Shown here piece after piece: positions 1 through 64,000 of a stretch of DNA of 64,000 nt. Location: the NCBI GenBank assembly GCA_017480225.1, contig JAFVBB010000001.1, positions 1 through 64,000 of the forward strand. Reading direction: 5' to 3'. The notes beneath the pieces were generated by a model. The model was not told the origin of the DNA. It did no database searches and worked only from the letters and a program-made list of their open reading frames with translations. Position 1 is the first letter of the stretch, and every line of letters starts with the position of its first letter. The DNA is from Bacteroidales bacterium (lineage in GTDB: Bacteria > Bacteroidota > Bacteroidia > Bacteroidales > P3). A program made the translations under genes and the position numbers.

Positions 1-656
1 ACCATGCCACGCTCCGCGCGCTGAAAATCTTGGTATTTGAGGTCGGCCGTGAGATAGATGTCGGCACCGGCTGCCAGCGCGTCCTCGATGAGGAAGCTGC
101 CCGCGCCGCCGCACACCGCCACCCGGCGCACCGGCTGCCGGGCGTCGTGGGGCGTGCACCGCAGGGCGGCGAGGCCGAGGATTGACTTGACCCGGCCGAG
201 GAACTCGTCGCAGGGGGTGTCGCTTTCCAGCTCGCCCACCATGCCCGCGCCGGTGTCGCCGCCGGGCTGCTGCGGCCTCATGATGCGGCAGCCGTGCAGT
301 CCGAGCCTGCCGCACAACTCGCCGTTCACGCCCCAGGCCAGGTTGTCGAGGTTGGTGTGGGCTGCGTAGACGGCCACGCCGCCGAGCACCAGCTTCTGGA
401 TCAGGCGGCCTGTGGCGGTGCGGTCGGTGATGCGCTTCACGCCGCCGAAGATGAATGGATGGTGGGTGACTATCATGTTCAGCCCCAATTCTATGGCCTC
501 GTCGGCCACAGCGTCGGTGAGGTCGAGCGCCACCAGGGCTCCGCTGTAGGGTTTGCCACCGTCGCCCAGCAGGAAACCGCTGTTGTCGTAGTCTTCCTGC
601 AGCTCGGGGCGGAACACGAGGTCGAGGTGGCTCACCACGTCGTTGATTGTAGTCAT
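1..656 (-). CDS. Nif3-like dinuclear metal-centre protein (3' end outside window)
   Basis: Read from the minus strand with ATG at 656-654; 218 codons are visible and no stop is reached. The protein starts MTTINDVVSHLD and carries THHP near residues 64-67 and AHTNLD near 99-104, both typical metal-site motifs of the Nif3/DUF34 family; further on it has VAVCGGAGSFLIEDAL and ADIYLTADLKY, the C-terminal half of the fold. The two halves follow each other with no CutA/PII-like insertion, so this is a short form of about 250 residues rather than the about 365-residue form I know from Bacteroides. The biochemical function of the family is poorly defined; a metal-dependent hydrolase role is suspected. 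Family call is firm. Confidence 0.9.
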   Translation of the reverse strand, partial: MTTINDVVSHLDLVFRPELQEDYDNSGFLLGDGGKPYSGALVALDLTDAVADEAIELGLNMIVTHHPFIFGGVKRITDRTATGRLIQKLVLGGVAVYAAHTNLDNLAWGVNGELCGRLGLHGCRIMRPQQPGGDTGAGMVGELESDTPCDEFLGRVKSILGLAALRCTPHDARQPVRRVAVCGGAGSFLIEDALAAGADIYLTADLKYQDFQRAERGM

Positions 657-673
657 TGTGTCAATATTGGTTG

Positions 674-681
674 CAAAGATG
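674..681 (-). promoter_or_regulatory. weak -7 box for the Nif3-like gene
   Basis: On the minus strand this reads CATCTTTG, one base off the Bacteroidota -7 consensus TAnnTTTG, 17 nt upstream of the ATG at 656. It lies between palindrome copy 1 and the gene. Confidence 0.4.
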
Positions 682-720
682 TTGTAATGGACAGTGAGGC
701 ATGGCATTTCCACCGCGCTG

Positions 721-857
721 CGGCAGTGCCAGGGCCGTCTGTTCTTCGATTGTTCTCCGATTGTTCTTCGATTGTTCTTCGAATATAAATCGAAGAACAA
801 TCGAAGAACAATCGGAGAACAATCGAAGAACAGACGGCCTTGACACGGTGTTGACGC
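721..857 (+). repeat. 11-nt-unit palindromic element, copy 1
   Basis: The hairpin runs 733-839: a perfect 50-nt arm (733-782), a 7-nt loop ATATAAA (783-789) and the 50-nt complement (790-839). Each arm is GGCCGTCT plus four 11-nt units in the order GTTCTTCGATT, GTTCTCCGATT, GTTCTTCGATT, GTTCTTCGA. The left flank GTGCCAGGGC and the right flank CTTGACACGG match the flanks of the other copies and set the orientation as plus. It fills most of the gap between the Nif3-like gene and the barrel gene ending at 943. Short ORFs running through it are translations of the repeat, not genes. This copy and copy 6 are perfect palindromes; the other four are not. Confidence 0.95.
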
Positions 858-942
858 CTCGCCGGCAGCGGCCGGATGGGTGCCGTCCGGCAGTATTGGA
901 CGTCGGTGCCGCAAGCCTCGCGGCGGGGCAGGGCAGGGGCAG

Positions 943-2163
943 TCATAGCAGCAGCGAGGCGGTGAATAGCGGAAAAAGGTTGGCACGAAGGCCGTCGGTG
1001 TGGTAGACCGCCGACGACGGCACGAGCCTGGCTGCCAGCGCCGCTCCAAAGTCCACCACGCCCCAGCGCACCACACCGTCGATGCCTGCCACGGCCTCGG
1101 CATAGCCCTTCAGCGGAGCCTGCACATGCACGCCGTCGATAACGGCGAGGCCGTCGGCATCGGCCTCCCACAGGGTGCCCCACATGGCTTTAAGCGACAG
1201 GAACGGCCGGGGGTTGCTGCCCACCGAGAAGAGGCTTGAATAGACGCGGTAGAGCGGGCGCGACAGGCGGACGACCACGCCAGCCTGCGCAAAAGCGTTG
1301 GCAGTGAACTCGTTTATGCCTGCCGTGGCGAGCGACTGCCCTATGTAGAGCGGAGCTCCTGCCACGCCGCCCAGGTCGAAGAGGTCGATGTAGGGCGTGG
1401 ACTCAGGTGTGGCCCCGGCCAGCAGGCTCAACGTGGCGTCGAAAAGGCCGAGGCTGCGGCTGCCCACGTATCCCGCCAGCAGGCGCAGCGATGGGGAGCC
1501 GAGGCCGAGGGGCTGTATCCATTCGGCCTGTGCCATGAGGCCGTTGCCATGGCGCACGGCCACCTTTAGGCTGGCGAATGGCTGGCGGGAGAGCGTGTCG
1601 CCATAGCGGATGTAGAGCATCTGTCCGTCGTCGAAGAGCGGGGCACGGCGACCCAAAGCGGCCTCGGCCAGCCAGCCCACTACGCCCCACGAGCCGCGCG
1701 CGCCGGCCACCAGGCGGTCCTGCACCGTCATCCGCCGCGCCATGAAGCTGCCGAGCAGCTGGCTGCCGCTGGCGGCGGGGTCGGCTATGCGGCGGCTGCC
1801 AACAGAGAAATAGTCGTGCAAGCCCCCAAGGTATACGCTGGTGAGGGCGCCGCCGCGTCGCAGCCTGCCCTCGGCCAGCAGGCCGTATTTCCACTGCCGG
1901 TCGCGGATGCCGTAGCCGCCGTAGGCGTCGACTGTGAGCCTGCCGAAAGGCGTGGCCTGCGGTGCCAGTGTGAGACTGGCGCCCAGCCCCAGGCGCGAGC
2001 CCTCGTAGAGGTTGTAGTCCCACAAGCGGTTGTAGTCCATGCGCAAGCCCGGCTCGGCGGCGGCGCGTGAGGATTGCTGCCGCGCCATGCCCGCGGCCGG
2101 GGTCGCGGCCAGCAGCAGCGCGCACAGGACTTTCCCAATACGGCAGCACAGGTGTTCCGTCAT
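943..2163 (-). CDS. outer-membrane beta-barrel protein, DUF5686-like
   Basis: 406 residues with an N-terminal hydrophobic segment (LCALLLAATPAAGMA) that looks like a Sec signal peptide, followed by alternating short amphipathic strands rich in Gly, Tyr, Leu and Arg and ending in FPLFTASLLL, as expected for an outer-membrane barrel. Segments such as LRLLAGYVGSRSLG and the late YIGQSLATAGINEF resemble the C-terminal barrel of DUF5686 proteins, but the N-terminal carboxypeptidase-like domain usual in those is missing. It has its own promoter, divergent from glyA. Role unknown; barrel nature is likely, family assignment tentative. Confidence 0.65.
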   Translation of the reverse strand: MTEHLCCRIGKVLCALLLAATPAAGMARQQSSRAAAEPGLRMDYNRLWDYNLYEGSRLGLGASLTLAPQATPFGRLTVDAYGGYGIRDRQWKYGLLAEGRLRRGGALTSVYLGGLHDYFSVGSRRIADPAASGSQLLGSFMARRMTVQDRLVAGARGSWGVVGWLAEAALGRRAPLFDDGQMLYIRYGDTLSRQPFASLKVAVRHGNGLMAQAEWIQPLGLGSPSLRLLAGYVGSRSLGLFDATLSLLAGATPESTPYIDLFDLGGVAGAPLYIGQSLATAGINEFTANAFAQAGVVVRLSRPLYRVYSSLFSVGSNPRPFLSLKAMWGTLWEADADGLAVIDGVHVQAPLKGYAEAVAGIDGVVRWGVVDFGAALAARLVPSSAVYHTDGLRANLFPLFTASLLL

Positions 2164-2188
2164 TGCAAGATGGTGCTTGTTTACGTTG

Positions 2189-2196
2189 CAAAATTA
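2189..2196 (-). promoter_or_regulatory. -7 box for the barrel gene at 943-2163
   Basis: Minus strand reads TAATTTTG, an exact TAnnTTTG match, 25 nt before the ATG at 2163. It is divergent from, and about 30 bp away from, the glyA box. Confidence 0.8.
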
Positions 2197-2227
2197 CACA
2201 TTTTTTAGCACATGAGACTTTTTTTCG

Positions 2228-2235
2228 TATATTTG
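2228..2235 (+). promoter_or_regulatory. -7 box for glyA
   Basis: TATATTTG, an exact TAnnTTTG match, 41 nt before the glyA ATG. No clear TTTG -33 element is visible at the usual distance. Confidence 0.8.
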
Positions 2236-2276
2236 CAAAATTGACAGCAGAATAAAAATCCTCATAACAAAAAGAT

Positions 2277-3557
2277 ATGCAGAGAGATACACAAATCTTC
2301 GACCTCATACAGAAAGAGCGTGAGCGTCAGACCAAGGGCATCGAGCTGATTGCCTCGGAGAACTTCGTGAGCGACCAGGTGATGGAAGCCATGGGCAGTG
2401 TGATGACCAACAAGTATGCCGAAGGCTACCCCGGCAAGCGCTACTACGGCGGCTGCCAGGTGGTGGACCAGAGCGAGCAGATTGCCATCGACCGCGCCAA
2501 GAAGCTCTTCGGAGCCTGCTGGGCAAACGTGCAGCCCCACAGCGGCGCGCAGGCCAACATGGCCGTGTTCCTGGCCTGCCTCAACAGCGGCGACACCTTC
2601 ATGGGCATGGATCTCAACCACGGCGGCCACCTTTCGCACGGCAGCCCCGTGAACTTCAGCGGCATCAACTACAAGGTGGTTGGCTACCAGGTGAAGGAAG
2701 AGACCGGCACCGTGGACTACGACGACATGGAGAAGAAAGCCCTGGAGTTCCGCCCGAAACTCATCATTGGCGGCGGCTCGGCCTACAGCCGCGACTGGGA
2801 CTGGGCTCGTATGCGCGAGATAGCCGACAAGATCGGCGCCATCCTCATGGGCGACATCAGCCACCCCAGCGGCCTCATTGCCAGGGGCTACCTGAACAAC
2901 GCCGTGAAGTATTGCCACATCGTCACCACCACCACCCACAAGACCCTTCGCGGACCGCGCGGCGGCATGATCCTGATGGGCGAGGACTTCGACAATCCGT
3001 GGGGCAAGACCACTCCGAAGGGTGAGATAAAGAAGATGAGCGCCCTGCTCGACAGCGCCGTATTCCCCGGCACCCAGGGCGGCCCGCTGGAGCACGTCAT
3101 CGCCGCCAAGGCTGTGGCCTTCGGCGAGGCTCTGACCGATACCTACGACGAGTATATCAAACAGGTGATGAAGAACGCCAAGGTGATGAGCGACGCCTTT
3201 GTGGCCAAGGGCTACAAGGTCATCAGCGGCGGCACCGACAACCACCTTATGCTCATCGACCTGCGCACCAAGTTCCCCGAGCTCACCGGCAAGGAGGCAG
3301 AGAACGCCCTGGTGGCAGCCGACATCACGGTCAACAAGAACATGGTGCCCTTCGACAGCCGCTCGGCCTTCAAGACCAGTGGTCTGCGCGTCGGTACGCC
3401 CGCCATCACCACCCGTGGCCTGAAGGAGGCCGACATGCAGGTGATTGTCGACATGATCGACACCGTGCTGTGCAACCCGACCGACGAGGCCGTCCGCGCC
3501 AAGATCACCGGCCAGGTCAACGAAATGATGCAGAACCGTCCGCTCTTCGCCTGGTAA
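2277..3557 (+). CDS. glyA: serine hydroxymethyltransferase
   Basis: Cytosolic PLP enzyme that interconverts serine and glycine while charging tetrahydrofolate with a one-carbon unit. The 426-residue length is normal. Characteristic stretches are [20 protein letters not shown] near the N-terminus, [24 protein letters not shown], the PLP lysine region [15 protein letters not shown] near residues 218-232, and [11 protein letters not shown]. The ATG at 2277 gives the standard N-terminus [11 protein letters not shown]. It is monocistronic by position: own promoter upstream and an intrinsic terminator right after the stop. Identification is secure. Confidence 0.98.
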
Positions 3558-3580
3558 CAGCAGGCACAGCGGCAGCATGA

Positions 3581-3614
3581 AGGCCCGGCCCAAGACTGCT
3601 TGAGCCGGGCTTTC
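3581..3614 (+). terminator. intrinsic terminator after glyA
   Basis: Stem GCCCGGC (3583-3589) with GCCGGGC (3604-3610) followed by TTTC. It separates glyA from the deaminase gene and overlaps the TTG at 3600, which argues against that TTG as a start. Confidence 0.7.
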
Positions 3615-3635
3615 TCACCTAACTACAACCCGAAG

Positions 3636-4106
3636 ATGGAAGACCAAAGCTTGAAATACATGCAGATGGCCGTAGACGAGGCCAGGGCGGGCATCAAGGC
3701 TGGCGACGGCGGCCCGTTCGGCTCGGTGGTGGTGAAGGACGGGGTGGTGGTGGGTCGTGGCCACAACCGAGTGATCGGTCATCATGACCCGACAGCCCAT
3801 GGCGAGGTGGAGGCCATCCGCGACGCCTGCCTGCGCCTGGGCACGCACGACCTTGCGGGCTGCGACATCTACACCACAGGTGAGCCGTGCCACATGTGCC
3901 TCTGCGCCTGCATGTGGGCCAACATCAGCCGCGTATACTACGGCTGCACAATCAAGGACAACGCGCTGATTGGCTTCCGCGACGACCACTTCAACGACAT
4001 CTTCGCCGGACGCGACAGGCTGGGCGACTACCTGGTGATGTGCCACCGCGACCTGTGCCTTCGCCTGTTCGACGACTATATGCACACTCCACACGCGGCC
4101 TACTGA
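3636..4106 (+). CDS. nucleoside/guanine deaminase of the CDA superfamily
   Basis: 156 residues from ATG 3636 (MEDQSLKYM); an in-frame TTG at 3600 would place the start inside the glyA terminator, so I reject it. The zinc-site motifs are AHGEVEAI (HxE, with the catalytic Glu) and GEPCHMC (PCxxC). Flanking sequence GGPFGSVVVKDG, HNRVIGHHDPTAHGE and the C-terminal tail resemble Bacillus GuaD, so guanine deamination to xanthine is the most likely reaction; tRNA adenosine deaminase (TadA) is less likely because the TadA C-terminal pattern is not evident. No promoter box is obvious in the short gap, so weak readthrough from glyA may serve it. Confidence 0.85.
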   Translation: MEDQSLKYMQMAVDEARAGIKAGDGGPFGSVVVKDGVVVGRGHNRVIGHHDPTAHGEVEAIRDACLRLGTHDLAGCDIYTTGEPCHMCLCACMWANISRVYYGCTIKDNALIGFRDDHFNDIFAGRDRLGDYLVMCHRDLCLRLFDDYMHTPHAAY

Positions 4107-4149
4107 CATCCCCGGTAAAAATAATGCCTGCAGATTAGGAAAAAATGCG

Positions 4150-4157
4150 TATATTTG
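4150..4157 (+). promoter_or_regulatory. -7 box for aguB-aguA-ctp
   Basis: TATATTTG, an exact TAnnTTTG match, 23 nt before the aguB ATG at 4181. It is the only box seen for the three-gene operon. Confidence 0.8.
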
Positions 4158-4180
4158 CACCCTCAAACCGATAGAAGCCG

Positions 4181-5047
4181 ATGAACAAAGTGAAGATAGG
4201 ACTGGCTCAGATGAGCTGCGTCGACGACAAGGCGCAAAACATTGAGCGCTACACCGAAAAGGTGCGCGAGCTGGCAGCCGGCGGCGCACAGATTATTTGC
4301 CTGCAAGAGTTGTTCGCGTCGCTATATTTCTGCGACGAGGAGCGCTACGAAAACTTCCGGCTCGCCGAGCCGATACCCGAAGGCCCCACCACGAGGCACT
4401 TCATGGCATTGGCCAAGGAGCTGGGCGTGGTGCTCGTGTGCTCCATGTTCGAGAAGAGAGCCGAAGGGCTTTACCACAACACCACCGCCGTCATCGACGC
4501 AGACGGCACGTACCTGGGCAAATATCGCAAGATGCACATACCCGACGACCCAGGCTACTACGAGAAGTTCTATTTCACTCCGGGCGACCTGGGCTACAAA
4601 GTGTTCAAGACCAAATATGCAACCATCGGTGTCCTGATATGCTGGGATCAGTGGTACCCCGAAGCCAGCCGCATCACCGCGCTCATGGGCGCACAGATAC
4701 TGTTCTACCCCACAGCAATAGGCTGGGATGTGCGCCAAAGCGAGCACGACAACCGTGAGCAGTACGAGGCATGGCAGACCATACAGCGCAGCCACGCCGT
4801 GGCCAACGGAGTGCCTGTGGTGAGTGTGAACCGCACAGGACGGGAAGGCGGTATGCAGTTCTGGGGCGGAAGCTTCGTGACAAACGCCTTCGGCCGTGTG
4901 CTGTGGCAGGCTCCCCATTACGACGAGGCCCTGCACATAGAGGAGCTCGACCTCGACCAGACCGACCACTACCGGCGCCACTGGCCCTACCTCCGCGACC
5001 GCCGCATTGACAGTTACGGCCCCATCACCCAACGCTTTATTGATTAG
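4181..5047 (+). CDS. aguB: N-carbamoylputrescine amidase
   Basis: Nitrilase-superfamily enzyme that hydrolyses N-carbamoylputrescine to putrescine, CO2 and ammonia, the last step of the agmatine route. The Glu-Lys-Cys triad is visible: Glu43 in LQELF, Lys117 in YRKMHIP and Cys154 in LICWDQWYPEA. Length 288 is normal for AguB. The next gene, 39 nt downstream, is agmatine deiminase, the preceding step, so the substrate assignment is well supported by context. It leads an operon with its own promoter. Confidence 0.95.
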   Translation: MNKVKIGLAQMSCVDDKAQNIERYTEKVRELAAGGAQIICLQELFASLYFCDEERYENFRLAEPIPEGPTTRHFMALAKELGVVLVCSMFEKRAEGLYHNTTAVIDADGTYLGKYRKMHIPDDPGYYEKFYFTPGDLGYKVFKTKYATIGVLICWDQWYPEASRITALMGAQILFYPTAIGWDVRQSEHDNREQYEAWQTIQRSHAVANGVPVVSVNRTGREGGMQFWGGSFVTNAFGRVLWQAPHYDEALHIEELDLDQTDHYRRHWPYLRDRRIDSYGPITQRFID

Positions 5048-5086
5048 CGGCCAGACACAGGGGCACATTGCTGATTACATCGAACT

Positions 5087-6142
5087 ATGACACCAAAACA
5101 ACAAGGATACTACATGCCCGCCGAATGGGCGACGCACGAGGCAACATGGCTCACCTGGCCCAAGAACCCCGATTCATGGCCGGGAAAAATCGAGAGCATA
5201 TATCCATCATACAGGCTTTTTGTCAAGACGCTGGCAGAAGACGAGCTGGTGCACATCAACGTGGACGATGAAGCCGCGCTGCGCGAAGTGCAATCATCAC
5301 TTAAGGCGACTGGCTGCAACATGCAGAACATCAAGCTGCACATCATCCCAAGCAACGACGCGTGGTGTCGCGACCACGGCCCGGCATTCCTGCTGTGCAG
5401 AGACAATCCGGCAAAGCGTGCCATCGTGAATTGGAACCACAATGCATGGGGTGGCAAGTACCCTTACGAACTCGACACACAGGTGCCGGTGAGGGTGCAC
5501 GACCTGATGCCCGACATGCCCCTCTTCGAGCCTGGCATCGTCATGGAGGGCGGAAGCATCGACGTCAACGGATGCGGCGACCTGCTCACCACAACAAGCT
5601 GCCTGCTCAACCCAAACCGCAACCCGCACCTGTCGCAGGACCAGATTGAAGGCTACCTGCGCGACTATTATGGCGTCGACAACATCATCTGGCTGGGCGA
5701 CGGCATTGTGGGCGACGACACCGACGGCCACGTGGACGACCTCTCGCGCTTTGTCGCACCCGACACCATTGTGACAGCAGTGGAGCGCGACGTGTGGGAC
5801 GAGAACTACGAGCCATTGCAGAAGAACCTTCGAATGCTCAAGCGCTGCAGGCTGGCCAGCGGGAAACAGCCCACCATAGTGGAGCTGCCCATGCCCGACG
5901 TGGTGTTCTACGACGGCCAGCGCCTGCCTGCATCGTATGCCAACTTCTATATCTGCAACAAAAAGGTAATCTTCCCAACCTACCGCTGCCTGGCCGACAA
6001 CGAGGCGGCCTACATCCTCGAGGCGCTCTTCCCCGACCGCGAGGTGGTGGGGATAGACTCAACCGACATTGTGTGGGGGCTTGGCTCGTTCCACTGCCTA
6101 AGCCAACAGATGCCGGCCGCCACCCAACAACCCACCGCATGA
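5087..6142 (+). CDS. aguA: agmatine deiminase
   Basis: Peptidyl-arginine-deiminase-family enzyme that converts agmatine to N-carbamoylputrescine and ammonia. The 351-residue protein has WCRDHGP (93-99), VMEGGSIDVN, DDTDGHVDD and the C-terminal GLGSFHCLSQQMP with the nucleophilic Cys near 337. The stop overlaps the start of the following protease gene by ATGA, so the two are translationally coupled. With AguB it makes putrescine from agmatine; no arginine decarboxylase gene lies in the window, so agmatine is either imported or made elsewhere. Confidence 0.96.
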   Translation: MTPKQQGYYMPAEWATHEATWLTWPKNPDSWPGKIESIYPSYRLFVKTLAEDELVHINVDDEAALREVQSSLKATGCNMQNIKLHIIPSNDAWCRDHGPAFLLCRDNPAKRAIVNWNHNAWGGKYPYELDTQVPVRVHDLMPDMPLFEPGIVMEGGSIDVNGCGDLLTTTSCLLNPNRNPHLSQDQIEGYLRDYYGVDNIIWLGDGIVGDDTDGHVDDLSRFVAPDTIVTAVERDVWDENYEPLQKNLRMLKRCRLASGKQPTIVELPMPDVVFYDGQRLPASYANFYICNKKVIFPTYRCLADNEAAYILEALFPDREVVGIDSTDIVWGLGSFHCLSQQMPAATQQPTA

Positions 6143-7722
6143 AAAAAAGCATAGCATCATTGCTGCTTGCCGCCGCCACCATCACCGCGGCCGTGGCGCA
6201 GCGTCCCTATTTACCCGACACTGTCAGTGCCGGCCAAAGCCGCGTCGACGAGGTGATGCGCCTCATCGACGGCAACTACACCGAGCAGCCATCCATGGAC
6301 AAACTGGCCGACGAGGCCGTGACGGCCATGCTTAAGGCCCTCGACCCGCACAGCGTGTACATAGCGGCCAAAGACGTGGAGCGCGCCAACGAGGGGCTGC
6401 AAGGCAACTTCGAGGGGGTGGGCATCTCGTTCCAGATTGTGAGCGACACCATCGTGGTGCAGAGCGTAATCGACGGCGGCCCGAGCGAAAAGGTGGGGCT
6501 CATGATTGGCGACAAACTGCTCCGCATCGATGGCGAACCGGCCACGGGCGACAGCATCAACAACAAATTCGTCTTCGACCACCTGCGCGGCAAGAAAGGC
6601 ACCACCGTGGTGCTCGACGTGCTGCGGCAGGGTTCGGCCTACACCTTCCACATCATTCGCGACAAAGTGCCCATCTACAGCATCGACACATACTTCATGG
6701 TCGACGACACGGTGGGCTACATCCGCCTGATCCGCTTTGCACGCACCTCGGTCAAGGAGTTCGAGAAGGCGGTGCACGCACTCAAGAAGCAGGGCATGAA
6801 GGCCATGGTGCTCGACCTTCGCGGCAACACCGGCGGTTTCCTCGACATAGCCTACGGCATGGCAAATGAGTTTCTCGACCGCGGACAGCTGGTTGTTTAC
6901 CAGGAGGGACGCCGCACACCGAGGCAGAACTTCCGTGCCGACGGGCGCGGAATATGGAGGAAAGGCAGCCTGGTGGTACTTGTCGACGAAGGCAGCGCGT
7001 CGGCCAGCGAGATTGTGAGCGGAGCCGTACAAGACTGGGACCGTGGTCTGCTGGTAGGACGGCGCACCTATGGCAAGGGGTTGGTGCAACGCATGTTCCC
7101 ACTGAGCGACGGTGGCCAGGTGCGACTCACCACCGCACGCTACTACACGCCCAGCGGCCGCTGCATACAGCGCCCCTACGACAATGGCAGCGACGCCTAC
7201 CGCGACGACATCAGCGAGCGCTACAAGCACGGTGAGATGGTGAACGCCGACTCCATTCACTTCCCCGATTCTCTCAAGTTCCGCACCATGCATGGCCGCA
7301 CTGTCTACGGTGGCGGAGGGGTGATGCCCGACATCTTCGTGCCGATGGACACCATGCGCCTTTCCGACTACTACATCTCGCTGCGCGGCAAAGGCCTGAT
7401 GAACAGCTTCCCCTTGCAATGGGCCGACCAGCACCGCCACGACCCACGGACGCGCACTTTCACCGACTTCCTGGCAAACTACCACTCGTTTGGCCTCGAC
7501 AGCCTGATGGCCGAGGCCGCCACAGCGCAGGGCATCGTGCGCGACCTGGAGAAGGAGGCCGCCGAGCCGGACCGCACAGCCCACAGCGACCACTACATGA
7601 GCCTCATGCTCAAGGCGCAGGTGGCAAAGGACCTTTTCGGAATTGAGCATTACTACCGCGTGATGAAAGAGGCCGACGACGGCCTGAACGAAGCCTTGCG
7701 GCAACTGGCCGGCAAGCGGTGA
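6139..7722 (+). CDS. S41 family C-terminal processing protease
   Basis: 527 residues from ATG 6139, which overlaps the aguA stop by 4 nt; a longer frame opening at 5794 lies inside aguA and is not used. Signal peptide MKKSIASLLLAAATITAAVA, then an N-terminal helical domain, a PDZ domain about residues 88-175 (GVGISFQI, IGDKLLRIDG), and the S41 core with VLDLRGNTGG, the serine in DEGSASASE (283-291) and Lys313 in YGKG. This is the Ser/Lys dyad of CtpA/Tsp proteases. The mature protein should act in the periplasm. Its coupling to a cytosolic polyamine pathway has no obvious logic. An intrinsic terminator follows. Confidence 0.93.
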   Translation: MKKSIASLLLAAATITAAVAQRPYLPDTVSAGQSRVDEVMRLIDGNYTEQPSMDKLADEAVTAMLKALDPHSVYIAAKDVERANEGLQGNFEGVGISFQIVSDTIVVQSVIDGGPSEKVGLMIGDKLLRIDGEPATGDSINNKFVFDHLRGKKGTTVVLDVLRQGSAYTFHIIRDKVPIYSIDTYFMVDDTVGYIRLIRFARTSVKEFEKAVHALKKQGMKAMVLDLRGNTGGFLDIAYGMANEFLDRGQLVVYQEGRRTPRQNFRADGRGIWRKGSLVVLVDEGSASASEIVSGAVQDWDRGLLVGRRTYGKGLVQRMFPLSDGGQVRLTTARYYTPSGRCIQRPYDNGSDAYRDDISERYKHGEMVNADSIHFPDSLKFRTMHGRTVYGGGGVMPDIFVPMDTMRLSDYYISLRGKGLMNSFPLQWADQHRHDPRTRTFTDFLANYHSFGLDSLMAEAATAQGIVRDLEKEAAEPDRTAHSDHYMSLMLKAQVAKDLFGIEHYYRVMKEADDGLNEALRQLAGKR

Positions 7723-7749
7723 CAAATACTGTCAGTCAACACACATCGG

Positions 7750-7791
7750 GGGCGGCAGAGGCATAAAAAGCGTCTGCCGCCCTTATTTTTT
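7750..7791 (+). terminator. intrinsic terminator after the S41 protease
   Basis: Perfect 10-bp stem GGGCGGCAGA (7750-7759) with TCTGCCGCCC (7773-7782), followed by TTATTTTTT. It lies at the convergent junction with the Porin_10 gene. Confidence 0.85.
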
Positions 7792-7812
7792 GCTCAATCG
7801 GCAAGTCCATGA

Positions 7813-7972
7813 CGGTGCCAGGGCGCTTTGTTCTTCGATTGATGTCCGATTGTTCTTCGATTGTTCTCCGATATTAAATCGAAGAACAATCGAAGAACAA
7901 TCGGAGAACAATCGAAGAACAGACGGCCTTGACATAGACTTGGCACGGTATATATACTGAAAATCAATCACT
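7813..7972 (+). repeat. 11-nt-unit palindromic element, copy 2
   Basis: Core 7830-7920: left arm units GTTCTTCGATT, GATGTCCGATT, GTTCTTCGATT, GTTCTCCGA; loop TATTAAA (7872-7878); right arm complementary to the standard order with AGACGGCC at 7921-7928. Two units differ between arms, so the hairpin has mismatches. Left flank GGTGCCAGGGC; right flank CTTGACATAGACTTGGCACGG, then ACTGAAAATCAATCAC. It sits between the convergent S41 protease and Porin_10 genes, downstream of a terminator. The remaining AT-rich stretch 7973-8035 shows nothing I can name. Confidence 0.95.
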
Positions 7973-8035
7973 TCTAAATATAAACAGTGTAAAGCGTCAC
8001 ACTAACAGCTCATTATCAAACTGTTGCAAAGCAAA

Positions 8036-10126
8036 CTAATCGAAGAAACACCACGTCAGACCCCACATGAGGCCGAAGCCCTGCCCGGGATAGTGGGGCA
8101 GGAGGAAGTAGGTGGCCGGGGTCTCCCACAGCGCATTGACGTGGCCGGCCTTGACGTAGATGCTGGCGCGCTTCACCTGAATGTTCACGAATGCGTCGGC
8201 CCACAGGTAGCCGCCCACGCTGATCTCGTCCTGACGCAGGAAGAGGCCAGTCTGCGGATGGTAGAGCGGCGCGTGGTAGGGAGTGTGGTAGCGCAGGTCG
8301 GCGCCCACATGCAGGCGCAGCTTGTCGGCAAATAGGGAGAAGTCGGCGTAGAGCGAATTTTTGCTCATCCACAGGGGCAGCGGCTCCTGCTCGGGATCGG
8401 TGCAGTGCTGCAGAAGCTGCTGCATGTCGAGGTGTAGAAGCCCGAGGTGAAGGCGCGCCGTGACGGCTGCCTGCAGCAGCCAGTAGGGGCTGCTGCCCTG
8501 GTGCACGGCCAGCATGGTGTCGTGCCATGTGTTGTGGCTTTGGTTGGTGGCGCGGAGCGTGAGGTCGAGCATGTCGCGCACAACGAGGCGCAGGCTGGCC
8601 TGTCTGCTGGCGATGGGCGAGAGCGCGCCCGCAGCGTCGTGCAGGGTGCGCGCGTCGGGCATTTTGCTTTGCGCAACGAGCGAGAGGGTGGCCGACGAAA
8701 GCCCGGCGCTGTCTATGGGCATGGCGAGGGCGGCCGCCATGCGGCTGTCGGTGCTGCCAGCAAAGTTGCCCCTGGCCTCGGCGTCGAAGGTCACGGTTGC
8801 GCGCCACAGGGTGGCGTTGACGCGGGCAAACGGGTCAAGCCATGAGGCAAGGCGCATCGTGTCGGCGTCAATCACTGCGGTTGCCATGTGGGGGCGCAGT
8901 CCGGCAGTGACCTTCAAGGGATTGCGCCAACGATGGTCGGCGTAGGCGTCGTTGGTCCAAAAGAGGGTCAGCGTCTGCTCGCGCCACAGAGTGCTGTCTA
9001 CGAACACACGCTTTCGCCTTTCGGCGGCAGCCTCGATGCCGATCACACCGGCGTTGAGTGTGCGCGGGCGGCGCAGCGGCACGGTGTCGACGAGCTGTAT
9101 GGTGTCGATGCGCACCGTGCTGTCGGCAAGGATGATGGTTGCCAGCGAGTCGCGCGGCACCAGCCACTCGCTCTGCCGCTCGAGGCTGTAGCTGGCGCGC
9201 GCACCAGCCATGAGGTCGCGGTGGCGTGTACCGGCATTGCTCATCACCACCGGTATGCCAGCCGTGTTGCTTTGCAGGCGCAGGGTGAATATGCTGTCGT
9301 AGAGCAGGCCGCCGTTCTCGTCGATGTTGAGCGCCTGGCGGACAATGTAGCCCGAGGCTTGCAGTCGTGAGTCGGCCGAGAAGTAGTTGGTCGTGGCGTA
9401 AAGATGGTGGTTCACGGCGCCGCTCGAAGTGTAGGCGCCCTCGGGGTTGAGCAGGCGGTAGGCGAAGGCCGCGTTCCAGCCCGGACGAATGTTCTGTGTG
9501 TGCAGGAGCGACAGCGAGTGGTCTTTGTCGAGCGAGCCGCCGTAGGAGAGCTTGCTGAAGGGGGTGAGCGTCTGGAAGTACTCCAGGTTGCCTGGCGTCA
9601 CGGCATAGGCGGCGAAGGCGTCGGGCTGGAGGCGCTGCGACAGTCCGTCGGCCGGAGTGGGGAAGAGGCCGGTGTGCTGGTGGCCAAGCGAGCCCTTGCC
9701 GATGAAGTAGTTGCCGTTGAGGGCGTCTATGGCGTCGTTGAACTGTGCGCCGGTCGGGTCGAGCGAGGGGTTGCCCACGGTGTCAATCCACACAGTGGCT
9801 GTGCGCAAGTTGAAGCTGAAGACCTTCTGCTTCAGCACCGAGTCGGGCACCTCCTTGCGGTAAACCAATCCCTTTGCCGCCGAGGTGTCGGTGTAGGCTC
9901 CTGTTGAGTCCTGCCGCGACAGCAGGCCTGCGGGGCCTCCAGCCGACCCACCCGACATGCCGCCCATTGAGCCCATGCCTGACGGCATGTTGCCGCCCCC
10001 GCCGTTGGAAGGCGTCCTCACCTGCGCCTGAGCGGCCAGCGAGAGCGCGAGCAACAAAGCCAACAGCCCACCACCAAGCTGCGTGCCGGTGGGCGTGCGA
10101 CGGTGGGCTGTAGGCCTTGTGGGCAT
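8036..10126 (-). CDS. putative porin, Porin_10 (DUF4289-like) family
   Basis: 696 residues. Signal peptide region GGGLLALLLALSLAAQAQ, then a low-complexity Gly/Met/Ser segment (about residues 40-66), then a long barrel-like region with repeated aromatic-ended strands. FDAFAAYAVTPGNLEYF-like and SYGGSLDKDH stretches near the N-terminus and the closing GFGLMWGLTWCFFD fit the putative porin family found throughout Bacteroidota, often as the last gene of a metabolic operon. Here it starts 6 nt after trxB and is the last gene of a seven-gene operon. Substrate unknown; outer-membrane location inferred. Confidence 0.8.
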   Translation of the reverse strand: MPTRPTAHRRTPTGTQLGGGLLALLLALSLAAQAQVRTPSNGGGGNMPSGMGSMGGMSGGSAGGPAGLLSRQDSTGAYTDTSAAKGLVYRKEVPDSVLKQKVFSFNLRTATVWIDTVGNPSLDPTGAQFNDAIDALNGNYFIGKGSLGHQHTGLFPTPADGLSQRLQPDAFAAYAVTPGNLEYFQTLTPFSKLSYGGSLDKDHSLSLLHTQNIRPGWNAAFAYRLLNPEGAYTSSGAVNHHLYATTNYFSADSRLQASGYIVRQALNIDENGGLLYDSIFTLRLQSNTAGIPVVMSNAGTRHRDLMAGARASYSLERQSEWLVPRDSLATIILADSTVRIDTIQLVDTVPLRRPRTLNAGVIGIEAAAERRKRVFVDSTLWREQTLTLFWTNDAYADHRWRNPLKVTAGLRPHMATAVIDADTMRLASWLDPFARVNATLWRATVTFDAEARGNFAGSTDSRMAAALAMPIDSAGLSSATLSLVAQSKMPDARTLHDAAGALSPIASRQASLRLVVRDMLDLTLRATNQSHNTWHDTMLAVHQGSSPYWLLQAAVTARLHLGLLHLDMQQLLQHCTDPEQEPLPLWMSKNSLYADFSLFADKLRLHVGADLRYHTPYHAPLYHPQTGLFLRQDEISVGGYLWADAFVNIQVKRASIYVKAGHVNALWETPATYFLLPHYPGQGFGLMWGLTWCFFD

Positions 10127-10132
10127 GTTTGG

Positions 10133-11062
10133 TTAGTGTTCTTGCAGGAAACGTTCCACGTCCATTGCGGCGACGCAGCCCCGGCCTGCGGCGACGATTG
10201 CCTGCCTGTAGTGCGGGTCGCAGACGTCGCCTGCGGCGAAGACACCCTCCACGCTGGTGGCGCACGAGGGGCTGTCAACCTTGATGTAGCCCTGCGCGTC
10301 GAGCTCGAGCTGGCCACCGAGGAAGTCGGTCTGCGGCTTGTGGCCGATGGCTATGAAGACGCCGGCCACGTCAATCTGCCTGTGAGAGCCGTCGACGGTG
10401 CTTTCCAGGTCGACACCGGTCACGCCGTCGAGGTCGTTGCCAACAATCTGCGCCGGACGCGAGTTCCAGCACATCTCAATCTTGGGGTTGGTGAGCACAC
10501 GGTGCTGCATGGCCTTCGAGGCGCGGAGCTCGTCGCGGCGATGAATCAGATACACCTTGCTGCAAAGGGTGGAAAGGTAGTTTGCCTCCTCGCAGGCGGT
10601 GTCGCCACCGCCGACCACAGCCACGGGCATACCCTTGTAGAAGTAGCCGTCGCAAGTGGCGCAGGCCGAGACCCCCGCGCCGTAGAACTGCTGCTCGCTG
10701 GGCAGGCCAAGCCAGCGCGCGCCGGCCCCGGTGCACACAATCACCGTCTCGGCCTCGATTTGGTTGCCATGGTCGTCCTCACACACAAAGGGGCGGTGCC
10801 CAAGATCGGCCTTGACAATGTAACCCTTGCGCACATCGCATCCGAAACGCACCGCCTGACGGCGGAGGTCGTCCATCATGGCCGTGCCGGCCACCCCTTC
10901 CGGGTAACCCGGAAAGTTCTCAATCTCGGTGGTGATGGTGAGTTGGCCGCCGGGCTGCTCGCCTTCGTAGAGCACCGGCTTTAGGTCGGCGCGCGAGGTG
11001 TAGATGCCTGCGGTGTAGCCTGCAGGGCCTGAACCGATTATCAGACAGCGTGTGTGTTCCAT
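10133..11062 (-). CDS. trxB: thioredoxin reductase
   Basis: FAD- and NADPH-dependent flavoenzyme that reduces thioredoxin in the cytosol. 309 residues, the usual length. FAD motif GSGPAG (11-16), redox pair CATC (134-137, in SACATCDGYFYKG), NADPH motif VGGGDTACEEA, and C-terminal VFAAGDVCDPHYRQ. It is 9 nt downstream of the membrane-protein gene and 6 nt upstream of the porin gene on the minus strand. Identification is secure. Confidence 0.97.
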   Translation of the reverse strand: MEHTRCLIIGSGPAGYTAGIYTSRADLKPVLYEGEQPGGQLTITTEIENFPGYPEGVAGTAMMDDLRRQAVRFGCDVRKGYIVKADLGHRPFVCEDDHGNQIEAETVIVCTGAGARWLGLPSEQQFYGAGVSACATCDGYFYKGMPVAVVGGGDTACEEANYLSTLCSKVYLIHRRDELRASKAMQHRVLTNPKIEMCWNSRPAQIVGNDLDGVTGVDLESTVDGSHRQIDVAGVFIAIGHKPQTDFLGGQLELDAQGYIKVDSPSCATSVEGVFAAGDVCDPHYRQAIVAAGRGCVAAMDVERFLQEH

Positions 11063-11071
11063 AATGATGTG

Positions 11072-12094
11072 TTATTTTTGTTTGTTTTTCTTCAGACTGA
11101 AGTATACCATGAACGCCCCGCCCACTACGATTACCAGCGCCTGCTGCGCCGCCCACAGAAGCCAGCCACAGGCTGTGCCCACCTCAAGCGGCACTCCATA
11201 TATCTCAAGCGCCAGCTGCACAAGCACGGGATAGACCCCAATGCCGCCTTGTGAGAAGGTCATGCCAACTGTTCCAAACAGGTAGACTGCAAATGCCGCC
11301 GTCAGGCCAAGCCCGGAAGTGGCTTGGAAAGCCTGGAAAAGCACCAGTCCACACACGATGTAGAGCAAGTAGATGCCTGCGCTCAAAGCCAGAAACCACG
11401 CCGTGCGGCCTGCCCCAAGGTGAAATATGCTTTTCAGACCATCGAGCATACCACGCACCAAGTCGTCGACCTTGCGGAAAAAACGGTAGCGGAGAAGTCG
11501 CTTCCAGAACAGTTTGTATGCTACAAAAGCGGCAGCCAGCGCCACAGCGACCACGCCAGCAACCATACCCATGCCAGGCAATGAACTGAACCTGACCGAG
11601 AGTGTGTCGTAGAGCCAATCCTTCACACCGCCATACATGGCAAGCAGTCCGATGACCACAATCAGCACGAATGCCAAAAGGTCAACAATACGCTCGGTGA
11701 CAACCGTGCCCAGCGAGCGGTCTATCGGGATGCCCTCACTGGTGCGCAGGGTGGCGCATCGCATCACCTCGCCCGCACGCGGGAAGGCCAAGTTGCCCAG
11801 GTAGGCTATCATCACCGAGCCGAATGTGTTGCCCACCGACGGCATGTGCCCCATGGGACTGAAAAGCAGCCGCCAACGCAGGGCTCGCAAAAGGTGGCTC
11901 AACAGGCTGCAACCAATGCACGCCGCCACCCAGCGGTAGTCGGCCTCGAGGAACGACTGCCATATTGCAGCCTTCTGTGTCGCGTCGAGTTTGAGCAGGA
12001 ACCAGTAAATGAAGAACACGCCAATGCCGAGGAAGACTACCATCTTCAGCACATCGGCCCATCGCCGACGGTTGGCAGTGGCGTCGTTGCTCAC
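11072..12094 (-). CDS. LPG-synthase-type integral membrane protein (YbhN/AglD family)
   Basis: I take the GTG at 12094-12092, which overlaps the panD stop by GTGA; the upstream extension to 12232 runs through panD in another frame. The 340-residue protein starts [17 protein letters not shown] and then has about eight hydrophobic segments. The motifs [28 protein letters not shown] and [13 protein letters not shown] are typical of the lysylphosphatidylglycerol synthase transmembrane region (PF03706). There is no aminoacyl-transferase domain, so it is a flippase-like or uncharacterised membrane protein rather than MprF. Function inferred only at family level. Confidence 0.85.
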
Positions 12095-12432
12095 AGGCGG
12101 TTGTTCTTTGGGAAAATGACGGTGGGGTGCCACACGGCGGCCTCTTCGGGTGTCATCTGCGCATAGGCGGCGATGATGATGAGCGACCCAACGGGAGCCT
12201 TGTGCGCCGCCGCGCCGTTGAGGCAGATGCACCCCGAGCCGCGCTCGCCGCGGATGGCGTAGGTGGCAAGGCGCTCGCCGTTGGTGATGTTGTATATCTC
12301 CACGCGCTCGTTCTCAATGATGCCGGCAGCCTCCATTAGATCCTCGTCGATGGTGATGGAGCCGATGTAGTCGAGGTCGGCCTCGGTGACGGTGACACGG
12401 TGGATTTTTGACTTAAGTACTTCGATTAGCAT
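12091..12432 (-). CDS. panD: aspartate 1-decarboxylase
   Basis: Makes beta-alanine from aspartate for pantothenate and coenzyme A. The 113-residue proenzyme has the self-cleavage site at Gly24-Ser25 in DYIGSITID; Ser25 becomes the pyruvoyl group. [14 protein letters not shown] and [18 protein letters not shown] are also typical. It is 7 nt downstream of the tail-anchored protein gene and overlaps the next gene by 4 nt. The partner panC is not in the window. Confidence 0.97.
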
Positions 12433-12439
12433 TGTGCGT

Positions 12440-12898
12440 TCAGAATATTATCCAGTACAACAACAGGCAGACCAGCAGGGCATAGAGCATAATGCGGCCT
12501 GCCGGAATGGGTTTCATGTAGTCGGGGTCTTCGGGGTCGAAGCGGCGCTTGATGCTGATGCCACGGCTCTTGAAGCTCTGTACACGCTCGCCCGTGTCCT
12601 GGCCTTCGCTGCCTGAGAAGCGGGGCTCATAATGGAACTGAGGCATCTCGCGCTTGCGGAAGGCGTCCCTCCAGGTGAGCCCCTTGCGGTGGCTGCTGTC
12701 GAGCTCGCGCACCCGCCGCTGGAAGTAGGCCAGCTCGTCGTTGCCGTCGCCGGTCGCGGCAGCTGCCTCGGACTCCTCTCGCAAAGCGCGCTCGTCGGCA
12801 TACTTCTGCTTCAACGCCGCCCACTTTTCCTTCTCGAGGTCGTAGAAGCGCGGCTTGTAGCTGAACTGGCGCGGCTTGGGGGTGTAGAACATCGGCAT
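12440..12898 (-). CDS. predicted tail-anchored membrane protein, unknown function
   Basis: 152 residues: a charged, Tyr/Phe/Lys-rich N-terminal part ([16 protein letters not shown]), a possible coiled coil about residues 24-75, a second copy of the Phe-x-Tyr-x-Pro-Arg-Phe pattern ([12 protein letters not shown], about 92-103), and a single C-terminal transmembrane helix ([17 protein letters not shown]). No signal peptide, so the bulk should face the cytosol. I recall similar uncharacterised proteins beside the folate cyclo-ligase gene in Bacteroidales. It is 2 nt downstream of that gene. Confidence 0.75.
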
Positions 12899-12900
12899 GG

Positions 12901-13437
12901 TCAGTCGCAGATTACAAGGTCCATCTTCACATCGTGGGGCTCGGTGGGTATGCTGTCGAGCAGCTGAAAGCCATAGGCCACGCCTACCTTCACAGCCGCA
13001 GGGGTACCCTTAAGCAGGCGGTCGTAGAAGCCACGCCCGCGCCCCATGCGGTTGCCCTCACGGTCGAAAGCGACGCCCGGCACCACTATCATCTGCACGG
13101 CACCAAGGTCTGTCCATTCCGGCCCCGTGGGCTCGCCAATGCCGAACTGCTCGCCCGGCCTCATGCACTGCGGCCCGGTGTACCTGCGCAGGCGCAGGTC
13201 ATCGCCGTCGACACAGGGCAACAGCAGCGTCTTGCGAGTGTGCCAGCGCTCCACAAAGCTGTGGGTCTGCACCTCGTCGGCCATCGACCAGTAAAGCAAC
13301 ACCACACCGGCCCGCCTGAAGGCGTCCAGTTGTTCCACTCGCTGCATCACCTGCTCGCTGCGGCGCGTCTTCTCGTCGGGCGGCAAGGCTCGCTTGGCCT
13401 CGCGCATGGCTTTGCGGACGGCGGCTTTGTCCATCAT
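12901..13437 (-). CDS. 5-formyltetrahydrofolate cyclo-ligase
   Basis: ATP-dependent enzyme converting 5-formyl-THF to 5,10-methenyl-THF, a salvage step in one-carbon metabolism. Start at ATG 13437 (MMDKAAVRKAMREAKRALP), 4 nt after the DUF3127 stop; a longer frame to 13665 lies inside that gene. The ATP-binding motif GRGRGFYD is at about 132-139, and VPGVAFDREGNRMG precedes it. 178 residues, normal length. Confidence 0.93.
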   Translation of the reverse strand: MMDKAAVRKAMREAKRALPPDEKTRRSEQVMQRVEQLDAFRRAGVVLLYWSMADEVQTHSFVERWHTRKTLLLPCVDGDDLRLRRYTGPQCMRPGEQFGIGEPTGPEWTDLGAVQMIVVPGVAFDREGNRMGRGRGFYDRLLKGTPAAVKVGVAYGFQLLDSIPTEPHDVKMDLVICD

Positions 13438-13441
13438 CGGT

Positions 13442-13876
13442 TCAGAAGGGCAGGTCGTCCTCGGTGCTCGGCATCTGCGGAGCCTGTGCGAAAGCGGCAG
13501 GCTGTGGCTGCGGGGCGGCAGCGGGTTGGGCGGGCACGCCCTGCGCCTGCTGCTGCACGCCGGTCCACGCATAGCCCGTGGCGGGCGACACCGGCATCTG
13601 GCCTGGCACGAAGGGGTGCACGTTGGTGGCACGCAGGTCGGTGTACCACCTGCCCTGGTACTCACGGCTTTCGGGGTTGAAGGTTACCTGCACCAGCTGC
13701 CCGGGCTGAAGCTGCCTGACCATGTTCACGCGCTCTTCACCGAAGGCGGTGAAAGCCACCTTGCGCGGGAAGTCGCTGTCGGTTTCTACCACAAATCCGC
13801 CGCGTATCCACGGACCGCGCTGCGACTCACCCTGCACTTCGGGCAGGATTTGGAAGAGTTTTCCTGTCAGTTCCAT
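13442..13876 (-). CDS. DUF3127 protein (OB-fold-like)
   Basis: 144 residues: an N-terminal domain about 1-92 matching the small Bacteroidota DUF3127 family (MELTGKLFQILPEVQGES, then GGFVVETDSDFPRKVAFTAF) and a disordered Pro/Ala/Gln tail ending in MPSTEDDLPF. The acidic DDLPF end resembles the acidic tip of single-stranded DNA-binding proteins, which recruits partners, and the domain is thought to be OB-like. Function unproven. It is the first gene of a seven-gene operon and has its own promoter. Confidence 0.85.
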   Translation of the reverse strand: MELTGKLFQILPEVQGESQRGPWIRGGFVVETDSDFPRKVAFTAFGEERVNMVRQLQPGQLVQVTFNPESREYQGRWYTDLRATNVHPFVPGQMPVSPATGYAWTGVQQQAQGVPAQPAAAPQPQPAAFAQAPQMPSTEDDLPF

Positions 13877-13947
13877 TGGTGTGTATTCTCGTTATTGTTC
13901 TTTATCTCAAAAGCATACACCGCCGCGGCGGTGCATGCTGCAAAAGG

Positions 13948-13955
13948 CAAAGGTA
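13948..13955 (-). promoter_or_regulatory. -7 box for the DUF3127-to-porin operon
   Basis: Minus strand reads TACCTTTG, an exact TAnnTTTG match, 71 nt before the DUF3127 ATG. It is the only box seen ahead of the seven genes down to 8036. Confidence 0.8.
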
Positions 13956-14010
13956 CGCATTTTTTTTGATTGTGCGTACCTTTTTCTCTTTTCGCCACTG
14001 CGAGGCCGGC

Positions 14011-14409
14011 CTACATGCGCTTGAAGCGCATCACACGGTCGTGGCCAATCAAGGGGTCGTATACGATGGTGATGTCGTTGCCGGCGTCGTTGATGGTGAA
14101 GTCGAAAGAGTAACTCTCAGTGAGGATTTCGTCGCCCACGTCGACAGTCATCGAGACACACAGCTCGTCGCCGCCGTTGATGTAGTAGTCCCAGGCACCG
14201 TCATAGAGCGGGTAGGTCTCGTCGCAGGCGTTGAGCACGGCCATCTGCCTGCCGCTGAAGGTGATTGTGGTGGGCAGAGTGCGGCCAGCGCTGTCGACCT
14301 GCGTCCACAGTCCGGTATCGAGCCATGTGCGCACCTCGGTGCTGCACGAGGTGGCCAGAAGCACCGACGCAACCGCCACCAGCATAGTTAATTGTCGTTT
14401 AATCTGCAT
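14011..14409 (-). CDS. small predicted lipoprotein
   Basis: 132 residues from ATG 14409 (MQIKRQLTMLVAVASVLLATSC); the lipobox LATSC at about residue 22 predicts a lipoprotein. An upstream extension to 14463 would run through the promoter and is rejected. The mature part has short beta-like stretches (TTITFSGRQMAVLNA, SYSFDFTINDAGNDI) like a small lipocalin or calycin-type beta barrel, but I cannot assign a family. It has its own promoter. Confidence 0.75.
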   Translation of the reverse strand: MQIKRQLTMLVAVASVLLATSCSTEVRTWLDTGLWTQVDSAGRTLPTTITFSGRQMAVLNACDETYPLYDGAWDYYINGGDELCVSMTVDVGDEILTESYSFDFTINDAGNDITIVYDPLIGHDRVMRFKRM

Positions 14410-14436
14410 TGTGTTATAGTTGTTGGTTAGACGCTG

Positions 14437-14444
14437 CAAAGTTA
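14437..14444 (-). promoter_or_regulatory. -7 box for the lipoprotein at 14011-14409
   Basis: Minus strand reads TAACTTTG, an exact TAnnTTTG match, 27 nt before the ATG at 14409. Confidence 0.8.
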
Positions 14445-14490
14445 CACCTTCGGCGCCACACATTTTTCACCGGCCAGCACATATTTTTCC

Positions 14491-15513
14491 TCAATCGGCC
14501 GCGAAGCCGTCGGGGTTCTGCCGCTGCCAGTTCCAACTGTCGCGCACCATGTCGTCGATGCCGAGGCGTGCCTGCCAGCCAAGTTCGCGCAGCGCCTTCG
14601 AGGGGTCGGAGTAGCAGGTGGCCACGTCGCCGGCGCGCCGTGGCTTGATGGCGTAGGGCACGTGCACGCCGTTCACGCGCTCGAAAGCCTTCACCATGTC
14701 GAGCACCGAATAGCCATGCCCGGTGCCGAGGTTGTAGACCTCCAGGCCGCAGCCGCGCCCTATGGCCTGCAGCGCGCTGACGTGGCCCGCCGCCAAGTCG
14801 ACCACATGGATGTAGTCGCGCACGCCGGTGCCGTCGGGGGTGGGGTAGTCGTCGCCGAAAACGCCCAGCTCGGCCCGCTTGCCAACGGCCACCTGCGTGA
14901 TGTAGGGCATCAGGTTGTTGGGTGTGCCGTTTGGATCCTCGCCGATGCGCCCGCTGGGGTGGGCGCCCACCGGGTTGAAGTAGCGCAGCAGCACCACGTT
15001 CCACTGCGGGTCGGCACGCTGCATGTCGGCCAATATCTGCTCAATCATGCTCTTGGTCCATCCGTAGGGATTGGTGCAGACACCCTTGGGGCAGGCCTCG
15101 GTGATGGGCATCTCGGCGGGCTCGCCGTAGACGGTGGCGCTGCTGCTGAAGATGATGTTGCGGCAGCCGTGGCGACGCATCACGTCGACCAGCGTCAGCG
15201 TGCCGCCGATGTTGTTGTCGTAGTATTCCCACGGCATCTCGACGCTCTCGCCCACAGCCTTCTTGCCCGCGAAGTGGATGCAGGCGTCAAACTGGTGGTC
15301 GCAGAAGAGCAGCTCGAGCCTGATGCGGTCGCAGATGTCGCACTCGTAGAAGGGTATTCCGTCCACGCCGATGATCTCCGCCGTGCGGCGCAGAGCCTCA
15401 TGGCAGCTGTTGCTCAGGTTGTCGACCACCACGGCGGTGTGACCCGCGCGGTAGAGCTCAATCAATGTGTGGGTGCCGATAAAGCCGGCTCCGCCAGTGA
15501 CCAGTATTTTCAT
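14491..15513 (-). CDS. galE: UDP-glucose 4-epimerase
   Basis: Extended SDR enzyme interconverting UDP-glucose and UDP-galactose. Start at ATG 15513 (MKILVTGGAGFIGTHT); upstream in-frame codons run into the palindrome. NAD motif GGAGFIG (7-13), catalytic Tyr150 and Lys154 in NPYGWTKSM, and Ser in FSSSATVYGE. 340 residues, normal length. It has its own promoter and is divergent from htrA. Confidence 0.97.
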   Translation of the reverse strand: MKILVTGGAGFIGTHTLIELYRAGHTAVVVDNLSNSCHEALRRTAEIIGVDGIPFYECDICDRIRLELLFCDHQFDACIHFAGKKAVGESVEMPWEYYDNNIGGTLTLVDVMRRHGCRNIIFSSSATVYGEPAEMPITEACPKGVCTNPYGWTKSMIEQILADMQRADPQWNVVLLRYFNPVGAHPSGRIGEDPNGTPNNLMPYITQVAVGKRAELGVFGDDYPTPDGTGVRDYIHVVDLAAGHVSALQAIGRGCGLEVYNLGTGHGYSVLDMVKAFERVNGVHVPYAIKPRRAGDVATCYSDPSKALRELGWQARLGIDDMVRDSWNWQRQNPDGFAAD

Positions 15514-15566
15514 ATCCTTTTGTTTTACTTGTGTTTGCAAGCCCTGCACCAAGCAGGACCCGACCG

Positions 15567-15574
15567 CAAAGATA
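15567..15574 (-). promoter_or_regulatory. -7 box for galE
   Basis: Minus strand reads TATCTTTG, an exact TAnnTTTG match, 53 nt before the galE ATG. Confidence 0.8.
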
Positions 15575-15637
15575 GCAAAAAAAACGCAAACGGCCAAACG
15601 CAGCGCGCCATGGCCGCTGAAAAACAGCACTGAAAGA

Positions 15638-15797
15638 GCGTCAAGGCTGCCTGTTCTGCGATTGATGTCCGATTGTTCTTCGATTGTTCTCCGATGCTAA
15701 ATCGAAGAACAATCGAAGAACAATCGGAGAACAATCGAAGAACAGACGGCCTTAACACGGACTTAACGACTTGGCAGGCTGGTTTTCAGACAGATAC
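15638..15797 (+). repeat. 11-nt-unit palindromic element, copy 3
   Basis: Core 15653-15743: left arm GTTCTGCGATT, GATGTCCGATT, GTTCTTCGATT, GTTCTCCGA; loop TGCTAAA (15695-15701); right arm standard, with AGACGGCC at 15744-15751. Right flank CTTAACACGGACTTAACG, then CTGGTTTTCAG and AGATACA, matching copies 4 and 6 on the opposite strand. It lies between the divergent galE and htrA genes. The rest of this gap (15798-15954) shows no promoter or RNA that I can recognise, although htrA must be transcribed from somewhere in it. Confidence 0.95.
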
Positions 15798-15954
15798 ACA
15801 AATACAAATCCACAAACGCCTATCATTCAACGAATTAAGAAACCGCCGAATAGCGGCAGCGGCAGTCGTCGCCGCGCGGCAAAAAAGGTGCGCCCGCACG
15901 CAATATTTCCAGTCACTCGTCGTTTGGGAGGTCGGAAAGAAAAACAGCAAAGAG

Positions 15955-17091
15955 ATGAAGAAAGTGACAGCAATAGTGGCGACGGCGCTTTGCCTTGCGG
16001 CAGCGGCCTGCGCACAAAAAGGCAGCGAGGCGGGTGCCGGCACCGCCGAGCCCGCACGGGTGGCCGCACCGGAGCGCCCGCGCATAGAAATCAGGGACTT
16101 CACCGACGTGGCCGCAGCCACAATCGACGCCGTGGTGCACATCAAGACCGAGGTGACGCAGCTGACGCCGCTCTACCAGTCGTTCTTCGGCTTCATTGTG
16201 CCGCAGGGCGTGCAGCGGCAGGTATACAACGCGTTCGGTTCGGGGGTGATAGTCACGAGCGACGGCTACATACTGACGAACAACCACGTGGTGGAGGGCG
16301 CTGAGCGCATCACCGTGACGCTGAACGACAAGCGCGAGCTTGAGGCCGAGCTGGTGGGCACCGACCCGGCCACCGACCTGGCTGTGGTCAAGGTGGCGGC
16401 CGAGGGGCTGGTGTACCTGCCTTTCGGCAACAGCGAGCAGGTGAGGGTAGGGGAGCCCGTGCTGGCCATCGGCAACCCGTTCAACCTCACATCGACGGTC
16501 ACCAGCGGCATCATCAGCGCAAAGGCGCGCAACATGCACATCATCGATAACCCGAAGACAGGCGACACACCGCTCGAGTCGTTCCTCCAGACAGATGCGG
16601 CCGTCAATTCAGGCAACAGTGGAGGCGCACTCGTCAACTCGCAGGCCGAGCTCATAGGCATAGTCACGGCCATAGCGTCGGGCAACGGCAACTACATAGG
16701 CTATTCGTTTGCCATACCCTCCAACCTTGCGGCCAAGGTGGCTGGCGACCTTCAGCGCTACGGCCATGTGCAGCGCTGCTATCTGGGCGTGCAGGTGACC
16801 GAGGTCGACGCCTCGCTGGCCAAGGCCACGGGCGCCAGGGAGATAAAGGGCCTCTACGTGAGCCACGTCATAGCCGACTGCGCCGCCGCGCGGGCCGGCA
16901 TAAAGGAGGGCGACGTCATACTGCGCGTGGCCGGCAAGGAGGTGAACACCTTCGCCGAGATGATGGAGGAGCTGGGACTGTACAGCCCGGGCGACGAGGT
17001 TGAGGTTGACTTCGTGCGCGGCGGCAGCGCCAACACCGTGACCGCCCGCCTGCTCAACTCGAAAGGCAACACGCAAATCATCCGCGGGTGA
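15955..17091 (+). CDS. HtrA/Do-like serine protease, lipoprotein with a single PDZ domain
   Basis: 378 residues from ATG 15955. N-terminus MKKVTAIVATALCLAAAAC ends in a lipobox (Cys19), so the protease is probably lipid-anchored in the envelope. Catalytic triad His111 (NNHVVEGA), Asp141 (TDLAVVKV) and Ser222 (GNSGGALV); one PDZ domain about residues 275-370. Most Bacteroidales DegQ/HtrA proteins are near 500 residues with two PDZ domains and no lipobox, so this is a short, DegS-like architecture. Its stop overlaps the GTG start of the MATE gene. Expected role: envelope protein quality control. Confidence 0.92.
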   Translation: MKKVTAIVATALCLAAAACAQKGSEAGAGTAEPARVAAPERPRIEIRDFTDVAAATIDAVVHIKTEVTQLTPLYQSFFGFIVPQGVQRQVYNAFGSGVIVTSDGYILTNNHVVEGAERITVTLNDKRELEAELVGTDPATDLAVVKVAAEGLVYLPFGNSEQVRVGEPVLAIGNPFNLTSTVTSGIISAKARNMHIIDNPKTGDTPLESFLQTDAAVNSGNSGGALVNSQAELIGIVTAIASGNGNYIGYSFAIPSNLAAKVAGDLQRYGHVQRCYLGVQVTEVDASLAKATGAREIKGLYVSHVIADCAAARAGIKEGDVILRVAGKEVNTFAEMMEELGLYSPGDEVEVDFVRGGSANTVTARLLNSKGNTQIIRG

Positions 17092-18458
17092 CGCTTGAGG
17101 GGCGCTATGAGGAGATGACGCTGCAGCCGGTGAAGCGGCTGGTGTGGCGCATGGCGGTGCCCACGATAGCGGCCATGGTCACCACGGCGCTGTACAATGT
17201 GGTCGACGCCGCCTTCGTGGGGCGCCTGTCGACCGAAGGCACCGCCGGCATCGGCGTCTCATTCGCCTACATGACGTTCATCCAAGCCCTTGGCTTCTTC
17301 TTCGGCCACGGCAGCGGCAACTACATCTCGCGCGCGCTCGGTGCCCGCGACGCGCAGTCGGCCGGGGTGGTGGCCACGGTGGGGGTGGTGACGCCCCTGC
17401 TGCTGGGACTGCTGGCGGCGGCCTTGTGCCTGCCCAACCTGGCGGCGTTGAGCCGCGCGCTGGGGGCGCCTGTAGAGGTGGTGCCACAGGCTTGCGAATA
17501 CTTGAAGTACATCGTTGCCGCCACGCCGTTCATGATGACCGCGCTGACGCTCAACAACCAGCTGCGGCTGCAAGGCAGCGCGCGGCGCGGCATGGTGGGC
17601 ATAGTGAGCGGGGCGGTGCTCAACATAGCCCTCGACCCGCTGCTGATCTTCGGCCTCGACATGGGAATAGCGGGAGCCTCGCTGGCAACAGCCATAAGTC
17701 AGGTGTGCTCGTGGGGGCTGCTCCTATATGGCACATTCAAACCTGACACAGTGCATATTAAGCTGCGCGACTTCAAGCCATCGTTGAAGGTGTACAACGA
17801 GATAGTGCGCGGTGGGCTCCCGTCGCTGTTCCGCCAGGCTTTCAACTGCGCGGCGGCGGTGCTGCTCAACTACTGCGCCGCCCGCTACGCCGAGCCCGGG
17901 CAGGAGGCCAGCGCGGTGGCGGCCTTTGCAGTAGTCACGAGGGTAATGATGTTTGCCTTCAGCGCCGTGCTGGGCTTCTGCCAGGGATTCCAGCCGGTGT
18001 GCGGCTTCAACTATGGGGCCGGGCTCTACGGCCGGGTGCGCGAGGCGTGGCTCTACGCCGTGCGTGTGGGCACAGCGGCGCTGCTCGCGGTGTCGGCCGC
18101 CGGCTTTGTGTTCGCTCCCGGCGTGGTCAGCCTCTTCCGCTCCGAGGACCCCGTGCTGGTGAGCATCGGCGCGACTACGCTGCGCTGGCAGTGCGCCGCT
18201 TTCCCGCTTGTTGCCCTATCGACCAGCACCAACATGCTCTTCCAGAACATACGGATGACCGGACCGGCCACGCTGCTCAGCATCTGCCGCAACGGGCTCT
18301 TCTTCCTGCCAGCCGTGACGCTGCTTCCTCTGTGGTTGGGGCTGCAGGGAGTCCAGATGGCGCAGGCTGTGGCCGACGTGTGCACATTCCTGCTGGCCGT
18401 ACCATACGCGCTGTGGATTGACAGGAAGTTGAGAAACAACATGATGAATAAAAAATAA
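17088..18458 (+). CDS. MATE family efflux transporter
   Basis: 456 residues with twelve likely transmembrane helices in two similar halves; typical N-terminal stretch PVKRLVWRMAVPTIAAMVTTALYNVVDAAFVGR is visible in pieces (e.g. ALYNVVDAAFVG, LSTEGTAGIGVSFAY). The GTG at 17088 overlaps the htrA stop; an in-frame ATG at 17115 (MTLQPVKRL) is an alternative start. Inner-membrane cation-coupled exporter of drugs or metabolites; substrate not predictable. Coupled to htrA by overlap. Confidence 0.93.
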   Translation: MTLEGRYEEMTLQPVKRLVWRMAVPTIAAMVTTALYNVVDAAFVGRLSTEGTAGIGVSFAYMTFIQALGFFFGHGSGNYISRALGARDAQSAGVVATVGVVTPLLLGLLAAALCLPNLAALSRALGAPVEVVPQACEYLKYIVAATPFMMTALTLNNQLRLQGSARRGMVGIVSGAVLNIALDPLLIFGLDMGIAGASLATAISQVCSWGLLLYGTFKPDTVHIKLRDFKPSLKVYNEIVRGGLPSLFRQAFNCAAAVLLNYCAARYAEPGQEASAVAAFAVVTRVMMFAFSAVLGFCQGFQPVCGFNYGAGLYGRVREAWLYAVRVGTAALLAVSAAGFVFAPGVVSLFRSEDPVLVSIGATTLRWQCAAFPLVALSTSTNMLFQNIRMTGPATLLSICRNGLFFLPAVTLLPLWLGLQGVQMAQAVADVCTFLLAVPYALWIDRKLRNNMMNKK

Positions 18459-18491
18459 TGGCCACTGTGCGTGCGGTTTGATTTTTTTTAG

Positions 18492-18499
18492 TAACTTTG
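18492..18499 (+). promoter_or_regulatory. -7 box for the DUF4835-aminotransferase pair
   Basis: TAACTTTG, an exact TAnnTTTG match, only 11 nt before the ATG at 18511, so the mRNA leader should be just a few nucleotides. Confidence 0.8.
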
Positions 18500-18510
18500 C
18501 AACCAACTTG

Positions 18511-19434
18511 ATGCGTAGAGTGATTGCCATAATGCTGCCACTGCTGGTTTTCTGCCTGGCCAAAGGGCAGGAGATAAGGTGCAATGTGCAGGTGAACTAC
18601 CAGAAGTTGCTCACCACCACGCAGAGCTACGAGTCGGCCAACGACAAAAAGGTGTTCGACAACATGCAGCAGGCCATCACCGACTTCATCAACGCGCGCC
18701 ACTGGACCAACATGCAGCTGCAGCCTCACGAGCAGATAGACATGTCGCTTTCGCTGGTGCTCAGCACGCGCACTTCGGCCACAGACTTCGGCGGGCAGCT
18801 GCAGATACAGTTGCGCCGCCCGGTGTGGGGATCAACCTACACGACCGGCCTGTTCAACTACATCGAGTCGGGTACGTTCAACTTCAGCTACAACGAAAGC
18901 CAGCCGCTCGACTTCGACATTGGCAACTACTACGGCACGCTGTCGTCGATGCTGGCCTATTACTGCTACCTCTTCATGGGCATCTACTTCGACAGCTTCT
19001 CGCCCGGAGGCGGCGAGCCGTTCTATGCCATGGCCCAGCAGGTGCAGCAGGCAGCCGACGGCGGAGGCGACGTGTCGTTCAGGAGCAGCTCCGGCTCGCG
19101 CAGCCGCTACTGGTTCATAGAGAACCACACAAACGGGGCCTACGAGCCGCTGCACACGGCATACTACAACTACCACCGGCTGGGACTGGACCTCATGATG
19201 ACCGACCAGCAGCGCGCCCGACAGGGCATCATCAGCGCCCTGGAAAACCTGGCAGAGGTGAACAAAAGGCGCAGCAACCTGCTGTCGGTGACCCAATTCA
19301 TCGACGTGAAGTCGGCAGAGATTATCTCTGTGTTCACACCCGCGCCGCAGGAAGAGCGTCAGCGCGTCTACGACATCGTGAAGGGGATAAGCCCGCTGAC
19401 GGCGGTGAAGATGAAGGATTTCAACGCAAAATGA
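18511..19434 (+). CDS. DUF4835 family secreted protein
   Basis: 307 residues from ATG 18511; MRRVIAIMLPLLVFCLAKGQ is a signal peptide, and starts further upstream would lie in the promoter. The stretches EIRCNVQVNYQKL, NARHWTN and the long region ending in KGISPLTAVKMKDF fit the Bacteroidota DUF4835 family, whose function is unknown. The mature protein is probably periplasmic or outer-membrane associated. It is followed after 26 nt by an aminotransferase gene. Confidence 0.88.
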   Translation: MRRVIAIMLPLLVFCLAKGQEIRCNVQVNYQKLLTTTQSYESANDKKVFDNMQQAITDFINARHWTNMQLQPHEQIDMSLSLVLSTRTSATDFGGQLQIQLRRPVWGSTYTTGLFNYIESGTFNFSYNESQPLDFDIGNYYGTLSSMLAYYCYLFMGIYFDSFSPGGGEPFYAMAQQVQQAADGGGDVSFRSSSGSRSRYWFIENHTNGAYEPLHTAYYNYHRLGLDLMMTDQQRARQGIISALENLAEVNKRRSNLLSVTQFIDVKSAEIISVFTPAPQEERQRVYDIVKGISPLTAVKMKDFNAK

Positions 19435-19460
19435 CAACATAACAACAATCTAAAATAAAT

Positions 19461-20777
19461 ATGGCACAGATACCTATACAGAAAGAAACCATAGACCGCA
19501 TTGCGGCGGCCAACAAGATTGCCAACCCAGGCAAAGCCAGCATACGCGAGATGCGCAAGATGATACAGGACGTCGAGGCTGAGACCGGCGTGCGCTTTGT
19601 CAAGATGGAGATGGGCATACCCGGACTGCCAGCGCCGCAGGTTGGCGTGGAGGCTCAAATAGAGGCCCTGCGCAGCGGTGTGGCCAGCATCTATCCCGAA
19701 ATCTACGGCACCGCCGACTTCAAGCGTGAGGCCGCACGCTTCGTGAAGAACTTCCTCGACATCGACGTGACGCCCGACTGCTGCGTGCCCACCGTTGGCT
19801 CGATGCAGGCCGGATTTGCCAGCTTCCTGACACTGACGCGCTACGATGCGAAAAAGACCAAGGTGCTCTTCATAGACCCCGGTTTCCCGGTGCAGAAGCA
19901 GCAATGCCGCGTGCTGGGCATACCGATGAAGACCTTCGACGTGTACGAATACCGTGGCGACGCGCTGCGCGACAAGCTCGAAGAGGAGCTGCGCGACGGC
20001 GACGTGGCTTGCCTCATCTACAGCTCGCCTAACAACCCTGCATGGTTCTGCTTCACCGACCACGAACTGCGCATCATCGGCGAGATGGCCAACAAATATG
20101 GCGTGGTGGTCATTGAGGACGACGCCTACTTCCTCATGGACTTCCGCAAGGACTACTCCGTGCCGGGCAAGGCTCCGTTCCAGCCCACCGTGGCAAAGTA
20201 CACCGACCGCTACGTGCTGATGATCAGCGGTTCGAAGAGCTTCTCCTATGCCGGTGAGCGCATTGCCATGATGGTTTGCAGCCCGACGCTGTTCAACATG
20301 GAGTGCCCCGACCTGGCCCGCTACTACAGCCAGACGCAGCTTGGGCGCGCCCTAATCTTCGGCACGCTCTATTGCCTCAGCAGCGGCACCGCGCACAGCG
20401 TGCAGTACGCCATGGCGGCCATGCTCAAAGGAGCCAACGACGGCACATTCAACTTTGTGCAGGACATCAAGGAATACGGCGAGAAAGCTGGCATCATGAA
20501 GAAACTGTTCACCGACAACGGCTTCTTCATCGTCTACGACAAGGACATGGGCGAGGACATCGGCGACGGCTTCTACTTCACATTCTGCTATCCGGGCTTC
20601 GGTGGCGTCGAACTGCTCAACGAGCTCATACGCTACGGCATCAGCGCAATCGCGCTCGACATCACCGGCTCACACAAGCAAGGCATCCGTGCCTGCGTGG
20701 CTTTGGTGCAACGCGACCAGTTCGGCGACTTGCAGTCGCGCCTGGAGCAGTTCCACAAAGACCATCCCGCAAAGTAA
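19461..20777 (+). CDS. PLP-dependent aminotransferase, class I/II
   Basis: 438 residues, fold-type I. Substrate-binding SSPNNPAW (188-195), PLP-phosphate stretch VVVIEDDAYF (216-225) and PLP Lys259 in SGSKSFSYAGER. The N-terminus MAQIPIQKETIDRIAAANKIANPG is like a Bacteroidales clade annotated only as pyridoxal phosphate-dependent aminotransferase; it is not clearly AspC, AlaT or a MalY-type lyase. Cytosolic. A strong terminator follows. Confidence 0.9.
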   Translation: MAQIPIQKETIDRIAAANKIANPGKASIREMRKMIQDVEAETGVRFVKMEMGIPGLPAPQVGVEAQIEALRSGVASIYPEIYGTADFKREAARFVKNFLDIDVTPDCCVPTVGSMQAGFASFLTLTRYDAKKTKVLFIDPGFPVQKQQCRVLGIPMKTFDVYEYRGDALRDKLEEELRDGDVACLIYSSPNNPAWFCFTDHELRIIGEMANKYGVVVIEDDAYFLMDFRKDYSVPGKAPFQPTVAKYTDRYVLMISGSKSFSYAGERIAMMVCSPTLFNMECPDLARYYSQTQLGRALIFGTLYCLSSGTAHSVQYAMAAMLKGANDGTFNFVQDIKEYGEKAGIMKKLFTDNGFFIVYDKDMGEDIGDGFYFTFCYPGFGGVELLNELIRYGISAIALDITGSHKQGIRACVALVQRDQFGDLQSRLEQFHKDHPAK

Positions 20778-20800
20778 CAACCGCTGTCTTTTTTCAGCAC

Positions 20801-20840
20801 AAAAAACGCCCGGACTGTATTGAGCCCGGGCGTTATTTTT
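20801..20840 (+). terminator. intrinsic terminator after the aminotransferase
   Basis: Perfect 9-bp stem AACGCCCGG (20805-20813) with CCGGGCGTT (20826-20834), followed by ATTTTTAG. The upstream A-run makes it usable from the other strand too. Confidence 0.85.
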
Positions 20841-20963
20841 AGTTTGTACTTTTTGATGATAACCGAGATTATGTTAAATAGAAAATATGACTACGCCCTT
20901 TTTTGCGCATTTTCACACAATTTTTATGACGCGCGGCGGCGACGACGATTTTGCTGAAAATGA

Positions 20964-20994
20964 CGAAGGAACACGCCACAGGCATGTTCCTTCG
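20964..20994 (-). terminator. hairpin, probable terminator of pruA
   Basis: Perfect 10-bp stem CGAAGGAACA (20964-20973) with TGTTCCTTCG (20985-20994) and an 11-nt loop, just past the pruA stop on the minus strand; a short T-stretch follows on that strand. The remainder of the 20778-21023 gap shows nothing else. Confidence 0.65.
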
Positions 20995-21023
20995 AATGAT
21001 TGTGCGGGCCGACTGGCCGCAAC

Positions 21024-22658
21024 TTACTCTTCCGCGCTGATGAACGGATACTTGTAGTCGCTGGCCGGATCAAAGGTTTCCTTCACGGCCTGCGGGCTCA
21101 CCCAACGCAGCAGGTTCAGATACGAGCCGGCCTTGTCGTTGGTGCCACTGGCTCGCGCGCCGCCAAACGGCTGCTGGCCGACCACGGCGCCCGTGGGCTT
21201 GTCGTTGTAGTAGATGTTGCCCGCGGCGTATTTGAGCGCCTCGGCGCCCTGGCGCAAAGCACGGCGGTCGGTGGCGAATATGGCGCCAGTGAGCGCGTAT
21301 GGCGAAGTCTCGTCGCACAGGCGAAGCGTCTCCGCATACTTGTCGTCGTCGTAGACGTAGACCGTGATTATCGGGCCGAAAATCTCCTCGGCCATCGACT
21401 TGTAGCCGGGTGTTTTGGCCAGGATGACAGTGGGCTCCACAAACCAACCCTGGCTCTTGTCGCCGTGACCGCCGAAGACAATCTCGGCGTCGGCGCTGTT
21501 GCGCGAATGTTCTATATAGGCCATACAGTTGTCAAACGACGCCTCGTCGATCACCGCGTTGACGAAAGCCGAGAAGTCGCGCACGTCGCCCATCTTTATC
21601 TCGGCCAGCATACCGCCCACGATGTCACGCACCTGCGGCCACATCGAGGCAGGCACATAGGCGCGGCTCGCCGCCGAGCACTTCTGGCCCTGAAACTCGA
21701 AAGCTCCGCGCACAATGGCCGTGGCTACCTGCCTGGCGTCGGCGCTGCAGTGGGCGAAGATGAAGTCCTTGCCGCCCGTCTCGCCGACGATTTTCGGGTA
21801 TGTGCGATAGTGCTCTATGTTCTGACCAATCTGTTTCCAGAAGCCGTTGAAGGTACGCGTGCCGCCGGTGAAGTGCACACCGGCCAGGTTCGCGTCGGCA
21901 AAAGCCACGCTGCCGATCAGCGCGCCGCTACCTGGCAGGAAGTTGACCACGCCGTCGGGCAAGCCTGCCTCCTTGTAGATCTTCATCAGTATGTAGTTGC
22001 TCAACAGAGCGGTGGTGCTGGGTTTCCACACGCACACGTTGCCCATCAGCACCGGCGACAGGCAGAGGTTGGAGGCTATGGAGGTGAAGTTGAACGGGGT
22101 CACCGCCAGCACAAAACCCTCGAGCGGACGGTAGGTGACATAGTTCAGCGTGCCACGGTCTGAGCAAGGCTGGTCGCTGTATATCTGACTGGCATAGAAA
22201 GTGTTGTAGCGCAGAAAATCAACGAGTTCACAAGCCGAGTCGATTTCGGCCTGCATCGTGGTCTTGCCCTGGCCCAGCATGGTGGCGGCATTGATCAGGT
22301 AGCGGTACTTGCCGCTGACGAGGGTCGCTATTTTCAGCATTACGCTGGCGCGGTCAATCCACGGCGTGTCGGCCCACTCGCGCTGCGCCTTCATGGCGGC
22401 GGCAATAGCCTCGCGCACCTCGCGCTCGCCCACCTTGTGGTAGCGTGCCAGCACGTGGTGGTTCTCCGTGGGCATCACCACCTCGCCCATGTCGCCTGTG
22501 CGCACCTCCTTGCCACCGATAATGGCAGGAATTTCAGTCACAACACCGTATAGCTCGTCGAGGGCCTTGCGGATTTCCTTGCGCTCCGGGCTGCCGGGCG
22601 CGTAGCCCATCACCGGCTCGTTCCCTGGTTTGGGAAACATGTAAATGCTGTTGTCCAT
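21024..22658 (-). CDS. pruA: L-glutamate gamma-semialdehyde dehydrogenase
   Basis: NAD-dependent aldehyde dehydrogenase that oxidises glutamate semialdehyde/pyrroline-5-carboxylate to glutamate, the second step of proline catabolism. Start at ATG 22658 (MDNSIYMFPKPGNEP); an upstream ATG at 22703 is possible but adds an atypical segment. 544 residues, normal for the ALDH4 type. TPFNF (187-191), Glu293 in VGETGGKD and Cys327 in GQKCSAASR are the catalytic motifs. No proline dehydrogenase gene is in the window. Own promoter on the minus strand. Confidence 0.95.
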   Translation of the reverse strand: MDNSIYMFPKPGNEPVMGYAPGSPERKEIRKALDELYGVVTEIPAIIGGKEVRTGDMGEVVMPTENHHVLARYHKVGEREVREAIAAAMKAQREWADTPWIDRASVMLKIATLVSGKYRYLINAATMLGQGKTTMQAEIDSACELVDFLRYNTFYASQIYSDQPCSDRGTLNYVTYRPLEGFVLAVTPFNFTSIASNLCLSPVLMGNVCVWKPSTTALLSNYILMKIYKEAGLPDGVVNFLPGSGALIGSVAFADANLAGVHFTGGTRTFNGFWKQIGQNIEHYRTYPKIVGETGGKDFIFAHCSADARQVATAIVRGAFEFQGQKCSAASRAYVPASMWPQVRDIVGGMLAEIKMGDVRDFSAFVNAVIDEASFDNCMAYIEHSRNSADAEIVFGGHGDKSQGWFVEPTVILAKTPGYKSMAEEIFGPIITVYVYDDDKYAETLRLCDETSPYALTGAIFATDRRALRQGAEALKYAAGNIYYNDKPTGAVVGQQPFGGARASGTNDKAGSYLNLLRWVSPQAVKETFDPASDYKYPFISAEE

Positions 22659-22722
22659 TTGTGTTTGTATTGTTGGTTGGTTAATATCGGGGAGCCTCGC
22701 CACTGTTCACCGTCACAGGTTG

Positions 22723-22730
22723 CAAAATTA
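22723..22730 (-). promoter_or_regulatory. -7 box for pruA
   Basis: Minus strand reads TAATTTTG, an exact TAnnTTTG match, 64 nt before the ATG at 22658 and 19 nt before the alternative ATG at 22703. Confidence 0.8.
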
Positions 22731-22860
22731 CACCAATTCCGCCAAACTGCAAAATTTTTTTTGACCCAACCGTAAAATGGCTGTGCCAGAGGCATGAAAA
22801 GCACAGGCAATAGACTGTAAACCAGTCACAAAGGCCACTCCCCCACTCCACCGCCCTGTC

Positions 22861-23026
22861 TATCACACTGATTTCCAGCACCAACAGTGCATCAAGTCCG
22901 TATCAACACCGTCTGTTCTTCGATTGTTCTCCGATTGTTCTTCGATTGTTCTTCGATTTAATATCGGAGAACAATCGAAGAACAATCGGACATCAATCGA
23001 AAAACAGTCGCCCCTGACATGCCGCA
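22861..23026 (-). repeat. 11-nt-unit palindromic element, copy 4
   Basis: Core 22915-23005, inverted relative to copies 1-3. Read on the minus strand the arms are GTTTTTCGATT, GATGTCCGATT, GTTCTTCGATT, GTTCTCCGA; loop TATTAAA; then the standard arm and AGACGGTGTTGATACGG. The distal flank (22866-22876 on plus: CACTGATTTCC) matches copy 6. It sits between the pruA promoter and the end of the DUF2147 gene, both minus strand. Nothing else is recognisable in 22731-22860 or 23027-23153. Confidence 0.95.
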
Positions 23027-23153
23027 GCGACGCGGTGCGACACACGTCAAAATGGCATATAGCCCCACATTAGGCACACTGCGCAGCTGCCCAACGAATA
23101 TTCAGGTAAAGGTTGGCGCAGAGAGCTCTGCCGCAATGGGCGGGACAGGCGGG

Positions 23154-23615
23154 CTACTGCCCCACCCTGTCCCAAAATACAGTCTCGCTGATGCCCAGCA
23201 GGGTACCCTTCACTTTCAGACGGCCATCGGCGGTGAACTCGACGGTGGCGGGGGCGCGGATGCCACGCAGGGGGTCGTAGATGCGGGCTCCATCCCAACG
23301 GTGGCGCTTGCTGTTGTAGCGCAGCCCCGAGATGAGCACCACGCGGTCGTAGGGCACGGAGCGGAGGCTCTTGTCGGGATTCTTGACGTCGAGGCGTTTA
23401 TTGCCCTGGGCGTCGCGGTCGTGCTCCACCCAGACCACCTGCGCGCGATAGCTTCCATCGTCCTGTCGGCTCACCTCCACACGGAACGGTTCACCGGCCT
23501 GCAGGCCCGAATAGAGGCCGATGATGTTGTCGGCCCGGTCGTTGAACTGATTTTGCGCCAGGGCTGTCGCCGCAAAGCACAGCAGCGAGGCAATCGCGAC
23601 GAGTAAACGTTTCAT
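23154..23615 (-). CDS. DUF2147 family secreted protein
   Basis: 153 residues from ATG 23615. Signal peptide MKRLLVAIASLLCFAATALA; mature part has GLYSG, YRAQVVWVEHD, and a compact C-terminal VKGTLLGISETVFW, the pattern of DUF2147 proteins, small secreted beta-rich proteins of unknown role. It is 19 nt downstream of sufB and is the last gene of a ten-gene minus-strand run. Palindrome copy 4 follows it. Confidence 0.85.
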   Translation of the reverse strand: MKRLLVAIASLLCFAATALAQNQFNDRADNIIGLYSGLQAGEPFRVEVSRQDDGSYRAQVVWVEHDRDAQGNKRLDVKNPDKSLRSVPYDRVVLISGLRYNSKRHRWDGARIYDPLRGIRAPATVEFTADGRLKVKGTLLGISETVFWDRVGQ

Positions 23616-23634
23616 AACAAACGCAGACAACATC

Positions 23635-25077
23635 TCAGCCCACGCTGCCCTCAAGGCTCACGCTGAGCAGTTTTTGAGCCTCGACGGCAAACTCCATGGG
23701 CAGTTTCTTGAGCACGTCCTTGGCGTAGCCGTTCACTATCAGCCCCACAGCGCTTTCTGGCGTGATGCCGCGCTGCTGGCAGTAGAAGAGCTGGTCCTCG
23801 CTGATCTTGCTGGTTGTGGCCTCGTGCTCAAGGATGGCCGAGTGGTTGTCGGCCTTGATGTAGGGCCAGGTGTGCGCCCCGCAGCGGTCGCCAAGCAGCA
23901 GGCTGTCGCACTGCGAGTAGTTGCGCGCGTTGTCGGCGCCCTTGCCAATCTGCACCAGCCCGCGGTAGCTGTTGTGGCTGCGCCCGGCGCTGATGCCCTT
24001 GCTCATTATTGTGCTGTGGGTGTTCTTGCCGACGTGTATCATCTTCGTGCCAGTGTCGGCCTGCTGGCAGTTGTTGGTGACGGCCACCGAGTAGAACTCG
24101 GCGGTGGAGTCGTCGCCCTGCAGGATGCACGAGGGGTACTTCCAGGTCACCGCGCTGCCGGTCTCGACTTGCGTCCACGACAGTTTGCTGCGCGAACCTT
24201 TGCAGATGCCGCGCTTGGTGACGAAGTTGTATATGCCTCCGCGACCTTCCTTGTCGCCCGGGTACCAGTTCTGCACGGTGCTGTACTTCACCTCGGCGTC
24301 CTTCATGACCACTATCTCCACAATGGCGGCGTGCAGCTGGTTCTCGTCGCGCTGCGGGGCAGTGCAGCCCTCCATGTAGGAGACGTAGCTGCCCTCGTCG
24401 GCCACGATGAGGGTGCGCTCGAACTGGCCGGTGCCCTTGGCGTTGATGCGGAAGTAGGAGCTGAGCTCCATGGGGCAACGCACTCCTTTGGGTATGTAGC
24501 AGAACGAGCCGTCGCTGAAGACGGCGCTGTTGAGCGCGGCGAAGAAGTTGTCGGTGCTGGGCACAACGCTGCCGAGGTAGCGTCGCACAAGGTCGGGGTG
24601 CTTCTGCACGGCCTCGCTTATGGGGCAGAAGATGATGCCCTTCTCCTCAAGAGCCTTCTGGCTGGTGGTCTTCACGCTGACCGAGTCCATGATGGCGTCG
24701 TAGGCCACACCGGCCAGGGCCTCGCGCTCGCGCAGCGGTATACCCAGCTTGTCGAAGGTGGCCAGCAGCTCGGGGTCGACCTCGTCCATGCTTTTTTTCT
24801 TCTGCGGCTTGGGTGCCGCGAAGTAGATGATGTCCTGGTAGTTGGGGCTTTCATACTCGAGGTGTGCCCAGTCGGGCTCGCGCATCTTCTGCCACCGGCG
24901 GAATGCCTCCAGGCGGAAGTCGAGCAGCCACTGCGGCTCGCCTTTCTTCTGCGAAATCAGTCGCACCACCTCCTCGTCGATGCCCTTGCGGATGGTGTCG
25001 GTGGCGATGTCGGTGGTGAAGCCGAACTCGTATTCCTTGTTGGTTACTTCCTGTATTATCTCTTTCTCGTCGGCCAT
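23635..25077 (-). CDS. sufB: Fe-S cluster assembly scaffold SufB
   Basis: 480 residues from ATG 25077 ([20 protein letters not shown]). SufB forms the SufBC2D scaffold on which Fe-S clusters are built. Typical stretches are [22 protein letters not shown] (seen in part), [22 protein letters not shown] and [17 protein letters not shown]. sufC, sufD and sufS, which normally follow in Bacteroidales, are not here: the next gene is DUF2147 and then an operon boundary. It begins 16 nt after ychF. Confidence 0.96.
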
Positions 25078-25093
25078 GACGCTGAATGGGGTG

Positions 25094-26194
25094 TTATACG
25101 TTGAAACGGAAATGCATGATGTCGCCATCCTGCACCACATAGTCCTTGCCTTCGACGGCTATCTTGCCGGCCTCGCGGCATTTGGCCTCGCTGCCGAGGG
25201 TCACATAGTCCTCGTACTTGATCACCTCGGCGCGAATGAAGCCGCGCTCGAAGTCGGAGTGTATAATGCCCGCTGTCTGTGGGGCTTTCATCCCCTTGCG
25301 GAACGTCCACGCGCGGCATTCCTTTGGGCCTGCGGTGAGGAAGGTCTGCAGCCCCAGCAGGCGGTAGGCGGCCTTGATGAGGCGATTCACGCCGCTCTCC
25401 TTCAGTCCGAGGTCTTCGAGGAACATCTGCTTTTCCTCGTAGGAGTCGAGCTCTGCGATGTCGGCCTCAATGCCTGCGCCAAGCAGAAGCACCTCGGCAT
25501 TCTCGTCGCTGACAGCCTCGGCCACGGCGCGGCTGTAGGCATTGCCGTCGACAACCGACGCCTCGTCCACGTTGCACACGTAGATTACCGGCTTGGTGGT
25601 GAGCAGGCTGAGGTCGCGAGCCACCTCCTGCTGCGCCTCGTCGAGCTGCACAGTGCGGGCGCTCCTGCCTTCGAGCAGTGCGGCGCGGTAGAGGTCCATC
25701 ACCTCGACCAGCTTTTTGGCCCTGGCATCGCCGCCGGCGCGCCCTTTCTTCACTTCCTTGTCGTAGCGGTTCTCGATAGTCTCAAGGTCTTTGAACTGGA
25801 GCTCCGTGTCGATGGTCAGCTTGTCGCGCACGGGGTCAACCGTGCCGTCCACGTGGGTGATGTTGTCGTCGTCGAAGCAGCGCAACACGTGTATTATTGC
25901 GTCGCAGTTGCGTATGTCGGCCAAGAACTTGTTGCCAAGCCCCTCGCCTTTCGACGCACCCCGCACAAGGCCGGCTATGTCGACAATCTCTACCGTGGCC
26001 GGAACCACGCTGGCCGGATGCTCAATCTCCACAAGCTTGGCCAGCCTCTCGTCGGGCACAGTGATTACGCCGACGTTTGGCTCGATGGTGCAGAAAGGGA
26101 AGTTGGCAGCCTGGGCTTTCGCATTGCTCAGGCAGTTGAAAAGGGTGCTTTTGCCCACATTGGGCAGACCCACTATGCCACATTGCAGACTCAT
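25094..26194 (-). CDS. ychF: redox-regulated ATPase YchF
   Basis: Obg-family P-loop protein that binds ATP in preference to GTP and associates with ribosomes. Start at ATG 26194 ([19 protein letters not shown]) overlapping the stop of the glycosyltransferase gene by 4 nt; the longer frame reaching 26575 is the glycosyltransferase region out of frame. GLPNVGKST (9-17), [16 protein letters not shown], and the C-terminal TGS-like domain ending [13 protein letters not shown]. 366 residues, normal. Confidence 0.97.
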
Positions 26195-27126
26195 AGTTCT
26201 TTCTCGATTAGGTATTGGTTGCGGGTGTTTGAGTTGCGGCAGACCAGCTCGCCCAGAAAGCCTGTCAGGAAGAGCACAGTGCCCATGAGCACAAAGAGCA
26301 TGGACAGGTAGAACCATACGCTGTTGGTCAGCGCCATGCGTCCGGCAAGTCGGAGCACCAGTACCACAACAAGCGCCACGAAGCCGAGCAGGAACGACAG
26401 CGAACCGATGGCTCCGAAGAAGTGCATGGGCTGCTTGCCAAACTTGCTCATGAACATGATGCTCATAAGGTCGAGGTAGCCGTGCACAAAGCGGTTCATG
26501 CCGAACTTGGTCGCCCCGAACTCGCGCTTGCGGTGCTGTACCACCTTCTCCCCTATTTTGCTGAAGCCTGCCCACTTGGCTATGACAGGTATGTAGCGGT
26601 GCATCTCGCCGTACACCTCTATGCTCTTCACCACGTCGCGGCGGTAGGCTTTCAGGCCGCAGTTGAAGTCGTGCAGGTGAATGCCGCTCATGCGCCGTGT
26701 AGTCCAGTTGAAGAACTTCGAGGGTATGTTCTTCGCCAGTTTGGAGTCGTAGCGTTTCTTTTTCCAGCCGCTCACCAGGTCGAAGCCATCCTCCACAATC
26801 ATGCGGCGCAGCTCCGGCACCTCGTCCGGACTGTCCTGAAGGTCGGCGTCCATGGTCACCACTACCTCGCCTTCTGCGGCGGCGAAGCCTGTGTTGAGGG
26901 CTGCGCTCTTGCCATAGTTGCGGCGGAATTTGATGCCACGGTAGGCCGGGTTGGCGGCGTGCAGCTGCTCAATCACGTGCCATGATCCGTCACGCGAGCC
27001 GTCGTCTACCATTATCACCTCGTAGGAGTAACCGTTGGAATGCATCACGCGGTCAATCCACTCGGCGAGGTGCGGCAGCGACTCCTCCTCATTGAATAAT
27101 GGAACAACTATCGATATGTCAATCAT
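26191..27126 (-). CDS. family 2 glycosyltransferase, DPM1/GtrB-like
   Basis: 311 residues. N-terminal GT-A domain with SIVVPLFNEEESLPHL, DDGSRDGS and MDADLQDSP, the nucleotide-sugar and metal-binding motifs; then GLKAYRRDVV; then two C-terminal transmembrane helices (about 231-255 and 268-292). This is the layout of polyprenyl-phosphate mannosyl/glucosyl transferases, which load a sugar on undecaprenyl phosphate. Overlaps both neighbours by 4 nt (DUF4199 upstream, ychF downstream). Donor sugar not predictable. Confidence 0.92.
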   Translation of the reverse strand: MIDISIVVPLFNEEESLPHLAEWIDRVMHSNGYSYEVIMVDDGSRDGSWHVIEQLHAANPAYRGIKFRRNYGKSAALNTGFAAAEGEVVVTMDADLQDSPDEVPELRRMIVEDGFDLVSGWKKKRYDSKLAKNIPSKFFNWTTRRMSGIHLHDFNCGLKAYRRDVVKSIEVYGEMHRYIPVIAKWAGFSKIGEKVVQHRKREFGATKFGMNRFVHGYLDLMSIMFMSKFGKQPMHFFGAIGSLSFLLGFVALVVVLVLRLAGRMALTNSVWFYLSMLFVLMGTVLFLTGFLGELVCRNSNTRNQYLIEKEL

Positions 27127-27638
27127 TTCTTTGTAATTGTTTCTGACTTTTCATTTCGTAGCATAATGGCAGCAAGGAACGCTGCAAACGCTCCAAGCAC
27201 AGCAGTGCTCACGGCAGCCACGATTGCCCACCAGGCAGCCCAGTAGTGCAGCTGTGGGTCGGCCTCGTTTATTGCGTTCTGCGTCATGGTGTTTGTGAAC
27301 ATTACCGTCTGGTTTGCCGACAGCAGGCACAACAGCCACAGGGCTGCCCCATAAACCAAACCTGCAACACCCGCGGTGCCAATGCCAAACAACATTGTCT
27401 CTTTCAGCGTGATGAGTTTGCCTGGCAATGTGGCTCGGTAGTGTGCTGCCAGCAGCACGATGGCAACCATAAGCGCCACGTCGACAGGCAGCGTCACCGG
27501 CGAGGGGGACGGGTTACCCACAAGCAGCCTGACAGCAACATAGAGTGCCATCAGTCCACCCACCAGCGCACCACCGCGCAGAGAGGCCGCGCGATAGTTG
27601 CCGTGAATGGTGCTATGATATCTGTGGAATATTGCCAT
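27123..27638 (-). CDS. DUF4199 family membrane protein
   Basis: 171 residues with four hydrophobic segments (about 24-42, 51-67, 84-110 and 131-160), matching the small four-helix DUF4199 family common in Bacteroidota. It directly precedes and overlaps the DPM1-like glycosyltransferase, an arrangement I know from other Bacteroidetes, which suggests a shared role at the inner membrane. Function unknown. Confidence 0.85.
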   Translation of the reverse strand: MAIFHRYHSTIHGNYRAASLRGGALVGGLMALYVAVRLLVGNPSPSPVTLPVDVALMVAIVLLAAHYRATLPGKLITLKETMLFGIGTAGVAGLVYGAALWLLCLLSANQTVMFTNTMTQNAINEADPQLHYWAAWWAIVAAVSTAVLGAFAAFLAAIMLRNEKSETITKK

Positions 27639-27642
27639 CGTC

Positions 27643-30600
27643 CTACCTTACATTGTTTTCCAGTGCCTCACGTATCATCTGCTTCAAGCGAAGCGTCTCC
27701 TTTTCAACCACGCCTTGCTTGGAAGGCTTGTACAGGTCGGCATAGCGCACCTCGCCAAGCGATATCTTTGGGCTCGACAGCGTGCCTGTCACATCGACGC
27801 CGACCTTGGCCATAAGCGGGTTTTTAAGCAGTTCGACGTGGTAGCCGCATTGGTTGTCAAGTGTGTGCTTGCCCGACGCGCACAGCTGGTACTTGCCAAT
27901 GTTGAGCAGGAAGGGGAACACCTCTATCTCCTTGCGGAAACAGGTCATCTCAACATCGAGGCTGTCTATCTTTATCTTGTCGTCCTTGTCCTTCCAACTC
28001 TTGAACTGCATGAGCTTTGCAATCTGGGCAATGCTGTTGTTGTCCATCACTACAAGATCCTTTCCACTGATTGCTGCCGAACCCAGAAGGGTGCTCATCT
28101 TGGGCTGGTAGAAAGCGTTGAGGTAGGTCTCGGCCGCCAAATGGAAGTTGGCGTTGCCGTCGAATGCCGCCAGCATGGGCACAAGAGTGTCAACTGCCGG
28201 TATCATGTCCAGCAACTCGTCAATCTGTATGTCGAGCAGGTGGAAGTCGATGGCGCAGAAGAGGTTGTTTGGCCTTGGCGAGCGATACAGCGCGGTGAGC
28301 TGCATGGTGGCCGCTTTGCACACGAAACCTATCTGGTCGAGCACGGCCACGCCGTCCTTCACACTCACCGAGCCTGCGACATCGCCCAGCTCATTGCCAA
28401 AAGCCAGCGACTGCTGCAAGTGCGTGTGAAGCACAAAATCCACATCCTTCGGCACAATAAACGGGTTCGCCTCCTTGGGCACATTGTCCTCCTCGCGCAT
28501 TGCCTCGATACTGTCCTTGTCGCTGCCCATGCCGCTCACAAGCTCCATAATCTGGTCAACGTCGGTGTAGCGCGAGGTCAGATTCAACTCGCCACCAAGC
28601 ATTGCCTCGTGCGAGAGCCACGCTTCAAGGTTGGAGACAGAACCGTACAGTTGTAGGTCACTGTTGCCGAGCACGATGTCGGCGTCAGCAATGTCGCACA
28701 ACTCCGGCGAATAGTGGAAATCAAGGTTGTTGATGTAGAGGTTCTCGGCAATCAGATTGGTGCTCACCTGCGTGCGGCGCAGGTCTATGTCGAGGCTTGG
28801 ATTGAACTTGCGCAGTATGTTGCTCTGCGTCGAATCCATGCTGATTGAGCCTGACAGCATCAGCGCGTTCACGTCAATGCTGTTTGAGTCGAGCAACGCA
28901 ACAGTGTTGCCGAGGGTGACGTCAAACGACGCCTTCAACTGTTCCTTGGTGATATTGTTCACACCAAGCGTGATGTCCGGTTCCTTCACAGATGCTCGGA
29001 CCCCGTTCATTGCCAGTTCTATCGAGCTGCCGCTTATGTGGGTCTCACCCATCTTGTCCTGTTCTTTCCTGGCTGGCAGGTTCAACTCTACCACCAGTTG
29101 CGGCGACATGGCATGTATGCTGTCATATGTCACGTCAAGCTCGGTCAGCGAAATGCTGCCGCCTGCTTTAATCTTTTCAAGTTCCATCTTTTGCAGGTGG
29201 CTCATGCGCAGGTTGGCATTAAGATCCACCTTTGCGGTGCCGGATGCATTGAGCGGCAGCGAGTCGGGCAGGAATGGAGAGGCATCGGCCAGCGGCATTG
29301 AAGCCTTAACGCGCGCATCGACCAACATGTCGCCAAGCAGGTCGTACACATGGCCGCTCACGGCCACATCGCTGTTGGATGCATGTGCTTTCAGCGAGTT
29401 GATTGCCAAAGTACTGCTGCCGCCGGAGCTCATGTCAACATCGGCAGCGAGGTCGGCATTGATGCGGTTCACCCTGTAGGGCAGCACCGATGGATAGCGC
29501 AGCGTGCCGTCTTCCACCTCGACATGTGCAGTCACCTTGGGCATGGTGCTGTCGGTCATGGTGCCGACAGCGTGGGCGTCGAGCCGCAGTTTGGCGTCGA
29601 CGTCCATGTCCTTGCGGAAAGCCACGAACTGCTGCGGAACAATGTCGAGCAACTGCCCCACCTGCCACTTGCCGTCGGTTGCCAGCGTAAGGTCAACCGA
29701 CATGGGTGCACTCTCTGTGGCCAGCTGGGCCATGCCCTCGGCCAGCAGGGCAAATTCGTCAAGGCGCAGGCGCGACTGACCAAGCCTCACGCCCATGCCG
29801 CGCAGGTCGGCACTGAACGGCAGGTCGGCCTCCAGCAGGTTGCGACGCGACGCGGCAAGCCTCTCGTTGACCATGTCGTGGCCACCGTTGGCAAACTGCC
29901 CCTTGGCGGCGACCAGTTTCAGCCTGCCGTCAACCGCATCGAGGTTTCCGTCGCCCTTGAGGCTCACTTGCAAGCCACGCATGTGCGCCGCAGTGGTGCT
30001 GTTGCCGAGGCTGTCGGCAAGCGCTACCGCCACACTGTCCACGTCGACGTCGAGCCCGACCTGAGCCTTGCCCTCACGCAAGTGTCCCTTAAGACTGAGC
30101 CCCATGCCGCGAAGGCTTGCGCCGAGGTGGCTTTGGTCATTCACGTAGTCCACGTCGAGGCGGCTTATCTTAATCTTCTTCAAGTCAATGGCAGGCAGAC
30201 TGTCAAGGCTGAAGCCTGATTTTGTTGTGTCCTTGTCTTTCTGCGAGGAGGGGAATACGTTGTAGTTGGCGTTGCCGTCGGCGTCGACGAACAGACATGC
30301 CCTGACGTCGTCGAGCAGCACCTGATGCACCTCCACCTCTTTCTCCTTGAGGAACTTCTTTACGTCAACCCCTACCGTGAGGCTGCCCACGTGAGCCACG
30401 CTGTCGCAGCCCGCCCCGGCCATGGGGTTTACAACATACACGTCGTCGATGGCAAGCCCGGCATCGGGGAATGTCTTGAAGAGAGTTAGGTTCACCTTGC
30501 CGAAATGAGCCTCGCAGTCCAGATACCTGCCGGCCATGTTGTTCACTATCGACGTGAGCTGGCTTGGTGTGAATACCAGCCACAGCACAACACACACCGC

Positions 30601-30675
30601 CACAACCACCAGTCCCAGCAGCGACCCAAGCGCGATGAGCGCTATTTTCCACCCCTTTTTCATCTTGCCGGCCAC
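27643..30675 (-). CDS. AsmA family protein
   Basis: 1010 residues from a GTG at 30675 (ATG at 30663 is the alternative, MKKGWKIALIALGSLLGL). One N-terminal transmembrane helix (about 9-31) is followed by a very long beta-rich repeat region with many DxxLxxxS/VxVxxxxxxL stretches and a C-terminal AsmA_2-like part (LDVEMTCFRKEIEVFPFLLNIGKYQL). AsmA-like proteins bridge the periplasm and are implicated in lipid transport or outer-membrane homeostasis. It directly abuts the lipoprotein gene upstream, with the GTG the base after the TAG stop. Confidence 0.88.
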   Translation of the reverse strand: MAGKMKKGWKIALIALGSLLGLVVVAVCVVLWLVFTPSQLTSIVNNMAGRYLDCEAHFGKVNLTLFKTFPDAGLAIDDVYVVNPMAGAGCDSVAHVGSLTVGVDVKKFLKEKEVEVHQVLLDDVRACLFVDADGNANYNVFPSSQKDKDTTKSGFSLDSLPAIDLKKIKISRLDVDYVNDQSHLGASLRGMGLSLKGHLREGKAQVGLDVDVDSVAVALADSLGNSTTAAHMRGLQVSLKGDGNLDAVDGRLKLVAAKGQFANGGHDMVNERLAASRRNLLEADLPFSADLRGMGVRLGQSRLRLDEFALLAEGMAQLATESAPMSVDLTLATDGKWQVGQLLDIVPQQFVAFRKDMDVDAKLRLDAHAVGTMTDSTMPKVTAHVEVEDGTLRYPSVLPYRVNRINADLAADVDMSSGGSSTLAINSLKAHASNSDVAVSGHVYDLLGDMLVDARVKASMPLADASPFLPDSLPLNASGTAKVDLNANLRMSHLQKMELEKIKAGGSISLTELDVTYDSIHAMSPQLVVELNLPARKEQDKMGETHISGSSIELAMNGVRASVKEPDITLGVNNITKEQLKASFDVTLGNTVALLDSNSIDVNALMLSGSISMDSTQSNILRKFNPSLDIDLRRTQVSTNLIAENLYINNLDFHYSPELCDIADADIVLGNSDLQLYGSVSNLEAWLSHEAMLGGELNLTSRYTDVDQIMELVSGMGSDKDSIEAMREEDNVPKEANPFIVPKDVDFVLHTHLQQSLAFGNELGDVAGSVSVKDGVAVLDQIGFVCKAATMQLTALYRSPRPNNLFCAIDFHLLDIQIDELLDMIPAVDTLVPMLAAFDGNANFHLAAETYLNAFYQPKMSTLLGSAAISGKDLVVMDNNSIAQIAKLMQFKSWKDKDDKIKIDSLDVEMTCFRKEIEVFPFLLNIGKYQLCASGKHTLDNQCGYHVELLKNPLMAKVGVDVTGTLSSPKISLGEVRYADLYKPSKQGVVEKETLRLKQMIREALENNVR

Positions 30676-31056
30676 CTATTCTACTCTTGTGAAACTGTAC
30701 TCCATGCTGTAGTCGTCGCGCCACCGCATCGATGTGTTGCTTATCGCGGTTATGGTGTATACCTTCGGCACGGCCTGGTTGCCCTCCATGCCGGTGAAGA
30801 CATGCGTCAGCCGGTCCTCGTCGAGCGTCCAGCTGAAGGTGAGGTTGCTCTCGTCTTCATGCACGTCGTCGGCCTCGTCCCACGTCACTCCGGTGGCATT
30901 TTCGGTGTAGCGCCAATACTCCTGCGTGTTGGAGCGCTGCCACAGCCCCAGCAGCTGGCTGGGACGCACCTCGATGTGGCTCTCCTTTGGGGTGCAGCCT
31001 GCCGCCATGGCGGCCAGCGCCACTGCCAGTACCGCTATTCTTGACCTGCTTCTCAT
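30676..31056 (-). CDS. predicted lipoprotein, lipocalin-like
   Basis: 126 residues from ATG 31056; MRSRSRIAVLAVALAAMAAGC is a lipoprotein signal with Cys at 21. The mature part contains LLGLWQRSNTQEYWRY, FSWTLDEDRLTH and YTITAISNTSMRWRD, the pattern of small lipocalin-like lipoproteins of Bacteroidales. The start overlaps the hpt stop (TGATG). Ligand unknown. Confidence 0.8.
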   Translation of the reverse strand: MRSRSRIAVLAVALAAMAAGCTPKESHIEVRPSQLLGLWQRSNTQEYWRYTENATGVTWDEADDVHEDESNLTFSWTLDEDRLTHVFTGMEGNQAVPKVYTITAISNTSMRWRDDYSMEYSFTRVE

Positions 31057-31583
31057 CACTCGTCGATTACATATATTGAGGGCAGGTTGCGGCCACGTCC
31101 GTCGTAGTCCATGCCGTAACCCACAATGAACTCGTTGCCGATGGCCTTGCCTGCATAATCTATCCTGTACGTACCCTTGAATGCGTCGGGCTTGTAGAAC
31201 AGCGTGCACACCTTGACGCTGCGCGGACGCAGCGCCCGCAAGTCGGCCAGCATGGTCTGTATGGTCAGGCCACTGTCTACCACATCTTCCACAATGAGCA
31301 CGTCGCGCCCCTCAACCGACGGCGGGAAAGGCAGCTCGCAACGCACCTTTCCGCTCGACGACAGTCCCTCATAGGAGGAGTAGCGAACAAAACTCACCTC
31401 GCAGTCAACCGTCAGCCTGCGCATGAGGTCAGCGGCGAAGAGGTAGGCTCCTGTCAGAATGGGGCAGGCCACCAGGCTGCCGCCCGAATAGTCGGCACTG
31501 ACCTCGGCGGCCAGCCTGCCGACGATGGCGGCCAGCTCGGCCTCGCTGATGAAAGGCTTGAAGTGTTTGTCTCCAACAATCAT
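31056..31583 (-). CDS. hpt: hypoxanthine phosphoribosyltransferase
   Basis: Purine salvage enzyme making IMP or GMP from base and PRPP. I choose ATG 31583 (MIVGDKHFKPF) over an in-frame TTG at 31604. PRPP motif VEDVVDSGLT at about 98-107; CPILTGAYLFAADL early and FIVGYGMDYDGRGRNLP near the end are typical. 175 residues, normal length. Confidence 0.95.
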   Translation of the reverse strand: MIVGDKHFKPFISEAELAAIVGRLAAEVSADYSGGSLVACPILTGAYLFAADLMRRLTVDCEVSFVRYSSYEGLSSSGKVRCELPFPPSVEGRDVLIVEDVVDSGLTIQTMLADLRALRPRSVKVCTLFYKPDAFKGTYRIDYAGKAIGNEFIVGYGMDYDGRGRNLPSIYVIDE

Positions 31584-31617
31584 GTCGACAGCAGGTTGGG
31601 TCAATCAAACAATATTG

Positions 31618-32412
31618 TCACTGCTGCTCGTCGAGCACCACACGCAGGCCGAAATACTCGCTCGTGGCCGACGGCACATACCACGAGCGGTCGAACACCG
31701 AACAGGCAGCCGACACGCTGTTGTAGTGCCCGCCGCGCAACACACGGCTGCTGCCCGTCCTGCCGCCGCGAGGGTTGAGCTGCGGCTCGCTGCCGTAGGG
31801 CTCCATCCAGTCGCCGCACCACTCGGCCACGTTGCCGCCCATGTCGTACAGCCCCAGTTCGTTGGGTGCCAGCTGCGCCACCTTGTGGGTGGTTCGGTCG
31901 CTGTTGATGCAGAACCAGGCATTGCGCTCCAGCTGGCCGCGATGGCAGCCTGGGAACTGGAACCTGCGCGAAAGCCTGCCACCGCGGGCCGCATACTCCC
32001 ACTCGGCCTCGGTGGGCAGGCGGAAGCGGCGTCCGGTCATCTGGCTGAGCAGGGTGACGAACTGCTGCGCGGCCGTCCAGCTCACCTGCTCCACCGGCAG
32101 CGAGTCGTTGCCGGTGAACGTCGACGGGTTGTCGCCCATCACGGACTTCCACTGCGCCTGTGTGACCTCGGTGCGGCCTATGCAGAAATCGCCCACCGTC
32201 ACGGTATGCTCCGGACGGTTGGCGTCGTAGTGGTGGCTCTGCGACACACCGGTGTTGCTGCCCATGGTGAACTCGCCGCCCTCGACCCACACCAACTCAA
32301 TGAGCCCGCCCCCGGGCAACTGCACCGCCACCACGCTGTCTTGCGCCGCAGCGGCCAGCCCGGCCGTCAACATCGCGGCTGCCGCCAGCAGCCGGCATGT
32401 CAGCCTTCCCAT
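31618..32412 (-). CDS. secreted formylglycine-generating-enzyme-like protein (SUMF1 family)
   Basis: 264 residues with signal peptide MGRLTCRLLAAAAMLTAGLAAAA. The FGE-sulfatase fold is clear: GGEFTMGSNTG, RTEVTQAQWKSVMG, RLPTEAEWEYAARGG, GLYDMGGNVAEWCGDW and SRVLRGGHYN. The copper-binding cysteines of true sulfatase-activating enzymes are not both obvious, and most bacterial secreted members have other or unknown roles, so sulfatase activation should not be assumed. It lies 6 nt downstream of pyrE. Confidence 0.85.
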   Translation of the reverse strand: MGRLTCRLLAAAAMLTAGLAAAAQDSVVAVQLPGGGLIELVWVEGGEFTMGSNTGVSQSHHYDANRPEHTVTVGDFCIGRTEVTQAQWKSVMGDNPSTFTGNDSLPVEQVSWTAAQQFVTLLSQMTGRRFRLPTEAEWEYAARGGRLSRRFQFPGCHRGQLERNAWFCINSDRTTHKVAQLAPNELGLYDMGGNVAEWCGDWMEPYGSEPQLNPRGGRTGSSRVLRGGHYNSVSAACSVFDRSWYVPSATSEYFGLRVVLDEQQ

Positions 32413-32418
32413 GGCGCT

Positions 32419-33075
32419 TCAGGCATTCATGTGGTCGTCGCTCCAGCGCTCCGGGTCGAGGCGCCAGGCGGCAAGGCTCTCAAGGTCCTCGTGGCGGATG
32501 TAGTCACGCTCCTTGGCCACCTGCACCAGCGTGTCGTAGGCCGTCAGCGTGTGCAGCGGCACATTCTCCTTGGCGAAATTCTCCTCGGCCACCCGCAGCC
32601 CATAGGTAAAGATGGCCACCATGCCCTTGACGATGCAGCCTTTCTCGCGCAACGCACGCACGGCAATGAGCGAGCTCTTGCCGGTCGACACCAAATCCTC
32701 GACCACCACGACCGACTGCCCCTCGTGCACCTCGCCCTCAATCTGGTTGGTGAGGCCGTGGCTCTTCTGCTCCGAGCGGACGTAGGCAAACGGCTTGCCA
32801 AGCTCCTGCGCCACCAGCGCGCCCTGGGCTATGCCGCCCGTGGCCACACCGGCCACGAGGTCAACGTCGCCCCATGCCTCGCGAATGATGTCGACGAAAC
32901 TTTGGCGGATGAATGTGCGGATGTCGGGGTACGACAGCGTCACGCGGTTGTCGCAGTAGATTGGCGATTTGCGCCCCGATGCCCATGTGAAAGGATGCTC
33001 GTTGTCGAGCTTTACCGCTTTCACTTTCAATAAGAAATCGGCCGTGCGAGCGGCCATGTCAATGTTGCTAATCAT
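32419..33075 (-). CDS. pyrE: orotate phosphoribosyltransferase
   Basis: Makes OMP from orotate and PRPP in pyrimidine synthesis. 218 residues; FTWASGRKSPIYCDNR (29-44) and PRPP motif EDLVSTGKSS (126-135) are diagnostic. First gene of the ten-gene minus-strand run. The promoter box ends 4 nt before this ATG, so either the mRNA is leaderless or translation begins at Met7 (33057, MAARTADFLLKVK); both N-termini are compatible with the family. Confidence 0.96.
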   Translation of the reverse strand: MISNIDMAARTADFLLKVKAVKLDNEHPFTWASGRKSPIYCDNRVTLSYPDIRTFIRQSFVDIIREAWGDVDLVAGVATGGIAQGALVAQELGKPFAYVRSEQKSHGLTNQIEGEVHEGQSVVVVEDLVSTGKSSLIAVRALREKGCIVKGMVAIFTYGLRVAEENFAKENVPLHTLTAYDTLVQVAKERDYIRHEDLESLAAWRLDPERWSDDHMNA

Positions 33076-33079
33076 GCTG

Positions 33080-33087
33080 CAAAGTTA
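33080..33087 (-). promoter_or_regulatory. -7 box for the pyrE run
   Basis: Minus strand reads TAACTTTG, an exact TAnnTTTG match, with only 4 nt between the box and the pyrE ATG at 33075. Confidence 0.8.
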
Positions 33088-33325
33088 CGCAAAAAAAATG
33101 GAATAGTCCCCGTAGAGATGAAAAAATAACAATATGTGCACTAAACCAGATTATTGCCGCCTGGGCGCCACGCAGCGACGCGCCCCACGGCCACCTCTTC
33201 CCCACCCTGTGGCGGCCTCGAAGCACCCCACAATGCCACATCTTGTCGAGAATAGGCGTAAACCATTGTAAAACTGCAAGTTGCACAAAACAACAGGCGG
33301 GGGATAAATCCTACAATTCAAAAGG
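33088..33325. other. intergenic stretch with no recognised feature
   Basis: First part of the 644-base gap between pyrE and hppA. GC-rich in the middle and AT-rich at the ends. I find no gene, tRNA-like fold, promoter box or palindrome copy in it. Confidence 0.6.
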
Positions 33326-33407
33326 ACTGAAAATCAACCATAAAGCAAGACCAACTCCTACTCAACTCCTACTCATCGCCTACACAACGCCTAATGAACA
33401 CCTACCG
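33326..33407 (+). repeat. 11-nt direct repeat array with a conserved head
   Basis: Five consecutive 11-nt units from 33353 to 33407: AACTCCTACTC twice, ATCGCCTACAC, AACGCCTAATG, AACACCTACCG; the shared pattern is AxCnCCTAnnn in degenerate form. It is preceded at 33326-33340 by ACTGAAAATCAACCA, which closely matches ACTGAAAACCAGCCA at 55741-55755 in the flank of palindrome copy 6. The unit sequence is different from that of the palindromes, but the 11-nt period and the head are shared. No ORF across it looks coding. Confidence 0.8.
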
Positions 33408-33596
33408 ATGTAGTAGATGGTACGGCGTTGATTAGTTAAAGACATAGCGATAACATGGTGTTGAGGCAGGCATGGCGTGCGGCAGTGCCTGCGTGGCAGC
33501 CTGCCGGACACGCGGCCAGGACGGATTACGGCACGGACAGGCATCAGGCCCGAGTCGTTTTTTTCAATTTTTTTTTGCGAGTTTCGATTAAATAAG

Positions 33597-33604
33597 TATA
33601 TTTG
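33597..33604 (+). promoter_or_regulatory. -7 box for hppA
   Basis: TATATTTG, an exact TAnnTTTG match, 115 nt before the hppA ATG, leaving an unusually long leader for this window (about 110 nt). Confidence 0.8.
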
Positions 33605-33646
33605 CACTGCCAATCTGTTTTTGAGCGGCAACACAAACAACACACA

Positions 33647-33700
33647 ATGAAAGTTATAGCACCAGCCGCCCGCACGGCCTGCACAGAAAAACAAATCTAA
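33647..33700 (+). CDS. possible 17-residue leader ORF before hppA
   Basis: ATG at 33647 and TAA at 33698-33700, encoding MKVIAPAARTACTEKQI, lying inside the predicted hppA leader and ending 19 nt before the hppA start. It may be an upstream peptide that affects hppA translation, or chance. Nothing else supports it. Confidence 0.2.
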   Translation: MKVIAPAARTACTEKQI

Positions 33701-33719
33701 CACTAAAATACTACTGTCT

Positions 33720-36116
33720 ATGAAAAAAATTGCAGTTGCCCTTTCCGCATTGCTGCTCCCGGCGCTCACCTTCGCGAGCGAGGCGAACCTGCAAATGCCC
33801 GAGGGGTTTGCCGACGACAGCCGGACAGGCATCCTTTACTGGGGCTTTGCCGCCGTGGTGCTGGGTCTTCTTTTTGGCTTTTGGCAATTCAGCAAGGTGC
33901 GCAAGCTTAAGGCCCACCGCTCGATGCTCGAGATTGGCGAGGTGATTTTCAAGACGTGCTCCACCTACCTCAAGCAGCAGGGACGCTTCCTGCTGCTGTT
34001 GTTCGTGTTCATCGGCGCGGCCATAGCGCTCTATTTCGGTGTGCTGCAGGGTATGCCGTTGGGCAGTGTGCTTCTCATTCTGGCCTGGACGGTGGTGGGC
34101 ATACTGGGCAGCTACGGCGTGGCATGGTTCGGCGTGCGCATGAACACGCTGGCCAACTCGCGCATGGCCTTCGCCAGCCTTCGCCGCCGTCCGCTCGACC
34201 TGCTGGGCATACCGCTGCGCGCGGGCATGAGCATAGGCATCGTGCTCATCTGCGTGGAGCTGGTGCTGATGCTCGTCATACTCCTCTTCATGCCCGGCAA
34301 GCTTGCCGGATCGTGCTTCATTGGCTTCGCCATCGGCGAGAGCCTCGGGGCCTCGGCCCTGCGCATCGCGGGCGGCATATTCACCAAGATAGCCGACATC
34401 GGCAGCGACCTCATGAAGGTGGTCTTCAAGATTGGCGAGGACGACCCGCGCAACCCCGGCGTCATAGCCGACTGCACCGGCGACAACGCGGGCGACAGCA
34501 TCGGCCCGACAGCCGACGGCTTCGAGACCTACGGCGTCACCGGCGTGGCCCTGGTGAGCTTCATTCTGCTGGCAGTGCCCGATGAATACAAAGTGCCGCT
34601 GCTGGTGTGGATATTCGTGATGCGCATACTCGGCCTGCTGTCGTCTGTGCTGGCCTATTACATCAACAACGCGATAGCCAACGCCAAGTACCGCAACGCC
34701 GACGACATCAACTTCGAGCACCCGCTCACGTCGCTGGTGTGGATCACCTCCATACTGAGCATGGTGTGCACCTTCGTGGCCTCGTATGCCATCCTCGGCT
34801 CGATGGGGCACAACTACTGGCTGGCGCTGAGCATCATCATCAGCTGCGGCACCCTCGGCGCGGCGCTGATACCCGAATTCACGAAGCTCTTCACCTCGCC
34901 CACGTCGAAGCATGTGGGTGAAGTGGTGGAGGCCTCGAAACAGGGCGGAGCCTCGCTCAACATACTCAGCGGCCTGGTGGCGGGCAACTACGGCGCTTTC
35001 TGGACCGGCATCGTCTTCTTCGTGCTGATGGTCATCGCCTACTTTGCCTCCACGGCCTTCGGGCTGGAGCCGCTGTTCGGCAGCTACTACACCATCTTCG
35101 CTTTCGGCCTGGTGGCCTTCGGTATGCTCGGCATGGGGCCTGTGACCATCGCCGTGGACAGCTACGGTCCGGTGACCGACAATGCGCAGAGCGTCTACGA
35201 GCTGTCGCTCATCGAGGACGACGTGGAGAAGACCACCCGCGAGGTGGAGGGCGAATTCGGCTTCAAGCCCGACTTCGAAAAGGCCAAATACTACCTTGAG
35301 GCCAACGACGGCGCGGGCAACACCTTCAAGGCCACTGCCAAGCCGGTGCTCATAGGCACTGCCGTGGTGGGCGCAACAACGATGATCTTCAGCCTCATAT
35401 TGATGATACAGGAGGAGCTGCACATCGACCCGGCGACCATCCTCAACCTGCTCAACCCCTACTCCATCCTCGGCTTCATCCTCGGCGGATGCGTCATCTA
35501 TTGGTTCACCGGCGCCTCGATGCAGGCCGTGACCACAGGCGCCAACCGCGCGGTGGAGTACATCAAGGAGAACATCAAGCTCGACACCAACGCACCGAAG
35601 AAGGCCGACGCCGCCAAGAGCATGGAGGTGGTGAAGATATGCACCAACTATGCCCAAAAGGGAATGATTAACATCTTCATAGCCATCTTCTGCTTCGCCC
35701 TGGCATTCGCCTGCCTCTCGTCGCCGCAGGGCATAGGCGGACAGAACGCCGTGTGCCTCTTCATCAGCTATCTGATCTCGATTGCCGTGTTCGGTCTGTT
35801 CCAGGCTGTCTTCATGGCCAATGCAGGCGGCGCGTGGGACAACGCCAAGAAGGTGGTCGAGGTAGACCTCCGCATGAAGGGCACCGAGCTGCACGACGCC
35901 AGCGTGGTGGGCGACACCGTGGGCGACCCGTTCAAGGACACCTCGTCGGTGGCGCTGAACCCGATTATCAAGTTCACCACCCTCTTCGGCGTGCTGGCCA
36001 TGGAGATTGCCATCAGCGCCAACTTCCAGGCCATGGCACCGTGGTTTGGCGTGGTGTTCCTGATTGTGGCACTGGTGTTCGTCTACCGCTCGTTCTACAA
36101 GATGCGCATCAAGTAG
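33720..36116 (+). CDS. hppA: membrane-bound ion-translocating pyrophosphatase
   Basis: Integral inner-membrane enzyme that couples pyrophosphate hydrolysis to H+ or Na+ export. 798 residues, about sixteen hydrophobic helices. Pyrophosphate-site residues are in DIGSDLMKVV, EDDPRNPGVIADCTGDNAGD and, near the C-terminus, DTVGDPFKDTSSVALNP. At the position that separates K+-dependent (Ala) from K+-independent (Lys) enzymes the segment reads GAGNTFKATAK, with Lys apparently aligned, but the surrounding sequence is divergent and I would not decide the subtype on this. N-terminal MKKIAVALSALLLPALTFA resembles a signal peptide. A terminator follows. Confidence 0.96.
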   Translation: MKKIAVALSALLLPALTFASEANLQMPEGFADDSRTGILYWGFAAVVLGLLFGFWQFSKVRKLKAHRSMLEIGEVIFKTCSTYLKQQGRFLLLLFVFIGAAIALYFGVLQGMPLGSVLLILAWTVVGILGSYGVAWFGVRMNTLANSRMAFASLRRRPLDLLGIPLRAGMSIGIVLICVELVLMLVILLFMPGKLAGSCFIGFAIGESLGASALRIAGGIFTKIADIGSDLMKVVFKIGEDDPRNPGVIADCTGDNAGDSIGPTADGFETYGVTGVALVSFILLAVPDEYKVPLLVWIFVMRILGLLSSVLAYYINNAIANAKYRNADDINFEHPLTSLVWITSILSMVCTFVASYAILGSMGHNYWLALSIIISCGTLGAALIPEFTKLFTSPTSKHVGEVVEASKQGGASLNILSGLVAGNYGAFWTGIVFFVLMVIAYFASTAFGLEPLFGSYYTIFAFGLVAFGMLGMGPVTIAVDSYGPVTDNAQSVYELSLIEDDVEKTTREVEGEFGFKPDFEKAKYYLEANDGAGNTFKATAKPVLIGTAVVGATTMIFSLILMIQEELHIDPATILNLLNPYSILGFILGGCVIYWFTGASMQAVTTGANRAVEYIKENIKLDTNAPKKADAAKSMEVVKICTNYAQKGMINIFIAIFCFALAFACLSSPQGIGGQNAVCLFISYLISIAVFGLFQAVFMANAGGAWDNAKKVVEVDLRMKGTELHDASVVGDTVGDPFKDTSSVALNPIIKFTTLFGVLAMEIAISANFQAMAPWFGVVFLIVALVFVYRSFYKMRIK

Positions 36117-36141
36117 CCGCGGTACACACACGGCTGTGACA

Positions 36142-36180
36142 GGCGGCGGCGCGGGCTCGAAAGCCCACGCCGCCGCTTTC
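36142..36180 (+). terminator. intrinsic terminator after hppA
   Basis: 15-bp stem with one mismatch, 36143-36157 with 36162-36176, GAAA-type loop, followed by TTTCGTT. Confidence 0.8.
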
Positions 36181-36295
36181 GTTGTGAATGTCGGCAAATT
36201 GCTGTGACGGCGCGCATTGCGCATGGTGGCGGCTGTATTGAACACGCTGTTGAAAATAATGTGAAATTCGCGCGCGCAAATCGAAAAAAAATACG

Positions 36296-36303
36296 TATCT
36301 TTG
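36296..36303 (+). promoter_or_regulatory. -7 box for gyrB
   Basis: TATCTTTG, an exact TAnnTTTG match, 33 nt before the gyrB ATG. No other box is seen before sdhC, so it may drive gyrB, the restriction-modification pair and pepE together. Confidence 0.8.
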
Positions 36304-36324
36304 CACTTTCAAACTGGATACTAG

Positions 36325-38280
<1,956 letters not shown>

Positions 38281-38290
38281 AACATTATTT

Positions 38291-39100
38291 ATGGATAGAC
38301 AAACATTCCAACGACTCCTGAATAAGGAGGTTGCCAGTTACAAACCCTTGCTTGAAACAAGGGACAATGACTGGATTGTCAAAGGTTTCATTGACGTTGA
38401 CAAGAATGTATACACAATCACCAACGACACAAAAGTTGTCTCGAAAATCATCGAGATAATCCTTATTCCACGGTTAGATGCGTTTGCAAAACGGAATGGG
38501 CTCACGCTTGAATTGCCGTCGGCACAGAACTACTATCCCGATTTGACCTTCAAAGACAACAATGGCAATCTTTTCGCCGTAGACTTCAAGTCAAGCTACT
38601 ATTACGACGACATGAAAGTGAATGGACTGACACTTGGGTCTTATTGGGGGTATTTCCGCAATCGCGACACAAAGAAGAATACAGACTACCCATACAAAGA
38701 CTACAAATGCCACCTTATTCTGGGTATGCTTTACAAACAAAGCGTAATCGATAGCAATGAAAAGAGTGTCTATGGCATTGATGAGTTAGGCATTATCAAG
38801 TCGGTCATTGAGCAGTTCATCTTCTTTGTACAACCAAAATGGAAGATAGCAAGTGACCGGCCGGGAAGCGGCAACACCCGAAATATTGGGGGCATCACGG
38901 AAATAGACAAACTGATTAAAGGTGAAGGACCTTTCGCAAAACTCGGAGAAGATGTTTTTGACGACTATTGGACAAACTTCTTCAATGCAATGGATGCCCG
39001 CTCGGCAGGTATAGGGACTCCACACTACCACAATCTTGCCACATATAAAGAATATCTTGATAAGCAACAAACGTTGCGTAAAAAGATCAGCAGGAGGTAA
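38291..39100 (+). CDS. EcoRV-like type II restriction endonuclease (predicted GATATC)
   Basis: 269 residues from ATG 38291 (MDRQTFQRLL); the in-frame TTG at 38270 overlaps gyrB and is rejected. The catalytic motif is Pro83-Asp84 with Asp98-x-Lys100 (YYPDLTF, AVDFKSS), and Glu55 lines up with EcoRV Glu45. The recognition loop GSGNT (192-196) is identical to the EcoRV loop that reads GATATC, and QNYYPD corresponds to the EcoRV Q-loop. I compared with EcoRV from memory. It starts only 10 nt after the gyrB stop with no promoter between, and its AT-rich codons differ from gyrB. Its methylase partner follows. Confidence 0.93.
   Translation: MDRQTFQRLLNKEVASYKPLLETRDNDWIVKGFIDVDKNVYTITNDTKVVSKIIEIILIPRLDAFAKRNGLTLELPSAQNYYPDLTFKDNNGNLFAVDFKSSYYYDDMKVNGLTLGSYWGYFRNRDTKKNTDYPYKDYKCHLILGMLYKQSVIDSNEKSVYGIDELGIIKSVIEQFIFFVQPKWKIASDRPGSGNTRNIGGITEIDKLIKGEGPFAKLGEDVFDDYWTNFFNAMDARSAGIGTPHYHNLATYKEYLDKQQTLRKKISRR
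39092..39097 (+). promoter_or_regulatory. canonical Shine-Dalgarno before the methyltransferase
   Basis: AGGAGG, 7 nt before the ATG at 39105 and overlapping the end of the restriction gene. Such strong sites are unusual among the genes in this window. Confidence 0.7.
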
Positions 39101-39104
39101 TATC

Positions 39105-40022
39105 ATGTCGTCTATCATCGTTCCCCCAATCAAATCGCAGGGCATCAAGACGAAACTGGTGCCGCGGATTAACGATTTGATTCTTTCGGCTGGCGTTAAA
39201 CTCGGCGCACGATGGATTGAGCCTTTCTTTGGAACAGGGGTTGTCGGATTTAATTCGCCAATGCAAGGTGCACATATTGTGGGCGATACCAATCCGCACA
39301 TCATCAACTTCTATAAGGGAGTGCAGAATGGCGATATAACGCCTTATTCCATGCGAGTTTATCTCGAGAAAGAAAGCCGTCTGCTATCCGAAGCGGATGA
39401 TGATGGATATGCCCATTACAAATTTGTACGAGACCGCTTCAACTTCGAGCACAGCCCTTACGACTTCATTTTTCTGTCCCGCGCCGGGTTCAACGGCATG
39501 ATGCGCTTCAACAGGCATGGTGATTGGAACATTCCGTTCTGCAAAAAACCAGATCGGTTTGCACCTGCATATATTACCAAAATCTGCAATCAGATACAAC
39601 AGACTGCATATATTATAAGACAAAAGGAGTGGGAGTTCCGCAATGTGAATTTCATTGAGACCATTGAACGGGCAGAGGCTGGAGATATAATCTATTGCGA
39701 CCCACCATACTATGGACGCTATGTAGACTATTACAATGGCTGGACAGAGCAGGACGAGCATGAATTGTACGAGGCACTGTCCCGCACACGTGCAAAGTTC
39801 ATCCTCTCCACATGGCACCACAATGACTACCGTTCCAACGATATGGTAAAACAGTATTGGAACCGATTCAACATTACAACCAAAGACCATTTCTACCACA
39901 ATGGTGGCAGTATCGATAATCGCCACTCTGTCGTTGAAGCCCTTGTGTTCAACTTCGATCTTCATGAGAAACAAGAAATCAAGACCATTAAGCAACTTGA
40001 ATTATTTGATGTAGCAGTATAA
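39105..40022 (+). CDS. Dam-family adenine-N6 methyltransferase, M.EcoRV-like
   Basis: 305 residues from ATG 39105 (MSSIIVPPIKSQGIKTKLV); the frame extends upstream to 39036 within the restriction gene. AdoMet motif EPFFGTGVVGFN (39-50) and catalytic DPPY (199-202) in the order of the alpha-class adenine methyltransferases. VPPIKSQGIKTKLV, NPHIINFY and FVRDRFN are stretches I associate with M.EcoRV. It should methylate an adenine in GATATC and protect against the adjacent endonuclease. AT-rich, 4 nt after the restriction gene, 11 nt before pepE. Confidence 0.93.
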   Translation: MSSIIVPPIKSQGIKTKLVPRINDLILSAGVKLGARWIEPFFGTGVVGFNSPMQGAHIVGDTNPHIINFYKGVQNGDITPYSMRVYLEKESRLLSEADDDGYAHYKFVRDRFNFEHSPYDFIFLSRAGFNGMMRFNRHGDWNIPFCKKPDRFAPAYITKICNQIQQTAYIIRQKEWEFRNVNFIETIERAEAGDIIYCDPPYYGRYVDYYNGWTEQDEHELYEALSRTRAKFILSTWHHNDYRSNDMVKQYWNRFNITTKDHFYHNGGSIDNRHSVVEALVFNFDLHEKQEIKTIKQLELFDVAV

Positions 40023-40033
40023 TTAAAAACATC

Positions 40034-40783
40034 ATGGATAAAAGAAATCTCTTACTTATTAGCAACAGCACCATGCGCGGCGAGGCCTACCTCGGATGGT
40101 GCAAGGATATGGTTGCCGATTTCTGCCGTCGGCACAATGTAAAACGCGTGCTATTCGTGCCCTACGCAGGCGTCAGTTTGGCCGAAGGCGGCCTCACCAA
40201 AAGCTACGACGCATACGAAAAGAAAGTGGCAGCCGTCTTCAAAGAATTTGGAGTGAGACTCACATCTGTTCACCACAAGGCTCTGCCCGTCAACGCCGTT
40301 TTCGACACCGACTGTGTGGCCGTGGGCGGTGGCAACACCTTCCATTTGGTGCGCGAACTGCAACGCACGGGACTGATGCAGGCCATACGTCAGCGCGCCT
40401 TCGACGGAATGCCCTACATGGGTTGGAGCGCAGGCAGCAATGTGGCAGGACCCACCCTCTGCACCACCAACGACATGCCCATCGTCATGCCGGCATCATT
40501 CGACTGCATGGGACTGGTGCCGTTCCAAATCAACCCCCACTACACAGACTTCTTCGACCCAAAGCATGGCGGCGAGACCCGAGACGACCGGCTGAAAGAG
40601 TTCATCATGGTCAATCCCAAGGCAACAGTTGCCGGCATACGCGAAGCCACCGCCCTGCTGCTTGAGGACGGGCACCTGTCGCTCATCGGCAAGCCTAACA
40701 AGATGAAAGTCTTCAAGACCAGGATGGAAAACACCCGCGAGTACGGCCTTGCGGACGACATCAATTTCCTGCTGAAAGCATAA
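40034..40783 (+). CDS. pepE: peptidase E (aspartyl dipeptidase)
   Basis: Serine peptidase of family S51 that cleaves N-terminal Asp dipeptides in the cytosol. 249 residues; GGGNTFHL (98-105) and nucleophile Ser132 in GWSAGSN. NPHYTDFF near residue 176 supplies the usual His-containing stretch. GC content returns to the local norm here. Starts 11 nt after the methyltransferase and 33 nt before sdhC. Confidence 0.92.
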   Translation: MDKRNLLLISNSTMRGEAYLGWCKDMVADFCRRHNVKRVLFVPYAGVSLAEGGLTKSYDAYEKKVAAVFKEFGVRLTSVHHKALPVNAVFDTDCVAVGGGNTFHLVRELQRTGLMQAIRQRAFDGMPYMGWSAGSNVAGPTLCTTNDMPIVMPASFDCMGLVPFQINPHYTDFFDPKHGGETRDDRLKEFIMVNPKATVAGIREATALLLEDGHLSLIGKPNKMKVFKTRMENTREYGLADDINFLLKA

Positions 40784-40816
40784 ACGGTTGAATAATTCAC
40801 AAACACAATAATTGAT

Positions 40817-41776
40817 ATGAACCTACCAAAGATTCACTCCGTCACAAAGAAGATTGTGGTGGCGTTGCTTGGCGGCTTCCTGCTGCTGTTCGTGCTGTTC
40901 CATGCCACAGCAAACCTGTTCATCCTGCGCCACGACGAAGGCGCGTGGTACTCCGCGTTTTGCCACTTCATGGGCACCAACTGGATTGTGAAAATCTTTG
41001 AGATTGTGCTTTTGGGTGTCTTCCTACTGCACATTCTGGTGACCCTGTGGCTGGTATTCACCAACCGTTTGGCACGTCCGGTGCGCTACCACCACAAGCC
41101 CGGCACCAAGACGCACAGCACCTCCACCCTCATGGCGTTGACTGGCATCCTCATCTTCGCCTTCCTGATTATGCACTTCTGCCAGTTCTACTTCGTGAAG
41201 CTGGGCTGGGTGAAAGGTGAATACATGGTGGAGACCGCGAAACTGCAGGACCCGCAGATTTCGGGCATCGTCAATATGTCCCAGCAATGGGGTTTGACAC
41301 CCGAGGAGCTGATTGACGAGCTGGAGCAAGAGGCCTCCATGCGAGCCGAAGACACCGGCGAACAGGACGAGACCGCGCAATATATCAGCGAGCTGCGCGA
41401 GAAGATGGCAGTGATGCAGATTGTGGCGCGCGCCACCGAGGAAGGCAACATAACCAGCGACGGCAAGTGGCTGCGCCATCTTACATACGACGAGCGACAG
41501 ACGCTGCGCAAAGTCATGCCAGAGAGCAAGCCCGAGCCCGACTTCTACTACATGTGCCGCAACCTTTTCCACAATCCCTTGATGGTGCTGCTCTACCTCA
41601 TCACCTTCGTGGCCCTGCTGCTCCACATGCTGCACGCCTTCCCCTCGGCTTTCCAGACCCTCGGCCTGGCCAACTACACTTACGCCAAGGCCATTGACAT
41701 CATTGGCAAGGTCTATGCCTGGCTAATCTTCATCATGTTCTCGGCAGTGCCGGTACTGGTCTACCTCGGCCTGTAG
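40817..41776 (+). CDS. sdhC: succinate dehydrogenase/fumarate reductase cytochrome b subunit with a large insert
   Basis: 319 residues, against roughly 220-230 in the Bacteroides homologues I know. Five transmembrane helices: about 13-34, 60-81, 104-127, 255-276 and 295-317. Candidate haem histidines are His29, His72, His120 and His270. Between helices 3 and 4 lies a hydrophilic stretch of about 115 residues (131-245), rich in Glu and Arg, where the usual loop is about 30 residues; it includes LTPEELIDELEQEAS and looks helical. The subunit anchors SdhA/SdhB to the inner membrane and exchanges electrons with menaquinone. Followed by sdhA after 48 nt. Confidence 0.93.
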   Translation: MNLPKIHSVTKKIVVALLGGFLLLFVLFHATANLFILRHDEGAWYSAFCHFMGTNWIVKIFEIVLLGVFLLHILVTLWLVFTNRLARPVRYHHKPGTKTHSTSTLMALTGILIFAFLIMHFCQFYFVKLGWVKGEYMVETAKLQDPQISGIVNMSQQWGLTPEELIDELEQEASMRAEDTGEQDETAQYISELREKMAVMQIVARATEEGNITSDGKWLRHLTYDERQTLRKVMPESKPEPDFYYMCRNLFHNPLMVLLYLITFVALLLHMLHAFPSAFQTLGLANYTYAKAIDIIGKVYAWLIFIMFSAVPVLVYLGL

Positions 41777-41824
41777 CACAGGACTCACCATCTGACGGAA
41801 AACACAAAGCGAAACCTCACGTTT

Positions 41825-43762
<1,938 letters not shown>

Positions 43763-43765
43763 GCT

Positions 43766-44521
43766 ATGAAATTCACACTGCATATATGGCGCCAGGAGAA
43801 CGCACGCGCCAAAGGCCGCTTCGAGACCTACAAGATAGACAACATCAGCGACGAGTGCTCCTTCCTTGAAATGCTCGACCAGCTGAACGAGCACCTGGTG
43901 GCCGACAAGATAGCCCACCCCGTGTGCTTCGACAACGACTGCCGCGAGGGCATCTGCGGCATGTGCGGCCTCTACATCAACGGCCGCCCGCACGGCAACG
44001 ACGACGGCGTGACCACCTGCCAGCTGCACATGCGCCACTTCCACGACGGCGACGAGATATGGATTGAACCCTGGAGGGCAAAGGCATTCCCCGTCATCAA
44101 AGACCTGGTGGTCGACCGCACCGCATTCGACAAGATAATTCAGGCCGGTGGCTACATCAGCGCCACCACCGGCGGCGTGCCCGACGCCAACAACATCCTC
44201 GTGCCCAAGCACAAGGCCGACCAGGCCATGGACGCCGCCGCCTGCATTGGCTGCGGAGCCTGCGTGGCTGCCTGCAAGAACGCCAGCGCCATGCTCTTCG
44301 TTGGCGCCAAGGTGAGCCACCTTGCCCTGCTGCCGCAAGGCAAGCCCGAGGCACAGGACCGCGTGCGCAAAATGGTCTGCAAGATGGACGAGCTGGGCTT
44401 CGGCGCCTGCACCAACACCTACGCCTGCGAGGCCGAGTGCCCGAAGCAGATAAAGAGGCAGAACATAGCCCGCCTCAACCGCCAGTGGATAGGCCAGGCC
44501 CTGGGCCGCGACCGCAACTAA
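43766..44521 (+). CDS. sdhB: fumarate reductase/succinate dehydrogenase iron-sulfur subunit
   Basis: 251 residues. [2Fe-2S] cysteines in [14 protein letters not shown], then [11 protein letters not shown] and [12 protein letters not shown] for the [4Fe-4S] and [3Fe-4S] clusters. Transfers electrons between SdhA and the membrane subunit. Last gene of the operon; a strong terminator follows. Confidence 0.96.
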
Positions 44522-44542
44522 GGCTCCCACTGCCCAAAACAG

Positions 44543-44580
44543 CCGCCCCGACAGGCTCACAAGCCGTCGGGGCGGTTTTT
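44543..44580 (+). terminator. intrinsic terminator after sdhB
   Basis: Perfect 10-bp stem CCGCCCCGAC (44543-44552) with GTCGGGGCGG (44566-44575), with an inner GGCT/AGCC pair, followed by TTTTTG. Confidence 0.9.
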
Positions 44581-44664
44581 GTTTTGAATGAAAGTCGGCA
44601 AAAAAAAAGAACGCAATATGTTGTAAATCACTGACAAACAGACATTTCAAACAAAAGCGCACCA

Positions 44665-44831
44665 ATAACCCACTGATTGCCAGACTAATAAAGCACAAAA
44701 GCAATATCAAGGCCGTCTGTTCTTCGATTGTTCTTCGATTGTTCTCCGATTGTTCTTCGATACAAAATCGAAGAACAATCGAAGAACAATCGGACATCAA
44801 TCGAAGAACACACTGCCCTGACACGCGGCAG
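44665..44831 (-). repeat. 11-nt-unit palindromic element, copy 5
   Basis: Core 44719-44809 with GGCCGTCT at 44711-44718; inverted orientation. On the plus strand: GTTCTTCGATT, GTTCTTCGATT, GTTCTCCGATT, GTTCTTCGA; loop TACAAAA (44761-44767); then the complement carrying the GATGTCC variant (as GGACATC). Distal flank ACTGATTGCCAG at 44672-44683 corresponds to the flank of copies 4 and 6; the other flank CTGACACGCGGC matches the rest. It lies between the sdhB terminator and the polysaccharide genes. The stretch 44832-44995 before the chain-length gene shows no TAnnTTTG box. Confidence 0.95.
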
Positions 44832-44995
44832 AGGCGCGGCACTCCGCATCACCGCCGTCTTTCACTCGTGGCGCTCCTCTGCCGACCGCGCCGGTTCACA
44901 TGGCTGGCCGGATAATTATTTTTCCCTACAGGCAATAATGGCACAGCGCTTGCGTTATGCGGACATTCGAGTGTAAACAGAACAAAACAGCGATT

Positions 44996-45847
44996 ATGGA
45001 GCAGAACTTTGGCAACGGCTACGACCACGGCGCGACGCGCCGCTTCTTTGCCCGCTGGTGGCGGGTGCTGCTGATTGTGGCCGCGGTGGCGGCGGCGGCG
45101 AGCCTGGTGGTGTCGCTCATCATCAAGCCCCTCTACAAGTCGTCGGCGGTGCTCTTCCCCACCAGCTCGAACCGGCTGTCGAAGGCCATAATGGACTACC
45201 ACTACAGCCTTGACTTCATGGACTACGGCGTGGAGCGCGACTGCGAGTATGCCATCCAGATACTGTCGTCGAAGCGCATGGAGCAGGCCGTGTGCGAGCA
45301 CTTCAACCTCATGGAGCACTACGGCATCAAGCCCGACGGCGCGCACCCGCAGTTCCGCCTGTCGAAGCAGTACAGGAGCAACATCTCGGTGAAGCGCACC
45401 GACTTCCTGGGCGTCGAGATAGGTGTGCTCGACCAGGACCCGGCCTGGGCGGCGATGATAGCCAACTACATGGCGGCCATGTACGACACGCTGTGCCACG
45501 AGATACACGCCGACCGTGCCGAGAGCGCGGCCACGGTGATGAAAGGCGTGGTGGAGGCGCTGGAGAGCGAGATTGACTCGCTGAGCGCCACGCAGGGGCA
45601 GTCGGCATGGAAGAAGACCCTCATAGATGACAAATGCGGGCAGCTGGCCGACCTTCAGACCCGTGCCATGCAGACCGAGGTCGACAAAGGGCTCGAGGTG
45701 AGCTACAAGTACCTGGTTGACGAGGCCGTGCCGACCGACAAGAAGGCCTACCCCAAGCGACTGCTCATCGTGCTTGGCGGCACGCTGGGCGCGGTGGTGG
45801 TGTGCATCTTCGGCCTGCTGGTGTTCGCCCGGAAAGAGGAGGAATAG
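44996..45847 (+). CDS. Wzz-like polysaccharide chain-length determinant
   Basis: 283 residues from ATG 44996 (MEQNFGNGYDHG). Two transmembrane helices (about 20-42 and 256-277) flank a periplasmic helical domain, the layout of Wzz/PCP proteins that set O-antigen or capsule chain length. VLFPTSSNRLSK after helix 1 is also typical. No tyrosine-kinase domain. The O-antigen ligase gene follows after 10 nt. Confidence 0.85.
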   Translation: MEQNFGNGYDHGATRRFFARWWRVLLIVAAVAAAASLVVSLIIKPLYKSSAVLFPTSSNRLSKAIMDYHYSLDFMDYGVERDCEYAIQILSSKRMEQAVCEHFNLMEHYGIKPDGAHPQFRLSKQYRSNISVKRTDFLGVEIGVLDQDPAWAAMIANYMAAMYDTLCHEIHADRAESAATVMKGVVEALESEIDSLSATQGQSAWKKTLIDDKCGQLADLQTRAMQTEVDKGLEVSYKYLVDEAVPTDKKAYPKRLLIVLGGTLGAVVVCIFGLLVFARKEEE

Positions 45848-45857
45848 CACGCGCGTG

Positions 45858-47309
45858 ATGGGCGCCTGGGTCGCGAAACACAAGGGGCTGCTGGCCGCGC
45901 TGGCGCTGACGCTGCTGTTCCTGGCGGCCGAGGCGGTGGTGATGTACTACAAGGGCAGCACAGCCATGGCCATGGTGCCCGTGGCGCTGCTGGTGGTGTG
46001 GCTCTACGTTGTGCGCCTGGAGAGCGGGCTTCTGCTCATGGCGCTGCTAACACCCTTTGCGGTGAATGTGGCCCTGCTGCCCGGCATGGAGCTGTCTATG
46101 CCAGTTGAGCCGATGATGATACTCTTCTCGGCCTTTTTCCTGTTCCGGGTGCTGGCGGCGCGCACCTACGACACCTCCATACTGCGCCACCCCGTGAGCC
46201 TGCTGCTGCTGGCATCGCTGGCATGGTGGGCAATCACAAGCTGCACGTCGCGCCTGCCGTGGGTGTCGTTCAAGTACCTGATGGCCAGGCTTTGGTTCGT
46301 GCTGCCGTTCTACTTTGCCGCCGTGCAGATATTCCGCAACCGCGAGCGCATAGCGCAGTTCTACTGGGCCTATGCCATAGGGCTGGGCATCGTCATACTG
46401 ATAGCCACCGTCAAGACGCTGGGCAACTTCAGCAACCTGCAGACGCTGCACCGCGTGATGCGTCCGTTCTACAACGACCACACCGCCTACGGCTGCGCCA
46501 TTGCGCTGCTGATACCGGCCTCGGTGCACTTCATCTTCTCGCGTCGCCGCAAAGGGTGGCAGCGTGTGCTCACCCTGCTGCTCATGGCGGGGCTCCTCGT
46601 GGGGCTGTTCTTCAGTTACTGCCGCGCGGCGTGGATCAGCGTGGTGGCTGCGCTGGGCATATACGTGCTGGTGCGCATGGGGGTGAAGGTGAAGTGGATG
46701 GTGCTGATGTTCGGCCTGGGAGTGGGCGTGTTTTTCGCCTACCAGAGCGATGTGCTCTACCGCCTGGGCAAGAACCACCAGGACAGCAGCTACACGCTGG
46801 CCGACCAGGTGAAGAGCATCTCCAACATCTCCACCGACGCCAGCAATGTGGAGCGGCTCAACAGGTGGGCCTCGGCCATGAGGCTGTGGAAGGAGAGCCC
46901 GGTGGTGGGCGTGGGGCCCGGCACCTACCAGTTCCTCTACGGCAGTTACCAGAAGAGCTACCAGCTCTCCACCATAAGCACCAACGCAGGCGACCTGGGC
47001 AATGCCCACAGCGAATATATCGGTCCGATGACCGAGCAGGGGCTGCCGGGCGTGATTCTCGTGGTGGCGCTTTTCCTCACCACATTCGCCACTGGCGTGC
47101 GCCTGTACCGAACGGCCGAGGACCGCGCAGTGGGACGCATGGCGCTGGCGTTCACGCTGTCGCTGCTCACCTACTATGTGCACGGCGTGTTCAACAACTT
47201 CCTCGACACCGACAAGCTCTCTGTGCCATTCTGGGCTTTCACGGCGGCGGTGGTGTCGCTCGACCTCTACAGCCGCAAGCGCGGAAGCCATCCGGACGAG
47301 GCACGATGA
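45858..47309 (+). CDS. O-antigen ligase/polymerase family protein
   Basis: 483 residues from ATG 45858, after the Wzz-like stop; the frame extending back to 45717 lies inside that gene. About eleven transmembrane helices and a periplasmic loop with YNDHTAYGCAIALLIPASV and VVGVGPGTYQFLYGSYQ, the Wzy_C (PF04932) pattern of O-antigen ligases and polymerases. With its neighbour it forms a two-gene polysaccharide assembly unit; no glycosyltransferase cluster is attached. Confidence 0.88.
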   Translation: MGAWVAKHKGLLAALALTLLFLAAEAVVMYYKGSTAMAMVPVALLVVWLYVVRLESGLLLMALLTPFAVNVALLPGMELSMPVEPMMILFSAFFLFRVLAARTYDTSILRHPVSLLLLASLAWWAITSCTSRLPWVSFKYLMARLWFVLPFYFAAVQIFRNRERIAQFYWAYAIGLGIVILIATVKTLGNFSNLQTLHRVMRPFYNDHTAYGCAIALLIPASVHFIFSRRRKGWQRVLTLLLMAGLLVGLFFSYCRAAWISVVAALGIYVLVRMGVKVKWMVLMFGLGVGVFFAYQSDVLYRLGKNHQDSSYTLADQVKSISNISTDASNVERLNRWASAMRLWKESPVVGVGPGTYQFLYGSYQKSYQLSTISTNAGDLGNAHSEYIGPMTEQGLPGVILVVALFLTTFATGVRLYRTAEDRAVGRMALAFTLSLLTYYVHGVFNNFLDTDKLSVPFWAFTAAVVSLDLYSRKRGSHPDEAR

Positions 47310-47358
47310 ATGCGGCCAACCGGGGGAACATTATTTTCGCCGTTTGAAAAAAAAGTTG

Positions 47359-47366
47359 TAACTTTG
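47359..47366 (+). promoter_or_regulatory. -7 box for kamD
   Basis: TAACTTTG, an exact TAnnTTTG match, 49 nt before the kamD ATG. No cobalamin-riboswitch-like leader fits in the remaining space. Confidence 0.8.
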
Positions 47367-47415
47367 CAGCGCAAAAGAACTGCATCGTAACGACTAAACA
47401 AAAACACACACAACA

Positions 47416-48972
47416 ATGCAAAAGAGCAAAGTAGGACTTGATTTTGAAGAGGTTGAACATGCCCGTTCAGTAGCACGCAACATTGCCCAGCAGGTGCAGG
47501 ACTTCGTGGAAGACTACACCACGGTGGCCGTGGAGCGTACACTGTGCCGTTTCCTCGGCATTGACGGCATCGACGAAAACGAGGTGCCGATGCCCAATGT
47601 GGTGGTGGAAGAGCTTAAGAGCAAGGGCGGCCTGGGCCAGGGTGTGATGTTCTACGTTGGCAACGCCATGGTGGAGACCGGCAAGACGCCGCAAGAGATT
47701 GCCGAGGCAATAAGCGCCGGGAAGATAGACATCACCCAGCTGCCCATACACGCACGCGCCGAGATTGACCGCGCGCTGCAGCCAGTGATAGAGCATACCA
47801 TAGAGAAAGTGCGCGGCAACCGCCTGCGCCGCGAGCGCTACATAGAGACCATTGGCGAGGGCTCGAAGCCCTACCTATACATCATCGTGGCCACGGGAAA
47901 CATATACGAGGACGTGGTGCAGGCTCAGGCAGGCGCCCGCCAGGGTGCCGACATCATTGCCGTGATACGCACCACCGGCCAGTCGCTGCTCGACTATGTG
48001 CCCTACGGAGCCACCACCGAAGGCTTCGGCGGCACCTTCGCCACGCAGGAGAACTTCCGCATCATGCGCAAGGCGCTCGACGAGGTGGGCGAAGAGGTGG
48101 GGCGCTACATTCGCCTCTGCAACTATTGCTCCGGCCTCTGTATGCCCGAGATAGCCGCAATGGGCGCGCTGGAAGGGCTCGACGTGATGCTCAACGACGC
48201 CCTCTACGGCATCCTCTTCCGCGACATCAACATGCAGCGCACGCTGATTGACCAATACTTCAGCCGCATCATCAACGGCTTCGCGGGCGTCATCATCAAC
48301 ACCGGCGAGGACAACTACCTCACCACCGCCGACGCCTACGAGGAGGCGCACACCGTGCTGGCCTCCGACCTCATCAACGAGCAGCTTGCACTCATGGCCG
48401 GTCTGCCAGAGGAGCAGCAGGGATTGGGTCACGCCTTCGAAATGGACCCCATGCTCACCAACGGTTTCCTCTACGAGCTGGCACAGGCGCAGATGATACG
48501 GGAAATCTTCCCCAAGGCCCCGCTCAAATACATGCCCCCCACGAAATTCATGACCGGCAACATCTTCCGTGGCCATATCCAGGACGCCCTTTTCAACGTC
48601 ATCGGCCAGTGGACCCACCAGGGGCTGCAGCTGCTGGGTATGCCCACAGAGGCTATACACACCCCATTCATGAGCGACCGCTACCTCTCCATCGAGAATG
48701 CAAAATACATCTTCAACAACATGCGCGACATCGGCGAAGAGGTTGAGTTCAAGGAAGGCGGCATCATCAAGAGCCGCGCGCAGGAGGTGCTGCACAATGC
48801 CACACACCTGCTGGAGACCATGGAAAGCGAGGGACTCTTCACCGCGCTGGAGAAGGGAATATTCGCCAACGTGAAGCGACCCAAGAACGGCGGCAAAGGC
48901 CTGGACGGCGTGACCCTCAAGGGCGAGCACTATTTCAATCCGTTTGTTGAACTTATGAAAGGCAAGAAATAA
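47416..48972 (+). CDS. kamD: lysine 5,6-aminomutase alpha subunit
   Basis: B12- and PLP-dependent enzyme that moves the 6-amino group of lysine to carbon 5 in anaerobic lysine fermentation. 518 residues, the expected length of KamD, with LDFEEVEHARSVARNIA at the start and YIIVATGNIYEDVVQAQAGA and GFGGTFATQENFRIMRKALDE in the middle; the partner carrying the cobalamin motif follows at once (TAATG overlap). The other pathway genes (kamA, kdd, kce, kal) are not nearby. Confidence 0.95.
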   Translation: MQKSKVGLDFEEVEHARSVARNIAQQVQDFVEDYTTVAVERTLCRFLGIDGIDENEVPMPNVVVEELKSKGGLGQGVMFYVGNAMVETGKTPQEIAEAISAGKIDITQLPIHARAEIDRALQPVIEHTIEKVRGNRLRRERYIETIGEGSKPYLYIIVATGNIYEDVVQAQAGARQGADIIAVIRTTGQSLLDYVPYGATTEGFGGTFATQENFRIMRKALDEVGEEVGRYIRLCNYCSGLCMPEIAAMGALEGLDVMLNDALYGILFRDINMQRTLIDQYFSRIINGFAGVIINTGEDNYLTTADAYEEAHTVLASDLINEQLALMAGLPEEQQGLGHAFEMDPMLTNGFLYELAQAQMIREIFPKAPLKYMPPTKFMTGNIFRGHIQDALFNVIGQWTHQGLQLLGMPTEAIHTPFMSDRYLSIENAKYIFNNMRDIGEEVEFKEGGIIKSRAQEVLHNATHLLETMESEGLFTALEKGIFANVKRPKNGGKGLDGVTLKGEHYFNPFVELMKGKK

Positions 48973-49760
48973 TGAGCGAAGGTTTGTATTCGATGGAGGC
49001 GAAGGATTACGACAAAACCCTCGACCTCACCAAGATAAAGCCATACGGCGACACAATGAACGACGGCAAGGTGCAGTTGAGCTTCACCCTGCCCGTGCCG
49101 GCAGGCGCAGAGGCTGAAGAGGCCGCGAAGCAGCTGCTGAAAAAGATGGGCTTCGAGAACCCGCTGGTGGTCTACCAAAAGGAGCTGACCGAGGGTTTCT
49201 GCTTCATGAACTGCTACGGCTCGCTGACCCACACTGTGGACTACACCAACATCCATGTGCCCAAGGTCGAGAGCACGACAATGGAGATGAAAGAGTGCGA
49301 CGAATATATCCGCGAGCATATCGGCCGCCCCATCGTCTGCGTCGGCGCATCGACCGGAACAGACGCGCACACCGTAGGCATTGACGCAATCATGAACATG
49401 AAAGGCTACGCAGGCCACTACGGCCTTGAGCGCTACGACATGATTGACGCATACAATCTGGGAAGCCAGGTGCCCAACGACGAGTTCATTGCCAAGGCCA
49501 TCGAGCTGCACGCCGACGCGCTGCTGGTGAGCCAGACGGTCACGCAAAAAGACGTGCACATAAAGAACATGACCGAGCTGGTGGAGATGCTCGAGGCCGA
49601 AGGTCTGCGCGACAAGATGATTCTGGTTTGCGGCGGCCCACGCATCAGCCACGAGCTTGCCAAAGAGCTTGGCTACGACGCTGGCTTCGGCGCCAACACC
49701 TATGCCGACGACGTGGCCTCATTCGTGGCACAGGAGATGGTGAACCGTGGATGGAAGTGA
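48972..49760 (+). CDS. kamE: lysine 5,6-aminomutase beta subunit
   Basis: 262 residues. The cobalamin-binding motif DxHxxG is at 131-136 (DAHTVG), and Lys144, the PLP lysine of the Clostridium enzyme, falls at the same number here (MNMK). GSQVPNDEF and ADALLVSQTVTQKD in the Rossmann domain are also typical. The start overlaps the kamD stop by one base. Followed after 23 nt by a CoA-transferase subunit gene. Confidence 0.96.
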   Translation: MSEGLYSMEAKDYDKTLDLTKIKPYGDTMNDGKVQLSFTLPVPAGAEAEEAAKQLLKKMGFENPLVVYQKELTEGFCFMNCYGSLTHTVDYTNIHVPKVESTTMEMKECDEYIREHIGRPIVCVGASTGTDAHTVGIDAIMNMKGYAGHYGLERYDMIDAYNLGSQVPNDEFIAKAIELHADALLVSQTVTQKDVHIKNMTELVEMLEAEGLRDKMILVCGGPRISHELAKELGYDAGFGANTYADDVASFVAQEMVNRGWK

Positions 49761-49783
49761 CAACAAGCAAAACACAAATAATC

Positions 49784-50440
49784 ATGACTAAAGAAGAAAT
49801 CAAACCCTTTATCGCCAAACGTGCCGCCAAAGAACTGCACGACGGCGACGTGGTCAACCTCGGAATCGGCCTTCCCACACTCATTCCCAACTACCTTCCC
49901 GAAGGCGTGAAAGTGGTGCTCCAGAGCGAGAACGGCATGATTGGCATGGGACCCTCACCCGAGGAAGGCAAGGAGGATCCTTGGTTCATCAACGCTGGTG
50001 GCGGCTTTGTCACTCCAGTGCCGGGCGCAAGCACATTCGACAGCGCGACTTCTTTCGGCATCATTCGTGGCGGCCATGTGGACGTGAGCGTGCTTGGCGC
50101 AATGCAGGTTGACGAAGAGGGCGACCTCGCAAACTGGATGATACCCGGCAAGAAGACCCCAGGGATGGGTGGCGCGATGGATCTGCTGGTTGGCGCGAAG
50201 AAGGTAATCCTGGCAATGGAACACACCGCCAAAGGCAACCCCAAAATACTGAAGAAATGCACACTGCCTCTCACCGCAAAAGGGCAGGTGAACATGATTA
50301 TCACCGAGATGGGTGTAATGGAAATCACACCAAAGGGCATTGTCCTCACCGAGATCAACCCCGAGTTCACCGTAGAGCAGGTGCAGGCTGCGACCGAGGC
50401 CACACTCATCGTAAGCCCCGACTTGAAGCCGATGAACTGA
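49784..50440 (+). CDS. acetoacetate CoA-transferase beta subunit (AtoA/CtfB-like)
   Basis: 218 residues from ATG 49784; an upstream frame inside kamE is not used. Catalytic Glu49 in SENGMIG, and VNLGIGLPTLIPNYLP (24-39) and GGFVTPVPGAS are typical of subunit B of butyrate/acetate-acetoacetate CoA-transferase. The alpha subunit, which normally precedes it, is absent from the window. In lysine fermentation such an enzyme handles acetoacetate at the end of the pathway, which suits its place after kamE. Confidence 0.9.
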   Translation: MTKEEIKPFIAKRAAKELHDGDVVNLGIGLPTLIPNYLPEGVKVVLQSENGMIGMGPSPEEGKEDPWFINAGGGFVTPVPGASTFDSATSFGIIRGGHVDVSVLGAMQVDEEGDLANWMIPGKKTPGMGGAMDLLVGAKKVILAMEHTAKGNPKILKKCTLPLTAKGQVNMIITEMGVMEITPKGIVLTEINPEFTVEQVQAATEATLIVSPDLKPMN

Positions 50441-50453
50441 AATACCAAAGGCT

Positions 50454-51062
50454 GTGAAACGTATTGTCATAGCGACCCTGGCCATGGTAACCCTGTGTGG
50501 CGCCGCATTCGCGCAGCGCCACATAGAGTTCCGGTGGCATGGCATCTATGTGGCTGGCGACGCCTCTGTGGGTTTCAATATCAACCGCAGTGTCGATGAG
50601 CTGACAGAGTTCGGCGACACGCTGACGGCATTCATCCCCAGTGTGAGCGTGGGCTACAGTTTCCGCAAGGAAGCAGCGGTAGGCATTGGCTTCAGTTATG
50701 TTGCCGACGGAAGCGGAGCATACACTCAGCTCCCCGTGTATGCAGAGCTGCGAAGCCACTTCACGCGTGCCCAGCTTACCCCCTACGGCGTCATGCAGGT
50801 TGGCTACTCGCTGCCACTGGGAACATCGTCGGTTGCCGACCCGGTGAGTGTCAAGATTGAGGAAGGCGGACTCTACTTTGGTCTGGAGGCAGGTGTGCGC
50901 TATGCACTTACCCGCCATATCGGCATTGCCGGCCATGCAGGCTACAGACTGCTGCAGGCCAACAAAGTGCACCGTCGCGACGTCGCAGGCCACTCGCTGC
51001 TGGAAACCCCGGCCAACCTCCACATGATCACATTCGGCGCAACACTCTATTTCAGCAACTGA
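50454..51062 (+). CDS. small outer-membrane beta-barrel protein
   Basis: 202 residues starting at GTG 50454; MKRIVIATLAMVTLCGAAFAQ is a signal peptide. The rest alternates hydrophobic and polar residues in 8-10-residue strands (AVGIGFSYVADGSG, GLYFGLEAGVRYAL) and ends FGATLYFSN, with a terminal aromatic pattern typical of eight-stranded outer-membrane barrels. It follows the CoA-transferase gene by 13 nt and precedes the GH2-like gene by 7 nt. Function unknown. Confidence 0.8.
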   Translation: MKRIVIATLAMVTLCGAAFAQRHIEFRWHGIYVAGDASVGFNINRSVDELTEFGDTLTAFIPSVSVGYSFRKEAAVGIGFSYVADGSGAYTQLPVYAELRSHFTRAQLTPYGVMQVGYSLPLGTSSVADPVSVKIEEGGLYFGLEAGVRYALTRHIGIAGHAGYRLLQANKVHRRDVAGHSLLETPANLHMITFGATLYFSN

Positions 51063-51069
51063 ACATGGC

Positions 51070-54000
51070 ATGAAGAGACTTGCTGCAGCGCTGATTGTCG
51101 CCTGCCTGGCATCTATCCAGGCAATGGCACAACACGCTGTCGCGCCACGTTCCAATGTGGTGCCCTACTATGATGAGGCGTCGGCCAGACGGCTGGCCTA
51201 CAGCGAGCAGCCGTATTATTTGGGGCTCGGCACATCATGGCAGCAGAGGCAGACCGACTCTTCGGTGCGCTATACCAAGCAGATAGAGGCAGAGAAGACT
51301 TGGCGCGATTACCTGATATACCTAAACACACGCTGTGCCCACGGTGTTAGGGTATATGTCAATGGCGAGCCCGCCGGAATGGCCGACGATTCGCGGCAGA
51401 GGAACGAATTCCTGATAAGCCCACTGCTGAAACTCGACCGCAGAAACACCCTGGTGGTCGAGGCGCTGTCGTCGACGCAAGGCGCGCTGCTCGAGGACAC
51501 GACCCTGCCCACCGGAATGTATGGCGAGCCATTCCTTCTGTTCAAAAACCCTGCCAACATACAAGATTTCTCGCTCAATGCGGAATGGGACGCAACCACG
51601 GCGGCTGGCACACTGACTGTTGATGCCAGCCTGTTCTGCCAACGCAAAAAGGGAAAGTACTACTTCGAGGCCGAGGTACTCGACCCCAAAGGACGCAGCA
51701 TAGGCCGAATGGGCAAATGGGCTGTGTTCAACCGCACGGCAGAATGCAACGCAACCATATCGCACACATGGCCCGACGTGCAGCCCTGGAATGCCGAAGC
51801 GCCAGTTGTCTACACCCTTCTGCTGCGCCTGCGCAACGAAAAGATGGAGGAGGAAGAGTTGCTGGCGGCAAAGTTCGGTTTCAGAACTGTCCAGGTGACC
51901 GACGGCCTGCTGCTGATAAACGGCAAGGCGGTGACCATGCGCGGAGTGGCCTACAACCCAGGCACGTTGACCAGACAGCAGGTTCAGACCGACCTTCTGT
52001 CAATGAAAAGCCACAACATCAACGCGGTGCGCACAATGGGGAACTCACCAGCCGACGCGTTTCTCTACGAGCTGTGCGACCAAATGGGGCTTTACGTCGT
52101 CTGCGACGCCAACCTGCTGCCACGTTCTGACAAAAACCGCGCCGTGTCGACCGACAAGTCGCTTGCGCCGCTCTTCGAGCAAAGGGTGGCCAACATGCAC
52201 GGCAGCCTCAAAAACCACACCTGCATCATTGCGTGGAACCTGGGTGACACACCCGACAACGGCGTCTGCATGACAGCGGCCTATCGCAGGCTGAAGGAAC
52301 TTGACGGTCATCGCCCCACCCTATTCTCCGCCGCCGGCAACGGCAACGCCACAGACATCATCGCCCCTATCCGGCCGGCTGCCGAGGCTTTGCGACAAAT
52401 GCTTGCGCGACGGCAGAACCGCCCGCTCCTGTTGATGTCGGCAAACGGCACGGATCCTGTCGACTACGTCGTCATGGAAAACATGCTGCAGATGATTGAC
52501 GAAAACAGCCAGCTGCAGGGCGGCTTCGTGGAGGGCTGGCCATTCGACGCCACCACACTGGCCGACATCGGTCAGATGTTCTCACCCCTCGGCGTCAGGC
52601 TTGCCAGCCTCAAAGGCGACGAGGCCGAGTTTTTGGTCACCAACCGCGCCGACTTCACCAACCTTGGCGCCTACACCCTTCAATACAACGTCTTCACAAA
52701 CCTGCGCCCCTCCATCACCGGCGGCGAGCTGCCTGTTGTGGCACGGTGCGGCGAAAGCGAGAAGGTGTCGATGCTGATACCTCACACCGACCTCGATGCA
52801 GGCGAGGAGCTGTTCATACGGTTCGAGCTGAAGAGCCGCCCCAAGACCTCGGCTGCCACCACAATGGGCACCGTCGAGCTGCCGCTTCCGGCGCGAACCG
52901 CAAAGCCACGCATGGCAACGGCCAACGGCATTTGCGACACCACGGCAAGGCCACCGCTGCCACCACTCTTCTTCGAGGGTCACCGCGACTGGGCCATGAC
53001 CGTTGTCGACAGCATGACGCGCCGCCCCGACAGCCTTTGCCTCTGCATCGACCGTATGCTGCGCTACACCGCCGCCGACGGCACCCCTACGTGCGACGTG
53101 CGCTGCACGCAGACCCTCTTCGGCAGCCACGACATAATTACCGAATACACCATTGCCCCCTCCTATGCATTGCGGCGTAAAAAACTGGCTCCTGTGGTTG
53201 CGGTGGCGTGCCGTGCCGACAGCATCAGCTGGTTCGGCAAAGACCGCCCCGCGCGCTTTGCCAGCCACCACGCGGCGCTCACCGGGACCTGCACCGCCCC
53301 ATTCGCGGAAATGACGCGGCGCGACGTGCGCTGGTGCGCGGCAGGCGGCGTGTTCATGCAGTTGCTGGGCACCAACGCCACCATGACAGTGCACGACGGC
53401 GCAATCTGCCTGGCAGCCGGCATCACCGACGTCTTACGCCTGAGGCAGAGCCTATTCGACGGCAATCCTGCCACACTGGCCGGTGCCGACTTCCCTCGCA
53501 TGGCGGCCGACATTCTCGAGCCGCCGGTGATCGCCACTGCCGAGCCGCGCTTCTCGCAGCCGTTGCAGGTGACGGTCACGTCGGTGCCGGGCGCTACCAT
53601 ACACTACACGCTCGACGGCAGCGACCCCACAGTTCAATCGCCCGTCTACACCGAACCGATCACCATCACCGCCACCACCGTGGTGAAGGCCAAGGCCATG
53701 AAGGACGGTATGCCGCCCTCGTTCACAGCCACACGGCGTTTCAACTACGACCACATTGTGCGCACCACGCACTCGCGCCAGCCCAACACCCCCTACAACG
53801 TCGGCGCCGACACCATCCTCTTCGACGGCCAGCGCGGCTCGGCCGACGACCTGGGGCGCGGATGGCTGGGCTTCGCCGGGGGCGACGTCGCCACCACGGT
53901 GTGGCTGGCCAAGCCCATAGCCGTCGAGGCCATCACCCTTCGCTACGCCCACGCCCCTGCCACATGGGCCTTCGCCCCGCAGAGCGTCATGGTCATCTTA

Positions 54001-54246
54001 AGCCCCGACGGGCAGACCTTCACCGACACACTGACCGCCACCGTGCCATTCGACCCGGCCATACAGTCAAACGAGGAGCCTCGCGTGGTTGAGCTCCGTG
54101 TGGACGGCGGCTCGCGCAACGCCGCCGTCATCAGGCTGCAGCCGCTGCCGCTGTCCTCCATCCCCTCGTGGCATCGTGGCAAAGGGCTGAAGCCCTGGCT
54201 GATGATGGACGAGATTGAGGTGGAGGAAAGCATCAAAGAACAGTAA
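51070..54246 (+). CDS. GH2 (beta-galactosidase-like) protein lacking catalytic residues, with C-terminal accessory domains
   Basis: 1058 residues, signal peptide MKRLAAALIVACLASIQAMA. N-terminal jelly-roll domain, then Ig-like domain, then a TIM barrel that begins at LLLINGKAVTMRGVAYNPG (about 275-295). Where LacZ has WSLGNE the protein has WNLGDT (389-394), so the acid/base Glu is Thr394; where LacZ has CEYAHAMGN it has MSANGTDPV, so the nucleophile position is Ser457. The LacZ histidines of RHEHH are also absent. LQGGFVEGW keeps the family pattern. C-terminal: a chitobiase C-terminal-like domain (about 827-880, TIHYTLDGSDPT) and an F5/8-type domain (about 905-1058). Probably a carbohydrate-binding pseudoenzyme. 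Confidence 0.9.
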   Translation: MKRLAAALIVACLASIQAMAQHAVAPRSNVVPYYDEASARRLAYSEQPYYLGLGTSWQQRQTDSSVRYTKQIEAEKTWRDYLIYLNTRCAHGVRVYVNGEPAGMADDSRQRNEFLISPLLKLDRRNTLVVEALSSTQGALLEDTTLPTGMYGEPFLLFKNPANIQDFSLNAEWDATTAAGTLTVDASLFCQRKKGKYYFEAEVLDPKGRSIGRMGKWAVFNRTAECNATISHTWPDVQPWNAEAPVVYTLLLRLRNEKMEEEELLAAKFGFRTVQVTDGLLLINGKAVTMRGVAYNPGTLTRQQVQTDLLSMKSHNINAVRTMGNSPADAFLYELCDQMGLYVVCDANLLPRSDKNRAVSTDKSLAPLFEQRVANMHGSLKNHTCIIAWNLGDTPDNGVCMTAAYRRLKELDGHRPTLFSAAGNGNATDIIAPIRPAAEALRQMLARRQNRPLLLMSANGTDPVDYVVMENMLQMIDENSQLQGGFVEGWPFDATTLADIGQMFSPLGVRLASLKGDEAEFLVTNRADFTNLGAYTLQYNVFTNLRPSITGGELPVVARCGESEKVSMLIPHTDLDAGEELFIRFELKSRPKTSAATTMGTVELPLPARTAKPRMATANGICDTTARPPLPPLFFEGHRDWAMTVVDSMTRRPDSLCLCIDRMLRYTAADGTPTCDVRCTQTLFGSHDIITEYTIAPSYALRRKKLAPVVAVACRADSISWFGKDRPARFASHHAALTGTCTAPFAEMTRRDVRWCAAGGVFMQLLGTNATMTVHDGAICLAAGITDVLRLRQSLFDGNPATLAGADFPRMAADILEPPVIATAEPRFSQPLQVTVTSVPGATIHYTLDGSDPTVQSPVYTEPITITATTVVKAKAMKDGMPPSFTATRRFNYDHIVRTTHSRQPNTPYNVGADTILFDGQRGSADDLGRGWLGFAGGDVATTVWLAKPIAVEAITLRYAHAPATWAFAPQSVMVILSPDGQTFTDTLTATVPFDPAIQSNEEPRVVELRVDGGSRNAAVIRLQPLPLSSIPSWHRGKGLKPWLMMDEIEVEESIKEQ

Positions 54247-54271
54247 CAACAGCAAACACAACAACACCGTT

Positions 54272-55294
54272 ATGAACAGCAAAACATCGCACACCCGCCT
54301 CCTCACGGCCACAGCCCTGGCGCTGGCCGCCATCGGCTCGCTGCTGGCAGCAGCCTGCGAGGTGGAATTCTCGCCCAACGCGGAGTGGAAAGACGTGCCG
54401 GTGGTCTACTGCCTGCTCGACCAGGACGACGACACCACCTGGGTGCGCGTGGAACGATGCTTCCTTGGCGAAGGCAGCATCTACGACTTCGGCCAGATAG
54501 CCGACTCCATCAACTACCCCGTCGGCAGCATCGACGTGCGCCTGCTGTCCTATCGCAACGGCACGCTGCAGTCTACCGAAAGCCTCAACGTGGCCATGCG
54601 CCCGCGCGAGGACGGCAGATTCGCCTCCGAGCCACAGCCCATCTACTACACCGACACCCGCCTCGACGAGGGCATGATGTACAAACTCGAAGTGCTGAGC
54701 ACCGCCGACGGCTCCACGCTGGCCACGACCGACGCCATACAGCTCATCATCAACCGCAACAGCCAGCTGGTCACGCGCCCGTCACTGCACGACATCTTCA
54801 AGTTCCTCGGACGCTACGGCGCCGAGCCCGCGTGCGAGATCGAGTGGAACCAGCTCGACGGCGCGCGGCGCTACAAGCCCATGGTGCGCTTCTACTACGG
54901 CGAGCTGGGCGACACCCATTACGTCGACATTCCCTGCCCCACCGTCCTCACAGGCAACAACGTGGGCAAACTCTCAACCATCTGCACACGCAGCGATTTT
55001 CTCGAGACCATACGCCTGGCGCTAAAGGACGACCCCAACCCGAAGGAGTACCTCAAATACGTCGACCTCTACATCACCGCCTGCGACGAGAACATGAGCC
55101 TCTACCTCACCTCCGTGTCGAGCGGCATCACCATCAACCAGACCACCGACGTCTACTCAAACATCGAGGGCGGCCTGGGCGTCTTCGCCGCGCGCCGCAC
55201 ACATCTGCACAAGACCATCCAGGCCGACTCCTCAATCGTGCCGCCCAACGGAATGCAGTACATGCTCGAGCAGCTGGGCGTGGGCTTCCAATAA
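54272..55294 (+). CDS. predicted lipoprotein, DUF4249-like
   Basis: 340 residues from ATG 54272. Signal with lipobox LLAAAC (Cys about 29), then VVYCLLDQDDDTTWVRVERCF, YYTDTRLDEGMMYKLEV and SLHDIFKFLGRYG. This resembles the Bacteroidota DUF4249 lipoproteins often paired with an outer-membrane receptor, but the match is by general layout, so I hold it loosely. It lies 25 nt after the GH2-like gene, which is probably secreted too. Confidence 0.65.
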   Translation: MNSKTSHTRLLTATALALAAIGSLLAAACEVEFSPNAEWKDVPVVYCLLDQDDDTTWVRVERCFLGEGSIYDFGQIADSINYPVGSIDVRLLSYRNGTLQSTESLNVAMRPREDGRFASEPQPIYYTDTRLDEGMMYKLEVLSTADGSTLATTDAIQLIINRNSQLVTRPSLHDIFKFLGRYGAEPACEIEWNQLDGARRYKPMVRFYYGELGDTHYVDIPCPTVLTGNNVGKLSTICTRSDFLETIRLALKDDPNPKEYLKYVDLYITACDENMSLYLTSVSSGITINQTTDVYSNIEGGLGVFAARRTHLHKTIQADSSIVPPNGMQYMLEQLGVGFQ

Positions 55295-55304
55295 CCAGCA
55301 GCCT

Positions 55305-55601
55305 ATGGAGAGGGAGGAGTTGCTAAGGCAGTGCAGGTACTACAAGGGCGAGCGGAAATCACCCTATGGGCGCTGGCAGCAGTCGTGGTACTGGGACATG
55401 GAACGCGTATGGGTGGCCAGTGGCGGACGGTTCGAAGGCGAAGGCCAATACTACATGGCGCACGGCTTCGACACCTTTGAAGGCCAGGTGCCGTTCAGCC
55501 TACTGGTGACGATGTTCACCTCGTGGGGCAAGACAGAATATGACATCCCGGCGGCCATAGGCTCGTTCTACGCCATTGTGAGAGAATATCTTGGTGAATA
55601 A
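55305..55601 (+). CDS. small conserved-looking protein of unknown function
   Basis: 98 residues, no signal peptide or membrane helix. Charged and aromatic-rich (RWQQSWYWDMERVWV, YYMAHGFDTFEGQVPFSLL), ending REYLGE. Starts 10 nt after the lipoprotein stop and is followed by a terminator, so it is the last gene of the kamD-led series. No family recognised. Confidence 0.6.
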   Translation: MEREELLRQCRYYKGERKSPYGRWQQSWYWDMERVWVASGGRFEGEGQYYMAHGFDTFEGQVPFSLLVTMFTSWGKTEYDIPAAIGSFYAIVREYLGE

Positions 55602-55634
55602 AAGGAGGGGAGCGCACCGCTCTCCTTTTTTATT
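55599..55634 (+). terminator. intrinsic terminator after the 98-residue gene
   Basis: Stem AAAGGAG..GAGCG with CGCTCTCCTTT (one small bulge), followed by TTTTTAT, directly after the stop codon. Confidence 0.75.
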
Positions 55635-55734
55635 TACCATCGATGCAGGAAATAGAAAAAGGCAAGCTTTGCAGATGGCGCGCAACACACTATCAACCAA
55701 CGCGCTACGAATAACAATCGCACAAATCATCTTG

Positions 55735-55905
55735 TATCACACTGAAAACCAGCCACAAGACACATCAAGTCCATATCAACACCGTCTGTTCTTCGATTGT
55801 TCTCCGATTGTTCTTCGATTGTTCTTCGATTTAATATCGAAGAACAATCGAAGAACAATCGGAGAACAATCGAAGAACAGACGGCCTTAACATTGCCCCG
55901 ACACC
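55735..55905 (-). repeat. 11-nt-unit palindromic element, copy 6
   Basis: Core 55788-55878, perfect 42-nt arms (unit order GTTCTTCGATT, GTTCTCCGATT, GTTCTTCGATT, GTTCTTCGA), loop TTTAATA (55830-55836), then AGACGGCC (55879-55886). Flank TATCACACTGAAAACCAGCC (55735-55754) and ATCAAGTCCATATCAACACC (55764-55783) closely matches the flank of copy 4, so orientation is minus. It separates the kamD-led series from the low-GC lipoprotein. The rest of the gap (55906-56064) is AT-rich with no other recognisable element. Confidence 0.95.
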
Positions 55906-56064
55906 ACGCTAAGTTGATTTTCAACAACATACAGTGCACCACAACTAATAAAACTCCATAAGGCACTGCATTGCAGCACATTGAGAGCATTATGCGATAA
56001 CCAGGAATATTGGTAAAACAGTTAAAAAAGCAATACTGAATGTCCGCGTAACAAAAATAATTCG

Positions 56065-56072
56065 TACCTTTG
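56065..56072 (+). promoter_or_regulatory. -7 box for the fibronectin-domain lipoprotein
   Basis: TACCTTTG, an exact TAnnTTTG match, 23 nt before the ATG at 56096. Confidence 0.8.
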
Positions 56073-56095
56073 CAAAACTAACTAAAACCACAAAA

Positions 56096-57550
56096 ATGCT
56101 CTACAAAACAAAGAAACAACTATTTACGGCGGTCTGCCTATGCGTTGCGCTGGCATCATGCGGGGTGGACGAGCCGGAGACCCTTGCCCCTGACGCACGC
56201 CATGGACAAAAGAGTCTGACCGAAAACGGAGTCGACACCGTACGGTGCAACCAACTGATGGACACCTACGCCAAGATGCTGTCAGTGGCAGTTGGCAAAA
56301 GCGAGGAACTCCGCTTCAGGATAAGGGAAGAGGCGATGCTGCAGTTCGACGGGGACTACGACATTCTCGCCAACCATCTGCACAGGCAGACATTGCCTGG
56401 AGAAAACAGCTCGGTGTCCGCCCTCATTGGCCGATACTATTCAGACGATATGTCGAAAACAGTCGGCATACAGCAGTTCCCGGAGTTCTTTGACACCCTG
56501 TTTTCATATGTGCCCAACCTGCAGGTGTCGGTTCCGGTAGAATGCGAGGAGTGGAATGTCCAGCAATTCATTCCGCGAACCGTCGTGTTGCCCCTCGACT
56601 TCGACGAGTCAGCAGAAAGCATTGGGACATACGCCAATGGGCAGGAAAGCGAGCCTGTGAGCCTACGGCAGGACCCGACGATGCCGTTCATTGTTGTGTC
56701 GGAATCGGAGAGAATTGACCGCAATGGGCAGTCGCGCATCAAAATTCATTCCGCAAAAGATGGCGAAGACTCAACAGCAAAGAGGATTCCCGCCCCTGAA
56801 GGACTGGTGGTAGACTATGCCGGACGCAACATGCTCCGACTCTATTGGAAAGACGACCCCCAGGCCACTGCCTACGAAGTGTACCGTGCAGAACAGAACG
56901 CTACTATATCACTGATTGCCACAGTGCCCGCGAGCTGGAACATTTACGAAGACCAAAACCTTGTTCCAGGGAAAAAATACACCTACATGGTCAAGGCCAT
57001 CGATGAGAATGGAAACTCTTCTGTGTTGTCACAAAGCACGTCATGGTATGCCGCAGAGCGATATGTGGGAAGCGCGACATACTTAAGCGGTGTCAGGTTC
57101 GATGGATACAATGCGCTCATGAAATATGAATCATGGACGAGAGGGAAACCCGAACTGGTACTCCACGTTTATTCAGGCACAGGAGAGAACAACACAAAAG
57201 AGATTAAATCAATATCGTGGATAACGCCGCAGCCTGAAAGAAAAAAAGTTGCGGGGCACTGGGTTGACTTTGACATTAAGATAGGAGAATGGGATCCTGA
57301 CATTTTGGGGAACATTTGGTATTTTTCATGGAGTGAGTTTGATCCTGTCAGCATAGAAGAAATCTCGTTCAACACAAACGCTACATGGAGGGATACTGTC
57401 GGAAGATGGACCATTGGGGCTGGTGCAACCGTCAAACTAAAGATTACAAAAAACAGCAATATGGGGAATAGTTGCATCTTCTTTTGGGATCCCCAAGATG
57501 AGCAATACTCGCTCGGCACTGGTTTTAACTTCCGTGTAAAAACAAAATAA
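56096..57550 (+). CDS. lipoprotein with a fibronectin type III-like domain
   Basis: 484 residues. Lipobox VALASC (Cys22). Residues about 235-330 form a fibronectin III-like domain (PEGLVVDYAGRNMLRLYWKD, AYEVYRAEQ, KYTYMVKAIDENGNSSVLS), preceded by an unassigned region and followed by a C-terminal beta-rich region ending in GTGFNFRVKTK. The coding is visibly AT-richer than neighbouring genes, especially after 57060, which may mean recent acquisition. The small barrel gene follows after 5 nt. Probably surface-exposed; function unknown. Confidence 0.75.
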   Translation: MLYKTKKQLFTAVCLCVALASCGVDEPETLAPDARHGQKSLTENGVDTVRCNQLMDTYAKMLSVAVGKSEELRFRIREEAMLQFDGDYDILANHLHRQTLPGENSSVSALIGRYYSDDMSKTVGIQQFPEFFDTLFSYVPNLQVSVPVECEEWNVQQFIPRTVVLPLDFDESAESIGTYANGQESEPVSLRQDPTMPFIVVSESERIDRNGQSRIKIHSAKDGEDSTAKRIPAPEGLVVDYAGRNMLRLYWKDDPQATAYEVYRAEQNATISLIATVPASWNIYEDQNLVPGKKYTYMVKAIDENGNSSVLSQSTSWYAAERYVGSATYLSGVRFDGYNALMKYESWTRGKPELVLHVYSGTGENNTKEIKSISWITPQPERKKVAGHWVDFDIKIGEWDPDILGNIWYFSWSEFDPVSIEEISFNTNATWRDTVGRWTIGAGATVKLKITKNSNMGNSCIFFWDPQDEQYSLGTGFNFRVKTK

Positions 57551-57555
57551 TCACC

Positions 57556-58089
57556 ATGAAAAAAGCTCTATGTATTGTGGCATTGCTGGTTGCCGGCATG
57601 TCGGTCTTCGCGCAAAATCCCAAACAATGGGAGTGGAATGTCTCATTTGACAGAACCACACAGACCACACCTGTGCTGCTGTCTGAATACGGGTACTGGA
57701 TGTCCAGACTTATTCCGGTCTACGCTGTAGCGGTACGCAAAACCGGTATAAAGGTAGACGCCTGCAAAAAGCTGTCGGACACTTTCTCGCTCGGCCCCGC
57801 CGTGAAAGCAGATGCGTTGGTTTCAGGCTTTTTTGAAGGGTGGGGATTAATGGGAGGCCTCTCAATGAAGAAAACACTGGCACCAAGCGGCCGGTGGACA
57901 CCTTATCTGTCTGCCGTAGCCATGGCAGGATGGGGCTCATCATTTGCCGCCGAGGTGCAGGCACACCTGGGATTCTCATACGCGCTTAGCGACAACCTGT
58001 CTGTGACGTACTCGACGCTGCTCGAATACTGCTTCATGAACCCGCTCGGGGGACTCAACTACGGCGTGTCCATGGGCATCATGTTCTGA
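57556..58089 (+). CDS. small outer-membrane barrel protein
   Basis: 177 residues with signal peptide MKKALCIVALLVAGMSVFAQ. The remainder looks like an eight-stranded barrel (SFAAEVQAHLGFSYAL, LSVTYSTLLEYCFM, final YGVSMGIMF). Five nt after the fibronectin-type lipoprotein, so the two probably work together at the outer membrane. No named family recognised. Confidence 0.75.
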   Translation: MKKALCIVALLVAGMSVFAQNPKQWEWNVSFDRTTQTTPVLLSEYGYWMSRLIPVYAVAVRKTGIKVDACKKLSDTFSLGPAVKADALVSGFFEGWGLMGGLSMKKTLAPSGRWTPYLSAVAMAGWGSSFAAEVQAHLGFSYALSDNLSVTYSTLLEYCFMNPLGGLNYGVSMGIMF

Positions 58090-58115
58090 CGGGCGGCTTG
58101 ACAGGCGCTGAAGGC

Positions 58116-58152
58116 AAGGGGCAGACTGCGCGACACGCGGCCTGCCCTTTTA
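58116..58152 (+). terminator. intrinsic terminator after the barrel gene
   Basis: 9-bp stem AAGGGGCAG (58116-58124) with CTGCCCTTT (58142-58150; one G.T pair), followed by TTTA. The remaining 58153-58322 is non-coding, turning AT-rich, with nothing recognised. Confidence 0.7.
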
Positions 58153-58322
58153 CCATGGTGTCGCCTACCTGACGCGACCGGCCTGACGACAGGCGAGGAT
58201 TGAGCACCGCGCCCACCGCGTACAGCAAAGTGCCGTCAGCATAAATTGCTCCAAATCAAGGCGCGGAGGTAAATTAACTAAATTTTTTTAACATTTATGC
58301 AATAAAATGCAATAAATGGTGT

Positions 58323-58330
58323 TATGATTG
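58323..58330 (+). promoter_or_regulatory. weak -7 box for the cyclophilin gene
   Basis: TATGATTG, one base off TAnnTTTG, 27 nt before the ATG at 58358; an AAAGGAG ribosome binding site lies between. Confidence 0.45.
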
Positions 58331-58357
58331 CACTTATTCAACAAAGGAGAACATGAT

Positions 58358-58816
58358 ATGAAAGCCGAAATCATCACTGCGAAAGGCACCATGCACGTCA
58401 CGCTCTACGACAAGGCCGTTCCCGGCACGGTGGCAAACTTTGTGAAGCTGGCCAAGAGCGGATTTTACGACGGCCTTCGTTTCCACAGGGTCATACCCAA
58501 CTTCGTGATACAGGGCGGCTGCCCCCACAGCCGCAACCTGGGCGACCCGAGGGTGGGCACAGGCGGTCCGGGCTGGACAATCAAGTGCGAAACCACAGCC
58601 CCGATGCAGCACCACGACCGGGGTGTGCTCAGCATGGCCCACGCAGGCAAGGACACCGGCGGCAGCCAATTCTTCGTATGCCACAACCGGGCAAACACGC
58701 AGCACCTCGACGGGGTGCACACCTGCTTCGGCCGCGTCGACGAGCAAGACTGGCCTGTGATTGACCAGATACGCCCCGGCGACCTCATTGAGCGCATCAC
58801 CGTCAGCGAAGAGTAG
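58358..58816 (+). CDS. cyclophilin-type peptidyl-prolyl isomerase
   Basis: 152 residues from ATG 58358 ([18 protein letters not shown]). Cyclophilin motifs [32 protein letters not shown] and [12 protein letters not shown]; the active-site Arg is in FHRV. No signal peptide, so cytosolic. Isomerises proline peptide bonds during folding. An AAAGGAG site precedes it. It is followed after 63 nt by the regulator gene. Confidence 0.93.
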
Positions 58817-58879
58817 CCGCCCGGCCGCGGGCATGGTCACGGCCCATAACAAGACACAACGACAACAAGCAACAGAGAT

Positions 58880-59572
58880 ATGAACCTCGGAATCAAACTG
58901 CTGGTGGCGGAGGACGACCCCAACCTGGGCACCATCCTCAAGGCCTACCTTACACAGAAAGGCTACACCGTGGTGTGGGTCAAGGACGGCGAGGAAGCCC
59001 TCACGGCTTTTGAGCAGGAGGATGTCGACGCATGTATTCTCGACGTGATGATGCCGGTGAAGGACGGCTTCTCCGTGGCACGCGAGATACGCAAGGTCGA
59101 CAAGAAAGTGCCGCTCATCTTCCTGACGGCCAAGAACCTTGAGAGCGACAAGCTGAAGGGCTTCGAGGTGGGTGCCGACGACTACATCACCAAACCGTTC
59201 TCGATGGAGGAGCTGCTGGCCAGGCTCAACGCCACCATGCGCCGCTCGTTCAACGAAGACCGTCCCGACAAGAACATCTTCCGCATAGGCAACTTCACTT
59301 TTGACTATGTGCACCAGACACTCTCCATTGGTGACGACATACAGCGGCTCACGGCCAAGGAGTGCGACCTGCTGCGCATCTTCGCCATCAACTTCAACCA
59401 GCTGGTGGATCGCAACACCACGCTGCAGAAGATATGGAAGGACGACTCCTACTTCGCCGCCCGCTCCATGGATGTGTACATCACAAAGCTGCGCAAATAC
59501 CTCAGGGCCGACCCCTCGGTGGAGATTGTCAACGTGCACGGCGTTGGTTTCAAACTGACTCACAAAGAATAG
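58880..59572 (+). CDS. OmpR-family response regulator, RprY-like
   Basis: 230 residues. Receiver domain with AEDDPN, phospho-acceptor Asp55 in ILDVMMPVKDGF, and the lysine in ADDYITKPFSMEELLAR; C-terminal winged helix ending RSMDVYITKLRKYLRADPS. The wording is very close to Bacteroides RprY as I remember it. RprX, the cognate kinase, is not adjacent: the next gene is a metallo-hydrolase 7 nt away. Two-component regulator, role in this organism unknown. Confidence 0.9.
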   Translation: MNLGIKLLVAEDDPNLGTILKAYLTQKGYTVVWVKDGEEALTAFEQEDVDACILDVMMPVKDGFSVAREIRKVDKKVPLIFLTAKNLESDKLKGFEVGADDYITKPFSMEELLARLNATMRRSFNEDRPDKNIFRIGNFTFDYVHQTLSIGDDIQRLTAKECDLLRIFAINFNQLVDRNTTLQKIWKDDSYFAARSMDVYITKLRKYLRADPSVEIVNVHGVGFKLTHKE

Positions 59573-59579
59573 GTTGGCA

Positions 59580-60341
59580 ATGCGACTGACCTTCCTCGGC
59601 ACAGGCACCTCGATGGGTGTGCCTGTAATAGCCTGCAAATGCGACGTGTGCCGCTCGGCCGACGAGCATGACCACCGCCTGCGCACCTCGGCTCTGCTCA
59701 CCACCGACGAGGGGCGCAACATTTTGTTCGACATCGGCCCCGACTTCCGACAACAGATGCTGCGCCACAGTGTGTGCCACCTTGAGGCCATCCTCATCAC
59801 ACATGCCCACCGCGACCACGTGGCAGGCATGGACGATATTCGCCCACTCAACTATGTGCAGCAAACGGTCATGGACATTTACCTCAACCAGCAGGCTGCC
59901 CACGCCATTGAGCGCGACTACAAATACATCTTCTCGCCCCATGCCTACCCCGGCCTGCCCGAGGCGGCACTTCACATCGTGGACCAGCCTTTCCAAGCGG
60001 CAGGAGTGGAGGTGGTGCCCGTGCGCGTGATGCATAAGGATTTGCCGACATTGGCATTCCGCATCGGCCCGTTTGCCTACATCACCGACGCGAGCTATAT
60101 TGCACCTGAAGAGCTGGATAAGTTGAAAGGCGTTAGGGTTATGGTAATTAACGCGTTGAGAAAAGAAAAGCACTTCTCGCACTTTTGCCTTGAGGAAGCC
60201 CTCGGCGTGATAGAAACAGTGAAGCCCCAACGTGCCTACCTGACCCACATCAGCCACGAAATGGGGCTGCACAAAGAAGTGCAAAAGGAGCTGCCAAACG
60301 GTGTGTTCATGGCACACGACAACCTCACCATAGAGATATGA
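59580..60341 (+). CDS. metallo-beta-lactamase fold hydrolase (PhnP/YycJ-like)
   Basis: 253 residues from ATG 59580 (an in-frame TTG at 59574 exists). MRLTFLGTGTSMGVPVIACKC at the start, zinc motif THAHRDHVAGMDD, and YITDASYI and YLTHISHEMG later. Resembles PhnP-type cyclic phosphodiesterases, including the CxCxVC stretch at the N-terminus. It is followed by an overlapping glycosyltransferase gene. Substrate not predictable. Confidence 0.85.
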   Translation: MRLTFLGTGTSMGVPVIACKCDVCRSADEHDHRLRTSALLTTDEGRNILFDIGPDFRQQMLRHSVCHLEAILITHAHRDHVAGMDDIRPLNYVQQTVMDIYLNQQAAHAIERDYKYIFSPHAYPGLPEAALHIVDQPFQAAGVEVVPVRVMHKDLPTLAFRIGPFAYITDASYIAPEELDKLKGVRVMVINALRKEKHFSHFCLEEALGVIETVKPQRAYLTHISHEMGLHKEVQKELPNGVFMAHDNLTIEI

Positions 60342-61246
60342 TCAGCGTCTGCATACCAGTCTACAACACCAACGTTGTGCCCCTTGCCAGGCAACTTGCC
60401 CAGCAGGCAGGCTCGGTTGAAGAAAGAATAGAACTGGTATTCATAGACGACTGTTCCACCGAAGAATACATAGAGGCCAACACGAGCCTTGCCGAACTCG
60501 GAAAATACATCCAGCTCGACGAAAACGTGGGGCGCGCGAAGATTCGCAACCTATTCCTTGCCCACGCTGAGGGCGAATACCTGATATTCCTCGACAACGA
60601 CATGCGGCTCAAAGATGCTGATTTCCTGCGCCGTTATGCCGAAGCGGCCGCAAAAGGGGTGGCGGTTGCAGTGGGTGGGGTATGCTACGACAAACGTTTC
60701 CGCGACAAGACCCATGCCCTGCGCTATATGTATGGCACACAGGCAGAAAGCCGTGATGCCGCAACGCGTGCCAAAGACCCCTACCGCTCGTTTATGACAG
60801 GCAACTTCATGGTGAGGCGCGACGTGCTGGAACAGCATCCATTCGATGAGACCCTTAAAGGCTATGGCCACGAGGACACTCTCTTCGGTTACAGCCTCAA
60901 GTGCAACAACATAGACATTCTGCACATCGACAATGCCGCCATGATAGACAATGTCGAGACAAACATTGAATACCTTGAGAAAAGCCGCCATGCGGTAGAA
61001 AATCTGGCAAAAATTCACAGCCGCATGTACGACAACAAGGACTTTTGCCGTTCTGTACGGTTGATAACCGTCTGGCAGACCCTCAAGAGATACAGCCTGA
61101 CGCCGCTGGTGTATGCACTCTACCGCATATTGAGGCGGCCAATGGTGAGCCACTTTGAGGCCGGTGAGGCTATCAGCGTGACGCAGTTCAACTTCTACAA
61201 GCTTGGACTGTTCATTGAGTATAAGAAGAAAGCAATAAAATACTAA
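60338..61246 (+). CDS. family 2 glycosyltransferase
   Basis: 302 residues; GT-A domain with SVCIPVYNT, FIDDCST and the metal-binding FLDNDMRL; FMTGNFMVRRDVL and GYGHEDTLFGYSL follow. No transmembrane helix is evident. The start overlaps the previous stop by 4 nt. Transfers a sugar, probably in cell-surface glycan synthesis, though no other glycan genes are attached. Confidence 0.88.
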   Translation: MISVCIPVYNTNVVPLARQLAQQAGSVEERIELVFIDDCSTEEYIEANTSLAELGKYIQLDENVGRAKIRNLFLAHAEGEYLIFLDNDMRLKDADFLRRYAEAAAKGVAVAVGGVCYDKRFRDKTHALRYMYGTQAESRDAATRAKDPYRSFMTGNFMVRRDVLEQHPFDETLKGYGHEDTLFGYSLKCNNIDILHIDNAAMIDNVETNIEYLEKSRHAVENLAKIHSRMYDNKDFCRSVRLITVWQTLKRYSLTPLVYALYRILRRPMVSHFEAGEAISVTQFNFYKLGLFIEYKKKAIKY

Positions 61247-61264
61247 CCCATAAACATTTGCAAC

Positions 61265-61891
61265 ATGAAGAAAAGTACAAGGTATTTCGTGGTGGCAGCC
61301 GTGTCGATGCTGCTTGCAGGCACAGTGAGCGCCCAGGTGGTTGAGACAACCACATACGACGACGGCCGCGTCTACATCGGCCAGCGCAACGGCAAAGGCA
61401 AGATTGAGGGGCAAGGCACCATGACATGGCCCAACGGCGACCGCTACGAGGGCCAGTGGAAGAAAGGCAACCAAGAAGGCCAGGGCACCTACACCTGGGC
61501 CAACGGCATTGTGTACACCGGCGCATGGGTGAGGAACCAAATCAAGGGGCACGGTGTCTTCACGTTCCCCGACGGCTCGGTGCTTGAGGGCGAGTGGACA
61601 GACATGGGCACCGGCACCGGAAAGATGACCTGGGTCGACGGCACAGTATACGAAGGCTCGTTTGTGTCGGGCGCCGCCCACGGACAGGGTGTCAAGGTAT
61701 GGGCCAACGGCGACCGCTACGAGGGCTCATTCGTACAAGGCCACCTGAGCGGTCAGGGCACTCGCACAAACATCGATGGCTCAAGCTACACCGGGCAGTG
61801 GCTCAACGATAACTTCAACGGCAAGGGCAAATATGTCAGTGCCGACGGCGAGGTCATGGAAGGCACCTTCCGCGCCGGCAAACTGCAATAG
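61265..61891 (+). CDS. secreted MORN-repeat protein
   Basis: 208 residues. Signal peptide MKKSTRYFVVAAVSMLLAGTVSAQ, then six to seven MORN repeats of about 23 residues (for example NGDRYEGQWKKGNQEGQGTY and DGTVYEGSFVSGAAHGQGV). MORN repeats form stiff beta hairpins that bind lipids or proteins. It precedes a lipoprotein gene by 5 nt. Envelope location is likely; role unknown. Confidence 0.85.
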   Translation: MKKSTRYFVVAAVSMLLAGTVSAQVVETTTYDDGRVYIGQRNGKGKIEGQGTMTWPNGDRYEGQWKKGNQEGQGTYTWANGIVYTGAWVRNQIKGHGVFTFPDGSVLEGEWTDMGTGTGKMTWVDGTVYEGSFVSGAAHGQGVKVWANGDRYEGSFVQGHLSGQGTRTNIDGSSYTGQWLNDNFNGKGKYVSADGEVMEGTFRAGKLQ

Positions 61892-61896
61892 TAGCG

Positions 61897-62748
61897 ATGA
61901 ACAGACGAACAGTATACGCACTGGCTGCGGCCACGCTGCTCGCCACAGGATGCATCGGCGGCAGGTATGTGTCGGCCGACAGCGACTTGGAGGCAATCTA
62001 CCGTGGCCGCAGCTACTACGAGGTGGTCGACGACTTTGGCCGCCCCGATGCCACGGTGGACGACGGAATGCAGGGCACAGTCGCAATATACAGTGGCGTA
62101 AGCCTCAACGGCACCCGCGCGGCCGGTCTGTATAGCCAGTACATTGTCCGCAACAGGACAACTCACGAAGAGGGCGAGCCTGTCGGTGACGTGGCGTTCT
62201 CTTTCAACAGCAAGATGCGGTGCTATGCTGTCGACAGCGACTTCCAGCACCGCCGTGTGCGCGCCCCGAAAGAGGCGAAGCCCGAACCCTCGCGCGACCC
62301 CGACCGTCCGGTGTGGGAGACCCCACGAGTGCCACGCTCTCTTGAGTTCCCGACTGTGGAGCGCAGGTCGCCAGCCGCCGAGGTGGTGCGCATCGAGCGT
62401 GTCGACGTGAAAGAAGACGGTGTGAAGGTGTACTTCCACTATCAGGCACGCACCCCTAAGCACCGTCCGCTCAACGACTGTGGCATCAATCTCAACCATG
62501 ACGTGTACATGGAGGATGCCGACACGCGCGTACGATATGCCATGCGCGAGGTCGATGGCATTGCCTTCTACCCTGACAGCACACAGTTTGCCCACAACGT
62601 CGGCGGCTACGACGTGTTCAACTACAGCATCACCTTCGAGCCAATGTCGCGCGAGACGGTGCGCATCAACATCATTGAGCCAGGCCATTCAGGCTTCAAC
62701 TTCTACGGTGTCGACGTGAAAACACGCATCAACCCAAGAATTGATTAA
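61897..62748 (+). CDS. predicted lipoprotein of unknown function
   Basis: 283 residues; lipobox LLATGC (Cys19). N-terminal part LEAIYRGRSYYEVVDDFGRPD resembles the SmpA/BamE-like pattern of small envelope lipoproteins, followed by a Pro-rich linker (about 128-150) and a C-terminal beta domain. The resemblance to BamE is suggestive only. It lies between the MORN gene and the S9 peptidase. Confidence 0.65.
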   Translation: MNRRTVYALAAATLLATGCIGGRYVSADSDLEAIYRGRSYYEVVDDFGRPDATVDDGMQGTVAIYSGVSLNGTRAAGLYSQYIVRNRTTHEEGEPVGDVAFSFNSKMRCYAVDSDFQHRRVRAPKEAKPEPSRDPDRPVWETPRVPRSLEFPTVERRSPAAEVVRIERVDVKEDGVKVYFHYQARTPKHRPLNDCGINLNHDVYMEDADTRVRYAMREVDGIAFYPDSTQFAHNVGGYDVFNYSITFEPMSRETVRINIIEPGHSGFNFYGVDVKTRINPRID

Positions 62749-62770
62749 ACAAAACAACACCCTACCCCAA

Positions 62771-64000
62771 ATGAAGAAAACCTTACTTTTGCTGGCGGCA
62801 GGCGCACTTTGCCTTGCCGCCTGCCAACCTGAACAAACTTCGGAGAAACCCATCGGCAAGCCAGACGTGAAGGTGACCGACGGCAGGTTCACCCCGGAGG
62901 TGATGTGGAGCCTCGGCGTGATGAGTGAGTATGCGGTCAGCCCCGATGGCAGCCAAGTGCTCTACACCGTGCGCTACACCGACATGGAGCAGAACAAGAA
63001 CAACGCCGAACTCTACCTTATGCCCATAGGGGGCGGCGAGGGCAAGGCTCTGACCGCCACCGCCCAGAGCGAGTTCAGCCCCGTATGGGTCGACGGCGAG
63101 ACAATAATGTATTGCCGTGGCAGCCAAATCCTGTCCATGAACATCAACACCAAGCGCGAGTCGGTTGTGGCCGAGTGCGAGCGCGGCTTCGAAGGCTTCA
63201 AGCTGGCCCCCGACGGCAACTCGCTGGTCTACATCAGCACCATCCCTGTTGAACGTCCTGAAAACATAGACAAACTGTTCAAAGGGCTGGACAAGACCAC
63301 AGGCCGCATCAACGAAGACCTTATGTATCGCCACTGGGATCAGTGGGTTGACGAAATTCCGCACATTTATTTCGTGCCTCTGCAGAACGGCAAGGCACAG
63401 ATGGACAAGGCAGTGGACATACTCGACGGCGAGCCCTACGAGAGTCCCATGCGTCCCTGGGGCGGCACCGAGCAGTACAACTACAGCCCTGACAGCAAGA
63501 CCATAGCCTACACCTGCCGCAAAAAGACAGGCTACGACTACGCCCACTCCACCAACAGCGACATCTACATCTACGACATCGCCACCCGCCAGACGCGCAA
63601 CATCTCCGAGGGCATCATGGGCTACGACCAAAACCCAGTGTTCAGCCACGACGGCAAATACATAGCCTGGGAGAGCATGGAGCGCGACGGATACGAGAGC
63701 GACAAGCTGCGGCTGATGGTCATGGACCTGGCCACCGGCGAAAAGGTTGACTACACCGAAGGCTTCGACTATGGCGTGATGAACATCCTTTGGAGTCCGG
63801 ACGACAGCGAGCTCTACGCCATCGTCATGTATCGCGGCATGAACGAAATATTTGCCTTCAGCCGCGAAAGCAAATCAATCCGCCAGATCTCGCACGGCTA
63901 CCACGACGTGAACGCCATCCAGCTGGCCGACGGCAACCTGGTGGCCAGCCAGGCTTCCATCAAATACCCCGCCACTCTCTATTCCTACAGCATAGCCGAC
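62771..64000 (+). CDS. S9 family peptidase, lipoprotein (3' end outside window)
   Basis: 410 codons are visible. Lipobox LCLAAC (Cys18). The N-terminal part is a beta-propeller with WSLGVMSEYAVSPDGSQVLYT (seen in pieces) and NYSPDSKTIAYTC, GYDQNPVFSHDGKYIAWES and MNILWSPDDSELYA blades, typical of dipeptidyl-peptidase/acylaminoacyl-peptidase enzymes. The catalytic alpha/beta hydrolase half with the Ser lies beyond the window. Expected to release dipeptides in the periplasm. Confidence 0.9.
   Translation, partial: MKKTLLLLAAGALCLAACQPEQTSEKPIGKPDVKVTDGRFTPEVMWSLGVMSEYAVSPDGSQVLYTVRYTDMEQNKNNAELYLMPIGGGEGKALTATAQSEFSPVWVDGETIMYCRGSQILSMNINTKRESVVAECERGFEGFKLAPDGNSLVYISTIPVERPENIDKLFKGLDKTTGRINEDLMYRHWDQWVDEIPHIYFVPLQNGKAQMDKAVDILDGEPYESPMRPWGGTEQYNYSPDSKTIAYTCRKKTGYDYAHSTNSDIYIYDIATRQTRNISEGIMGYDQNPVFSHDGKYIAWESMERDGYESDKLRLMVMDLATGEKVDYTEGFDYGVMNILWSPDDSELYAIVMYRGMNEIFAFSRESKSIRQISHGYHDVNAIQLADGNLVASQASIKYPATLYSYSIAD

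What the first reader, a model, noticed from the sequence alone, without database searches (positions are those of the whole stretch)
721..55905. Unrecognised family of oriented ~160-bp intergenic elements built from 11-nt units
Six copies (721-857, 7813-7972, 15638-15797, 22861-23026, 44665-44831, 55735-55905) share a hairpin core of 42-nt arms around a 7-nt loop. Each arm is four units of 11 nt from a tiny alphabet: GTTCTTCGATT, GTTCTCCGATT, GATGTCCGATT. One flank reads about GTGCCAGGGC and the other AGACGGCCTTGACACGGACTT, with a distal CTGAAAAYCAG-type motif. Copies 1-3 point right, 4-6 point left. An 11-nt period is one DNA helical turn and close to one A-form RNA turn, so units may present the same face to a repeated protein or form a long regular RNA helix. 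Density is about one per 11 kb. I know REP/BIME-type families but not this one.
Basis: partly seen in the sequence, partly recalled or inferred. Interest (0 to 1): 0.85.

Follow-up and report, generated by a model that had tools for sequence, protein, structure and literature searches.

The report
Evenly spaced 11-base-unit DNA palindromes
In a group of rumen and gut bacteria, arrays of an 11-letter DNA unit, often folded back as palindromes, sit between genes roughly every 10 to 25 thousand letters and avoid each other even when their letters differ, which hints at an unknown way of laying out or seeding a chromosome.

Summary
In 858,659 of the genome's 2,053,254 bases there are 56 copies, all two-armed, 49 of them exactly 91 bp. 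Rfam gives no gathering-level match in the window; phage and plasmid records give none for copy 6.

New: (1) the same genome holds a second period-11 family (unit GTTGAGTAGGA, 31 copies, one at 33355-33388). Both families tend to have a CTGRTTTWCAG-like motif beside them (30 of 56; 28 of 31; random 28 of 2000) and together form a spaced lattice: 87 sites, mean 9.6 kb, minimum 4.3 kb, none under 4 kb against about 25 expected. (2) Relatives keep the architecture with other units; period-11 sites of any unit avoid each other in 5 of 6 relatives tested. (3) Element-bearing gaps are seldom still adjacent in a relative (0 of 15 against 20 of 43). (4) No G-U strand bias, sharp ends, target duplications or RAYT link was found.

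Best reading: DNA-level, spaced chromosomal sites with fast unit turnover. Whether the spacing reflects selection or an immunity-like dispersal is open; no partner protein was found.

The parts
741..831 (+). copy 1, hairpin core, units A-B-A-A / A-B-A-A (one changed base); left flank about 726-740, right flank 832-848; no distal motif; between ORF 294-788 (+, no Pfam match) and ORF 943-2163 (-, no Pfam match)
7830..7920 (+). copy 2, hairpin core, A-C-A-B / A-B-A-A; right flank 7921 onward with a reversed distal motif near 7957-7967; between an S41 peptidase (6139-7722 +) and a Porin_10 protein (8036-10054 -)
15653..15743 (+). copy 3, hairpin core, A(1 change)-C-A-B / A-B-A-A; right flank with distal motif CTGGTTTTCAG near 15779-15789; between an epimerase-family gene (14491-15549 -) and a trypsin-like/PDZ protease gene (15694-17091 +, start overlaps the core by 50 nt as predicted)
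22915..23005 (-). copy 4, hairpin core; right flank runs to lower coordinates with distal motif near 22868-22878; between an aldehyde dehydrogenase gene (21024-22658 -) and ORF 23154-23615 (-)
33352..33405 (-). single window copy of the second period-11 family (unit GTTGAGTAGGA; best-matching array 33355-33388), with a TTGATTTTCAG motif at about 33327-33337 on the minus strand; not in the finding, but it falls in the lattice between copies 4 and 5
44719..44809 (-). copy 5, hairpin core, A-C-A-A / A-A-B-A; distal motif near 44673-44683; between an iron-sulfur protein gene (43766-44521 +) and a gene with a sub-threshold Wzz match (44957-45847 +)
55788..55878 (-). copy 6, perfectly paired hairpin core, A-B-A-A / A-B-A-A, right-type flanks on both sides; distal motif near 55742-55752; between ORF 55305-55601 (+) and an fn3-domain gene (56165-57550 +)

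Best explanation
These are DNA-level chromosomal sites, not genes or RNAs: arrays of 11-nt units, in this family two arrays head to head forming a palindrome, often with a CTGRTTTWCAG-like motif beside them. Two families with different units share the chromosome and are kept about 10 kb apart on average and almost never closer than 4-5 kb (shown). I think it most likely that the spacing is a function: an oligomeric DNA-binding protein that reads the 11-bp phasing (about one helical turn) and perhaps the shared motif uses these sites to organise or bound stretches of the chromosome, with the palindromes possibly extruding under supercoiling (inferred; no protein identified). The letters of the unit turn over quickly and are homogenised within a genome by recombination between copies and between arms (inferred from species-specific units, matched arms and centre-out conservation). 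Sites are gained and lost over time (two presence/absence cases shown) and coincide with breaks in gene order (association shown, cause not).
For: Two-family lattice in the window's genome: 87 sites, CV 0.37, 0 spacings under 4 kb against 24.5-27.4 in three placement nulls, P<1/2000; with family 1 held fixed, random placement of family 2 never matched the observed spacing in 3,000 draws. The third null uses only gaps of 100 bp or more or holding a site. Pooled period-11 sites of any unit avoid each other in G096, G042, G094, G100 and G041 (minimum-spacing P 0.0000-0.0105 in three nulls). 38 cross-family neighbours in G000 are at least 4,918 bp apart; 11 in G096 and G100 at least 6,979 bp. Shared flank motif: 30 of 56 and 28 of 31 copies, random windows 28 of 2000, search space differing somewhat between the three; a stricter form near 36 of 158 sites against 2 of 277 control gaps. 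Intergenic: 246 of 270 period-11 arrays against 167 of 574 of other periods. No RNA-strand bias. Facing units more alike than non-facing in all six genomes tested.
Against: No binding protein was found or sought systematically. G041 shows exclusion but not even spacing (CV 0.84, P 0.44-0.57), and G088 (5 sites) shows neither; on family 1 alone, contigs C1 and C11 are not significant. The strict motif is seen near 29 of 87 G000 sites but only 7 of 71 sites in relatives. Family 2 is mostly in divergent gaps (22 of 30) while family 1 is not (16 of 53), so the two may not do the same thing. Exclusion can also arise without function (rival 1).
Confidence: 0.4

Rival explanations
1. Non-autonomous mobile DNA with range-limited immunity: the elements spread by an unidentified enzyme that recognises features shared by both families (perhaps the CTG motif and the phased array), and an existing copy blocks new ones for several kb, as recalled for Mu, Tn7 and Tn3 relatives.
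For: Exclusion without strict evenness in G041; presence/absence at two conserved gene pairs (L331 against a 138-bp G000 gap, L343 against a 24-bp gap); high copy number and whole-element copying (variant unit at a fixed arm position).
Against: No sharp ends and no target duplication of 2-9 nt above permutation in 56 copies; no near-identical paralogues beyond one tandem cluster among 723 predicted proteins of the sampled 42%; no Y1_Tnp in the genome. The other 58% was not screened for other transposases.
Confidence: 0.28
2. Recombination-homogenised palindromes only: near pairs are lost because copies recombine and delete what lies between, and gene order breaks where copies recombine; no function.
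For: Element gaps still adjacent in a relative 0 of 15 against 20 of 43 element-free gaps of 100 bp or more, p=0.001; conservation fades outward from the hairpin; matched arms; gradual unit turnover.
Against: Loss by homology should not act between families with unlike units, yet those avoid each other too. Only 1 of 56 copies is a two-right form by the distal motif, where free exchange of arms would give many. A second set gave 2 of 5 still adjacent against 5 of 11.
Confidence: 0.17
3. RNA-level element (terminator, stabiliser or processed double-stranded RNA).
For: Very stable stems in all six copies; 18 of 31 family-2 copies fold with z below -3.
Against: 127 G.T against 133 A.C mismatches, no strand favoured; family-1 gene context equals background; family 2 prefers divergent gaps, away from transcript ends. 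Transcription itself was not testable.
Confidence: 0.05
4. REPIN-like element moved by a RAYT transposase.
For: Palindromic, intergenic, high copy; RAYT genes occur in 70 of 120 genus genomes; loads of 10 or more in 13 of 70 genomes with against 5 of 50 without, rank test p=0.08.
Against: No Y1_Tnp match in G000, the genome with the most array matches; of 12 RAYT loci examined, 3 carry ordinary REP-like hairpins, 1 has a period-11 hairpin 1.3 kb away, the others neither.
Confidence: 0.03
5. Head-to-head joined chromosome ends: arrays were added to broken ends like telomere repeats and then fused.
For: In each arm the T/G-rich strand runs 5' to 3' toward the centre (sequence); period-11 signal continues outside with other letters in some genomes; association with order breaks; one head-to-head array has two different units (L174); unpaired arrays exist.
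Against: 49 of 56 copies have exactly 4+4 units and a variant unit at fixed positions, which means copying of whole elements; two copies sit between conserved neighbours; no enzyme known to me does this in bacteria.
Confidence: 0.03

Closest known systems
BrickBuilt MITE of Porphyromonas gingivalis (PMC4596501; abstract and two sections read)
   Same: Intergenic, dispersed, tandem-repeat core with different leader and tail, long predicted stems, Bacteroidales host, no Rfam match.
   Different: 23-nt direct repeats in one direction with 1 to 22.8 units, 19 copies, small inverted-repeat ends; here 11-nt units mostly in two inverted arrays of four, far more copies, unit changing between species, no inverted-repeat ends found.
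REP / REPIN / BIME elements (PMC3733652 abstract and passages, PMC3116915 passages)
   Same: High-copy intergenic palindromes, species-specific families, several families per genome.
   Different: REPs are 20-40 bp with an unpaired GTAG or CGTC tag and sit mostly between unidirectional and convergent genes; GTAG types go with RAYT genes. None of this was met here (CGTC tag inconclusive).
Intergenic heptamer repeats, e.g. TAACTGA of Beggiatoaceae (PMC4679880; search listing only)
   Same: Short-unit intergenic direct-repeat sets, many per genome.
   Different: Unit of 7 nt in direct repeats; no palindrome or spacing rule seen in the listing.
parC centromere of plasmid R1 (recalled, no call)
   Same: Clusters of 11-bp direct repeats bound by one protein.
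   Different: One plasmid site beside its partner genes; here many chromosomal sites, no partner identified.
Spaced chromosomal sites such as matS (recalled, no call)
   Same: Many sites of one kind spread over a chromosome.
   Different: One fixed sequence, confined to one region; here unit sequence varies by family and species.

Membership tests
REP/REPIN mobilised by RAYT | RAYT (Y1_Tnp) gene in the genome | tested here: not met
   0 matches in G000 at E<=1e-5, genome 97.6% complete
REP/REPIN mobilised by RAYT | Elements flank RAYT genes | tested here: not met
   12 RAYT loci of relatives: 1 has a period-11 hairpin, 1.3 kb away; 3 have ordinary REP-like hairpins. 12 of the listed matches were examined.
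REP/REPIN mobilised by RAYT | Unpaired GTAG or CGTC tag at one foot of the stem | tested here: inconclusive
   AGACGG, which holds the reverse of CGTC, abuts at least one arm in 55 of 56 copies, but it pairs with the other side in part of the copies and flanks differ in other species
REP/REPIN mobilised by RAYT | Mostly between unidirectional and convergent genes | tested here: not met
   Family 1: 16 divergent, 29 tandem, 8 convergent of 53 placed, like gaps without copies (50, 86, 18); family 2: 22 of 30 divergent
MITE of a classical DNA transposon | Defined terminal inverted repeats | tested here: not met
   Identity between 56 copies fades gradually on both sides
MITE of a classical DNA transposon | Target-site duplication | tested here: not met
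   No k-mer of 2-9 nt above the permutation maximum (left offsets 5-59, right 10-129)
MITE of a classical DNA transposon | Related autonomous transposon in the genome | tested here: inconclusive
   No multi-copy transposase among 723 predicted proteins of 42% of the genome; the rest not screened
BrickBuilt | 23-nt tandem direct repeats with leader and tail | tested here: not met
   Period is 11; arms are inverted
Rfam RNA families | Match at the gathering score | tested here: not met
   0 matches in the window; lower thresholds not tried
Spaced chromosome-organising sites | Spacing beyond chance | tested here: met
Spaced chromosome-organising sites | Sequence-specific binding protein and an effect on chromosome structure | not testable with these tools
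   Needs binding and conformation experiments

The most novel reading that the evidence does not exclude
A chromosome-wide lattice whose sites are conserved in architecture (11-nt phasing, usually a palindrome, roughly 10-kb spacing) but not in letters: families with different units act as interchangeable parts of one spacing system, read by phase, shape and a short shared motif, while each species rewrites the unit.
Probability: 0.35. Interest if true: 0.93.

Novelty: new variant of a known kind. Interest (0 to 1): 0.8.

Why it matters
Repeats whose period outlives their sequence, and which avoid one another across families with unlike units, are not explained by ordinary transposition or by homology-driven loss. 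If the spacing is functional, this is a new kind of chromosome-layout signal visible in raw sequence; if it comes from dispersal, it is an immunity that ignores unit sequence. A genus of about 120 sequenced species with differing units offers a ready natural series for testing either.

Tried and rejected
RAYT/REP partner: not met. RNA-strand selection: no wobble bias. Promoter or terminator role of family 1: context equals background and neither flank prefers gene starts. Uptake-signal-like single sites: none outside copies. Sharp ends and target duplications: none. Exchange of arms giving many two-right and two-left copies: 1 two-right of 56. Loss of the palindrome nuclease SbcD as licence: over cut-off in 57 of 120 genus genomes and not found in G000, but loads of 10 or more occur in 8 of 57 with and 10 of 63 without; rank test p=0.03, threshold test p=0.80: weak. 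The reversed-pattern control is itself 11-periodic and also matches inside the genus (292 against 1,450 matches; 16 against 29 genomes with 5 or more), so counts there are not clean. Literature: searches returned nothing; some returned papers that I judged unrelated from titles and abstract starts, apart from a triplex-repeat paper and the heptamer paper; some returned REP and supercoiling papers. Two of the ten G042 hairpins used have only weak period-11 signal (0.5) and fall below the hairpin threshold. The two-way synteny total (0 of 19 against 28 of 60; 2 of 24 against 33 of 71) counts some element-free gaps twice; the one-way figures are 0 of 15 against 20 of 43 (p=0.001) and, with the second set, 2 of 20 against 25 of 54 (p=0.006).
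Full report
WHAT IS THERE. The six copies exist where stated. Each core is two inverted arrays of four 11-nt units, A GTTCTTCGATT, B GTTCTCCGATT, C GATGTCCGATT. The right arm is mostly A-B-A-A or A-A-B-A; the left arm is A-B-A-A, A-C-A-B or a variant. The six cores fold at -56.3 to -73.8 kcal/mol as RNA and -36.7 to -51.9 as DNA.

COPY NUMBER. The genome (2,053,254 bases, 22 contigs) has 387+407 matches to the two-unit 22-mer with up to three mismatches, reversed control 0+0. A DNA search gave 149 first-look candidates, 40 of them scored. Four contig stretches (858,659 bases) hold 56 copies: 49 of 91 bp, 6 of 80, 1 of 113, all two-armed. By extrapolation the genome has about 134.

SECOND FAMILY. 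TRF finds 136 period-11 arrays in these stretches: 105 overlap the 56 elements, 31 do not. Most of the 31 belong to a second family with unit GTTGAGTAGGA; a pattern search finds 31 copies (C1 12, C17 9, C11 5, C14 5), none overlapping a predicted gene. One lies in the window at 33355-33388. Its copies fold less strongly (z below -3 in 18 of 31) and 22 of 30 sit between divergent genes, unlike family 1 (16 of 53).

SHARED MOTIF. CTGRTTTWCAG with up to two mismatches lies 25-60 nt outside either arm in 30 of 56 family-1 copies and within 50 nt right of the array in 28 of 31 family-2 copies; random 50-nt windows have it in 28 of 2000. Family 1 was searched on both sides, which doubles its chance rate. 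A stricter form lies within 130 bp of 36 of 158 period-11 sites in eight genomes against 2 of 277 control gaps; 29 of the 36 are in G000.

SPACING. Family 1 alone: 52 spacings, minimum 4,272 bp, 3 under 5 kb against 15.0 on average and never fewer than 7 in 1,000 random placements; by contig C14 is strongly over-dispersed, C17 by minimum spacing, C1 and C11 not. Both families together: 87 sites, mean 9,583 bp, CV 0.37. With family 1 fixed and family 2 placed at random, no draw of 3,000 reached the observed spacing. With only gaps of 100 bp or more, or holding a site, as candidates (207 gaps), the null still gives CV 0.86 and 24.5 spacings under 4 kb against 0 observed. The window alone has sites near 0.8, 7.9, 15.7, 23.0, 33.4, 44.8 and 55.8 kb. 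In relatives, period-11 sites of all units pooled show minimum-spacing P of 0.0000-0.0105 in G096 (19 sites), G042 (11), G094 (7), G100 (12) and G041 (15) in each of three nulls; G088 (5 sites) shows none, and G041 is not evenly spaced (CV 0.84). Sites within 200 bp were merged before these tests.

UNIT TURNOVER. Examples of units in the same genus: GTTCTACGGTT (G047) and GTTGTCCCATT (G054), GTTCTCATATA/GTATACATATA (G042), GTTCTTATGTA and GTTGTACTATC (G096), GTTGTACAATA, GTTGTCCGCTT and GTTGTCCAGTC (G100), GTAGTATTACG (G041). G036 and G088 gave no period-11 hairpin in 100 kb each. The pattern (GTTSTN6)x4 with one mismatch matches 58 of 190 family genomes in 2 of 12 genera, 57 of them in the window's genus. 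In a phylum sample it matches 15 of 395, all but the window's own with at most four matches; controls there reach eight. RUG737, G048 and G000 share GTTCTTCGATT but have different flanks. Five 20-kb stretches from other genera gave no period-11 hairpin, a small sample.

HOST. Contig lengths or positions suggest RUG737=G087, RUG10805=G088, RGIG6769=G048, Red_deer_4_mag_30=G108. Some rows are unrelated bacteria, which I take for chance matches. The genus may be Cryptobacteroides; recalled, untested.

PERIOD. In 2,058,659 bases of the genus TRF gives 270 period-11 arrays, 246 fully intergenic, and 574 of other periods, 167 fully intergenic. Flanks 12-70 nt outside hairpins have lag 11 as strongest lag in four of seven genomes (z 3.4-7.3); in G000 lags 8 and 22 are stronger; G094 and G041 show none. 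Copies are related, so these z values overstate significance. Lone arrays and one head-to-head array with two units occur.

PAIRING AND RNA. Facing units are more alike than non-facing ones in six of six genomes; hairpin detection favours this except in G000, where it is 0.934 against 0.897. Mismatches in 47 oriented G000 copies (9 ambiguous dropped) are 127 G.T, 133 A.C and 195 other, so neither strand is favoured as RNA.

GENE ORDER. Going from seven relatives to G000, gaps with an element and both flanks found are still adjacent in 0 of 15, element-free gaps of 100 bp or more in 20 of 43 (p=0.001). A second set with one-way best hits (105 loci, 62 elements) gave 2 of 5 against 5 of 11; together 2 of 20 against 25 of 54 (p=0.006). 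The two exceptions show a copy present in the relative and absent in G000 between conserved neighbours. For copy 3 the two flanking genes match on different contigs, or on one contig about 104-128 kb apart, in the listed rows that I compared. Limits: metagenome assemblies, partial contigs, my own gene finder, and element-bearing gaps may more often be operon borders.

ENDS AND PARTNERS. Identity between 56 copies fades gradually to about 95 nt on the right and 40 nt on the left; no target duplication exceeds permutation. Among 723 predicted proteins of the four stretches the only paralogues at 55% identity or more form one tandem cluster. Y1_Tnp is absent from G000; of 12 RAYT loci in relatives 3 carry ordinary REP-like hairpins and 1 has a period-11 hairpin 1.3 kb away. 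SbcD is not found in G000 and its absence is at most weakly associated with load.

INTERPRETATION. The cross-family spacing is the strongest single result: homology-driven loss should not act between unlike units, so either the sites are selected for their distances or dispersal is inhibited by a feature that the families share, such as the phased array or the CTG motif. I lean to a chromosome-organising role because the rule recurs in several species, the genome shows no mobile-element machinery in the part sampled, and the sites persist in a densely coding genome (about 90% coding by my gene calls). This step is inference. Centre-out conservation, matched arms and species-specific units fit homogenisation by recombination.

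KNOWN KINDS. The nearest described elements are BrickBuilt (abstract and two sections read) and REP/REPIN (abstract of PMC3733652 and passages of both papers). It resembles them as a high-copy intergenic stem-forming repeat but fails their defining tests where these were tested. I found no description of it in the searches.

Noticed in passing
window 33352-33405 and 30 further places in G000: Second period-11 family with unit GTTGAGTAGGA, mostly between divergent genes, filling the gaps of the first family's spacing.
   Followed up: yes
L231:2403-2465, L236:1194-1245, L237:2357-2430: RAYT genes of relatives flanked by ordinary REP-like hairpins; in L231 and L237 with a CCCCTACGGGG-type core.
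   Followed up: no
G094, G042 and G041 contigs: Many period-7 arrays (44 of 131, 27 of 132 and 20 of 90 arrays) but 1 of 277 in the G000 stretches.
   Followed up: no
genus g1: SbcD model over its cut-off in only 57 of 120 genomes.
   Followed up: partly
L174:1490-1600: Head-to-head array whose two arms carry different units, GTTCTTCGGTT-type and GTTCTTTTACT-type.
   Followed up: no
window 61409-61726: Three diverged 45-nt direct repeats at 61409, 61478 and 61682, inside long reading frames.
   Followed up: no
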